DNA from: Sipunculus nudus
Lineage: Eukaryota > Annelida > Sipuncula > Golfingiida > Sipunculidae
DNA: 64,000 nucleotides
Assembly: GCA_026874595.1 (NCBI GenBank)
Contig: CM049313.1
Location: 56,937,159-57,001,158 of the forward strand
Direction: 5' to 3'
The translations under genes were made by a program, and so were the position numbers. The notes below the pieces were generated by a model that was given only the letters and a program-made list of their open reading frames with translations, was not told the origin of the DNA and made no database searches. Positions 1 to 64,000 of the stretch are shown here, piece after piece. Numbering within the stretch: the first letter of the stretch is position 1; every line of letters begins with the position of its first letter.

Positions 1-335
1 CACTGCAGAGATATGAGTGATTTTAACCCAAGGCAGATGAACAGATGGACACTGTGCAAACATGGTTGCAGGTGGCACCACCTTTTTTTGTGTATGTTAT
101 AAAGCTATCCCAGGGCTACATTTGTGTAAAAAATTTTTCCTGATTGGTCAAACGGTTCCCAAGTAATGTGGGTTTATGTGTGGAAACAGACGCACAAACG
201 GACGCTGGGCAGAGAGTAAAGGTCAGAGGTCAAGGTCACTTGGTTAGGCACCAGTTCACATGTGACCCGATAATTTGTGTAAGTTTCAGAAAAATCCGTC
301 CAGTAGTCTCAGAGGAGTTCTCCGGAAACAAGAGA
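1..335 (-). mobile_element. Reversed fragment of Helitron-like family F3
   Basis: Read on the minus strand this matches the 5' half of the F3 copies at 3084-4231 and 58095-59525: the segment around ggagaactcctctgag, then TGACC-type text and the block ending ctctgcagtg. It is cut by the window edge, and the true 5' hairpin is not present at the inner end. Short open frames here are shadows of the repeat. Confidence 0.75.
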
Positions 336-558
336 CATGCACCAGATGATGAACACCATTATAAACATACCATTATGGATCGCTGCCACATCAGTAGTGA
401 CAGCCTGGTGTGAGTTGAGGATGGCAGGTCACGAAAACATTCAACAGAATTTGCAGCAGTTAATTTCACTTTCACTTGACATCATGACTTTCACTTTAAC
501 TATATTCCCATTGTCTAATGTCCCAGCTTTATATTCTCCCAATAGACACCCATGTAGG

Positions 559-977
559 TTAAGCCTGAAAATCAGCAGGGTTTGACATTAACACTGGCCT
601 CATTGTCATTGACCACTGATGGTCACATGGCTGGCTGATGATGATAATGGCATTATGTATCTGGAGGTTCGTAGCAGCAGGTTCTTGGTGGGAATAGTCT
701 GAGCTGTCGCGCCTGCTCACGGATAAACGGGTTTCTGCATTGTACCTGTGGATGCTGTTGCTGAATGGTCTCCTCATATTCTTCTCTTTTTGACCCCCTT
801 GGTACGCTGGTGGTGGAAATGGCTCTCTCCTTGGCTCAGTGGCATCTTTTACAGTGAAAATTTTGCTCATAGGGAGCGCCCAGGGAACAGGTCTAACTTC
901 TAAGACCATTCCTACTGGAGTGCTTGGAGTGCTTAATACATCTGAGTCAGTTAGATTACATGCCTGTGTTAAATTTC
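559..977 (-). CDS. Possible terminal exon of an unidentified minus-strand gene
   Basis: The minus strand is open for about 139 codons from a candidate acceptor (AG at 979-978, weak pyrimidine tract) to a TAA at 559-561. The composition is protein-like rather than repeat-like: polar, charged and Pro/Ser-rich, with a PPAY motif of the kind bound by WW domains, as in a cytoplasmic tail. I do not recognise the family. There is no clear upstream exon and no clean AATAAA downstream, so the start and the acceptor are uncertain; other AG sites exist at about 965, 946 and 917. It could be a chance open frame. Confidence 0.35.
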
Positions 978-2729
978 CTGTTCATTCATCATACCAGAGC
1001 TGTATCTGTCAGAGCAGTAGTGATACATTATCTCACAATACAAAATGTTACAATAAATTTAAGTATCATTCAGGTTCATATTGCTCTTAACTGTTTGCAG
1101 TTAAAATACATTCCACATTTTTTTCAACTTGGAGAAATGAAAATAAAATTTCTCCACTGCTATCTTATTGTTTGACTGAATAAGTATATTGGTACAACTG
1201 CTTGATGACGTTCAGCCGAAAACTGGGTGAGTGACAGGGTAAATGTAAAAGACTACTTTTTTCTGTGTAGGCTATTGTTTAGTGTGTCTCAAGTAGCCCC
1301 TTGGGCCAGTGTTAATTTTCAAACCTCGGTTAGTATCATGTATTTAAATACTAAACTTAAGTATTAAACCAATATTATAGAAGAACATATTCTTTTAATA
1401 TGCTTAAATATGTAGCCCTTAACTTATTTGACACATATAACATGATCATAACAACATCTTCAGGCCATCCATGCTTCTAGCTGTCAAACTTGTTATGTCC
1501 AGGCTTGTGGGCACCTGGAAATTTCAGTCCCTGCTCTGTACTGGTAGGAAGGTGTTGCTCCTTTATCCCTACCTGTATGTAATTGCTAGATGCTGAGACA
1601 GATAATAGTATGTAATTAGGACAGTAAAACTATGTATGTTGACTTGTTGCCTGTGTTCACAAATGCACTTGTTGGCCCACATAAATATGATTCAATTAAA
1701 AAAAACACTCATGGCAGACTGGATATATGCTTCCCTACAGAGTAGGTGTTTATCCTATGTATCCCGGCATATTTAAAGGTATATCTATGCAGAATTATAC
1801 ACATTTTCAGACATTTAATGTTTACACAATTTAAAATAGTGAGAATATTAAGAGAGATGCATGTTCAGTGTTTTTATACCTTGTTGTTATTGTGCAGTGA
1901 GTATGAGATTTTACATCTGTCTGTCCAGGACAAAAGTGTGGTTGTAAGCAAGATCCAGTCAGTGATGGTGTTTATCATATATATCTGTTTATAAAAGCAT
2001 ATTTTTTATCTAATGCAAAATTGCATGTGGTTTTTCAGACTTTTGATGTTTACACTTATACAGGTTGTGTAGATAGAGATATTATAAATCAGATATCATA
2101 TTATGTTTTTAATACATCAAGTATGAGATTAAGCTCTCTCTCCAGCTAGGACATCAGTGTGATTGTTAGCAGGAGTCATAGGTAGTGTATATATATATAT
2201 ATTAATCTGTCAGTGAGTATATAGTTTAATAATACAAAATCTCATGGTTTTTAGACCCTTGATGTTAACATATACAGCTATATGCTGGTAGGTTGTGTAG
2301 ATACAAGAAATGCTTGTTTATTGTTTCATACAAAGTTGTTGTGTGTATACAGAGAGAAAAAGGTTTTACAATTATTTGTCTCAGACTTCTGTGTGATTGT
2401 GAGCAAGAATCATAATTGTCATGTCTGTTTACAGGTGTTTTTGCAGTCCTAGCTATTAACATACCTGTATGTATTTGTCCTGTATTTACAGATGTGTTTT
2501 AGGAGCCTTACTATGACATACAACAGTTACAGCATTTTTGATACAGCTAAATGTAAGTAGCAGTCTTCATGCATCCAGTTTTATTTCACTGATAACTTTG
2601 CATGTTTTTTCTTATTGTTTTTATTAATTTTCATCAGTTTCTCATTATCAGTTATCTCTCATGTTAAATTCCCTGGTTTGTGTTGCCTTTAATAATATTT
2701 GATTGATGTTAAGAGATAAACCATTGATT
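978..2729. repeat. Non-coding stretch with a degenerate ~225-bp tandem repeat
   Basis: No exon seen. Between about 1800 and 2470 three diverged units begin with a phrase like cagacttttgatgtttacac (near 1807, 2037 and 2252). Each later carries a GTGTGATTGTNAGCAAGA-like phrase. The rest is AT-rich with no recognised feature. Confidence 0.5.
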
Positions 2730-5700
2730 AGCTCAGCTGACTATAAGTCATCTGAGCTATAGTCGTGGTCCATTGTCCGTCGTCCGTCCGGATGTCCGTC
2801 AGTAAGACTGGCACGTTTCGACACTGATGGACCTACGAATCTGAAATTCGGCATACAGTTAGATGTCCCCAAAATCTCCTACCATACCAAAAATTGAGTC
2901 AATAGGACTTTGTTCCTTCGAGATATTAAGGAAAAACCTCAATTTTTTATTAGAAATCTATTTTCACACTTCAGGACTGCCTAATATCAAAACCACTCAT
3001 CTGGTTTTCTTCATATTTACCATAAATATTCCTCTATATAGTTCTTATGTACATGCCGGATATTAAGTCAGTATTATATAATTGTATCCGCCAAAACAGA
3101 GTTTTGCGGATACTATGCTTTCAGCTGCACGCCGCCGCCACCGCCACGTAGGTGTCCGGAGAACTCCTCCGTAACTGCTGGGCGGAATTTTACGAAACCC
3201 GGGATTATGTTCGGGTCACATGTGAACTCCTGCGCCCCGATTTTGTTTTGACCTCTGACCTTTCCTCTGCGCTCTGCGTCTGTTTGTGCATCTGTTTCCG
3301 CACAAAAACCCACATATCTCGGGAACCGTTTGACAGATCAGGAAAAAATTTTTTTGCGCAAATGTAGCCCTTGGAGAGCTTTATAACATACACAAAAAAT
3401 GGTGGCACCACCTGCAACCATGTTTGCACAGTGTCCATCTGTTCGTCTGCCTTGGGTTAAAATCACTCATATCTCTGCAGTGATTTGACTAATCCACCTG
3501 AAATTCGGCATGCGTATACATCTTGGATAGCTTTCTTGATTTTATGACAGATGGCGCAACCTACATTCACGTTTACGCTGCAGACATCCAAGCTCATATC
3601 TCGGGAACCATTTGACCGATTGGGCCAAAATTTTGCATGTGTATAGATCTCACATAGCTCTTTATCATACGCAAAACTGGTGGCGCCACCTGCAGCCATC
3701 TTTGCACAGCTCTCGTCTGCCATGGGATAAAATCACTCATATCTCGGCAGTGGTTTGACATATCTGCCTAAAATTTTGCAGGTTTATACATCCCCGACAG
3801 TTCTCTTGATTGTATGACAGGTGGCGCCACCTGCATTCTTGTTTATGCAGCAGACATGCAAGCTCATATCTTGGGAACTGTTTGACCGATTGGGCCAAAG
3901 TTTTGCATGTGTATAGTTCTCACATAGCTCTTTATCATACACAAAACTGGTGGCACCACCTTTAACCATTTTTGCACAGCGTCCATCTGTTTGTCTGCCA
4001 CGGGCTAAAATCACTCATAAACATATAGTGGTTTGACTTATCTGCCTCAAATTTTGCATATGTATACAACTTGGACGGCTTTCTGGATTTTGTGGTAGGC
4101 TGCAGACATCCATGCTAATATGCAACACTTCACTCTATTTCCCCTTGCCACTCAATCCATGCCTCACTTCACCCGTTCCACTCTGATATAGGCGGATACA
4201 CGTAGTCGCTTGTCGACTTCCCGTATTCTAGTTTAAAAAAGTTATGGGCCCAAACATAATGGACTTTGTAAAAAAATCAGGAAGATATTTGGTCACTTAA
4301 GACCAAAAGTGTTAAAGGTAGGGACTTTTTTCCAGTAATACAATTTTAATTAATCAAAATTTAATTGTATACCAAAAATAAGATCAAAATCTGTTAAATT
4401 TTTTTAAATATTGGCAAAAATATAAAATTGGTACCTTAAATTTTTCCAACTTTGGCCAAGGCACATTTTTTTCCTGTAAGTACTGTGGATTTAATTTTCA
4501 CAGCATGTATACATAAGGATTTAATCTGTTAAAATCTGAAATTTGAAAATAAAAGCTGCAAAATTAGGCTAGTTATTGAATTTTTTTGGAGGCTCTTGTT
4601 GTATTTCCTTACATTGTCAAGCAGTCCACTTTGATGACTGTAGGTCATTCAGTGCACATCTCTATGCTCCCCAGGCTGTTGGCATAATTTTAGATGTCCC
4701 CAAAATCTCCTACCATACCAAAAATTGGGTCATTAGGACTTCATTCCTTCGAGATATTAAGGAAAAAAAACTCTGTTTTCCATAAAAAAAGCCATTGTTC
4801 CACTTTAAGGCTGCCTAATATCAAAACCACTGATCTGTTTTTGATCATATTTAGTATTCACATTCTTTCATACATTTTCTATGAACATACAAAAAATTAG
4901 GTCAGTATTGGGTATTATTTTGAAGTTATGGGCCAAAACATAATGCAATTTTTTAAAAAATCAGGAAATATATTTACTCACCTAACATGAGAATTGCTGG
5001 ACCTAGAGACTTTTTTTTCAGGAATATAACTTTATTTAATCTAGATTCAATTGTTTACCCAAAATTAGATCTGAATTTTGCAAATTTTTCAAGTTATTAG
5101 CATTAATTAAAAATTAATACCTTAAATTTTGTCCAACTTTGGCACTGTTGATTTAATTTTCACAGCATATATACATAATGATTTAATCTTTTAAAATCTG
5201 AAATTTCAAAGAAATTGATTGGAAAGAATAGCTTTAATTCATGTTTTCATACACCATGTCAAGTGTTGTTTACATCTAATCCACCTAGTAGTACAGCCTT
5301 CACTTGCATTATGTAACCCACCCCAGGCAGCTTGCCTTGGCCCAGCTTGGCTACTACTAGCAGGCTTCCCCTCTGCCCTGCACTCCCCCCCCCCCCCCCA
5401 GCTGATAAACTAGATGAATGTTATAATTTTCTGTATTTTATTTTATTCTTGGACATGCTACATTTTAGATTTTGTATTGTACCACCAGGGTTACAATGAT
5501 TAAAGTGTACATTTAATTGTGTCCACAAAGTGGTGTATTGCTATGAAAGTGTGGATGTTCATGAGATAAGTAATGCTTACTTCAGAAGAGTAAAAACTTC
5601 ACCAGGTGTGAAATTGACTATTAATTCCAGTAAAAAATTAAAACTGGGATAGTAATTAGCACAATGATATTGTTTGTCCCTCATTCAACCAACAGTGTGT

Positions 5701-7003
5701 ATACTTTATTTGAAAAGATGTTTTATTTTATCAAATTTACTTTTATTTTATTTTGGTGAATAAAATTAAGCATGTACTGAAAACTCCAATGTGCAAAAAT
5801 TTTTAATAGTGATTCAAGGAATATTCTTGTAGATGCCATGTTGTGGCATTATTTTCTTTTAAATTCAGTTTAAACATTTATGATTTAAAAATAATAAAAT
5901 ATATATGTATGCATAATATGACCCAATATGAGCTACACTCTGGATATATGATGATTGCAACTTTTGCAACAATTCTAATATTTTAACTTATATTTTCAGG
6001 TTTTTTTATTAAAAATTTATAAAATCTGTAAATAAAAAAATGATTCAGATAAAAACTTCTTAATGGAAAAAGTGGATATGCTTAAAAAAATAGGATTATA
6101 TATAAACTTAAATGCATTCTTCCCTTGAAATTGAAATAAAGGTATTAGTCCATTCTGTCCACTTGCCTGTCCATCTGTAAATTTTCATATGCATCACAGT
6201 ATCTCAAAACTTTTACTGTTTTTCTTCATGACAGTCTTGTCAGAGTATTAGTTTGCAATCATATATTTAGAACTTTACTATAACCAAGTAGGAGGGCTCC
6301 TTTCCTCTTAGCTTTTCATATTCTTATATAAATGAAAAACATTACAACAGAATATTTCTACATCCACCTTCGTGCTGCCCTCACTTTTCCCTTCTCCGAA
6401 CCCCATCCCAAAGTCAGCCTTAGTAAGCAAGAACAAGATGAATCAGATATATTCATACTTTAATATTTTGTATAACTATTTGTCCATAGGTACCTATGTA
6501 CATGCCAGAAATTATGTCAATATTGTGTAATATGTAGACATAGTGGGCATCACAATAATGTACCTTGTCAAGACTAAAGAGATATTGTGTCATACAGTCA
6601 CAAATTCATAAATCACTTCATCAGCATAGTTAATCATAACATCATATCTGTCAAATTGAAAGCTTGCAGACTACCATACACTTTAGATCCTTCAACAAAT
6701 AGCCTTATCATTATTCTACTACTGCTTATTACTGCTGTCATTGCATTCATATTTGCTCAAATATATCACAATTTTCAACCCCTCCTAAATAAATAAAAAA
6801 TAAACCACTATATTTGACTCTATTAATCCATCAGTCAGGTAATTTCATTTATCATTTACTCACATATTAGATTACATTCCTTTATAATAGCCCAACATGT
6901 CCATGATATTCATAAGCTTTATCGACTCGATATAGTATCACAGTGGAGCAACATTTATTGTCCAATCACGATCAGCTGAGCGCCGTGACCCATGGGTCCC
7001 TTG
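2730..7003 (+). mobile_element. Helentron-like element, family F1 (copy a)
   Basis: The 5' end AGCTCAGCTGACT...AGTCATCTGAGCT forms a 13-bp-arm hairpin. The 3' end carries the inverted motif TCAGCTGAGC, then the palindrome GACCCATGGGTC and CCCTTG before a T run. A GTCC-type microsatellite follows the 5' hairpin. No transposase or Rep/helicase frame is visible, so it is non-autonomous. F3 copy a (3084-4231) is inserted inside it. A poly-C tract lies near 5387. Confidence 0.75.
3084..4231 (+). mobile_element. Helitron-like element, family F3 (copy a), nested in F1a
   Basis: The 5' hairpin is GTATCCGCCAAAAC aga GTTTTGCGGATAC. The 3' end has GGCGGATAC (inverted copy of the 5' GTATCCGCC), the hairpin AGTCG cttgt CGACT, and terminal CTAG followed by TTT. 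The boundaries are supported by empty sites in the related F1 copies near 17412 and 21808. The interior has ~278-bp units containing GGTGGCGCCACC-type palindromes. The minus-strand frames are repeat shadows. Confidence 0.8.
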
Positions 7004-7545
7004 TTTTATTACTGTGATTAATAATCATCATTCAAATACAGTCCCTATTAAATTAAATTTGACTATGATAGTAGCCTTATTTATACAGTTCTTATCATTG
7101 GTTGTAACCATACTGTTGGTAAAATATACATCATTAGTTCCTGATGCATAACTAAATGGTGCATGGTTAAGTGATAGTTAATTTTGGTAACACATGTTTA
7201 TTTCCTTATGGTCTAACTGATTAATGGATTTTGAAAACATGGGATCAAGCAGGTCGATGTTAATGTGTTGGTGCACAGTGTCATTTGCTATGTCATGTAA
7301 GGTGTCATTTGTAAACCAGTTTAACCAGAGAGGATAGGTAAGCCTCAATCCATTGAAAGTAAGTGGGTATACAAGGATAATTTGCCACATTTGACCCTTT
7401 GTGATTGTGGCCCAATCATAGCCACTAGCCACTAAGGGTCCAATCACAGCCAAAAAAAAACTCCCTCCACAGATAAATTCAGGCCTTTGCACAGCCCTTG
7501 GTATATCTTTGTATTGTGTCTCCCTGCCATTATCAAATGCTTTTT
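7004..7545. other. Intergenic stretch, nothing recognised
   Basis: AT-rich DNA between two F1 copies. A 104-codon minus-strand frame (7178-7492) lacks any recognisable domain and is probably chance. Confidence 0.5.
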
Positions 7546-8640
7546 AGCTCAGCTGAATGAAAGTCATTTGAGCTATAGCGATCACTCTTTGTCCGTCGTC
7601 CGTATGTCCGTCTGTCCGTCTGTCGGTCCATTAACCAGGCACAAATCGTAACCGCTGGACTTAGAATCATGTAACTTTGCATTCTGAGAGGTCCATGAAA
7701 AATCTTCTTGGAAACCAGAAATTATGATTTTTGGCATACATATTGATCATGAGATGTTCCATCAGCTCCTGCAGACTGGTGGTGCCACCTGTATTTTTTA
7801 CGAATTTTTTTCTATTTTTTAGACCTTTAAAAATGTGAACATCTGTTAACAGGGCACAAATCGTAAAGACCTAGAATCTTCATTCTTGTCATGCAAGGAG
7901 GCCCATGAAAAGTGTTTGTGGAAACCTGAAATTAGGTCTCTGTTTCCCATATCCTTCAAGCTATAGGACTCCAAAGTATCCCTCAGAATAATGGACAATT
8001 TGATACAAAAGCTGAAGTATCTGAACAACTAATGCAGAGATTACCATGATTCTTTGCATGGATATTGATTATGGAGTGTTTCATTAGTTTCTGCAAACTG
8101 GTGGTGCCGCCTATATTTTATTCAATTTTCATATTTTTTTTCTCAATTTTTGAGACCTTTAAGGATGCTGTCATCTGTTAATGTGGCACAAATTGTAACA
8201 ACTGGACCTAGAATCTTCATTCTTGTCATGCAAGGAGGCCCATGAAAAGTGCCTGTGGAAACTTGAAATTAGGTCTCTGCTACGCATATCATTCAAGCTA
8301 TAGGACTCTGAAGTATCCCTCAGAATAATGGAAAACTTAATACAAAAGCTGAAGTATCTGAACAACTAATGCAGAGATCACCATGATTCTTTGCATGGAT
8401 ATTGACCATTAAGTTTTTTTATTAGTTTCTGCAGACTGGTGGAGCCACCTGTATTTTTTTTTAAAGTTTACAAATTTTTTCTCTATTTTTGAGATATATA
8501 AATTCAGACACAATCTTGGCCTGTTGGTTAATCTGTTTGATGTTTCAGTTGAATGGGTATATACTACCATTCAGATGATAAAATTTCCTTTTGCAAATCT
8601 CTTCCCAGTCAGCTGAGTGTCATGACCCTTGGGTCACTTG
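7546..8640 (+). mobile_element. Helentron-like element, family F1 (copy b, short form)
   Basis: It starts AGCTCAGCTGA after TTTTT and ends TCAGCTGAG, then the palindrome TGACCCTTGGGTCA and CTTG before TT. Inside are a GTCC/GTCTGTCC microsatellite and about three ~330-bp tandem units, each holding an acaggGCACAAATCGTAA-like phrase and ending in a GGTGGYGCCNCCTGTATTTTT phrase. Confidence 0.75.
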
Positions 8641-9121
8641 TTCATATCTTTCAAGGGCCCATGGCCTCCATATTTGTTTCATATGAAGCCCAGATGGCAC
8701 AGGTTGGATCTCTGCACAGACTAAAACATGGATGTCTCATATCACACAACAGATGTTTCAGGGGTATTCAGCTAATTTAAACAAACTTTTATTTTGGGCT
8801 GGAATCTGGAAAATTTGGACAGAGGTTCAGTGATCAATTATCAATTACATTAGGATTGACTCTTAAGAGAAATGCTGATATTGATGTTGGCATTGGATTA
8901 TTGATAAAATATTAGTATGTTATGTTATTATTAAAATTTTATTTGTACTGCATAAACAGAGAAAGAGAGAAAGAGAGCTCATACAACCACTGTGTGAAAA
9001 AAATACAAAGTGCAGTATAGATTTATGTAGTATAAACATTTTGAATGTTCACTAGCTTCTATGGGATTTTGTGATTTTATAAATTGAACTTCTGCCTCTA
9101 TATTTATCCATTAAACTTAAA

Positions 9122-9444
9122 TTAAAGGGGCCCAGTCACCTATAAAGCATAAGACAAAAAATGGTTTCTTCCCTTTAAAAGTAATCTGTATCTGCCAAAA
9201 TATTGCCCTGAAACCATTTGCTTACTCCTGTAAACGATTGTTAAAAACAGTAAACCGGGTGCAATTGCAGGTGTAAACATAAACACAGTGTATCAGGCCG
9301 TGTGCTGAGTGGAGCCACAACACGTGTCAGTCAATAGATTCCTTGACTGACTTTGCTAAAAAAATGAAATACATGTTCCCCCTGGCTGAAACAAAGCGTG
9401 TTGCCCCTATTTATTGGAATCTGCTCCTGATTGTTTCCCTTTAA
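9122..9444. mobile_element. MITE with TTAA-type ends
   Basis: The segment begins TTAAAGGGG and ends TTTCCCTTTAA, so short inverted ends lie inside a TTAA at each side. That is the target type of piggyBac-like elements. It has no coding capacity. The class assignment rests only on the ends. Confidence 0.4.
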
Positions 9445-9538
9445 GGTCATAGTTGAATGTTATTATATAATTATAATGCCTACTTCACTTTCAATGTTTA
9501 ACATATAGAACACTCCAGTGGTCATAGAAATTATTTAT

Positions 9539-11318
9539 TAGCACACCACTGAGCTTATGTGATGGAGTGGCATCTTCCATCAGACGTACGTTAACCCATA
9601 CTATAAAAACCGCAAATTGTTCATTATTTCACAGAAATGATCCCTGGAACATTTTCTCATGTTTGAAAGAGTGGTTCCAGTTTGGTGATTTTTGGCTGAC
9701 TTACAGTAAGTTGGTCACATGAATTATATTTGAAATTAAGGTATTGGTGGCGCCACCTGCATTGACTTTTTTTGTACAGGGTCATCTGTCATCGGCTCTT
9801 TAATCCATTATATTTTAGAAGCTAGAATCACCAAATTTTATGCAAAAATGTCAAATGATGTGCGATTAAGCTTTTTGTGGCACCACCTACATCAGCTGTA
9901 TTTTACAGGGAAAAAGCTATAAAATCTGAACAAAATTTTCTTCCCAAAAATTATTCAACCACATTGATCAATATTTCACATAAATGATCCCAGAGACAAG
10001 CTCCCTCAAGTTTTTTAGCGAACCTGTGAGCTTATGCAATGATGCAGCGTTGTCCGTCGTTGCGTTGTGCGTCGTCTTTATGTTAACCATAGCTTACTCT
10101 AAAACGGCAGGAACTAGCATCACCAATTTTTTTTTCAAATAATCAGTCATCTGAAAAACTTTTTGTTTATTTTTTTTCTAACTGCATTTTCTAAGATTTT
10201 ATAGGGAAAAAGCTAAAAAAGCTTTAAAAATCTTCTTCTCTGAAACTGTTCTGCCAGATTGTCCCATATTTCACAGAAATGATCCCTGGAACAATCTCTC
10301 AAGTTTGTTGGAATGGTTCCAGTTGGGAGATTTTTGGCCGAGTTACAGGAGGTTGAACTTGGTCATCTGTCCAAAAAAAAGCACACTAAAATTTCTGTCT
10401 TAGAAACTGCTAGAGCTATCATTACCAAATTTTATGCCAATATTTGTCACATGTCACATGTTTTATGATGAAACTGATAAGCTGATTGGTTTAAATTTTA
10501 CAAGAATTATTCTATGGTAAGGTACTGCCAGTTTTATTAGAATAGATTTGGTAAATGCAGCTTTAAAAAGTAGTGTAGCCAATTGAAAAAAAGGCTTTCT
10601 GTGTTTGAAAACAGATTTCACAACATGCTGAGTTTCAGCAGCCAAGTCAAGAGGTCACTCAGTACAACCAGGTGGGGTCTAGACATCACCATGGCATCTG
10701 ACCTGGCTCTGTCTGGCGCCTAGACATTGTGTATAGACGTCTAGACACAGTGTCTAGATGCAGAATGCCCAGATTAGAACTATTGGAACTATATCTTTAA
10801 ACTGTTTGAAAAAACTTGGATTGCATTTTTAGCGAACCTGTGAGCTTATGCAGTGGTGTTGCTATTTCCATCTTCTGTCATCCATTGTGCGTCATAGCCA
10901 TCTCAAAAAGGGCAGGAGCTAGCAACACTAATTTTCTTGCAAAAAATTTGTCATCTAAAAAATTCTATTGGGTGTTGCTTATTTCTTGGCTAACTGTATT
11001 TTCTTAGATTTTATAGGGAACAAGCTAAAAAACATTCAAAAATGTTCTTCACTGAAACCATGCTGCCAAATTGTACATTCATCTGTCCCAATAATCCTCC
11101 CTGGCAAAAAGAACATATCCAAAAAATCCTAACTGATACATCCTAGGTTTAAAATGTCCTTGTCCGAAACTTGCAGGTCCGAAACGTCCATTTTGCTGAA
11201 ATCATAATGACTAAGGAAGATATGCAGGACATAAGAGGATCAATATTAAATTTTAAAAATAAACCTCCATTCATACTCCCTAACTTTGCACAGGTTCACA
11301 TTAGGCCTGTACGCCTTG
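9539..11318 (+). mobile_element. Helentron-like family F4 cluster (copies a and b)
   Basis: The F4 start signature AGCGAACCTGTGAGCTTATG occurs at 10017 and 10831, and in worn form near 9545. The cluster ends at 11318 with CACAGGTTCACATTAGGCCTGTACGCCTTG before TTTT; this is a slightly mutated 3' terminus (subterminal inverted motif, AGGCCT hairpin, CTTG). The copy at 10831-11318 keeps both ends and appears inserted in the older one. Confidence 0.65.
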
Positions 11319-11452
11319 TTTTCAAATGGTTTAGGGTTCAATGAATTTTGGTGGAGTCACAGGAATTTTAACTCATTTAGGTCATTTTAAGTCGTTTGGC
11401 TGAGTAAGTATAGTTTGTAAGTGTAACTCTCAAACTAAATTGATTAATTTTT

Positions 11453-13889
11453 AGCTCAGCTGACTTTCAGTCATGCTGGGCTATAGCGATGGGTCTTTGT
11501 CCGGCTTCCTTCCGTCTGTCCGTCCGGCCGTCCAGCCGGCCGTCCGTCCGTTAGCAGGGCACAAATCGTAACCTTAGGGGCTAGGGCCATGAACCCTATG
11601 CAGTCTTAGAGGTTATAAAAAGATCTCCTTGCAAACCTGAAATTAGGTCACTGCGACCTATATTCTCGAAGTTATGGGGTGTGTTTGCACCCCCCAGAAA
11701 TAACTCTTTGAGACAAAATTTTCATCCCAAACCTTCCATCTTTCACATACAGCTCACCTACCAACAGGGGAAGAACCATAATTTTTTTTAGGTCAAAAGG
11801 TCAAAGGTCAAGGTCACAGGAGCCTCTTCTTTGAAAAGCCTGTGGATGCATTTTAAGCCAACCCTTTCATCCCAATTCTTTGATCTTTCACATATAGCTC
11901 ACCTTTTAAGTTGGAGAAGAATCTTATAGATTTTGAGGTCACAAGGTCAAAGGTCAGGGTCACAGGATCCACTTCTTTGAAAAGGTAGTGGACACATTTC
12001 AAGCTAGACTTTTCATTCCAAACCTTCCAGCACTGATATCGCTTCTTTGCCAACAGGGGAAAAGACCTGTTGATTTTGAGGTCAAAGGTCAAGTTCACAG
12101 CACCCACTTCTTGCATGGAGTCATTTTCAGGCAAACTTTTCAATCTGTACCTTCCATCTGTCATATATGGCTTGCCTACCAATACGGGAAGAAGCCTATT
12201 GATGTTGAGGTCAAAAAGTCAAAGGTCAAGATCACAATATTTAATTGTTCTAAATGCTTGTGAGCATATTTCAAGTGTAACTGTTCAACCCAAACCTTCA
12301 GTCTTTCACATATGCCACATCTATGCATCACTCAGTTTGACTCAAACTTCATATTTATGGGTCTTTTTGCTTGAATAAATAACTTATTGATTTTGGGGTC
12401 AGCTGGTCAGCAGGTTAAAGGTTGCAGGTCAAAGTTATTCACCCATTGGTTGCCAAGTAATTACACCAGATTTAAGTGGTCAGTAGTTACCCATCATTTA
12501 GAAAGAATCCAGTTGATATATGGGCAAAAAGCCAAGGTCATAGGTTAGGGATGTTTACAATTACTTATTTTATAGACCATCTCTATTTTTCTTGTATATA
12601 TAACCATCCCACTCCAGCTGGTACATCTCCCTGTGTGGCTGTAATTGAGTGACACTGGTGACATATGACTCCCTTTTGTATCAGCCTATTAAGTGATAAG
12701 GCTCAGTGATAAGTACCTCGTTACTTCATAACAAAAACACTGTTGTCAGAATGCTTCAGGCAGGCATTAAGACTATGAGAGTATAGTATTAAGGTTTAGC
12801 TACTGATTTATAAGATGATGGAAACATTTTGCAGACTATTTTATGGAATCCTAGCAATAAACTTAGTTTCCTAGATATCTGAATATTTTAATATATATCA
12901 CCACATATAAAAGCAAGTGTTTGTTCTCATAATATGTGGATGTGTACCTTGATTTAGGATGGCTTTTTGTTTTATTTCAAGACTCTTAGTCATGCTTTCT
13001 GCATTTCTATTTTTCAGGATTGGCAGTTTACCTACCCTGCTGACCCCATTGAAAAGCAGAGTGATAATAAAAAATATTGGACTTACACTTTTTACAATTG
13101 CATATCTATAAATCTGATATGAGGGCCTGGACATGCCTTTTGAATTATTTTGGCCATTTATTACTGGATAATTTGCCCCAAGTTTGGTCTCTTATTGGAG
13201 AATGTGGGATATCAAATGTCATACTTGTCAGAAATCCATTATGTCTGCCAGCTAGCCACCTTAGAAATTCTTTCTTCAGGGCAGTTTCAGTAATTTTTCT
13301 TTAATGTTTGGTCCGATTTAGAGAATGTTTGTTGTCTGATTTCAGACTGGTCAGAATTCCAATATTGCCACCAGGCAACCATCTTTTAATTCCTTTTGAT
13401 CATATTATCTCAAGAACAGTTAAAGTGAATGCAGTTGGATGTATATTTATGTAATCTTGTAAAGGATTGGGTCAAATATTTCTGAATAAATATTACCATC
13501 ATTTATAAAAGTGCAGTACAGTTGGCTTGTATTGAATAAAAATTCATACAGAAGCACCTGTTTCTCAATAATTCTTGCATGTATTTCCTTGATTTTTGCT
13601 ATATATTTTGATCTTATATTTGCCGTTTGTGGTGTTCCTTTTGAGACTGACAGGTTTCAAGCAAGTTGTTGGAATAGTTCCTGATAGCTTAACAATCATG
13701 CATTTTCCTCAGACCATCAATTCACTGTGTTTTAACCAGACATAGGTGATATATATTTCTGTTGTCATAGAAAGTTTTCAACAAATTGGCAAATTGGTTC
13801 TTCAAAATTTGACTGGAATTTGTGAATCTCAGTCCATGATGTCACAGGTCATGCTTGGCAGCTGAGCGTCATGACCCATGGGTCACTTG
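11453..13889 (+). mobile_element. Helentron-like element, family F1 (copy c)
   Basis: It begins AGCTCAGCTGACT after a T run and ends CAGCTGAGCGTC, the palindrome GACCCATGGGTC and ACTTG before TTT. A GTCCGGCC-rich microsatellite lies at 11510-11560. The 11760-12450 interior has ~120-bp units rich in the phrase aggtcaaaggtcaaggtcac. Confidence 0.7.
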
Positions 13890-15225
13890 TTTAAACAAGA
13901 AATATCCTTGGGTAGGGTTCTCTCATTTATACAAGAATAGATCGGGTTCATTGATTTTTGGTAGACTTATAGGTAGCTGAAATTGGTCTTGTGGCCAAGT
14001 AAGCCTATATCAAACTGATGGCTGCAATAGTCTTGATTCTCAGGTAGCCTTTGTTCAAATTTACTTAATGATTTTTGGCTGAATTATTGGAATGTTACCA
14101 TTGAAAGGACTGAGATGGTTTGGTAAGCAAAGCTAGTAGATTTATTGGTTTAACAGACAGCTCTTTTGGTATTTAAGTATAGTTTAGCCTTTACAGGAAA
14201 CATAAATAATTGGTGTCCATATTGAGCTTGTGTGTAAGATGAATCAGTGTATCAAACATATATTCTGATTTTGCTTTCAATAGGCATCTGATATTGTCAT
14301 ATGAATATGTCAGCTTGAAAATAACATTGAAGCCAAAGTTTTTCAGTATGTATAATCAGGCCAAGATTGTGCTGGCTTGTATCTATAAAAACTTGGCAGA
14401 CTGCAACCTATTTCAAATTTGGCCACAGGCCAGGTTTCTGTCTGTATCTATTTTGCAGATGGCCAACTGTATTAGATTAGGCAACAGGTCAAACATTCAC
14501 TAAGTACAGCCAGGCACAGGTCGAGATTTCACCCAGTGCAGTAGCTGCACCTGGCATTAGTTCCGGTTCACTTGAGTGCAACTGCCTTCCACAGCTGAGC
14601 TTGGCCAGCCCAGTGAATCTGACTCAAGAGAAGTTTGATGTATTAGTCTGAAATTTTGGCTTGGCTATGCATCTTTGAAGGCTTTCTCCCACACAAGACT
14701 GGTGTTGCCACCTGCATGATGGTGCCACCTACAATAATTTTTGCAGTGTATGTCCCTGCTTATTTCTCATGAGTGATTTGACATACAAGTCTGAAATTGT
14801 GCATACCCATACATCTCAGATAGTTTTATTGTATACATACAAGACTTGTGGCATGATCTACAATTGTTTTGGGTTTCATGCATGTGCACACAGCTCAAGA
14901 GTTGTTTGAAGTATCTGGCTGATATTTTAAATGTCATTCCATCTTTGATGGCTTTCCTAAACACAAGACTGGCGGTGCCACCTGCAATCATTTTTGTAAT
15001 ACAAATGTACATCCATGCCATTTCAGTAGTGTCCTTTTTGTAATTGGTGCTTGTACTCAGGTTTAAAATGTTTAATACTTGCATTGTACATGTACATGTC
15101 ACACATTGTTTAGCAGAGGTAAACCATGGAAAGCACAACAAATCAGTCACATGCTGCAGTAGATATTCAGTTTCTGACTTTTGAATCATGTCTGGGTACT
15201 CAGATTGTCAGTATCCTGTTTTTTT
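13890..15225 (+). repeat. F4-related fragment without clear ends
   Basis: Segments such as cactcagtgcagccaggt (near 14500) and the acaagactGGTG-type units (near 14695 and 14965) match 46200-47050 inside F4 copy c. No intact terminus is seen. The frames on both strands are repeat shadows. Confidence 0.5.
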
Positions 15226-18200
15226 AGCTCAGCTGACTGTAAGTCATCTGAGCTATAGCAATTACTCTTTGTCCTTCGTTCGTCTGTCTGTCTGTCTGTC
15301 TGTCCCTCTGTCCCTTAACCAGGCACAAATCATAACCACTGGACCTAGAATCTTGTAACTTGAGATTCTGATAGGTCCATAAAAAATCTCCTTGGAAACC
15401 AGAAATGAGGTCTCTGTTACCCATATTCTTCGAGCTATGGGGCCCCAAAGTACCCCCCAGAATTGTCAAAAATTTCATACAAAAACTCTAATATCTCATT
15501 AACTGCATCCCTGATGGTCATGATTTTTTGCACACATATTGATCATGAGATGTTCCATTAGTTCCTGCAGACTGGTGGCGCCACCTGTATTTTTCGATTT
15601 TTTAAAAATATTTTTCTCTAATTTTGAGACCTTTAAAAATGTGAACATTTGTTAACAGGGCACAAATCGTATGGACTGGACCTAGAATCTTCATTCTTGA
15701 CACAGTGAGAGACCTATGAAAAGTCTCCATGGAAACCAGAAATGAGGTCTCTGTTACCCATATCTTTTGAGCTATGAGGCCCCAAAATACCCCCGAAAAT
15801 AGACAAAAATTTCATACAAAAACTTCAATATCTCATTAACTACATCACTGATGGTCATGATTTTTGGCATACATATTGATCATGGAGTGTTTCATCAGTT
15901 TCTGCAGACTGGTGGCGCCACATGTATTTTTCAATTCTTTACGAATTGTTTTCTCTATTTTTCAGACCTTTAAATATGTGAACATCTGTTAACAGGGCAC
16001 AAATTGTATGGACTGGACCCTGAATCTTCATTCTTGACACATTGAGAGACCTATGAAAAGTCTCCATGGAAACATGAAATTAGGTCTCTGTTACCTATAT
16101 CCTTCAAGCTGTGGAGCTACCAATTACCCCCCAGAATAATGAAAAATTTGATAAAAACAAACTGTAACATCTCAGTTAACTACAACACTGATGGTCTTGA
16201 TTTGCGGCATTCATATTTATCATGAGATGTTCCATCAGTTCCTGCAGACTGGTGGCGCCACCTGTATTTTTCAATTTTTTACGAATATTTTTCTCTAATT
16301 TTGAGACCTTTAAAAATGTGAACATCTGTTAACAGGGCACAAATTGTATAGACTGGACCTAGAATCTTCATTCTTGACACAGTGAGAGACGTATGAAAAG
16401 TCTCCATGGAAACCAGAAATTAGGTCTCTGTTACCCGTATCTTTTGAGCTATGGGGCCCCAAAATACCCCCGAAAATAGACAAAAATTTCATACAAAAAC
16501 TTCAATATCTCATTAACTACATCACTGATGGTCATGATTTTTGGCATACATATTGATCATGGAGTGTTTCATCAGTGTCTGCAGACTGGTGGCGCCACAT
16601 GTATTTTTCAATTCTTTACGAATTGTTTTCTCTATTTTTCAGACCTTTAAATATGTGAACATCTGTTAACAGGGCACAAATTGTATGGACTGGACCTTGA
16701 GTCTTCATTCTTGACACATTGAGAGACCTATGAAAAGTCTCCATGGAAACCTGAAATTAGGTCTCTGTTACCTATATCCTTCGAGCTGTGGGGCTCCCAA
16801 TTACCCCCAGAATAATGAAAAATTTGATAAAAACAAACTGTAACATCTCAGTTAACTACAACACTGATGGTCTTGATTTGCGGCATACATATTTATCATG
16901 AGATGTTCCATCAGTTCCTGCAGACTGGTGGCGCCACCTGTATTTTTCGATTTTTTACAAATATTTTTCTCTAATTTTGAGACCTTTAATAAAGTGAACA
17001 TCTGTTAACAGGGCACAAATCGTATGGACTGGACCTAGAATCTTCATTCTTGACACAGTGAGAGACCTATGAAAAGTCTCCATGGAAACCAGGTCTCTGT
17101 TACCCATATCCTCCAAGCTATAGGACTCCATCCGTAGATGTGGCACGTTTTGAAACCGTAAGACCTAGGAATCCAAAATTCAGCATAATGTTAGATGTCC
17201 CCAAGATCTCCTACCAAGCCGAAAACTTGGTCTTTGCGACTTTGTTCCTTTGAGAAATTAAGGAAAAACCTCAAAATTTAATTAAAAACCTATTTTCACA
17301 CTTCATGACTGCCTAATATCCAAACCACTCATCTGTTTTTCCTCATATTTACCATAAATATTCCTCTGTATAGTTCCGATGTACATGCCAGAAATTAAGT
17401 CTGTATTTTATAATTTTAAAAAGTTATGGGTCCAAACATATTGCACTTTGTAAAAAATCATAAAAAATATTTAGTCACTTAACACAAAAAATTGTTAAAG
17501 CTAGGGACTTTTTTTCAGTAATATAGCTTTAACTAATCAAAATTTAATTGTATACCCAAAATTAGATCAAAATCTTTTAAATTTTTTAAAATATGAGCAA
17601 AAATATAAAAATGGTACCTTAAATTTTGCCCAAATTTGACCATGGCACATATTTTTCTCGTAAGTATATTTAATTTATTTTTCACAGCTGGGATACATGT
17701 GGATTTAATCTGTTGAATTCTGAAATTTGAAAGTAAAAGCCTAAAAATTATTCTAATTATTGAAGTTTTTCAGATGTTCTAATGTATTTGCATTATGTAT
17801 ATCCAAGACCCCACTCTTGCTCACTACAGCCTTGCCTAGGTAACCTTATTAGTGATGCAGCACTGGCAGAACACCCCTGCTGTAATAAACATATACTTAT
17901 TCTCATGGGCCCTCCCCTAACACCCCCCCCCCCCCCAATTCCCCGTCCTCCCCCCATCACCACCATGACCAATTATATTGCATTACATGGTTTGTTATTA
18001 TCAACTGTATTTCTTTAAATGTAAAGCTGTTTTTGATCCAATATTAATTTAAGAAGTAATCCAAGAGATGCCATGTTCTGATGTAGCATTTTTAAGAAAT
18101 TATTTCCTTTTAAATAATTAAACAAAATATAATTTAACCCATCAGTAGGCATAATTTGATAATATATGAAACATATCATGGATAAATAAAGGTGCAATTT

Positions 18201-18822
18201 AAAATTGTGAATTCTGGAATGTTATTTTCATATATTTATTGCTTTGCAAATTTAAAAAATATTTTATAAAAAAAAAAATATCTGTGTGCATAATGTGATG
18301 TTACCTGACTAAAATATGTATAAATATTGATGCAATTTAGATTTGTGAATCAATTTAAATATTCAGATATATATATGATATACTGTTAATATATAGTAAA
18401 ATATATAAACTTAAAAAAAAAATGACTTAACAAAAGAAAAAATAGGATCTAATGCAAATATTTGTTCATTATTTTCCTGTCTCAGTATAATGGAAATTAA
18501 AGTTATTTGCTTTGTTTTCCATCTCTCTTCCTGTTTTTAAATATTTAAAAATAATTTCATTTAAATTAAATTTTATCCTCTACGTATATACAGAGGTGCT
18601 GTAACTCCCACCAGTCCCTGTAAGCACCATTTAATTTAATTCCATATTCTGTATTTATATCCAAAAGTGTTGTAACTCCCCCCCCCCCCCCCCCCACCCC
18701 AGTCATTGAGCCCTCGTTCCTGAGCACTGAGGATTGTATTTTTATTGCAACTTCAAAAAATCTATGGTGATGCCGTTAAAACTGTCACAATCAGCTGAGC
18801 GCCATGACCCATGGGTCCCTTG
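15226..18822 (+). mobile_element. Helentron-like element, family F1 (copy d)
   Basis: It has an intact 5' hairpin end (AGCTCAGCTGACT gta AGTCATCTGAGCT) and an intact 3' end (TCAGCTGAGC, GACCCATGGGTC, CCCTTG, TTT). The left half is a tandem array (15651-17120). From about 17130 the right half matches the right parts of copies a, e and f closely. Poly-C tracts occur near 17926 and 18679. The 3' end lies 44 nt before the candidate exon at 18867. Confidence 0.8.
15651..17120 (+). repeat. Tandem array with a two-monomer higher-order unit (677 bp)
   Basis: The phrase gttaacagggcacaaat recurs at 15651, 15988, 16328, 16665 and 17004, a monomer period of 337-340. Monomers 1 and 3 share variants (gtgagagac, cccccgaaaatag), and monomers 2 and 4 share others (attgagagac, taatgaaaaatttgataaaaac). 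The array has therefore been copied as ~677-bp dimers. Confidence 0.8.
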
Positions 18823-18866
18823 TTTGTATCTTGGCACACAGACTGTCAGTATCCTGTTTTTTGTAG

Positions 18867-18940
18867 GGGTGACTTATTCAGTAAAAAGCACAAGAGGAAA
18901 GGTGTTACAAATGCCATCAGTAGCCAGCATGAAAAATCAA
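18867..18940 (+). CDS. Candidate upstream exon of the JAK gene (coding or 5' UTR)
   Basis: A pyrimidine tract plus AG (cctgttttttgtag) precedes 74 nt ending in a perfect donor (caa|gtaagt). Joined to the acceptor at 19625 it gives a frame that is open into the JAK protein, about 28 lysine- and serine-rich codons without an ATG. It could extend the N-terminus from a more distant exon. It could instead be 5' UTR, in which case an ATG at 18911 opens a short upstream frame ending before the JAK start. Evidence is splice signals and phase only. Confidence 0.45.
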
Positions 18941-19625
18941 GTAAGTTACCAGTCTGATCAGTCACCAGCAACTGTTTATAAACTTATCAAACTTATAAAA
19001 GCATGTAACTGCAACATTTTAGTTTAATGTCCACTTTCAGTTTCACTTGCTAGTGATTGGACCTGTGAAAACTTGTGGATAGCACTTAATCTTAAGGCAT
19101 ATTTCATTTTAATGACCACATAAAGTTCACTTTTAATGACCACTGCTCAATAGAGATCAGTGGAGTTTCTATAAATTATCTGTATATTTTTCTCTTTAAT
19201 TTTTAGCCAAGAAGAATATTATTCGCTTTCTGTTAGCAGGGCATAAATATAAGCATTTAAATTCTTTAATATCAAGACAGTTCCTGGAAAAATATCCATA
19301 TAAACCAACAATATGGTCACTGTGACTTATATCCTGCAAGCAATGCAGTGTGAACATGATTTTTTACCACTTTAAAAATTATTTGACTTTTAAAAAAAAT
19401 TAAGAATTGCACCTATAAAAAAAATTGTACTCTGTTCACAGATGTACACCTGTCGGAATGCAAAACATGAACAAAATTGGCCCATCTAGTTATTCAGAAA
19501 TGTTGCTTAATTTGTCTAATTTCACTGCTTTTACCCGTTTGAGTAAAATTTCCAGTATCTCAGTAATTGATGCATGGATTGCCTTGAAATTTGTCAGGTA
19601 CATCTTTTTAATTTTACTTTGACAG

Positions 19626-20470
19626 AGTCCTCAGTCATGAGTGGGATATATAAACGGATGAAGAGTTTTCAGCCCAGTGGGGGAGGTGGTGTGGTTGTGA
19701 ACTTGTTTACCACAGTGGGAGCAGAGACATCCGATGGCAAAATCGAAATTAAACCTGAAGATCAGGAAGCAGTGTACACTGCGGAGGACTTGTGCTGGCT
19801 GGCAGCCGTCAAACTGCAGATAAAACCCATCTCATTTCACCTCTTCTCACTGTACAGTGTTAAAGAAACTGCATGGCTGGCCCCAAATGATACTGTTAGA
19901 GTTAAGTCAAAAGAAAGCAAAGTGTTTGAGTTCAGACTTCGGATTCGTTTAAAAGAATCCCAGGTGAAGCAGTTGGTGAATGAGGACTCCAAAGCCTTGC
20001 AGTATATTTACTTGCAGTGCCGCACAGATTTTATCAATGACCATGAAATGATAAAGAAAGGGGAGACTTTGGATGAGCCAAAAGCCCTAGGTCTGGCCAT
20101 AATGGATGCCGCATGTACGGCGAAAATGATGAATATAGCACCTGCTCAACTGTTGAGGACCTATCAAGCGAAAACGTTTTTGGCAAAGTCTTGCTTTAAG
20201 GAGTACTACAACCTTTTAAATAAACCAAGGCTTACACTGAACTTCAAGCCAAAAGTGGAAGATGAATTCAAGAAATCGACAACATTTAGTGCATTCCAGC
20301 TTCGCTATATTTATGCTATTTTAAAGTATTTCCCTGAATATCTTATTGAAGAGTACTATACAAGTGGCATGGATGAAGCACTCAGAATCGTCGACAGGAA
20401 GCAGACCACTGTTGCAAGGAAAGCTCAGACCCAGGATGTATTGAGTGTATACGACCAAAACAGTGACAGT
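19626..20470 (+). CDS. JAK exon 1: FERM F1, F2 and start of F3
   Basis: The acceptor is ttttactttgacag|AGTC and the donor is GACAGT|gtgagt. It encodes residues 1-278 from the ATG at 19637, with 11 nt before it. Ubiquitin-like F1 (VVVNLFTT..., a DLCWLAAVKL helix) is followed by the helical F2 lobe (YIYLQCRTDF, LGLAIMDAAC, KTFLAKSCF). These line up in order with human JAK2 blocks such as GMAVLDMMRIA and KTFLPKCI. It is unusually long for a JAK exon here. The open frame runs upstream to 19574, but that part is intron. Confidence 0.92.
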
Positions 20471-23400
20471 GTGAGTTATTTTATTTTTTAGGTTAAGTGT
20501 TCTTGTTGAACTGATAGACCGGATTCAGCAGGATGATTTGTAGCTTATCTGACTTAGGTTTGCTGAGCAATAGGGCCAGGTATTTATTGGTCCATAATCT
20601 TCAGCAAGAGGCAGCGTGCAAGTTATAACATAATACTGAAACACAAACAAATGCCCCTTTTGGGGGTTCCTCATTGGTATGACCCAGCAATGAATATGTA
20701 TATAATGTTTTTGTTATTCAGGTATTGACCTAAATGCTCACATATTTCAGAATTCTAAGTGTAAATAAACCAGATTATAAACATGTTCTTTCTATATCCA
20801 TCAGTGAAAATATGCATTATAAACTATAATTAGTGCAAAAAATATCAAATCCTGAAGTTTTCCTGAAAGGCATGTGACATTATAATTCCCAGGTCCTTAA
20901 TTATTAAAACAATTTTCACACCTAGCATGTACACCCTGCAGTGATGATTGATGAGAAATACCTTGCACAGGTGTAATATTTCTTTCAGGTCATCTTGCTC
21001 AGGTGTGATATTTGTTTCAGGTCATTGTTCAGGTGTAATATGAGTTTCAGGTCGTCATTGCTCAGGTGTTATTTTGTTTCAGGTCATCATTGCTCAGGTG
21101 TAATTGTTGTTTCAAGTCATCTCATTGCTCAGGTGTAAATATTGTTTTAGGTCATCATTGCTCAGGTGTAATTGTTGTTTCAGGTGATTGTTGCCATTGA
21201 GGATATTATGGACGTCCAGCTTCTGCATGAGCCAGAAGGAATGGTGCTGATCAATAAAAAGTCGGGGAGTCCAGCGGTGAGAACACAGTTTATCACTTGT
21301 GTCACTAAGGGCTCTAACTATTCATTGTCTCGCAATATGTAACATACTGAGATACTTCTCATACATTACAACACATGATACAATACATATCAGGTATGTT
21401 AAGGTTAAGATTCAGAGTCAATATTCTTTACATGTTCTTTGAAAGATTACAATTTTTAGCTCAGCTGACTATAAGTCATCTGAGCTATAGTCGTGGTCCT
21501 TTGTCTGTCGGCTGTCCGTCCGTCCGTTAAACTGGCACATTTTGAAACCATAAGACCTGGGAATCCGAAATTCGGCATAATGTTAGATGTCCCCAAGATC
21601 TCCTACCAAGCCGAAAACTTGGTCTTTGCGACTTCGTTCCTGTGAGAAATTAAGGAAAAACCTCAATTTTTTATTAAAAACCTATTTTCACACTTCAGGA
21701 CTGCCTAATATAAAAACCACTCATCTGTTTTTCCTCAGATTTACCATAAATATTCCTCTATATATTTCCTATGTATATGCCAGAAATTAGGTCTGCATTA
21801 TATAATTTTAAAAAGTTATGAGCCCAAAAATAATGCATTTTGTAAAAAATCAGGAAAGATATTTGATCACTTAACACAAAACATGTTACGCTCTTTACAC
21901 AGCGCTTTTCCTATAGGGCTACTACCTATATCGTAAGGCGCTGTTTGTTATGACCTCATATCCTGAATTTCAACACCAGAGGGGAGCACTGTATTTTTGT
22001 CCAATCAGATGAGACCTTGTGCTGGAAGACAAAGCCAAGCGAGGAATACACGGAGCCAATCATATTCATTTCTTTTTAAGTGACAGCTCATCCCCCAGCG
22101 TAACCGTCTGAACAGGCCACAGGCTCAGAGAGAATTGCCCCTGATGTGGTTTGCTTAGGGCCTTGGGCACATAGGATGCTCTGCCGGTGAGCTGTTATTC
22201 AAACGAAACGTAACAACAAAGGCTGCGTGCACACCTCGCTGGCTGTTTTCAGTTCTGCAGACAACAGATACATGGCTATGCTAACACAGTCATAATGTCA
22301 TAATCAAATCGGTCGATGATGCGAGAATGCAGAGTGAGCAATTTAAATCCGACTGGAAACTCATCACGCGGCGCTTGAAGCGCAGCAATGGGCGGAGCCA
22401 GGATGCCTGTCGAGTGTTTGTTTATTGGCATGCTTGTCACATCATACGCACGTTTATTTCAGTGGACAACGAACCGCCATCTGGTGTCTTAATTTATCAT
22501 AAATGGTCTAAGCTGGCAGCATGAAAATCAGTTGCTTCTTTAGAAGCGCAAGATTTCCGCTGCCTCGGGAGCTGAAAAACATGTTAAACCAATGGACTTT
22601 TTTTTCCAGAAATGTCACTTTAAATAACCAAAATTAAATTGTATACCCAAAATTAGATCAAAATCTTTTAAATTTTTTAAATATTAGCAAAAATAAAAAA
22701 TCGGTACCTTAAATTTTGCCCAAATTTGACCATGGCACATTTTTTTCCTGTAAATGCTGTGGATTTAATTTTCACAGCCTGTTTTTGTTAGCATTTCATC
22801 TGTTAACACCAAAAATTTGAAACTAGTTGATCAAAAACTGTAGATTTTATTCAAGTTTTCATGCACCATGTCACATATTGTGTACATCAAGCTAGTGTTA
22901 TGCAGTTTGCTAGAGCTCAGCTCCCCAGCTTCAGCTCTCAGTTCCTAAAATTTGGCATACAGTTAGATGTCTCCAAAATCCCCTACCATGCCAAGAATTT
23001 GGTCACTAGGACTTACTTCCTTTTATATATTAATGAAAAACTTCATTTTTCCATTAAAACCCATTGTTACACAAGACTGCCTAATATCAAATCACTGATC
23101 TGACTTTGATCATATATAATATACAAATTTTCTATACATTCACTATAACTTTAATTAACCAGAATTAAATTGTATTCCCAAAATTAGATCAAAATCTTTT
23201 AAATTTTTAAAAATATTGGCAAAAATAAAAAATTGGTACCTTAAATTTTGCCCAAATTTGACCATGGCACATTTTTTTCCTCTAACTGCTGTGGATTTAA
23301 TTTTCACAGCATGTTTTTCTTAGCATTTCATCTGTTAACACCAAAAATTTGAAACCAGTTGGATAAGAACTAGATTTTATACATTCACTGTGCACATGCC

Positions 23401-26400
23401 AGAAATGATGTCAGTATTGCATAATTGTTTGAAGTTATGGGCCGAAACATGCACTTTGTAAAAAATCAAGAAATATATTTACTCCCTTAACAAGAGGATT
23501 GCTGAAGCTAGAGATTTTTTGTCAGGGATGTAACATTATTTAATCAAGATTCAATTGAATACCAAAAATTAGTTCTGAATTTTTCAAATTTTATAAGTTA
23601 TTAGTATAAATATAAAATTAGTACCTTAAATTTTGCCCAACTTTGACCATGGCACGTTTGTTTCCTGTGAGCACAGTTGATATTATTTTCATATCATGCA
23701 CACATAAGGATTTCAGCTTTTTAGTTTAGAAAGCTGAAAGAAATTGGCCAAAAATTGTAGCTTTTATTAATGTTTTTATGAGACCATGTCAGACCCAGAC
23801 TCTCCTCAGCTCCTCTTCAGTCACCTGTATGTTGACCATATTGACCTTTCAGCAAATTATGCATGCTTAAGGCGAGGCATACATTGGGGCAGCCAGGCAG
23901 CTTATGGCCAGCCACAGTTGATCCAGGTGTCCAACCCAATTTATCTAGTAGGTGTTTTGACCTACAACATAAAAATAAACTATAAATTAAAAAATTTTTA
24001 TTGGTTTTTAATAACAAATTAAAGAAAAATTAATAGGAAAGGAATTGTTAGTTGTTGAGTAACAGGAAAAACTTGCAGTTACTGATGATGTATGAAAATT
24101 GTATGGATGGATAGAATGTCAAGTATTCCAAATAACACCATGCAGTCACCTATGGTATTTTTCAGTTCAATTTTAATGATAACAAAAATAAATCATATTA
24201 TTCATTACTAATCAGTAGGGATCATATGAAGGAAATTAATGATAGACAAAGATGCAGTTGATAATGTTAATCAAGATTCCTTCTGTTTCTAGTGTGTAGA
24301 TTGATGTGAAAGTAGTCCAAAGTGAATATATTACATTTATTTTTTTAATATAAATAAAAGCCATAAACCTGGTACTTATGATCATTATTTAAATTTGTGA
24401 ACTTTGTATATTCTTGATTCTCAACATCATTGTTTGGTGAAAACTGAATAAATACCAGACATAGTGCAAAATACTTTGCAAATGTATTTGAATACGCATA
24501 TGAATCATTACAAAATTTCTTGCATAAGAATGGGAATTCAGGTAAAAATGAAAGTTATTTGAATACCAGTGCAAATACTTTCAAAATGTATTCATGAATG
24601 CATTCATGAATATATTCTATAATATTATTTTAATAATCATTTCAGTTATATTTTCTTTTAAAAAATCATATGATTCTCTTATTATTTTTAATAAAAATTA
24701 TATTTGGCACAATATTTTTTATTATATCTTAATAAATAGTTAAACTCTTATATTATTTGTGCTGCTTATAAGTTATATGGCCAAGTCAAAATCTGTGTGA
24801 CAATAGCACTCCATTTGTCAATGAAATAAATGAAATCAATCCTCTTCCCTGTCTCCAAAGATACAATCAAAATCATATATAAGCTAAACACCAACAACTC
24901 ATAGTACAGCTTTTATTTATTTCCACACAAAACCAGCATGTGCCTCATTTCCAAATCATATTTTTTTATCATATATAACAGCTGAGTGCCGTGACCCATG
25001 GGTCCCTTGTTTATACACCTGTCTTGTGACGGGAGTTTTATGGTAACCCCATCGTCCTTCCATCTGTCTGTATACTTTAAGTGTTGCCGTGATAATTAAC
25101 TGGGGCTCGATGGATTTTCACAAAACTCACCATTACTGCTTACCAACAGATTATTTTGCCCGAGTTCAATAATAGACAACATCCACGCATATTTAATAAG
25201 GTCACTAGGCTACTTTGTGTTGTCACCAGGATAACTTTTAAAGAAATGTTAATCAATAAAATATCTCACCTAAGTTTGATTTCCAGCAAAATCCATACAT
25301 ATTAAATTAGGTCAGAGGTCACCGCACTTTTGAGGCACCTTGGTGACTTACCAAATATTTTATTGATTTTAATGAAACTCATTGTACATATTTACCAATA
25401 GAGTTTCTCACCTGAATTACTTTCTCATCAAAATTCACACATATTTAATGAGGTCAGAGGTCACTAGATACATGACAGGTATATCATGCACATTTGCATT
25501 GTTCTTGTTATTGAATCCCATCATATGTTATTTCCAAACTAGCTGTAAAAATAACATTTATTTCCTAACATCTATCCAATGAGACGTTTTCACTTTTGTC
25601 AAAGGCAATGAGCTTCATCTGAGAAGTTAGGTTTGGTAACCCATTGGCACTTGCAGCATGTAGTGATATTATAGAGCATCTTGTTTGTAGATGCTGCATT
25701 TTGAGACAGTCACTGTGGCCAACTCCTTTCTGGCGCTGCTTGACAAGTACTACCGGCTGTCTGTGAACTATGCATATCACATATCACAACATATAAATTC
25801 CCCCATGTTGCGATGGTTAGAGAAAAACAAGTGCCATGGACCGGTCAGGTCAGTCTTTGTTTACTCTGGATGTTTTATTAGTTCATATGGTATTTACACT
25901 AAATTACAGTGATGTTTTGATTTGGTTAAGATAAAAGCAATACTACGCATCAAAATGTCAGTGTTATATTGTGATTTTGTTTTACAACCATAACATGGAC
26001 CTTAGCCAAATTATCTTTACCTAATTTAGTTGTTCATGCATGTGACCTTTCCTGAAACCATTATACTAATATTATTCAAATAAATGTTTTGATACTGTTT
26101 AGATTATAAAAGAGAAATGTTCATAATAAAAAAAGGCAATTCAGGATTAGTTCCACATCATTCTGCAGATGGCAGCATCAAGTACTGCACATTGAGCTAT
26201 AACTCCCTTTAACTGTCTGTTGTGATGACACATGTACCCTTCACATTCATAATGTTTGTCTCCTTTGAGAAGTGTATGTGTTTTTGTGCATTCAGTTTAT
26301 GATATGAATTGCGTCAGTCCTGTCATTTGCAAAGAGTTTGCTTTTCTAAATTTATTACCTGAAACAAAATTTCATGAAGTCCAGTTAATTGAGGTATGAA

Positions 26401-29400
26401 CAGTTTATATTTACTGTGCAGACTGAACTTCAGAAGACTGAACAGTTTATATTTATTATGCAGGCTGAACCATAAACAGTTTATATCTAGTGTACAGGCT
26501 AAGTTATGAACAGTTTATATTTACTAGACAGAACAAGGCAGAAACAGTTAATATTTATGGTGCAGGCTAAGGTATGGACAGTGTATATTTACCCTGCAGA
26601 CTAAGGTATGAACAGTTTATATTTATTTTACAATCAAAGGTGTGCACAGTTTATATTTAATATTCAAACTAAGGTATGAAAAGCTTATATTTACTGGACA
26701 GACCAAGGTAGGAACAGTTTATATTTATTGTGCAGGCTAAGGTATTAACAGTATATATTTACTGTGCTGACTGAGGTATGAACAGTTTATACTCAATGTA
26801 CAGGCTGAGTTATAAATAGTTTATATAATTTACTGTGCAGACTACGGTATGAACAGTTTATATTTATTTTACAAACTAAGGTATGAACAGTTTATATTTA
26901 CTGTGCAGGCTAATGTAGGAACAGTTTATATTTATTATGCAGCATGAAATGGTGTGAGAGTACACTGAAGGACCTGACCAAGACACACCAGGAGTTTAAC
27001 TTCATGTTGAAGCAGATGAACCACGAGCGAACTCGAGCAGAGAACAGCAGCTGCTGGGGCCTTGACCTTGTGATGAAGGTATGTCATGTGACCATAACAT
27101 CCCTCCCCATTCACATAACTCACAATATGTTGAATTTTTATTTGTGTTTTCCTTAGGTTGGTCATTTTGTATACTTTTAGGTTTTCTTATGTACTGATGG
27201 TAATTTGTTTTGGTTTGTTCTGATTTTGATTGGTCTGTTAGGTTACTGAAAAAGGTCTGGAGCAAGTTCTTTGGGAGACAGAATTTCTGTTTAAATATTA
27301 ATTCAGTGAAGCTGGATTGGATGCATGGTGTTGGTAACAGGGTGAACTTGTAACCTGTTTTAACTCATGCAGCTTTCCTTCATTCTGAATGATAGCCTTC
27401 AGTTTTATCAATAGTCCTGACACTGGATGTGTCAATGTGAAACAAATCATAAAATATCCCATCATCCAGCAATGCAAGTTAAAACCTACACTCCTCAACC
27501 TGGGGTTATACACTCTGGTCATTCTGTATCACCATCTCTTTAACTACAAGCAAAATTCTCCATGTCCCACCACCAGGTCTGGCACAGGGCAAAGAGTTAT
27601 AGTCAGACCAATGAGGTTATAGTATTGCAGTGAGCATCCAGGCCAAGTTTTAAACCCATGACACCCCACTCTCATTGGTCCGTCTCTTGGCCCTGTGCCA
27701 GCCCAGGTGTTGAAACCTCAAAGACAGCAGTTAAAGCAAAGGAGATCTAGAACAACTGCAGTGTATGACCACTGGGTAAGGAGTGTTTTATAACCCAGCC
27801 TGACATCTTTTACATTATTTCTAGAATTCCTTCAGGCCAATATATCATGAAGGCCTTACCGGCAGCTAGGTCTGTACTGCCAATTTAACCAAGTGTAACC
27901 TGAGTCTTCCATATTTCATAAATGCATCAGGGAAAAGTTCTGTTGACTTTGTATCTTGGCCAACATGTACACAAAATTTCATAAAAAATTCCTGAACTTT
28001 CTGATATATATTGTTCATTTTTGAACAACAGGGAAAAATAACATTTGCAACACAAATGAAACATACTTTTCAGTGCAGGATTTGGATATGTTGACTTTGT
28101 ACCAAGGCCAACATTTACATAAAATTTCATTGAAAATTCCAGAACTTTCTGAGATATATTGTTCATTGTTAAACATGGACAACACAAATGAAACATATAC
28201 TTTTCAGTGCAGGATTTAGATATGTATAGATGGCACAAGGTGTAGGGGACTCTAATTTATTTATACAAGGAATAAAATTAAGAATAAAAGATATGGCTTT
28301 GTAAATCTGGTTCAGTGATGTTCAGAATAGAAATAAATAAATTGGAACTTAACACTAGCTTTAAATCAATAGTTACTTTAGAGAAGTATCTGGTTTGTAT
28401 AACAAATATAAAACATGGATGTGCACTAGCTCAATTAAGATGCTAAAATCATTATTTGCTAAAATAAAAAGGTAGACACATTTTCAGGGTTAAAGAAGAG
28501 AGATTTTGTCAGTATTGTGTTTACTATGGTATAAATGAGGTAAAAACTCATTATAAGACATTATTGAAAACTTTTTTTCGTTTCCTTGTCTAATGATAAA
28601 ACAGATCTGTAATTAAGCAGCATACACTTACCATGCCTTTAAGAAGAGAATAGATATTTAGGTATAATGCCAGTAATGATATAAACAATCATATAACATG
28701 TTCCTATTTTGTATATTCTAGGGCCATTAATATCTCTGTATATAGGAAATGGAAACATTAATGTTTAATGTTAAAACAGGTTTCAGTGATTGTTTGTTAT
28801 TCCAGTGTGTGCTTTGTATCTATTTGCCTTTAAGGATCAAGATTCCAGAATATTTGTATACCCAATACTGTGGGACTACAAATTTCCACAACACTTCGGA
28901 GCGGGAAGTCTGCGTATCATTTTACAACCATCGGGGGAGCGTCAGTTTGACAGTCTGGATGACCTCATCCGGTTCTTCCAAACAGACAACTCATCCCCCA
29001 TCAAGTTAAGGAAATGTCTGTCCCCCAAACGCACAGAGAAAATACGTAAGTCTGCATGTTTCTTGTTCTCTACCAACTACTCATGACCGAGAAAAAACAA
29101 CTGCATGTTCTGACCTGCGACACTAATATTATAAATAATGACAGTATGACAAGCAGATGAAAATTAGAAAGTACTGTTATAGAAATGGCATGCACATCTG
29201 CTAATATTAGAATTTATCCTTTATAACTTGTATTGCCACCTCAACATCTTCAGTTAATTAAATATCGACATTTAGATGGCAAGCTGCCACTACACCTAAT
29301 AGGGCTATATGTGTTATATCTTATAAACTAGTAACCTGGCTTTTTATTGGGGGTTGGGGATGTATTAAATGAGATAAGGAATGTTGGCTCATATTCTAAA

Positions 29401-32400
29401 AGTTAAAAGTTAAGTTTCAGTGGGATACTGTTGCAATAAGATATGAACAAATATTTTTTACATTTATTTTGTGGTTCCATTCTTGTGGCAAGAAATTCAC
29501 ACATCTGTATGTTTACCTTGAAGACCTTGTCAGTGATGATGTTTACCTTTGGGTACTAGATTGGGACATCGGGGCATTCAGATTTTTGAAAATCTTTGAC
29601 TGGTTACATATATTATTATTGTTAGACATACAAAGGATATATTGTATAAGGAAAATAAGAAAGATGAATTGAGCGCATGTTTTTGGGCAAGGAAGCTGTT
29701 CCTAAAGAAAGAAAAGGGAATATGCATACCCCATTAGTGGTAGAAGCAGATCTAAGCAAGGATCCATGGGGTCCAAACCCGTCCCTTTTCAGTGACACTT
29801 GTGGTTGTTTCAAAATTACGCAAAAGAATTACCTGGATGAATTGGAGGATTGACTAGTTTTGCTTGCTGACATAAGAAATGAGTGTCACAGCATTGAGAA
29901 TCAAGTTTTTTTCACATTTGTTGACCAGGCATGCAAGTTGGTGGGTGACAGGGTCAGATTGTGGAGCATGGTGTTGTAATAGCAAAGGCTCCGGACTTGC
30001 GATCAAGCCATCATGGGTTTGGATCCCGTAGCATCTCACTTCTTTGCTAAGACCCTTCAGCAAGGTTTGGCCACAAATGTTTTTATGTGTACCCAGCATC
30101 ACAAATGGTTACTTGATTAAGTGCCATGTGTGTATGGCTGGCCCTAGAGACCTGAAACTGTAGCATTCACAGGGAGCTACTTCAGGGAAGTAAAGTCAGA
30201 TGTAAAGTCTTCTGATCCAGTTCTTTGGAAGGGGACTTAAAACCTGCAACATTTAACTTGATATGCCCCCGCCACAAAGTGGCCGGGGCATATAGTTTTA
30301 CCCATGTCCGTCATTCTGTCCTTTCATCCTGCTGTCATTCCGAAATCAAACAGTTGTACAGACTTTTTCGCAATGCCTGCAGATATTGGCCTGATTTTTG
30401 TTGTGTGGGCAGATAATGACCAGTTACAGATGGAGTTCGCTTTTTGTTCTGGTTGACCTACTTTTGACCTTATGACGGCTCCTAAACCCTAGAAAATATG
30501 ATGAAAAATAGAAATTTTCATGATAAATATACATATTAGGCCTTTTTTTCACAATGCTTGCAGATATTGGCCTAATTTTTAGTGTGTGTGTGCATAATTA
30601 CCAGTTACAGGTTGAGTTTCGTGTTTTGTCCAAGTTGACTTACTTATGACCATATGACATCTCCTGAACAAAGAAAATTTCTTGAAAAGAAGAAATTTTC
30701 ATGATAAATGCACATGTATGGTGTTTTTTTTTTTCCAAATGCTTGCAGTAATTGGCCTAATTATTGGTGTTTGGGCGCATAATTAAAACTTACAGATCGA
30801 GTTTGCATTTTATCCTGGTTGACCTACTTTTGACTGTATGACAGCTCCTGAACATAGAAAATTTCATGAAATATAGAAATTTTCATAAGGAATGCACATA
30901 TACAAAATTGAAATTTTCATGAGAATTGTACATGTACAGCTTTTTTTTGCAGTGCTTGCAGATATTGGTCTAATTTTTGGTGTGTGGGTGCATAATGACC
31001 AGTTACAGATCAAGTTTGCATTTTGTCCTGGTTCACTTACGTTTGACCGTATGACTGCTCCTGAACATAGAAAATTTTACAAGCTTTAACAAATATTTTT
31101 AATTTTCTTGAGGCACATCTAGTTTTTTAAATGTCAGCAAACATGCTTAAACCCATCAATGACAGCAGGGTTTATTCATATGCACAATAGACTTTAATCC
31201 TGCTTTGGAGATTGATTGTGTACCACGTTTGTGTTGTGAATAACCAGACCACCAAGCATTCCAGTTTTTGCATGCAGATTGCAGTTCATCTGTTTTTGAT
31301 GGTGACCTCTATGCATTTTAGAAACCAACCAAAAAAATCACTCAAAATGATGTGTACATTAAAAATGATATATTCTCATATTTGTGAGGTCACTGCTGGA
31401 ACAATAACGTTTAAAATGAGGCAAAGCACAGTGTCATATGCAGTGCTCTTTCAGAGAACATTAAAAACAAAAGTGGACAGTCTTTTCTTTTGTAAGTATT
31501 AGATGTTAAGAGTAGTTTACACAAAATCACATTATAAACTGAAACACAAGTGTTGAAAAGTTATGATGGTATAATAAATGATAAATGCGTTAATGTCCAT
31601 AATATTAATTCATTTTGATGCATAAGATATCTCGTAAGTTAATCATGTGATCTTAAAATATTTCTGAATGTTGATTGCACAGTGTATTAACCTCAGTGTC
31701 TTATTTTCAGCTGACCATCGTCTTCTACTTTGTGCGAACACACCTGAAATAGAAGAAGGGCCAGAGATAGATGAGCCCCTCGTATTACGAGGTTCAGCGT
31801 GCATTGTACCTTCAGTGGAACTGCGTGATGTTATAGGTAAGTTCCATTAGTAGAACTACTTTTCCATGTGTCATCACAGCAACTGGCTAAAGTTCAGGTT
31901 TACACCTTTAATAATCCAACAATATTTACTTTCATGGTTTTGCCATACAGTGGAGCCTGCCTTAAAGACCACCTATCCATTAAAACCACCCTTGAATGAA
32001 AGAATGCAGTTAGGTTGGTTATAACTAACCTGCATAATAAGTTCATCTGTGAATTAAGTCTTCTTTTTGCCAGTCCCATGGTTGGTTTTATAACACAGGC
32101 TTCAATGTATTTGTATTATTTGTTTTTTTGTGACATTTGCATTGTAATCAAGGTCAGGGGGCAGTGAAGTGTAACAGACATTTCCTCTGAACTTTTGCAT
32201 GTAATATTGTCTGCTGAGTTCAGGTCATGTGACATTACAGGGACTTATCCATTTGCCAGGTATGTTAATACACATGAAATATAGTGTTCTCTTCTTCAAA
32301 TATTAGTGTCTGTCAGTATTTCATTCTAAACCATGTGCCTAATTGTGTACAGAATTGGAAATAAGGTTGCATCAGGTGCAATCTGTGGCACAAAACACAC

Positions 32401-35400
32401 AGATCCCCTCCCCCTTTTTTTCAGCCACTGCAACCTTATCTTGAGGGGTTCAATAGTACATATACAATAGTATATACCATTATGACGTTAAATTCTTTAA
32501 AATATTCAATTATACATAACCCTTTCAAATATGATACAGAGACTCCTAAAGACAGTTCAAAATCCCATGTCAATCGGCAAAATTTTGGCCTGACTCAGCA
32601 GTATTTCTTCTGAATGAAGGCCAAGATTGAGCAAAATGTCTGTTTTGGCTGTCATCTTTATGATATAAATAAATATAAAATGTTATCTAAGCAGTTTCAA
32701 TTAAAAGGAATGATCTGTTTTCATGCAGGAAAGGGTGAATTCACAGAACTCAGGTTGTCTACGTGGGAAGACCAGAAACAGAGAATGGTCGCAGTGAAAT
32801 ACTTGCAGGAACAATATGAAAGCAAGCTGTTACAGGTGGGCCAAAGCATAAGCTTAAGAAAATATTAACCCTAAGAAAAATTGAGGTTTACTGTATTTAA
32901 CTCACTGAAAGTCATATTGTGGCTGTACTTCAATGTATGAAAACATTTGATGTGGAACTTGTTCCTTAACAGACAGCTATTTAAAAAAAATGCATAACAT
33001 TAAAGATAATGTAGGTTGCACCATCGTTTTGGTTAAACAGGTTTCAAAGCTAATATATTGAAGACTTTAAAAATGTTTATCAAAAGACTGAGGAACCTGT
33101 CTGTAAGACCACCTTTGAGTGATCTGAAAGCAATCAAATTGGTTTTAAGTGACCTGTCTAATAAGACAGGCATGGGGGGCCTTATAACACAGGTTTCACT
33201 GTATTTTGTATATAACAGGAGTCTGGTTTAAATATTGTAATTATAAGAAAAAATAAAAACTGAAAAGTATAAATATTTTCTTGCACAGTTTTTCTACAAA
33301 GGAATAAACAAAGCACTTTTCTGGAGTGATGCCAACCTGTTGCGTGTTCATGGGATCTGCATGGATGGACGCTTCCAGGTCATTCAGGACTATGCCAGGC
33401 ATGGAAGTTTGGAGGAATACTTGAAAAACAGCTCAGCAGTCATAAAAATCATCCATCTGGTCCAAGCTGCAGAACAACTAGCTTCTGCTCTGTATTTTAT
33501 TGTAAGTAAGACAGGTAGTTTGAATGTGTATTATTATTTGATACCACATCTTTAATTCAAGGCTCAGGTCCATCATTAATTATAACTGCTGATTATTCAA
33601 TAGATTTACATATAGCAGTTAAACCAGAAGTATCAAAGGGAACATTTCATGGTATTCTTGCATGCGGAGCCCACTTTGTATGCATGTTACATCATCGTGG
33701 TGAATAAATCACTCAGAAACCAATCAGATGGGACTAATTGGACCTACTTTTAGTCAAGATGGCAGTAATGGCAAAAAAAAGTGCAGTGCAGTGACCATCC
33801 ATACTGTTACCATGGAGTCATAGAAGTCAGCACTCCTGAGTTTATGCCCTGGGTGAGGAATTAAAACAGAATGAAACATAAATGACTGAACTTGTATATA
33901 AATTGAGGCTTCATAGACTCTCAATGTTTCCTGTGAATAGTAAAGACAAAGCTGATACTCATGAAATCTCTCTGAATATTCAAGAGGCAGAAATTCAGCC
34001 AGACAGCAAGATTTACCTGTATGCCGATTTCTGATGGCATGTTTTTCATATACATTAGCTGCCATTAAAAGGAAAAAAATATTTATTTTTTGGTCTAGGT
34101 TTGGTCTAGTTTATTTGAAGTAACACTGTACTTTGAAAAACCTGAGGAAATTATTTATTTCCTTATTAGGATTCTCTCCACAGTTTCTGATATGAGTAGT
34201 TCTGTCACTCTGACACAGCCAGTAAACTCTCCCATTGCCAAAAGGGCCACAGTGCTGTCAGTGAATGACCATATTCACATTCAGTATGTTAAATATATAT
34301 AAAGTCCAGATGGTGTTTCTTTTGTGTTTCTGTTTAAGTGATTCTACTCTTTGTTTAGTAGTTTTTGCACATGTGCAAACAGTCTTGATATTGCAAACAG
34401 ATACACACAGATAGTGTTTACTACACACAGATAGTGTTTACTACACACAGATTGTGATTACTCGCACACAGAACCAGAACAACATAAAAACGGGTAAACT
34501 GGAGATACTACTCAGCCAAAATAAATTAATAGCATAAAAGATACACAAATTATTTGCAAATATTTATGAACCTTTATACAATCTTTATTCTGTCCTCTTG
34601 CAGCCAGTGCCACCTACCAGCTGTAATCATAACCACCCTGTCTCCTTGACTATTGTATCTAGCCAGGAGGAGGTCTGATAATGTATGTTGTTTATTGTAG
34701 CATGAGAAAATGGAATTCCATGGAAACATCCAGTGTCGGAACATTCTGGTGTTCCGTCACAGTGACAATGACATGTTCACCAAGCTGGCTGACCCTGGCC
34801 TGCTCTATTACTACAACGCAATCAGCCTGGATGACATTCAGAATCAACATAGGTCAGTCAGAAAAAAAACTACCAAGCTTGATGAAGTTCAGTGTGGTCA
34901 TTATGGTAAAGATTTTCTGTATGATTAGAAATAAAACCAGTGTTATCAAGAACTTAAGGTATGATAGTGTGTGATTTGTTCATTCTTAGGGCATAAATTG
35001 GGGCAAATGTTTATTTTAATAAGTTTATTTTCATGATTAGTCAGCATCATAAACGATTCCTAGGCAATCATCCATGCAATATTGTAGTCATTGCCACACC
35101 ATAGAAATCAAGGTCTGCAGAGAGAGACAGGAGGCATAAAACAGTGTGTATTAATGGTTATTTAGCCCTTATCAGAGTCCTTAAAAAAATGCATATTTTT
35201 AATCATTTGCCCAACTTTTGTTGTCCAAGACTGGCCTTTGAATTACTTCTTGTTCAACTATTTTAGACACTGCTGAAATATGTCCTGTAGGGATGTAACA
35301 ATTCAAAGTCAAATATCATGTAGGCATTGTCAGATATACCTATAGAGATACTTTGATGATATTTGAATACCATATGGAAATAGAGGTCAGACATTTTTCA

Positions 35401-38400
35401 GTGGCATCTAAGGCATCTATGCTGAACCATCTTTTGCAAGAAATAATCTGAATGGCATAACTTATTGGCATAGCTGCTTAGCTAATAGTTTGGAAATAAG
35501 TTTTATTAATGATTTGGAATGAACTTGAAGAGAAGAAGCTTATTTATGTTTCTATATTAAGTATAAGAATCAGCATAGAATCTAAATTATAATATATCAT
35601 ATATATATATTTTATCATGGATCATATCAGGAGCAAACTGTCAATAAATGTTTTGAATTGTTAGATAATGTATCATTACACCCCTAGTGTCTAGTGTAAT
35701 CTGGTTATCATCAGTTTCATATCAATTGTATACCAATCAGGGTCACAGAGTATAGTCAGAGGTGGCATCTGCAGTGCCATCAAGAGTAAATCTGTGTAAC
35801 TATGAATTCTGTATGTTTTAATGACATTCAAGATGCCCATGGCTAGCTCCTGAGCTGTATACAAATCTTAACAAGATGGACACCGCCACTGACATGTATG
35901 CATTTGGCATCACCTTGTGGGAGATGTTTGCAGGAGGCATGCGACCCTGGAGAGACATATACGCACCTCAGGTTGGGCATATATCAGATGTATACTGGAG
36001 CAGAATTCTGTCAGTCATAAAACAACCTAAGTCACACTCAAAAACTAAAGTTATCTTAGCTTATTTCATAAATCCTCCCAATATCAAGTATTCAGCTGCT
36101 TTATGTTTATAGATATATTTCTTAATTATTGACTAGACAGGTGTTAAATTGGTGGTGTGGTCTCAGCATCGTCTTATCCTGTACATTTGGAGTTAATTTT
36201 CTTTACTGTAAAACTGCATTTGTGGTTCTGTTCACTAATCATTCAAACTAATCTTCTCGATTTAGTAATGGACTGACTGATACATACTAGCCATCTTTTG
36301 CATTTTGCATCACTGCAGCTGCCGGCAGAGAAACATATACAGTTACACTCTACTGTAGCTACAGGCATGCAGACACATGCAACCACACTACCATAGAAAC
36401 AGACACACACAGTTGCACTGTAATGGAGCTAAAGGCACACAGTCACAAGCAATTACATGTTACTGGAAGCACACAAATACACACAGTCACACTCTACTTG
36501 AGCTGCAGGCACACAAATACATACCGTCACACTACTTAAGCTGCAGGCACACAAATACACACAGTCACATTCTACTGGGGCTACAGGCAATCAAACACAT
36601 ACAGTCACACTGTAGTGTAGGTAGCTACAGGCACACAGACACATATAATGACACTACCGTAATTACTGGAACACAGGCAAATCTCATTCTCTACTGGAGC
36701 AACAGGCACATAGACACATAAAATCACATTGTATTGGAACTACAGGCATGCAAACATATGCAGTCAAACTGTAGTGTAGCTACTAGGAGTGCAGGATATA
36801 TCACAATACAGTGATTCCCATATTGTGTATTGCGATACAGTCTTCAAATTTTGATATTTTGGATATTTTGTTTACTTCCTAAAATTTTTTTAGGGTAAAC
36901 TTAATGTTTCTGTTACAAATTAAGACATTTTAATGGGTTAGGATTTATGACAGACCTTAAGTGAAAGTCACTTCTGTTTCTTTAGACATTAAGTAGGAAA
37001 TGTTCAAGTAAGCCTGATATAGCATAGATCAAAGGTTCGTCCAGTAAAACTTGCATGTTTGCCCAATGATTTATTAATACACAAGAAATATTTCCATACA
37101 ATAAAAAGAAAGAAGTGCAAAAAAATGGTCATGATAATTAATCATATATTCATGAAAGTTCTTTCCTTATCATAACTGAAGGAAAATCAAATGTCAAGTT
37201 AAAATTACTATTGATTAAGAATGGCAGCCATGCGATGTGGTACACAGCTGTGATTGTACACACCACCTATACCTATCTATGCTAAATCACAGTCCAGAAT
37301 TCTCTGATCTGCATAAACTTTAATTGTGTTATTATATTTAACATGATAATATGAAGAATTAATAATAATTATAATAATAATTTAATAATATTAATTGTTT
37401 ATATATAATAGAAAAACCACACTCATTGCCTATGAATTTAATACAATAAAAATATCGCAATATGTATTGCAATACTCAACCACCTATCACAATATATTTC
37501 TATACAAAATTTGTAGGTGATACCCATCCCAAGTAGCTACAGCCACACAGTCATATACTATCACAATGAACTGTAACGACACTGTACTGGAGCAACAGAC
37601 ACATACAAGCACAAAGAGTAAAGTAAAGTTGCAGGTTTCACCCCTTCCCAGTTACTGGCTCAGGAGACTTTTACTATTTACTTCATGGCAATAGCTCCCT
37701 GATGATGCTACCGAGCCAACACTTAGTTTTTAGGTCGCCAGGGCCCTCCAAACGCAGATGGCACTTAATCCAGTACCCATTTATAACACTTATGGCAACA
37801 AAGTGAGAGCTACAGATTTCAAACCCATGACCACATGATCACAAGTCTGACACCTTTGCCATTACACCATCCGCTTCAACACATTCTAATGTAGCTACAG
37901 GTATGCAAACACTGCCAAGTCTATGGTTACGCTTTCACAGACCTTAATTCACCTACTGGCTATCATATTCTGTTTCATGAATAAAGAACAAGGCAGTTGA
38001 ACCAATCAGATGATTCACATGGACTTGTTTATCATGGCCCCCGAAGCACATCTAGTGCTAGTTCTAGACACCAGAACAGGTCACTGAATCAAGGTCTGTG
38101 AAGGCACAGCCACAGACTTGATGGTATGAAGATTGAGCTACAGGCACACAATCTCACAATACTGGAGCTACAGGCATGGACTTCTATAGGAAGTAGAATA
38201 CATTGTAGTTGCTTCTAAAGTAATAAATATGAATACATTACCTGCTGCAGTTTTAGTAATGGTGTACACATGTTGTCTTGTTATCAATGTAGGTGAGAAG
38301 AGCAGTGAAAAGTGGTCGTCAGCTACAGAGGTTACCACAGTGTCCGTCACAGCTGTACCAGCTCATGCAGGAATGCTGGGAACTGGACCCCAGTAACCGC

Positions 38401-41400
38401 ATCACAGCACGCCATGCCCTGCGTAATATCCGCAGTGTGCAGCCGAACGGTAATACATTCATAATAGTGCATGATCTTAATGTAAGTTGTTTAGTTCAGT
38501 ATGTGTATTTGATTTTTCTGGACAGTCCATAGTTTGTAAAACCAAGTAGAGTTCACATCCCACATTGTTTATCATGATCAGATTTATTTTAAATACAGTG
38601 CAAAATACAGTTGCCTGATGACCACCCCACTATCATGACCACCTTGCTATCATAACCACCCTGCTATCATGACTACCCCGCTATCATCACCACCCTGTTA
38701 TCATGACCACCCGCTAACATGACCACCCCGGCTGTCATCACCACCCAGCTGTAAACACAACCCCGCTATCATGCAGCCCCACTACCATGTCCAACCTGCT
38801 ATCATCACCACCCCACTATCATGAACACCCTGCTATCATGACCATCCTGCTATCATGACCACCCTGCTATCATGACCATCCTGCTATCATGACCACCCTG
38901 CTATCATGACCATCCTGCTATCATGACCATCCTGCTATCATGACCACCCTGCTATCATGACCATCCTGCTATCATGACCAGCCTGCTATCATGACCATCC
39001 TGCTATCATGACCACCCTGATATTATGACCACCCTGTTTCCATGATCACCCTGCTATCATGACCAACCTGCTATCATGACCACCCTGCTATCATGACCAA
39101 CCTGCTATCATGACCATCCTGCTATCATGACCAACCTTCTATCATGACCACCCTGCTATCATGACCAACCTGCTATCATGACCACCCTGCTATCATGACC
39201 ACCCTGCTATCATTACCAACCCACTATCATGACCACCCTGTTACCATGACCATCCTGCTATCATGACCAACCTGCTATCATGACCACCCTGCTATCATGA
39301 CCAACCTGCTATCATGACCACCCTGCTATCATGACCAACCTGCTATCATGACCACCCTGCTATCATGACCACCCTGCTATCATGACCACCCTGCTATCAT
39401 GACCATCCTGCTATCATGACCATCATTGTATCATGACCACCCGCTATCATGACCACCCTGTTACCATGACCACCCTGCTACCATGACCATCTTGCTATTA
39501 TGACCACCGTGATATCATGACTATCCTGCTATCATGACCACCCTGCTATCATGACCACCCTGCTATCTTGACCACCCTGCTTTCATGACCACCGAGCTAT
39601 CATGACCATCCTTCTATCACGACTTCGCCGCTATCATGACAATCCCGCTATCATGACCACCCTGCTATCATGACCACCCTGCTATCATTACCAACCCACT
39701 ATCATGACCACCCTGCTACCATGACCACCCTACTACCATGACCACCCTGTTATTATGACCACCCTGCTATCATGACCAACCCACTATCATGACCACCCTG
39801 TTACCATGACCACCCTGCTATCATGACCACCCTGCTATCATGACCTCCCTGCTATCATGACCACCCTGCTTTCATGACCACCCAGCTATCATGACCATCC
39901 TTCTATCACGACTACGCCGCTATCATGACAATCCCGCTATCATGACCACCCTGCTATCATGACTGCCCTGCTATCATGACCGCCCTGCTATCATGACCGC
40001 CCTGTTACCATGACCACCCTGCTATCATGACCACCCTGTTACCATGACCACCCTGCTACCATGACCACCCTGCTACCATGACCACCCTGCTACCATGACC
40101 ACCCTGCTATTATGACCACCCTGCTATCATGACCACCCTGCTATCATGACCAACCCACTATCATGACCACCCTGTTATCATGACCACCCTGCTTTCATGA
40201 CCACCCTGCTACCATGACCACCCTGATATTATGACCACCCTGTTTCCATGATCACCCTGCTATCATGACCTCCCTGTTACCATGACCACCCTGCTATCAT
40301 GACCACCCTGCTATCATGACCAACCTGCTATCATGACCACCCTGCTATCATGACCAACCCACTATCATGACCACCCTGATATCATGACCACCCGCTATCA
40401 TGACCACCCTGCTATCATGACCATCCTGCTATCATGACCAGCCTGCTATCATGACCATCCTGCTATCATGACCACCCTTCTATCATGACCACCCTGCTAT
40501 CATGACCAACCCACTATCATGACCACCATGTTACCATGACCACCCTGCTATCATGACCACCCAGCTCTCATGACCACATCGCTGTCATGACCACCCTGTT
40601 ACCATGACCACCCAGCTATCATGACCACCCCACTATCATGACCACCCTGCTATCATGATCACACCACTATCATGACCACCCTGCTAAGATGACCCAGGCT
40701 AATGTAAATCATCATTAAAACCTCCAACTAACAGGACCACTCTGCTAATATGACTACATTTTTTGGTCACGCAGGTGGTCATGTTAGTGGGATTTCACTG
40801 TATTGTTAAATTAATTTGTTTAAACATAGTTTCAATCATCCAGAGAAAATTGTATGCCTGAATGTTACAGGATGACATGAATTTATGTTTGTCTGATTTG
40901 CCTGTAATTGGAGACACATCCTGATCTGTCTTACTACCCTACTAGCTTAATTTTGCATCCATATAAAATATTTGATTGTGCAGTGTATAGTTTTCTGACA
41001 TTTTCTTCTTTAGTAACTAGCCAATCTTTGATAAATGCTGCTAATACATTCATAATAGTGCATGATCTTAATGTAAGTTGTTTAGTTCAGTATGTGTATT
41101 TGATTTTTCTGGACAGTCCATAGTTTGTAAAACCAAGTAGAGTTCACATCCCACATTGTTTATCATGATCAGATTTATTTTAAATACAGTGCAAAATACA
41201 GTTGCCTGATGACCACCCCACTATCATGACCACCTTGCTATCATAACCACCCTGCTATCATGACTACCCCGCTATCATCACCACCCTGTTATCATGACCA
41301 CCCGCTAACATGACCACCCCGGCTGTCATCACCACCCAGCTGTAAACACAACCCCGCTATCATGCAGCCCCACTACCATGTCCAACCTGCTATCATCACC

Positions 41401-44400
41401 ACCCCACTATCATGAACACCCTGCTATCATGACCATCCTGCTATCATGACCACCCTGCTATCATGACCATCCTGCTATCATGACCACCCTGCTATCATGA
41501 CCATCCTGCTATCATGACCATCCTGCTATCATGACCACCCTGCTATCATGACCATCCTGCTATCATGACCAGCCTGCTATCATGACCATCCTGCTATCAT
41601 GACCACCCTGATATTATGACCACCCTGTTTCCATGATCACCCTGCTATCATGACCAACCTGCTATCATGACCACCCTGCTATCATGACCAACCTGCTATC
41701 ATGACCATCCTGCTATCATGACCAACCTTCTATCATGACCACCCTGCTATCATGACCAACCTGCTATCATGACCACCCTGCTATCATGACCACCCTGCTA
41801 TCATTACCAACCCACTATCATGACCACCCTGTTACCATGACCATCCTGCTATCATGACCAACCTGCTATCATGACCACCCTGATATCATGACCAACCTGC
41901 TATCATGACCACCCTGCTATCATGACCAACCTGCTATCATGACCACCCTGCTATCATGACCACCCTGCTATCATGACCACCCTGCTATCATGACCATCCT
42001 GCTATCATGACCATCATTGTATCATGACCACCCGCTATCATGACCACCCTGTTACCATGACCACCCTGCTACCATGACCATCTTGCTATTATGACCACCG
42101 TGATATCATGACTATCCTGCTATCATGACCACCCTGCTATCATGACCACCCTGCTATCTTGACCACCCTGCTTTCATGACCACCGAGCTATCATGACCAT
42201 CCTTCTATCACGACTTCGCCGCTATCATGACAATCCCGCTATCATGACCACCCTGCTATCATGACCACCCTGCTATCATTACCAACCCACTATCATGACC
42301 ACCCTGCTACCATGACCACCCTACTACCATGACCACCCTGTTATTATGACCACCCTGCTATCATGACCAACCCACTATCATGACCACCCTGTTACCATGA
42401 CCACCCTGCTATCATGACCACCCTGCTATCATGACCTCCCTGCTATCATGACCACCCTGCTTTCATGACCACCCAGCTATCATGACCATCCTTCTATCAC
42501 GACTACGCCGCTATCATGACAATCCCGCTATCATGACCACCCTGCTATCATGACTGCCCTGCTATCATGACCGCCCTGCTATCATGACCGCCCTGTTACC
42601 ATGACCACCCTGCTATCATGACCACCCTGTTACCATGACCACCCTGCTACCATGACCACCCTGCTACCATGACCACCCTGCTACCATGACCACCCTGCTA
42701 TTATGACCACCCTGCTATCATGACCACCCTGCTATCATGACCAACCCACTATCATGACCACCCTGTTATCATGACCACCCTGCTTTCATGACCACCCTGC
42801 TACCATGACCACCCTGATATTATGACCACCCTGTTTCCATGATCACCCTGCTATCATGACCTCCCTGTTACCATGACCACCCTGCTATCATGACCACCCT
42901 GCTATCATGACCAACCTGCTATCATGACCACCCTGCTATCATGACCAACCCACTATCATGACCACCCTGATATCATGACCACCCGCTATCATGACCACCC
43001 TGCTATCATGATCAACCCACTATTATGACCACCCTGTTATCATGACCACCCACTATCATGACCACCCTTCTATCATGACCACCCTGCTATCATGACCAAC
43101 CCACTATCATGACCACCATGTTACCATGACCACCCTGCTATCATGACCACCCAGCTCTCATGACCACATCGCTGTCATGACCACCCTGTTACCATGACCA
43201 CCCAGCTATCATGACCACCCCACTATCATGACCACCCTGCTATCATGATCACACCACTATCATGACCACCCTGCTAAGATGACCCAGGCTAATGTAAATC
43301 ATCATTAAAACCTCCAACTAACAGGACCACTCTGCTAATATGACTACATTTTTTGGTCACGCAGGTGGTCATGTTAGTGGGATTTCACTGTATTGTTAAA
43401 TTAATTTGTTTAAACATAGTTTCAATCATCCAGAGAAAATTGTATGCCTGAATGTTACAGGATGACATGAATTTATGTTTGTCTGATTTGCCTGTAATTG
43501 GAGACACATCCTGATCTGTCTTACTACCCTACTAGCTTAATTTTGCATCCATATAAAATATTTGATTGTGCAGTGTATAGTTTTCTGACATTTTCTTCTT
43601 TAGTAACTAGCCAATCTTTGATAAATGCTGCTAGCATATTTTGTATGTGGAATAAAATGCAATGGTGAATTACAACAAAAGGGTCATTTGAAATAAGTAA
43701 TTCATAACAAATGGTATCTTTTTGTCATAAGGCATAGCCTGACTTCATGAATGAATATTATGTTTATTTGTCATGACAGCTGATTGGGTATATGCCAGAC
43801 CTGATTTAGAGACAGACGCAGAAAGTCAAGAAGTGCTGGACAATCTAAAAAATAACGAACAAGCTCGTCAGGGCATGGCACGTCTCTTGGAGGAGCCTCT
43901 ACAGGGGGCGGCACGTGGTGCTTCAGGTCAGATACATAGCTCAACTGACTGGAAGTCATTTGAGCTGTAGCGGTCACCCTTTGTCCATTGTCTGTCTGGC
44001 CAACTTCTGTTAACAGCCCACAAATTAAATCTGTTGTAGTTTCAGACCCGAAGTTTTGCATACTGTTTGTAAGTGGAAAAAATAACTATGTGACCTCATT
44101 TCTCTATGAATTTAAGCATTTTTTCCATTGAAAAAATAGTTACATTTCAAGATGGCATAAAATCAAAACCATCAGTTTATCATTGCAGGCATTTGAGTGC
44201 AATTAATGTTTCCTGTGTACATGCAGGGTATTTGTAGAAGTTACCGGCTCGATCATGATTTACTTGGTCAGTGCAGCCGAAAAGATATTTTACTCTTGCA
44301 TTATGTCAGCTGTTAAAGGTAGATTTTTTTCCCCTGAAATATAACATTTGATTTAGATAAAAGTGTACACCAGAAATCAGGTCAGGATATTCAGTTATGT

Positions 44401-47400
44401 AAATTTATTAGCTTACTGTAAATCTCTGCTTATTTCAACAAGGGCACACTTGTTTTCCTGTCATTAGCGAACCTGTGAGCTTATGCGATGATGTGGCGTC
44501 GTCCGTAGTTCGTCGTCTGTACGTTAACCCATACTAACTTGAAAACGGCAAGAGTGAGCGTCAAGAAATTTTATGCAAAAATTAGTCATCCGAAAAACTC
44601 TATTGGATTTTGCTTATTTTTTGGCTAACTGCATTTTCTTAGATTTTATAAGGAAAAAGCTAAAAAAGCTTTAAAAATCTTCTTCTCCGAAACTGTTCAG
44701 CCATATTGTCCAATATTTCAAAGAAATGATCCCTGGAACAATCTCTCTCAAGTTTGTTCAAATGGTTTAAGTTCGGTGATTTTGGCTGAGTTACAGCTAG
44801 TTGAACTTAGTCATCTGTCCAAAAAAGCATACTAAAATTACAATCTTAGAAAGCTATAATCACCAAATTTTATGCCAATGTTGGTCACATGAGTCATATC
44901 TTAAATTGAGGTATTGGTGGCGCCACCTGCATCGGCCTTTTTTGTACGGGGGTCATCAGTGCCCGTATCATACTGACAGCTATAAATAACTTCTTCTCTG
45001 AAACGATATGGCCAAATTGTTTAATATCCCACAGAAATGATCCTAGGGTAGTGCTTTCTGAAGTTTGTTCAAATGATCTCAGTTCAGTGACTTTTGGCTA
45101 AGTTATGGGAAGCTGAATTTAGTCATATACCATAACAGCCCATTTAGCTAAGTGGCTATAAAAATCTTCTTCTCAAAAACCAATGGGCCAAAGTCTTAAA
45201 TCTCACACATTAATTATCCTTAGATGTTGATAATTCAAGTTTGTTCAAATGGTTTTGGTTCAGTGATTTTTGGCTGATTTATGGGTAGCTTAACTTAACC
45301 ATTTTGCTGTATTTTCCCATATGAGTTATAAACCTGCAAAACATTTTTAGACTGACGCCACTGAGGCCAATTTGTTTAATATTTTACAAGAATAGTCCCC
45401 TGAATAATTCTTATAACGATTATCTTTTATGGTTCCAAAGAATGAATTATGGCTGAATTATAAAGATTGAATTAAGTCATTTTACCATATATGGAAGCTG
45501 TGTAAAGCAGATTCATCTAGCCTAGCACTAGTTTATCAGCATCCCTTACATCATGCCTCTAGACCTTCAGATTTCAGGTTATCTATGGTTAATATTGACA
45601 AGAATGTTTTTTAAAAGCTTTTAAAAAATGTAGATTTATGATTTTAGATATTCTTCATATCAGGCAATGTTAACAATCACAGGTATACAGCTCTCTGTGG
45701 GTATATATAGACGGCTATACATAGATTATAAATAATTGGTATCCATACTCAACTTAATTCAAGATTTTGCCATCAGTGAGATGTATCTGTATTATAATTT
45801 TGCATTCAATATGCACCTGTAGTAATTTTTAGTGAGCCTGTGAGCTAATTTGATGTTGTGGCGGCGTCTATAGTCCATCTTCTGTAACTTAACCCATACT
45901 ATTCGAAAACGACTGGAGCTAGCATCATGAAATGTAATGTAAAACTCTGCATTTTCTTAGATTTTAATGAGAAAAAAAATTTAAAAACCTTTAAAAATCT
46001 TCTCCGACGAAATGGTCAAGCCAAATTGTTCAGTATTTCACAGAAATAATCTTTTATATCATATCTTACAAGTTTGTTCAAATGGTTCAAGTATGATATA
46101 AAAGATTAAAAAGTATTTTAGCCAAAGTCTTTCAGTATGTGTAAACAGATTTACCAACAGGCCAAGATTGTGTCTGTAATTTTAAATAGGTTAAGAAACT
46201 GCCAACTGTTTCAGATTTGGCAACAGATCGAGTTCATTCAGTGCAGCCAGATATAGGTAAAGAGTTCAGTCAGTGCAGCCAAGCACAAGGCATGTGATCA
46301 CCTCATGGGTGACAAGTGAACACCTCATGGGCACCATGTGATCACCTCATAGGTAGCATGCCCCTCAGGGCTGCATGTGGAGCCAATCTGAGAGCTTATG
46401 CAATGGTGTGGCTAATATTTCAGATTAGGCAACAGGTCAAGAGTTCACTCAGTGCAGCCAGGTATAGGTCAGGAGTTCACTCTGTGCAGTAGCTGCATTC
46501 TATTTATAGCAGTGGTAAACTGCCCACTGCATCAGATTTGGCACCAAAGTTCAGCCTGGATCTATTTATAGCTTTGGCAGACTGCCAACTGTGCCAGATT
46601 ATGCAACAGGTCAAGAGTTCACTTAGTGCAGCCAGGTCAGGTCAAAAGTTAATTCAGTCTAGCCAGGTGCAGGTCATGAGTTCACTCAGTGCTGTAGCCT
46701 GAGCAAGCAATTTGTCACAGTTCACTAGGGGCAACTGCCTTTCTCACTAAGCCTGGTCAGCCCCATGCATCAGACTCAAGGTAAGTTTGATGTATTGGCC
46801 TAATATAATGACCTGTCTATGTGTCTTTTACCTTTCTCGCTCACAAGACAGGTGTCGCCACCTACAATGACTTTTGCACAGTTTGTGTCCCTGCGTTTTC
46901 TCAGGAGGGGTTTGATATATCAGTCTGAAATTGGGCATATGTATATATCTCTGATAGCTTTGTTGTATACAAGACTGGTGGTGCCAGCTACAATCATTTT
47001 TGTGTTGTGTGCACCCATGCCAGAATTTCAGCAGTGATCTTTGTGTAATTGTCTCATATTCAAAATAGTTAGTACTTGCATTGTTCATATACATGAAAAG
47101 TAATGGTCCAGCATTGAAGCATTATACCTGGTGTATTTCCCAATGCACAGGTTCGCATTAGGCCTGTAGGCCTTGTTTTCATATGATGAACACATGGATT
47201 TAAGCTTTTTAAGTGTGAAAATTTGAAAGGAATTGAACAGATGCTGTAGCTTTTATTCAAGTAGAAGACCATGTCTTGTATGTATAAATATCTGTTGTTC
47301 ACATCAGGCCAGGTTAATGCAGAGATGAGGCAGGTTATGTAACATGTCTGTGAGAGCCGCCAGTTTACCTAGAACCCCCCCCCCCCCCACCCACCCACCT

Positions 47401-50400
47401 AATTGAAAGTTTCCATAACAGGAATGTTATAATATCAGTGTTTAATTAATATGACATTTTGCAGACCAGTGATATATTTTAAATTTTCCTTATAACAATA
47501 TAAATTTTCAGTTCTTAAATTCCAAGCACTGCTTATTGCAATTTTTTTATATTTCTTAATATTGTTTTATATTCAAATGTGATAAAATATTAGGACCAAA
47601 CACAAGTAATCTTTGAGTTTTTGAATTTTTAAGTTTTTATAATGGCATTATGGCACATAGTCCTGAAAGATATCTGGTTTGTCTTGGTGTGCAGAAATAA
47701 ATGCAAATGGTCTGCAAGATATATTATTAGCTCAACTGGCTGTAAGTCATCTGAGCTATAGCGATCACTCTTTGTCCATCGTCCGTCCAGCCATCCACCC
47801 GTCTGTCTGTTAACAGAGCACAAATGTTAACCGCTGACCTGGAATCTTCTCTTTACATCCAGAGAGGTCCATGAAAAGTCTTCATGGAAACTTGGAATTA
47901 GGTCTCTGTTACCTAAATTCTTTAAGCTATAGGACTCCAAAGTACCCCCATAATAATGAAAAATTTGATACTAAAGCTCAAATATCTGAACAACTGATGC
48001 ATTGATCACCATGATTCTTTCAATGCATATTGATCATGGAGTGTTTCATCAATTTCTGCAGACTGGTGGCGCCACCTGTATTTTTTCCATTTTTTTTAAG
48101 TTTTTTTTTTCTCTATTTCTCAGACCTCAGAAGATGCCATCATCAGTTAACAGGGCACAAATGTTAACTGCTGGACCTGGCATCTTCTGACTTTACATCC
48201 AGAGAGATCCATGAAAAATCTCCTTGGAAACCTGGAATTAGGTCTCTGTTACTCATAATCTTCAAGCTATGGGGCTCCGAAGTAAACCCCAGAATAATGA
48301 AAAATTTGATACAAAAGCTCAAGTATCTTAACAACTGATGCATTGATCTCCATGATTCTTTGCATGGATATTGATCATCGGGTGTTACATCAGTTTTTGC
48401 AGACTGGTGGCGCCACCTGTATTTTTTTAAATTTTTTTTACAATTTTTTTTCTCTCTATTTTTGAGATCTTAAAAGATGCTGTCATCTGTTAATAGGGCA
48501 CAAATCGTAATGACTAGACCTAGAATCTTCATTCATGGAATGCTGGGAGGCCCATGAAAAGTCTCCTTGGAAACCTGAAATTAGATCTCTGTCACCCATA
48601 TTGTTTGAGCTGTGGGGCTCAGAATACCCCTCAGAATAATTGAAAATTCAACCATGGGCCATAACCATGGGGCCTAACTTGACATCCTGAGAGTTCCTCA
48701 AAAGTTGTCCCCAGAAACCTGAAATTGGGTCACAGTGACCTATATTCTCAGAGTTATGGGGTATGTTTGAGCACCCCAGAAATAATGCAAAATACACACA
48801 AATTGCCAGATTCCTCATGAAAGGCTTGGTGGATTTTCATCTAATTGGTTGTGCTTATGTGTCTTGATGAACTTAAGCTAATATGCATGAACAATGATGC
48901 CACCTACCTTAATTGTCTGTGCAAGGACATATTATCAACATGTCAGTCGGCTGAGGGTCATGACCCTTGGGTCACTTGTTAGTTTACACCTGTAAACTGC
49001 AATAGGTGTTAAGCTTATAAATTATATGTCAAACCCATGAGAGCAGGTACTTATAGCCATTATATAAATGTTTTGAATGTTATCTCTCTAATTTAAGCTC
49101 GGTTGATTTTCTAAATGAAATAAGATTCCTGGAATAAAATATTGAGATAAAATTCACAAATCGGTGTGTGTACTTGGTAGCATTTCATTCATATCTGTTA
49201 AAGCTAACTTGGCTATGCACAACACTTTTACACTCAGTCAGTCCTGAATATTTGGCAAACTTTCAAATCAGAATTTAATATTTAGCTCATTTGACCATAT
49301 ATATAACTTCTTTTGACAACTATTAATTACATTTACACATTCTTTTCTTGTTTATCAAATGTATCCTGTCATATAATTCATAGGCTCATCATGATTTTCC
49401 CTGATTGCATAATTAAATGGTTTTGGTTATCATTTATTACACAGTTCAGTGTATACCATATTGGCTTGTTTAACATGCCTGTAAAATTTAGTTTATTCTG
49501 ATTTGAAAATGGAAATTTATCATACAGCATTTTATATCAGATAATAATTCAAATGTGTGTTATGTTACTTCAGCTCATCTCCACATTCTTCTTTATTCTA
49601 TAATATACAGAGATTCTCATGTCCACTCAGTATTTTTACATGCATATTAGTCACAATTACAAAATTGAAATACTGTGACATTTACAAATATGTGACCATG
49701 AGAGGCTCCTGCATCTATCATGTATTCCCTGTATAAATATATCTTACAACATTTTATTTCAGATAATTTAAAAGTGTGTAGTGATACATCAGCTCATCTC
49801 CACCTTCTTCCTTTTTTATGCCCCAGCCACAAAGTGGCCGGGGCATATAATTTTACCCATGTCCGTCATTCCGTCCTTCCATCTTTCCGTCATACCCTCA
49901 TTCCGAAATCAAACAGTTGTACAGACTTTTTTTCGCAATGCCTGCAGATATTGGCCTGATTTTTGGTATGTGGGCAAATAATGACCAGTTACAGATCGAG
50001 TTTACGTTTCTTCCTGAATGACCTACTTTTGACCGTTTTATGGCTCCTAAACTTAGAAAATTTCATGAAAAATAGAAATTTTCATGACAAATACACATGT
50101 ACAGACTTTTTTTCGCAATGCCTGCAGATATTGGCCTGATTTTTGGTGTGTTGGGAGATATTGACAAGTCACAGATCTAGTTCGCATATGTCCTGGTTGA
50201 CCTACTTTTGACCGTTTTACGGCTCCTAAACTTAGAAAATTTCATAAAAAAATAGAAATTTTTTATGACAAATACACATGTACAGACTTTTTTCACAATG
50301 CCTGCAGATATTAGCCTGATTTTTGGTGTGTGGGCAGATAATAACCAGTTACAGATTGAGTTCATGTTTCCTCTCGGTTGACCTTCTTTTGACTGTTTAA

Positions 50401-53400
50401 CGGCTACTAAACTTAGAAAATTTCATGAAAAATAGAAATTTTCATGACAGATACACATGTACGGACTTTTTATCTCAATGCCTACAGATACGGGCCTGAT
50501 TTTTGGTTTGTGGGCAGTTAATGACCAGTTACAGATCGAGTTCTTGTTTTGTCCCAGTTGACCTACTTTTGACCAATTGACTGCTCCTGAACATAGAAAG
50601 TTTCATGAAAAATAGAAATTTTCATAACAAATGCATATGACAGACTTTTTACGCAGTGCCTGCAGATACCACCCTGATTTTTTATGTGTGGGCAGATAAT
50701 GACCAGTTACAGATCGAGTTTGTGTTTCGTCCCGGTTGACCTATTTTTGATTGTTTTACCGCTCCTAAACATAGAAAATTTCATGAAAAATATAATTTTC
50801 AAGACCAGTGTACATATACAGTCGTTTTTAGCCCTCAGCTCATAGGCTGATGGGCTATTGGCGTCACCCAAGCTGTCTGTCTGTCTGTCCGTCTGTCTGT
50901 CCCGTGTCTGTTTACTTTTACATTGTGAGCAGGATATCTCTAAAAGGATTCACCGTTGGAATTTTATTTCATCAGTGAAGATGTATATCGATAAAATCTT
51001 GGTCAAGTTCGAAGATGGGTGACCTTGACCCATTCTTCTACATTTTAGAGCTGATTTTAGAAAAACAGTCAGAAGCTTATATCTCAGGACACATTGTGTG
51101 GATTTTCACATAACTTACTATGCTCATTGGGACTGATGGTCTGTACGTGCTGCACAATTTAGGTGGCAACACCTGTAATTTCTGATTTTTAAGCGAACCT
51201 GTGAGCTTATGCGATGGTGCGGTGTCGTACGTCGTGTGTGGTCCGTAGTCCTTTCATTAACCATAGCTATCTCCAAAATGGCAGAATCTAGCATCACCAA
51301 ATTCTTTGTAAATAATCAGTCATCTGAAAAACTCTATCTTATTTTGTTATGCTCCCGCCACAAAGTGGCCGGGGCATATAATTTTACCCATGTCCATCAT
51401 TCCGTCCTTCCGTCATTTCGAAATCAAACAGTTGTACGGACTTTTTTTCGCAATGCCTGCAGATATTGGCCTGATTTTTGATGTGTGGGCAGATATAGAC
51501 CAGTTACAGATTGTGTTCGCGTTTGGTCCCGGTTGACCTACTTTTGACCGTTTCACGGCTCCTAAACTTAGAAAATTTCATGAAAAATATAAATATTCAT
51601 GACAGATACACATGTACGGACTTTTTTTCGCAACGCATGCAGATATTGGCCTGATTTTTGGTGTGTGAGCAGATATAGACCAGTTACAGATCGAGGTTCG
51701 CGTTTCGTCCCGGTTGACCTACTTTTGACCGTTTTACGGCTCCTAAACTTAGAAAATTTCATGAAAATAGAAATATTCATGACAGATACACATGTACAGA
51801 CTTTATCGCAATGCCTGCAGATATTGGCCTAATTTTTGGTGTGTGGGCAGATATAGACCAGTTACAGATCGTGTTCGCGTTTCGTCCTGGTTGACCTACT
51901 TTTGACTGGTTTACGGCTCCTGAACATAGAAAATTTCATGTAAAATATATATTTTCATGACAAATACACTTGTACAGACTTTTCTTCACAATACCTGCAG
52001 ATATTGGCCTGATTTTTGGTGTGTGGGCAGATAATGACCAGTTACAGATCAAGTTCATGTTTTGTCCCAGTTGACCTACTTTTGCCTGTTTGACGGTGCT
52101 CTAACATAGAAAATTTCATAAAAAGGTACACATGTATGGTATTTTTTTCGCAGTGCCTGCAGATACGGGCCTGATTTTTGGTGTGTAGGCAGATAATGAC
52201 CAGTTACAGATTGAGTTCTTGTTTTGTCTCAGTTGACCTACTTTTGACCATTTGACTGCTCCTTAACATAGAAAGTTTCATGAAAAATATAAATTTTCAT
52301 AACAAATGCATATGTACTGACTTTTTTTCCTCAATGCCTGCAGATACCACCCTGATTTTTTTTGTGTTTGCAGATAATGACAGTTACAGATCGAGTTTGC
52401 TTTTCATCCCGGTTGACCTACTTTTGATTGTTTTACGGCTCCTAAACATAGAAAATTTCATGAAAGACAGAAATTTTTATGGAAAATGCACATGTATGGA
52501 CTTTTTTTCACAATGCCTGCATATACTGGCATGATTTTTGGTGTGTTGCTTGATATGACCCGTTACAGATCAAGTTTGCATTTTGCCCTTGTTGACCTAC
52601 TTTTGACCATACGACACCTCCTGAACTTAAAAAATTTTCCAAATTTTACAAATGTTTCTAATCTGCCCGAGGCGGGGGCATTTGTGTCGTTCCGACACAT
52701 CTAGTTTATTTTTTTTCTAACAGCATTTTCTTAGATTTTATAAGGAAAAAACTAAAAAAGCTTTAAAAATCTTCTCTGAAACTTTCCAGCCAAATTATCC
52801 AGTATTTCAAAGAAATGATCCCTGGAACAATCTCTCTCAAGTTTGTTCGAATGGTTTCAGTTCAGAGATTTTTGGCCGAGTTACAGGAGGTTGAACTTAG
52901 TCATCTGTCCAAAAAAGCACACTAAAATTAAAATCTCATAAACTGCTAGAGCTATAATCACCAAATTTTATACCAATGTTTGTCACAAATGTCATATCTG
53001 AAATTGAGGTATTGATGGCGCCATCTACATTGATGTGTTTTTTTTTCAAGTGAAAATGTAATTTTAAACTCTACTAGCTTATACACTGATTTATGATGAA
53101 ACTGTTAAGCTGATTGGTTTAAACTTTACAAGAATTATTCTATGGTAGAGTTCTGCCAGTTTTATAAGAATAGATTGGGTAAATACAGCTTTAAAAAAGC
53201 ATTGTAGCCAATTGAAAAAGGCCTACTCTGTTTGAAAACAGATTTGGCGAATTGCTGAGTTTCAGCAGCCAAGTCAAGAGGTCACTCAGTACAAACAGGT
53301 GGGGTCCAGACAATACCATGGCAACTGACTTGGCTCTGGCCGTGTCTAGACAATGTCTAGATGAAGGATTCCCAGATTATTGGAACTATATCTTTCAACT

Positions 53401-56400
53401 ATTTGAAAAAACTTGGTTTGCATTTTAAGTGAATTGGGTTTATCATCAGGTCACATGTGAACTGCTGCACTCTCATTTTTTGTTAACCTCTGACCTTTCC
53501 TCGCTACCCAGCGTCCATTTGAGTGTCTGTTTCATAAACCCACATATCTGCGGAACTGTTTGACCGATCAGGCAAAAAATTTTGCCTTAATGTAGCCCTT
53601 TGATAGCTTTAAAACATACACTAAAAAATGGTGGCACCACCTGCAACTATTTTTGCACAGTGTCCATCTGTTTATCTGCTTTGGGATAAAATCACTCATA
53701 TCTCAGCAGTGGTTTGACTTTTCCACCTGAAATTTTACAGGTTTATACATCCTGGACAGCATTCTCAATTTTATGACAGGTGGCGCCACATTCAAATTTA
53801 CTCTGCAGACATCCAAGCTCATATCTCGGGAACTGTTTGACTGATTGAGCCAAAATTTTGCATGTGTATAGATCTCACATAGCTCTTCATCATAGGCAAA
53901 ACTGGTGGCGCCACCTGCAACCTCTTATGCACAGAGTCCATCTGTTCATCGGCCTTGGGATAAAATCACTCATATCTCAGCAGTGATTTGACTTATCCAC
54001 CTGAAATTTTGCAGGTTTATACATCCTGGACAGCTTTCGTGATTTTATGACAGGTGGTGCCACCTACATTCAGGTTTACTCTGCAGACATCCAAGCTCAT
54101 ATCTCGGGAACTGTTTGACTGATTGGGCCAAAATTTTGCCTGTGTATAGATCTGACATAGCTCTTCATCATAGGCAAAACCTGACGGCGCCACCTTCAAC
54201 CAGTTATGCACAGAGTCCATCGGTTCATCTGCCTTGGGATAATATCGCTCATATCTCAGAATTGGTTTGACTTATCCACCTGAAATTTTGTAGGTTTATA
54301 CATCCTGGACAGCTTTCTCGATTTTATGACAGGTGGCGCCACCTACATTAAGGTTTACTTTGCAGACATCCAAGCTCATATCTCAGGAACCGTCTGACCG
54401 ATTGGGCCAAAATTTTGCCTGTGTATAGATCTCACATAGCTTTTCATCATAGGCAAAACTGTCGGTGCCACCTGCAACCTCTTATGCACAGAGTCCATCT
54501 GTTCATCTGCCTTGGGATAAAATCACTCATATCTCAGCAGTGGTTTGACTTATCCACCTGAAATTTTGCAGTTCAATACATCCTGGACAACTCTCTTGAT
54601 TTTATGATAGGTGGCGCCACCTACATTCAGGTTTACTCTGCAGACATTCAAGCTCATATCTCAGGAACCTTCTGACCGATTTACCCAAACTTTTTAATGT
54701 GTATAGATCTGACATAGCTCTTCATCATAGGCAAAACTGGTGGCGCCACCTGGAACCATTTATGTACAGAGTCCATCTTTTCATCTGCCTTGGGATAATA
54801 TCACTCATATCTCAGCAGTGGTTTGACTTTTCCACCTGAAATTTTGCAGGTTTGTACATCCTGGACAGCTTTCAAGATTTTATGACAGGTGGCACCACCT
54901 ACATTCAGGTTCACTCTGCAGACATCCAAGCTCATATCTCGGGAACTGTATGACTGATTGGGCCAAAATTTGCCTGTGTATAGATCTGACATAGCTCTTC
55001 ATCATAGGCAAAACTGGTGGGGTCACCTGCAACCATTTATGCACAGAGTCCATCTGTTCATCTGCCTTGGGATAAAATCACTCATATCTCAGAAGTGGTT
55101 TGACTTATCCACCTGAAATTTTGCAGGTTTATACATCCTGGACAGCTTTCTCGATTTTATGACAGGTGGTGCCACCTTCATTCAGATTTACTCTGCAGAC
55201 ATCCAAGCTCATAACACGGGATCCATTTGACCGTTTGGGCCAAAATTTTGCTTGTGTATAGTTCTCACATAGCTTTTCATCATAGGCAAAACTGGTGGTG
55301 CCACCTGCAACCTCTTATGCACAGCATCCATCTGTTCATCTGCCTTGGGATAAAATCACTCATATCTCAGCAGTGGTTTGACTTATCCACCTGAAATATG
55401 CAGGTTAATACATCCTGGACAATTCTCTTGCTTTTATGATAGATGGCGCCACCTACATTCAGGTTTACTCTGCAGACATTCAAGCTCATATCTCAGGAAC
55501 CTTTTGACCGATTTACCCAAACTTTTTAATGTGTATAGATCTGACATAGCTCTTCATCATAGGCAAAACTGGTGGCGCCACCTGGAACCATTTATGTACA
55601 GAGTCCATCTTTTCATCTGCCTTGGGATAATATCACTCATATCTCAGCAGTGGTTTGACTTTTCCACCTGAAATTTTGCAGGTTTGTACATCATGGACAG
55701 CTTTCTCGATTTTTTTACAGGTGGCACCACCTACTTTCAGGTTCACTCTGCACACATCCAAGCTCATATCTCGGGAACTGTATGACTGATTGGGCCAAAA
55801 TTTGCCTGTGTATTGATCTGACATAGCTCTTCATCATAGGCAAAACTGGTGGTGCCACCTGCAACCATTTATGCACAGAGTCCATCTATTCATCTGCCTT
55901 GGGATAAAAATCACTTATATCTCAGAAGTGGTTTGACTTATCCACCTGAAATTTTGCAGGAATATACATCCTGGACAGCTTTCTTGATTTTATGATAGGT
56001 GGCGCCACCTTCATTCAGATTTACTCTGCAGACATCCAAGCTCATAACAGGGGATCCATTTGACTGTTTGGTCCAAAATTTTGCTTGTGTATAGATCTCA
56101 CATAGCTCTTCATCATAGGCAAAACTGGTGGCTCCACCTGCAACCATTTATGTACAGGGTCCATCTTTTCATCTGCCTTGGGATAATATCACTCATATTT
56201 CAGCAGTGGTTTGACTTATCCACCTGAAATTTTGCAGGTTTATTCATCCTTGACAATTTTCTCGATTTTATGACAGGTGGCACCACCTACATTCACTTTT
56301 ACACTGCTGACATCCATGCTAAATTGCAACACACCTCATTCTATTCCCCTTGCCACTTAATCCATGCCTCACTTCACCTGTCCCACTCTGATTTCTGCGG

Positions 56401-59400
56401 ATACACAGTCGCTTGTCGACTACCCATATTCTAGTTTTAAAATGTCCTAGTCTGAATCTTGCAGGTCCGAAATGTCCATTTTGTTGAAATCATAATGACT
56501 AAGGTAGATATGCAGGACTTAAGAGGATCAATATTACATTTTAAAAATAAACCTCCATTCATACTCCCAAACTTTGCACAGGTTCGCATTAGGCCTGTAG
56601 GCCTTGTTAATCAATTTTTATTGGGTTTTTCAATTTTGGCCTTGTGAGCAGGATATCTCTAAAAGGATTCACCGTTGGAATTTTATTTCATCAGTGAAGA
56701 TGTATATCAACAAAATCTTGGTCAAGTGCAAAGATGGGTGACCTTGACCTATTTTTCCTTGTTTTAGAGCATATTAAACAAAATCACTGAGAAGCTTATA
56801 TCTCAGGAACCATTGTGTGGATTTTCACAAAACTTACTATGATCATTTGGAATGATGGTCACAATTTTGGTTGCACCACCTACAATTTCTGATTTTTTAA
56901 TGATATTTTACCGAATTTTTTAATTTTGGCCTTTTGTGCAGGATATCACCAAAGGGATTCAACACAGGAACTTCATTTCTTCAGTGCTATTGCATGATAT
57001 TTACATTATCTTGGTCAAGTTCAAAGATGGGTGATTTTGACCTACTTTTCAAGGTCACAGAGCTTAGTATTGAAAAAAAACTTAGGAGCTTATTTCTCAG
57101 GAAGCATTTGGTGAATTATTATGAAACATGGTACATACCGCTCCAATTTAAATTTATGACTGATTATCAGCTTTTGCTAATAATCTGGTTTCGCAATGCA
57201 ATGCTTACAGATACTGGCCTAATGTTTGGTCTGTCGGCGCATAATGACCACTTACAGATCGAGTTTTGTTTCGTCCCAGTTCACCTATTTTTGACCATAT
57301 GACAGATCCTGAACATAGAAAATTTCATTAAAGACAGAAATTTTTATGAAAAATGCATTTGTATGGACTTTTTTTCACAATGCCAGCAGATACTGGCCTG
57401 ATTTTTGGTGTGTTGCTTGATAATGACCCATTACAGATCGAGTTTGCATTTTGCCCTTGTTGCATTTTGTACTTTTGACCATATGACACCTGAACTTAAA
57501 AAATTTTACAAAATTTAACAAATGTTTCTAATTTGCCCCAGGCGGGGGCATTCGTGTCGTTCCAACACATCTAGTTTTTGTTTTTTTTTTTACAATTTTT
57601 TTCTCTATTTTATGCGATCTTTAAAGATGCTGTCATCTGTTGACAGGGCACAAAGTGTAACAACTGGACCTAGAATCTTCATACTTGACATCCAGGGAGG
57701 TCCATGAAAAATCGCCTTGGAAACCTGAAATTAGGTCTTTGTTACCTATATCATCCTAGTTATGGTGCTGGATAGTATCCCACAGAATAATGCAAACATT
57801 GATTCAAAAACTCAAGTAACTGAACAACTAATGCATTGATCACCATGATTCTGTGCATGGATTTTGATCATGGAGTATTTCATCAGTTTCTGCAGACTGG
57901 TGACGCAACCTGTATTTTTTTCAATTTTTTATCATTTTTTTTCACTATTTTTGAAGTCTTAAAAGATGCAGTCCAGTCATCTGTTAACAGGGAACATATC
58001 ATAACCACTGGACCTAGAATCTTCTCACTTGACACTCAGGGAGATCCATGAAAAGTGTCATTGGAAACCTAAAATTAGTTCTTTGTTACCCATAAGTTTT
58101 GTGGATACTATGTTTTTGCCAGGGTTCCACTGCCACTGCCGCCACCCGCCACGTTCGTTTCTGGAGAACTTCTCTGAGACTACTGGATGCATTTTTCTGA
58201 AACTTACACCACATGTGAACTGGTGCCTAACCAATTTGCGTTGACCTTTGACCTTTCCTCTCTGCCCAGCATCCATTTGTGCGTCTGTTTCCATATATAA
58301 ACCCACATCTCTGGAACCGTTTGACCGATCAGGAAAAAATTTTGGACAAATGTAGCCCTTGGATAGCATTATAACATACACAAAATATGGTGGCACCACT
58401 TGCAACCATGTTTGCACAGTGTCCATCTGTACATCTGCCTTGGGTTAAAATCACTCATATCTCTGCAGTGGTTTGACTAATTCACCTGAAATTCGGCATG
58501 TGTATACATCTTGGATAGCTTTCTTGATTTTATGACAGATGGCACCAACTACATTCTAGTTTACGCTGCAGACGCCCAAGCTCATATCTCGGGAACCGTT
58601 TGACTGATTGGGCCAAAATTTTGTATGTGTATAGATCTCACATAGCTCTTTATCATACACAAAACTGTAAGGGCCACCTGCAACCATTTTTGCACAGCAT
58701 CCGTCTGTTTGTCTGCCTTGGGCTCAAATCACTCATATCTCTGTAGTGGTTTGACATAACTGCCTAAAATTTTGCAGGTTTATACATCCTGGACAGCTTT
58801 CTTGATTTTATGACAGGTGGCACCAACTTCATTCTAATTAAAGCTGCAGACATCCAAGCTCATATCTCGAGAACAGTTTGAGCGATTGGGCCAAAATTTT
58901 GTGTGTGTTTAGATCTCACATAGCTCTTTATCATACACAAAACTGGAGGGGCCACCTGCAATCATTTTTGCACATAGTTTGTCTGTTTATCTGCCGTGGG
59001 CTAAAATAACTCATACCTCTGTAATGGTTTGATTTATCTGCCTAAAAATTTTGCATGTTTATAGATCTTGGACAGCTTTATCTATTTTTTTGGCAGGTGG
59101 CACCACCTACATTCATGTTAATGCTGCAGACATTCAGGCTTATATCTCAGGACTGGTTGGACATATGCCCCTGAAATTTTGCATGTGTATAGATCTCACA
59201 TAGCTCTAAATCATACACAAATTTGGTGGCACGACCTTCCACCATTTTTGCACAAATCCTACTGTTTTGGGATAAAATCACTCATTTACATGTAGTGGTT
59301 TGACTTTACTGCCTAAAATTTTACATATGCATACAACTTGGACAGCTTTCTGGATTTGTGGTAGGTGGCGCAACCTACATACACATTTCAGCTGCAGACA

Positions 59401-61057
59401 TCCATGCTAATATGCAACACACCTCACTCTATTACCCCTTGCTACTCAATTCATGCCTCACTTCACCTGTTCCACTCTGATTTTGGCGGATACATGTAGT
59501 CGCTTGTTGACTACCTGTATTCTAGTTTAAAAAAGTTATGGGCCCAAACATATTGCACTTTGTAAAAATTCAGGAAAAATATTTGGTCGCTTAACACAAA
59601 AAAATGTTAAAGCTAGGGACCTTTTTTCACTAGTATAACTTTAATTAATCATAATTTAATCGTATACCCAAAATTAGATCAAAATCTTTTAAATTTTTCA
59701 AAATATTAGCAAAAATATAAAATGGGTACCTTAAATTTTGCCCAAATTTGAATATCGCACATTTTTTTCTTGTAAGTATATTTAATTTATTTTTCACAGC
59801 TGGCATTCATGTGGATTTAATTAGTTGAATTCTGAAATTTGAAAGTATAAGCTTAAAAATTATGCTGATTATTGAAGTTTTTCAGATGCTCTAATGTATT
59901 TGCATTTTGTATCCAAAACCACACTCTTGCTCACTACAGCCTTGCCTAGGTAATCGTATTAGTGATACAACACTGGCAGAACACAACTGCTGTAATTAAC
60001 ATGCACTTATTCTCATAGGCCCTACCCTAACCCCCCCACCCCCCCCCCCCCAGGTGCCCCCCTCCCCACCACCACGACCACCAACACCACCAATTATATT
60101 GCAATACATGGTTTGTTATTGTCAAATGTATTTCTTTAAATGTAAAGCTGTTTTTGATCCAATGTGCAACTTTTCTTGAAATATTAATTCAAGAAGTAAT
60201 CTAGGAGATGCCACGTTGTTCTTATGTAGCATTTTTAAGAAATTATTTCCTTTTAAATAATTAAACAAAATATAATTTAACCCATCAGTAGGCATAATTT
60301 GATAATATATGAAACAAATCATGGATTAATAAAGGTGCAATTAAAACTGTGAATTCTGGGGTGTTATTTTCATATATTTATTGCTTTGCAAATTTAAAAA
60401 ATATATCTTATAAAAAAAAATATATCTGTAAGCATAATGTGATGTTACCTGACTAAACTAAGTATAAATGTTGCTGCAATTTAGATTTGTGAATCAATTT
60501 CAATATTCAGATATATATAATAAACTGTAAATATATAGTAAAATTTATAAACTTACTAAAAATGACTTAACAAAAGAAAAAATAGGATCTCATGCAAATA
60601 TTTGTTCATTATTTTCCTGTCTCAGTAGAATGGAAATTAAAGTTATTTGCTTTGTTTTCCATCTCTCTGCCTGTTTTTAAATATTTAAAAATAATTTCAT
60701 TTAAATTAAATTTTATCCTTTACATATATGCAGAGTTGCTGTAACTCCCACCTGTCCCTGTAAGCACCATTGAATTAAAATCTGTTATCTGTATTTATAG
60801 CCAAAGGTGTTGTAACTCCTCCCCCCCCCCCCAAAGTCATTGAGCCCTAGTTCCTGAGCACTGAGGATAGTATTTTTATTGCAACTTCAAAAAATCTATG
60901 GTGATGCAGTTATAACTGTCACAATCAGCTGATCGCCATGACCAATGAGTCCCTTGTTTTTACAGGAGATCTAGAAGGAAGAGCTCTCCCACCTGTCCCC
61001 AGAGACAAGATTCTTATTCGACGGGACAGGTTGAGGAAAGGAAAAGAATTAGGAAAG
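19637..61057 (+). CDS. Janus kinase (JAK) homologue, 13 exons, 3' end beyond window
   Basis: This is a non-receptor tyrosine kinase of the JAK/Tyk2/hopscotch family. In the family, FERM-SH2 docks on cytokine-receptor tails, JH2 restrains JH1, and JH1 phosphorylates receptor and STATs. Exons join with consistent phase into 855 residues. FERM is about 20-345 (F3 ends with LLDKYYRLSV). SH2 is about 355-470, starting CHGPVS like vertebrate JAKs. JH2 is about 510-775: VAVK lysine K543, HGN in place of HRD at 633-635, DPG in place of DFG at 657-659, APE-like motif as APEL. A linker follows, and JH1 begins near 842 (RDRLRKGKELGK). The length to this point matches human JAK2, whose JH1 starts at a similar residue. 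The start ATG at 19637 is the first in its exon and precedes F1 by about 20 residues; an upstream coding exon is possible. The JH1 catalytic exons are not in the window. Family is secure; which vertebrate JAK it is nearest to is not decided. Confidence 0.93.
20935..21183 (+). repeat. Minisatellite of acceptor-like units abutting JAK exon 2
   Basis: Units of about 36-40 bp of the form gctcaggtgtaattgttgtttcaggtcatcatt are repeated six or seven times. The last unit supplies the real acceptor at 21182-21183. Each unit offers a decoy tttcag|gt, and the text after it (GTCATCATTGCT) resembles the exon start (GTGATTGTTGCC). Confidence 0.8.
21184..21276 (+). CDS. JAK exon 2: FERM F3 strand segment
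   Basis: The acceptor is gttgtttcag|GTGATT and the donor is CCAGCG|gtgaga. It has 31 codons (residues 279-309) in phase 0 at both ends. The segment AIEDIMDVQLLHEP corresponds to the JAK2 F3 region containing FPNIIDVSIKQ. The 713-nt intron before it may hide another small F3 exon, because the F3 strands between exons 1 and 2 look short. Confidence 0.85.
21459..25009 (+). mobile_element. Helentron-like element, family F1 (copy e), in JAK intron 2
   Basis: It begins AGCTCAGCTGACT...CATCTGAGCT after TTTTT and ends CAGCTGAGTGCC, the palindrome GACCCATGGGTC, CCCTTG, TTT. It shares its interior with copies a, d and f. At 21800-21815 it is uninterrupted where copy a carries an F3 insertion. It holds a separate 687-bp insertion at 21889-22575. 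Confidence 0.8.
21889..22575. mobile_element. 687-bp insertion of unknown class with 11-bp flanking repeats
   Basis: Copies of AAAACATGTTA at 21878-21888 and 22576-22586 flank a block absent from the other F1 copies, where the host text runs on as ...aaaaatgttaaagctagg. The block is visibly richer in G+C than its surroundings. It has no clear terminal inverted repeat and no recognisable domain in its short frames (for example 22327-22524). Confidence 0.6.
25010..25690. repeat. Intron 2 tail with degenerate repeats
   Basis: About three diverged units between 25090 and 25480 repeat a pattern of ttgatttt...caaaactcac, accaatagatt, cacacatatttaat and aggtcagaggtcac. No exon was found. It ends at the acceptor ttgtttgtag. 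Confidence 0.45.
25691..25848 (+). CDS. JAK exon 3: end of FERM F3 and start of SH2
   Basis: The acceptor is ttgtttgtag|ATGCTG and the donor is GGTCAG|gtcagt. It encodes residues 310-361 plus two bases of codon 362. SFLALLDKYYRLSV is the F3 C-terminal helix (compare SFVSLIDGYYRLTA in JAK2), followed by the KNKCHGPV lead into SH2. Its ATG is internal, not a start. Confidence 0.92.
26396..26942 (+). repeat. ~32-bp minisatellite ending at the JAK exon 4 acceptor
   Basis: Sixteen or so diverged units of the form ggtatgaacagtttatattt + actgtgcaggctaa. The final unit (cagtttatatttattatgcag) is the functional acceptor of exon 4. Every unit therefore carries an acceptor look-alike. Confidence 0.85.
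26943..27078 (+). CDS. JAK exon 4: N-terminal half of SH2
   Basis: The acceptor is tttattatgcag|C and the donor is GTGATGAAG|gtatgt. Codon 362 joins as AG+C (Ser), giving CHGPVSMKW. It encodes residues 363-407 and ends GLDLVMK. By alignment with GLYVLRCS of JAK2, the phosphotyrosine-binding arginine position is Met406. Confidence 0.9.
27566..27706. repeat. Imperfect inverted repeat in intron 4
   Basis: The arm ggtctggcacagggcaaaga...accaatgag (27571-27614) faces ctcattggtccgtctcttgg...ctgtgccagcc (27672-27706). The pair could fold into a stem of roughly 35 bp with a loop of about 55 nt. No gene is seen in it. Confidence 0.6.
27930..28220 (+). repeat. Two-unit tandem duplication (~145 bp) in intron 4
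   Basis: The phrases ttgactttgta, ccaacat, cacaaaatttcat, gaactttctg and cttttcagtgcaggattt occur in the same order twice (from about 27937 and 28090). The open frame on the minus strand is a shadow of this. Confidence 0.7.
28835..29045 (+). CDS. JAK exon 5: C-terminal half of SH2
   Basis: The acceptor is tgcctttaag|GATCAA and the donor is AAATAC|gtaagt. It encodes residues 408-477. IFVYPILWDYKF resembles the KYFLTFAV strand region. FDSLDDLIRFFQTD matches the JAK2 FSSLKDLLNCYQ helix, and LRKCLSPKR matches the FTKCCPPKP end. The last base C joins CT of exon 6 as Pro. Confidence 0.92.
29955..30240 (+). mobile_element. tRNA-derived SINE (copy 1, + orientation)
   Basis: A pol III A-box-like segment (TAATAGCAAAGGCTCCGG, 29977 on) is followed by a B-box-like GGGTTTGGATCCC (30015-30027). 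The body after it contains ttaagtgccat and agggagcta. A reversed copy at 37615-37890 shares the same order of phrases, which supports a SINE family. Confidence 0.65.
30262..31122 (+). mobile_element. Helitron-like element, family F2 (copy a), in intron 5
   Basis: The 5' end ATGCCCCCGCCAC aaa GTGGCCGGGGCAT is a hairpin. The 3' end has a worn GAGGCACATCTAG followed by TTTTTT. The interior is about four ~170-180-bp units with gcagatattggcctaatttttggtgtg and tgacctacttttgac phrases. There is no coding capacity. Confidence 0.75.
31711..31836 (+). CDS. JAK exon 6: SH2-JH2 linker and JH2 start
   Basis: The acceptor is cttattttcag|CTGACC and the donor is GTTATAG|gtaagt. It encodes residues about 478-519, an acidic linker (EIEEGPEIDEP) then VPSVELRDVIG, equivalent to the JAK2 segment that leads into the JH2 first strand. 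The final G joins GA of exon 7 as Gly520. Confidence 0.88.
31946..32109. mobile_element. Short MITE with TACAGT-type inverted ends
   Basis: It begins TACAGTGGAGCCTGCCTTAAAGACCACC and ends GGTTTTATAACACAGGCTTCAATGTA. The end is close to the inverted complement of the start. It is flanked by TA and has no coding capacity. Confidence 0.6.
32729..32835 (+). CDS. JAK exon 7: JH2 glycine-loop region and VAVK lysine
   Basis: The acceptor is ttttcatgcag|GA and the donor is TTACAG|gtgggc. It encodes residues 520-555. The loop reads G-K-G-E-F-T-E-L, a reduced glycine loop comparable to GQGTFTKI of JAK2 JH2. MVAVKYL carries the strand-3 lysine (K543). Confidence 0.9.
33078..33203. mobile_element. Second TACAGT-type MITE, left end worn
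   Basis: AACCTGTCTGTAAGACCACC at the left and CTTATAACACAGGTTTCACTGTA at the right match the inverted ends seen at 31946-32109. It lies in intron 7. Confidence 0.5.
33289..33501 (+). CDS. JAK exon 8: JH2 N-lobe and hinge
   Basis: The acceptor is ttcttgcacag|TTTTTC and the donor is TTTATT|gtaagt. It has 71 codons (556-626) in phase 0 at both ends. LLRVHGICMDGRFQVIQDYARHG corresponds to the strand 4-5 and hinge region (compare [24 protein letters not shown]). The GSLEEYLKN helix and AEQLASALYFI follow. Confidence 0.93.
33502..34700. other. Intron 8, no exon found
   Basis: A 103-codon minus-strand frame (33754-34065) has no recognisable domain. A 21-bp unit (ctacacacagatagtgttta) is repeated about three times at 34400-34465. 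Confidence 0.5.
34701..34852 (+). CDS. JAK exon 9: JH2 catalytic-loop and DFG-equivalent
   Basis: The acceptor is tttattgtag|CATGAG and the donor is CATAG|gtcagt. It encodes residues 627-676. FHGNIQCRNILV stands where active kinases have HRD(L)xxxN: Asp is replaced by Asn635 and the metal-binding Asn640 is kept. KLADPGLL replaces DFG with DPG. Both substitutions are typical of JAK JH2. Confidence 0.95.
35833..35971 (+). CDS. JAK exon 10: JH2 activation-segment end and helix F
   Basis: The acceptor is gacattcaag|ATGC and the donor is CCTCAG|gttggg. Codon 677 joins AG+A (Arg), then CPWLAPELY (compare PWLPPEC in JAK2). ATDMYAFGITLWEMFAGG is the helix F motif with its conserved Asp. It encodes residues 677-723. 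Confidence 0.94.
36300..36783 (+). repeat. ~40-bp degenerate minisatellite in intron 10
   Basis: Units resemble gctacaggcacacaaacaca + tacagtcacactgtactgga. The same units resume after interruptions at 37533-37620 and 38130-38178. One long frame across it is a shadow. Confidence 0.75.
36784..37532. mobile_element. hAT-like non-autonomous insertion with 8-bp flanking repeat
   Basis: GTAGCTAC occurs at both 36776-36783 and 37533-37540, immediately outside a block unlike the surrounding minisatellite. Near its ends are tatatcacaata and, inverted, tatattgtgata. Eight-base duplications are typical of hAT elements. Caution: gtagctac is also a word of the host array. Confidence 0.5.
37615..37890 (-). 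mobile_element. tRNA-derived SINE (copy 2, reversed)
   Basis: The reverse strand reads GGTGTAATGGCAAAGG, then ATGGGTTTGAAATC (B-box-like), then ttaagtgccatctgcg and agggagct. These match the copy at 29955-30240 in order and spacing. Confidence 0.65.
38293..38449 (+). CDS. JAK exon 11: JH2 C-terminal helices
   Basis: The acceptor is ttatcaatgtag|GTGAGA and the donor is CCGAACG|gtaata. It encodes residues 724-775. LYQLMQECWELDPSNRITARHALRNI is the kinase helix H-I motif with the conserved Arg (compare NCMDYEPDFRPSFRAII). A 2.59-kb duplication begins at the second base of its donor. Confidence 0.93.
38451..41041 (+). repeat. 2.59-kb tandem duplication, copy A
   Basis: From TAATACATTCATAATAG to GATAAATGCTGC the text is repeated at 41042-43631 with only scattered differences. 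The most visible difference is a short swap of minisatellite units near 40405 versus 43000. The shift is 2591 at the left and 2590 at the right. Confidence 0.93.
38606..40802 (+). repeat. 17-bp minisatellite expanded inside a MITE (copy A)
   Basis: About 120 units of CTGCTATCATGACCACC with point variants (taccatg, tttcatg, ccaacc). The block starts TACAGTTGCCTGATGACCACC and ends GGTGGTCATGTTAGTGGGATTTCACTGTA, matching the inverted ends of the MITEs at 31946 and 33078. The period is not a multiple of three and no protein is implied. Confidence 0.85.
41042..43631 (+). repeat. 2.59-kb tandem duplication, copy B
   Basis: Second copy of 38451-41041, including its own minisatellite-bearing MITE (41197-43392). 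The junction at 41041 has ctgc|taataca. Copy B ends at ctgc|tagcat, so the breakpoints share only CTA or similar. Confidence 0.93.
43780..43926 (+). CDS. JAK exon 12: JH2-JH1 linker
   Basis: The acceptor is tgtcatgacag|CTGATT and the donor is GCTTCAG|gtcaga. G of exon 11 joins CT as Ala, giving NADWVYARPDLE. It encodes residues 776-824, an acidic, alanine- and glycine-rich linker. Sequence alone gives weak homology; phase and position support it. F1 repeat text begins 11 nt after its end. Confidence 0.82.
44466..47175 (+). mobile_element. Helentron-like element, family F4 (copy c)
   Basis: It starts AGCGAACCTGTGAGCTTATGCG after a T pair and ends CACAGGTTCGCATTAGGCCTGTAGGCCTTG before TTTT. 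GCGAACCTGTG and CACAGGTTCGC are perfect inverted complements. Worn internal restarts near 45832 and 46384 suggest tandem or nested copies. GGTGGCGCCACC is present at 44919. Confidence 0.75.
47729..48978 (+). mobile_element. Helentron-like element, family F1 (copy g, short form)
   Basis: It begins AGCTCAACTGGCTGTAAGTCATCTGAGCT and ends CAGTCGGCTGAGG, the palindrome TGACCCTTGGGTCA, CTTG before TT. It contains three ~350-bp units of the same kind as copy b, with GGTGGCGCCACCTG at 48064 and 48407. Confidence 0.75.
48979..49817. other. Short stretch between elements in intron 12
   Basis: AT-rich, no exon. A ~75-bp segment ending in cagctcatctccac occurs twice (49520-49600 and 49745-49815). Confidence 0.5.
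51349..52704 (+). mobile_element. Helitron-like element, family F2 (copy c), nested in F4d
   Basis: The 5' hairpin ATGCTCCCGCCAC aaa GTGGCCGGGGCAT begins it. The 3' end is GGCGGGGGCATTTGTGTCG ttc CGACACAT CTAG before TTT. About seven ~175-bp units lie inside. The F4 text continues on both sides as in the F4 copies at 10150 and 44600. Confidence 0.8.
53431..56434 (+). mobile_element. Helitron-like element, family F3 (copy b), 5'-truncated
   Basis: The 5' hairpin is missing; F3 text starts near 53445 (gtcacatgtgaactgctgc). The 3' end is intact: GCGGATACACAGTCGCTTGTCGACTACCCATATT CTAG before TTTT. It carries ten ~278-bp tandem units. Confidence 0.75.
53711..56320 (+). repeat. 278-bp tandem array with a three-monomer higher-order unit (833 bp)
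   Basis: GGTTTGACTT-type unit starts fall at 53711, 53985, 54264, 54542, 54820, 55097, 55375, 55652, 55930 and 56208. Monomers at 54542/55375, 54820/55652 and 55097/55930 pair by private variants: ttacccaaactttttaatg, then gaactgtatgactgattg, then gatccatttgac. Confidence 0.88.
58095..59525 (+). mobile_element. Helitron-like element, family F3 (copy c)
   Basis: It starts at the second arm of the F3 hairpin (TTTTGTGGATACTATG), so the first ~20 bp are lost. It ends GGCGGATACATGTAGTCGCTTGTTGACTACCTGTATT CTAG before TTT. The flank to the right is F1 text of the copy d type. Several ~278-bp units lie inside. Confidence 0.78.
60966..61057 (+). CDS. JAK exon 13: start of the JH1 kinase domain
   Basis: The acceptor is ttgtttttacag|GAGATC and the donor is GGAAAG|gtaagt. 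G of exon 12 joins GA as Gly. It encodes residues 825-855, ending RDRLRKGKELGK, the position of FLQQLGKG in human JAK2. The next exon should supply the rest of the glycine loop (GxFG). The acceptor pyrimidine tract is largely the 3' tail of an F1 element. Confidence 0.85.
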
Positions 61058-61128
61058 GTAAGTGATCATAATAGCCAGTTGCCCACATTTCACAGGTGGT
61101 CATTCAGACAGGTTGGACTGTATATATA

Positions 61129-63166
61129 TGTCGAGGCCCAGATTAGAATCTGGCCCAATTTAAAACTGGGCCAGCCCAGATCAAAATTTTGATTTGGACC
61201 GGTCAAGATCAAAATTCTAATCTGGGCCAGACCAGTTTTAAACTGGGCCAGCCCAGATTAAAATTTTGACTTGGGCCAGTTCAGATTAAAATCCTGTGGT
61301 GAAGACTTCAGGATTTAAATCTGGTCTGGACTGATTTTAAACTGGGCTGGCCCAGATTAGAATTTTGATCTGGGCTGGTTAAGTTTATTATCCTGTGGTG
61401 GACTGATTTTAAACTGGGCTGGCCCAGATCAAAATTTTAATCTGGGCTAGTCAAGATTACAATTCTGTGGTGGACTGATTTTAAACTGGGCCTAACCAGA
61501 TCAGAATCCTAATCTAATCTTAGGCTAGCTTGATTTTTATCATCTTAAATCAGATAATACAGTAAACATTTATTCCAGATACACCATTTTGAAGGGCACA
61601 AAACACATAATGAACAAGATCATTTAAAATATTTTAGTAAGGAAAAAGCTAATGAACAAATGTGATGTGCTACTTTGGTTTCATCTATTCTTCAAGCATA
61701 CAAGTTTACATTTAAACTTTACCTAAACCAACTACCATAATTAATCACAGTTTAGAATATGTGTCAGTTCTGAGACATCTACTTGACTTAATATCAAAAT
61801 TATCAACTTAACTGAGATAATTTTCTGTTCTGAATATCAAAATTTCATGTGTAATATTAAATATATACATGCATAATTAAATACCAGCTTTACCCATTTA
61901 TAAGTGAACAAAAGTAATTTATCAGTCTTGATGCTCATTTGAGTGAGCAGCATGACATTGTGCCATAACATGGGGCTAGGGAGAGGTTTGTGATACCATT
62001 TCTGTAATTTTCAATAGCAGAAAATCAACAGCTGAGAAAATCATATGATTGTTGTCATTTGTCAGCCTCAAAAATAGAGGTAAACATGAGTGAAAATTGG
62101 ATTTAGAATTTTTATTCAGAGGGTGACAAACATGGTGGAGTTTTCACTTTGGAGTTAATAACTTAAAAAAGCTAATCTATTAACTGATAACTAATGTAAA
62201 TTGAATATAGTTAAAAGCTGCAATACAAATATTCTCTACCTTCAATAGTTAAAATTGCTGAGTTGGTGAATATTGTTCCCACTGTTCTATCTGTATAGAT
62301 GTTTCAGGGCCTTCTTTCCTTAATATGTAGTACGTTATAAGTTCTAGGTCCAATGTTACAATAAGTGCAAATTTTTTAATGGGTGACTGGAAGGTGGGGT
62401 GGGGGGGGGGGGGGGGGGGGGGGAGATCACAGACAAAAAACCCTAACTAATGATAAATGATAAATAACATAACAAATAAAATTTAGAATGTACAGGTCTT
62501 GGATCACAAGCTTAACAATGAGTAACATATATATTAATTATTATTGATTAAATTTTGTTTTAGTTTGTTGAATTAATGCATATGTTCTGCAAGCTATATT
62601 TGTAGTTTTTAGCTGTAAAATACCAATGTTTAACATGATTATCTTATTATTATATATTTGACATTTCACATAAGAGGTGAAATTAAAAAATAAATATGAC
62701 AGGATCCAACAAATGATATTTTCATAGAATATAAAATAAATTCATTAAATATTAATATTTATTGACTTACAGTCTCACAATGTTTTACAAATTCTTTGAA
62801 TTGATGAAAGGCCAGCTGGTTAAATATAGTGTAATTGAAGCCAGCCTAGGAGTAGATTAGGATTCTGATCTGGGCCAGTCCAGTTTAAAATCAGTCCACC
62901 ATAGGATTGTTAACTTGACCGGCCCAGATCAAAATTCTAATCTGGGCTGGCCCAGTTAAATCAGTCCAGACCAGATTTAAATCCTGAAGGCTTCGCCACA
63001 GGATATTAATCTGGACCAGCCCAGATCAAAATTTTAATCTGTGCTGGCCCAGTTTAAAACTGGTCTGGCCCAGATTAGAATTTTGATCTGGTCCGGTCCG
63101 AATCAAAATTTTGATCTGGGCTGGCCCAGTTTTAAATTGGGCCAGATTCTAATCTGGTCCTCGACA
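61129..63166. mobile_element. Foldback element with long inverted arms
   Basis: The left end TGTCGAGGCCCAGATTAGAA and the right end, reverse-complemented (TGTCGAGGACCAGATTAGAA), match for tens of bases. Related arm text extends over about 61131-61530 and 62830-63165. The arms are themselves made of short repeats around CTGGGCCAGCCCAGAT and TTTAAACTGGG. The ~1.3-kb centre is AT-rich and non-coding. Target duplication is not clear. Confidence 0.8.
62401..62423 (+). repeat. Poly-G run (23 G)
   Basis: An uninterrupted G run preceded by ggtggggt. It could form a G-quadruplex, and its exact length may be a sequencing uncertainty. Confidence 0.85.
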
Positions 63167-63182
63167 AAAATATTATTTAATT

Positions 63183-63848
63183 AGTGAACCTGAGGGCTTA
63201 TGCGATGGTATGGCTTCATCCGGCGTCTGGCGTCTGTCATCCAGCGTCTGGCGTCTGTACGTTAACCCATACTATCTTGAAAACAGCAAGAGTTAGCGTC
63301 ACGAAATTTTATGCAAAAAATTAGTCATCTTGAAAATTCTATCGGATTTTGCTTGTTTTTTGGCTAACTGCATTTTCTAAGATTTTATAGGGAAAAAGGT
63401 AAAAAAGCTTAAAAAATCTTCTCCTCTGATACTGTACAGCCAAATTGTCCAATATTTCACAGATATGAATCCTGGAACAATCACTCTCAAGTTCGTTCGA
63501 ATGGTTTAAGTTCAGTGATTTTCGGCCAAGTTACAGGAAGTTGAACTTAGTCTGTCCAAAAAAGCATACTAAAATTACAGTCTCAGAAATGGCTGGAGCC
63601 ACATCACCAAATTTTATACTAATGTTGGTCACATGAGTCATATCTTAAATTGAGGTATTGGTGGCGCCACCTGCATCAGCCTTTTTTGTACGGCAGTCAT
63701 CAGTGCCCGTATCATACTGACGGCTTCAAAAAACTTTTTCTCTGAAACCATATGGCCAAATTGTTTAATATAGAAATGATCCTAGGGTAGTGCTTTCTGA
63801 AGTTTGTTCAAATGGTCTCAGTTCAGTTACTTTTGGCTGAGTTATTGT
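63183..63848 (+). mobile_element. Helentron-like family F4 (copy e), interrupted
   Basis: It starts AGTGAACCTGAGGGCTTATGCGATGG (a variant of the F4 5' end). F4 text continues, including GGTGGCGCCACCTGCATC at 63660, until it stops at gttattgta before a new element. The 3' end is not in the window. Confidence 0.65.
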
Positions 63849-64000
63849 ATGGCCAGACATGGTCTGGAGATACTATGGTTTAGGCACGGTTGCACCGCCG
63901 CCGCCACCCGCAGAGATTTCTTTTGGACACAATAACTCAAAAAATATTTCAAGGATCTTTTTCAAACTTGACACATTCATAGATATAGGTGAGAGGACGA
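63849..64000 (+). mobile_element. Start of another hairpin-ended element
   Basis: It begins near GGCCAGACATGGTCTGGAGATACTATGG (CCAGAC atg GTCTGG hairpin) followed by GCCGCCGCCACCCGC, as after the F3 5' hairpin. The text after that differs from F3. It is cut by the window end. Confidence 0.5.

Follow-up and report, generated by a model that had tools for sequence, protein, structure and literature searches.

Four HINE-type repeat families of Sipunculus nudus share one terminal design and are probably served by more than one Helentron lineage

The repeat families F1, F2, F3, and F4 in the window (the whole stretch of 64,000 nucleotides analyzed, C8:56937159-57001158) are supported as HINE-type elements, i.e., non-autonomous Helentrons of the rolling-circle group. 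This assignment is based on the design of their ends, their insertion into T runs without duplication, their tandem arrays, and the Rep-coding relatives that carry the F1 and F2 end pairs, and it bears out the Helentron/HINE-type origin proposed in the sequence-only reading. Comparisons of the ends with Rep sequences suggest that each end pair goes with its own lineage within the Helentron group, F1 with beta/gamma, F2 with epsilon, and F4 probably with zeta, and we hold this with high confidence. F1-F4 appear to share their design because they depend on one enzyme class, not on one enzyme. In addition, neighboring insertions of unlike HINE families tend to have a common strand, which is a new and unexplained observation.

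Terminal design, element map, and insertion sites

All four families have a 5' subTIR, an inverted copy of which lies beside a palindromic hairpin near the 3' end, and terminate with CTTG or CTAG against Ts. A motif search of the window and genome-wide signature counts confirmed the four families, with their motifs at the positions read from the letters and a single terminal design. The local second arm of the 5' motif was also seen as claimed, being present in F1-F3 and absent in F4. The F1 5' motif, GCTCAGCTGA, was exact at 2731, 7547, 11454, 15227, and 21459, had one mismatch at 43939, and was diverged at 47730; the F1 3' end (inverted copy, hairpin, and CTTG) occurred at seven places, three of which were exact. 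The F2 5' ends were at 30263, 49818, and 51349 and the F2 3' ends at 52671 and 57541. F3 had a 5' end at 3084 and 3' ends at 4191 and 59485, plus a diverged one at 56396. The F4 5' ends were at 10018, 10832, 44467, and 51193, with a diverged one at 63184, and the F4 3' ends were at 11289, 47146, and 56577.

In the 1.43-Gb genome (153 contigs), the 3'-end signatures of F1, F2, F3, and F4 (24, 22, 22, and 25 bases long, respectively) were counted 13,955, 2,535, 4,330, and 4,403 times. The same signatures read backwards gave 0 matches each in the whole genome. Since the forward signatures are present in thousands and the reversed patterns are absent, the end design is not due to chance. The F1 signatures were balanced between strands (7,070/6,885). 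This F1 count covers the GACCC subtype, not the GGCCC subtype, and exact GACCC signatures occur on average once per 100 kb.

Self-comparison and a tandem-repeat search of the window revealed a modular build, consisting of a 5' module with a GTCC-type microsatellite, an array, and a 3' module. The array units were 337 bp in F1, 180 bp in F2, and 270-278 bp in F3. These repeats are presumably reminiscent of bivalve HINEs.

The sequence-only reading needs correction in two respects: several copies are nested, and the 5' end has been lost from the F3 copies with 3' ends at 59485 and 56396. All elements mapped in the window are on the + strand. An F1 HINE with both ends (2731-7003) is interrupted by an F3 HINE with both ends and a 270-bp array (3084-4231), for which two F1 copies, one near 17415 and one near 21805, show the empty site. 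It is followed by an F1 HINE with a GTCC-type microsatellite, 337-bp units, and a diverged 3' end (7547-8640), an F4 5' end with the adjoining left module (10018-10160), a short F4 HINE with both ends (10832-11318), and three F1 HINEs with both ends: 11454-13889, of the GTCAT..ACTTG subtype; 15227-18822, with five 337-bp units at 15382-17092; and 21459-25009. An F2 5' end with a 180-bp array occurs at 30263-31105 and another at 49818-50829, with no 3' end seen for either. Between them lie the F1 5' end with one mismatch (43939-43996), to which no 3' end of its own was assigned, an F4 HINE with both ends (44467-47175), and an F1 HINE with a diverged 5' end, 337-bp units, and a GTCAT..ACTTG 3' end (47730-48978). 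The F4 HINE at 51193-56606 has both ends and encloses two nested copies: an F2 HINE with both ends in a T run of F4 (51349-52704) and an F3 copy without its 5' end (53436-56434), which has a 278-bp array of 9.7 units and a 3' end abutting F4. The right part of an F2 copy with its 3' end (57197-57574), a 5'-truncated F3 copy inside F1 sequence (58094-59525), an F1 right module with its 3' end (59526-60956), and the diverged F4 5' end (63184-63194) complete the map. The F3 copies ending at 4231 and 59525 stop at the identical position of two F1 copies, which reflects either a traveling F1+F3 composite or a hot spot. A 17-bp satellite array of 275 units was also found at 38618-43284; it contains two 2.59-kb blocks that are 99.6% identical, and the surrounding stretch has a GC skew of about -0.3 to -0.4.

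Empty sites demonstrated T-run insertion without target duplication for F2 and F3. The F2 copy in L069 reads ATTTTTT|F2|TTCTTG, and the homologous stretch upstream of L014 reads ATTTTTTCTTG. The F3 copy in F1 reads TATAATT|F3|TTTAAAAAAG, and the corresponding empty site reads TATAATTTTAAAAAG. The empty site of the F2 copy at 51349-52704 is supplied by other F4 copies (10018 and 44467), and a long F2 element on C3 also lies in F4, its left flank matching F4 up to window position 44621 and its right flank matching F4 from 44620. The insertion sites of F1 and F4 were judged by their flanks alone, which have Ts or T/A on both sides and an abutting repeat of 0-4 bases. Target-site duplications had been named in the earlier reading as evidence that would speak against it; none beyond Ts was present at the empty sites, and at the 10 complete end pairs in the window, exact flank repeats that reached both ends had maximum lengths of 0-4 bases, all A/T. 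Canonical Helitrons have a 5'-TC end, insert between A and T, and lack subTIRs, a pattern to which F1-F4 do not conform.

The available parts of the report on Pacific oyster Cg_HINE elements (PMC7492417) describe the same features as those of F1-F4: a subTIR with a complementary local inverted repeat, a GTCC-type microsatellite, a tandem array, a 3' subTIR with a palindrome, insertion at TT without duplication, and several unrelated families per genome. By their description in the same source, bivalve Pearl elements, which have an array between two modules and were re-assigned to non-autonomous Helentrons, are also similar. As far as described in PMC4067079, the Helentron/HINE pairs of mite, Culex, and Drosophila resemble the present elements in that HINE families have their own Helentron, with an RGSPHxH Rep motif, an endonuclease, and empty sites in T runs; F4 differs from these HINEs in having no local second arm. 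The Helraiser/Helibat Helitrons have a 3' hairpin, which acts as a terminator there, and a CTAG end; in contrast to F1-F4, their terminal motifs are 5'-TC and CTAG-3', and the portion of PMC4778049 consulted does not mention a pair of subTIRs.

Rep lineages associated with the ends

A PF14214 profile search gave 143 matches, and 150 of 195 candidates were scored. Downstream of the 63 Rep loci inspected (one being C7:80736648), F1-type ends were found at 23, F2 ends at 2, and F4 ends at 2, one accepted and one rejected. At the remaining 36, the sequence read contained no F1-F4 end; these include 10 alpha loci and several F1-clade Reps, and the stretches stopped short of alpha's own ends and of some F1-clade ends.

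The 23 F1-type 3' ends (21 in short stretches, plus L014 and L016) were in the Rep's own orientation and 3.9-5.8 kb past it. The 3' end was thus found at 23 of 63 Rep loci and the 5' end for gamma alone. Upstream of the gamma Helentron on C17 are an F1 5' end, a GTCC-type microsatellite, and 337-bp units. The element extends from L030:9018 (or an extra 5' end at 8294) to C17:35625476, a length of 14.2 or 14.9 kb; a single 5' start was not fixed because 5' modules are repeated there. Its 5' part matches the window F1 copies at 15221-17129, 47724-48648, and 7541-8494, mostly at 76-85%, and no F1 3' end was found between this part and the ORF. On C10, which was read outside the middle, there were also a matching 5' module (L068) and a 3' end (L037). 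The F1 3' end was found at 3 of 3 beta loci, and the 18 kb upstream of the beta copy L014 contained no F1 5' end. Identity between F1 HINEs and their partner is about 80%, versus 84-99.9% for the mite, Culex, and Drosophila pairs covered in PMC4067079.

The gamma protein has Herpes_teg_N, DUF6570, Helitron_like_N, and PIF1 domains, with Rep and PIF1 above the cut-off, and a sub-threshold Exo_endo_phos match (E 2.7e-4). In alpha, the Rep, PIF1 helicase, and endonuclease all exceeded the cut-off. Helentron partners with an RGSPHxH Rep, a PIF1 helicase, and a fused AP-type endonuclease are thus present, the gamma endonuclease match being below the cut-off. The Rep motif reads RGSPHAH in epsilon, the read part of which has DUF6570 and Helitron_like_N, and RGSTHVH in the zeta Rep L104. 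The Herpes_teg_N match (PF04843) lies in L027, the N-terminal part of gamma; alpha instead has an OTU protease domain elsewhere in its N-terminal half, and we take both domains to be peptidase-like. The alpha Helentrons L001 and L002 with their flanks (L023, L024, L031, and L032) are 97.7-99.4% identical between C7 and C11 over the ~13 kb compared, and these copies look recent. A third alpha-group copy, L003, has DUF6570, OTU, Rep, PIF1, and endonuclease domains. The same genome also encodes Reps with a canonical Helitron look (L005 and L006).

F2 3' ends were found past two epsilon Reps, at C3:41770464 and C5:20308942; the C3 Rep is preceded, at a distance of 7.4 kb, by an F2 5' end with a 180-bp array. 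The C3 element is 12,003 bp long (C3:41766495-41778497) and has both F2 ends, in the order 5' end, array, Rep, and 3' end; it was read except for 3.46 kb in the middle, and its autonomy is putative. Because both outer flanks match F4 contiguously, an F4 copy represents its empty site.

The accepted F4 end belongs to a rearranged locus at C11:50963065, which contains an F4 5' end (L120:531), a nested F1, an inverted F4 piece, the Rep L104, an endonuclease region, and an F4 module; the F4 3' end is present as well, together with a broken F3. From this one locus, F4 probably has a third enzyme lineage (zeta). Two other zeta Reps had no F4 end. The F4 end past C3:52151343 was dropped as a partner; that locus is an alpha relic, and the 2.3 kb between matched neither alpha nor the window. 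The earlier reading had called for an autonomous Rep element for each end pair. Rep-bearing elements with these ends were found for F1 and F2, F4 is represented by the rearranged locus, and no F3 partner was found past the 63 Rep loci, nine of which were taken just for F3. A chimera in L075, near 1320-2356, joins an F3 5' half to an F4 3' end. A CTGGTGGNGCCACCTG-like palindrome recurs beside HINE ends (L030 near 8990, L068 near 730, L033, L120 near 510, and L075 near 1080), and similar sequence occurs in the F3 array unit. The palindrome may belong to a fifth family or be a favored insertion target.

A tree of 36 Reps was midpoint-rooted, with L012 and L104 on long branches; the canonical-type L005 and L006 and the fragment L018 were left out, L020 was not entered, and the Rep of the 23rd F1 locus (C7:70980080) was absent. 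The 22 F1-labelled Reps compared formed one clade (98/92) that also contained L017, a Rep for which no end was found downstream. The two epsilon Reps with F2 ends paired at 100/100 and joined alpha at 97/94. The single F4 Rep, L104, was sister to the F1 clade (100/100). On this evidence, the F1 end pair appears to belong with one Rep clade (beta/gamma), and the F2 ends with the epsilon Rep, in a well-supported other clade that groups with the alpha Helentrons.

Within F1, the end subtypes follow the Rep tree in part. They required 9 changes on the tree, against a shuffled mean of 20.9; the GGCCC subtype took 4 changes, and the mixed GTCAT/GACCC group was scattered as in the shuffles. We also compared 31 different 3' ends of the F1 type, taken from the window and the loci and selected by a filter requiring at least 4 of 6 hairpin pairs. 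Pair 2-11 was A-T in 21, G-C in 10, and another combination in 0. Pair 1-12 was invariant, and each of the other four pairs deviated in 1-5 ends, always on just one side. The switch between A-T and G-C may represent one or a few events. A motif-blind scan of four elements for a hairpin with an inverted copy gave two F1 hairpins without a 5' partner and one weak alpha candidate.

One enzyme or several

The suggestion that the four families parasitise one enzyme was not supported, since F1 and F2 ends accompany different Rep clades (forks 98/92, 100/100, and 97/94). A single enzyme could mobilize F1-F4 if it read only the shape of an inverted motif and a hairpin and tolerated differing ends. The architecture and T-run target common to all four families, the absence of an F3 partner at the 63 loci, and the many F1-F4 copies relative to few intact Reps fit this explanation. 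However, F1 ends accompany the F1 Rep clade in 22 of the 22 cases compared and F2 ends accompany epsilon in 2 of 2, and we regard a single enzyme as improbable. None of the four ends was found past the 10 alpha loci, a weak argument as the alpha elements extend beyond the stretches read.

Chance landing of HINE copies beside Rep genes is a still more doubtful source of these ends: HINEs are abundant and often nested (as at L120 and L075), and L033 and L037 each contain two F1 3' ends, yet a GACCC signature that occurs once per 100 kb contrasts with Rep-oriented F1-type ends in 23 of 63 stretches of mostly 0.8-2.5 kb, at similar distances from the Rep, additional F1 ends in the opposite orientation occur at just two of these loci (L054 and L071), and the F2 element has a contiguous F4 flank on both outer sides.

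With separate lineages as the preferred explanation, and by extension from Helitron work, the Helentron Rep/helicase/endonuclease would recognize the 5' subTIR, unwind the element, and stop at the 3' hairpin, and the single-stranded copy would be joined at a T run without duplication. The matching modules suggest that a HINE may arise when an autonomous element loses its genes and keeps the 5' module, microsatellite, array, and 3' module. Repeated insertion of such elements into each other's T runs would generate nests, with one direction throughout this window.

According to the parts of PMC7492417 available, none of 10 autonomous Helentrons in the Pacific oyster could be related to HINEs; in contrast, F1 and F2 ends and arrays were found here around Rep genes. 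Enzyme partners are thus now indicated for two array-carrying HINE families, the kind left without partners in the oyster. Titles and abstract openings, with subscription journals mostly outside their coverage, contained no report of partners of bivalve HINEs or of Helentron strand domains. An end code that follows the Rep lineage indicates that end recognition is testable by swapping ends.

Strand agreement between neighboring insertions

Strand was examined closely on C1 and in the window, in which 15 of 15 3' ends are on +. On C1 (0-35 Mb, first 100 listed places per family; pairs are not independent), listed places of different families agreed in strand in 34/34 pairs at less than 5 kb, 104/109 at 5-20 kb, 169/199 at 20-50 kb, 177/255 at 50-100 kb, 366/487 at 100-200 kb, 558/903 at 200-400 kb, and 1526/2563 at 0.4-1 Mb, with fractions of 0.53-0.54 beyond 1 Mb. 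A circular-shift null gave about 0.52-0.53, and up to 400 kb, 0 of 400 shifts reached the observed values. Of 70 clusters holding several ends, 63 were unanimous, and 61 of 62 listed ends in the first 1.2 Mb of C1 were on -. Without the first 1.3 Mb, successive values were 22/22, 56/61, 98/128, 90/162 (50-100 kb, not above the null), 199/305 (100-200 kb), 311/570 (22 of 300 shifts as high), and 883/1630 (17 of 300); pairs at 1-2 Mb were below the null (1355/2882). A further F1 subtype (45 places) agreed with the four lists in 45/47, 46/51, 69/88, and 142/194 pairs at 0-20, 20-50, 50-100, and 100-200 kb, respectively, and with F2-F4 alone in 35/37, 35/40, 57/74, and 102/143. A reverse-transcriptase motif, intended as a non-Helentron control of strand, was too rare to use (278 places). 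The consulted parts of PMC7492417 report that oyster HINEs integrate in both orientations and make no mention of the local agreement seen here.

This agreement could result from nesting or from replication-coupled integration. We consider it somewhat probable that it reflects nesting and clustering, in which HINE bodies and flanks have their T runs on the element's own + strand and later arrivals copy its direction. Agreement is strongest below 20 kb, and when the first 1.3 Mb of C1 are excluded it does not exceed the null at 50-100 kb. In the window, the nested pairs examined have the same strand. T runs of at least 7 outnumber A runs in the window by 56:28, but not in the stretches taken as outside elements (6:9). 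However, the ratio within elements, 50:19, predicts an agreement of ~72%, well below that observed in the two shortest distance classes. Without the first 1.3 Mb, an excess also persists at 20-50 and 100-200 kb, and the strands of poly-T14 runs do not follow the HINE strand domains (16/25, 46/79, 42/107, and 130/239), both of which argue against nesting.

Alternatively, we tentatively suggest, by analogy with IS200/IS605, a possible but rather unlikely link between Helentron integration and a strand-polar process, most simply the joining of a single strand to the T-rich lagging-strand template at forks. Unrelated families would then record the local replication direction, with the first 1.2 Mb of C1 as one such domain. 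The orientation of Tn7 and IS200/IS605 insertions follows replication, as stated in the available part of PMC5371812. If replication sets the strand, tens of thousands of old insertions would amount to a map of replication strands across an animal genome, and a single-stranded target in vivo would gain support. The prediction of - at contig starts and + at contig ends was examined with listed places within 1.3 Mb of the ends (54/54 and 100/129 listed; two C1-start places were already in the C1 lists, and the extent of C16 was not seen). The starts of C2 and C11 did not fit, and agreement was found for 5 of 8 listed places at starts and 2 of 2 at ends.
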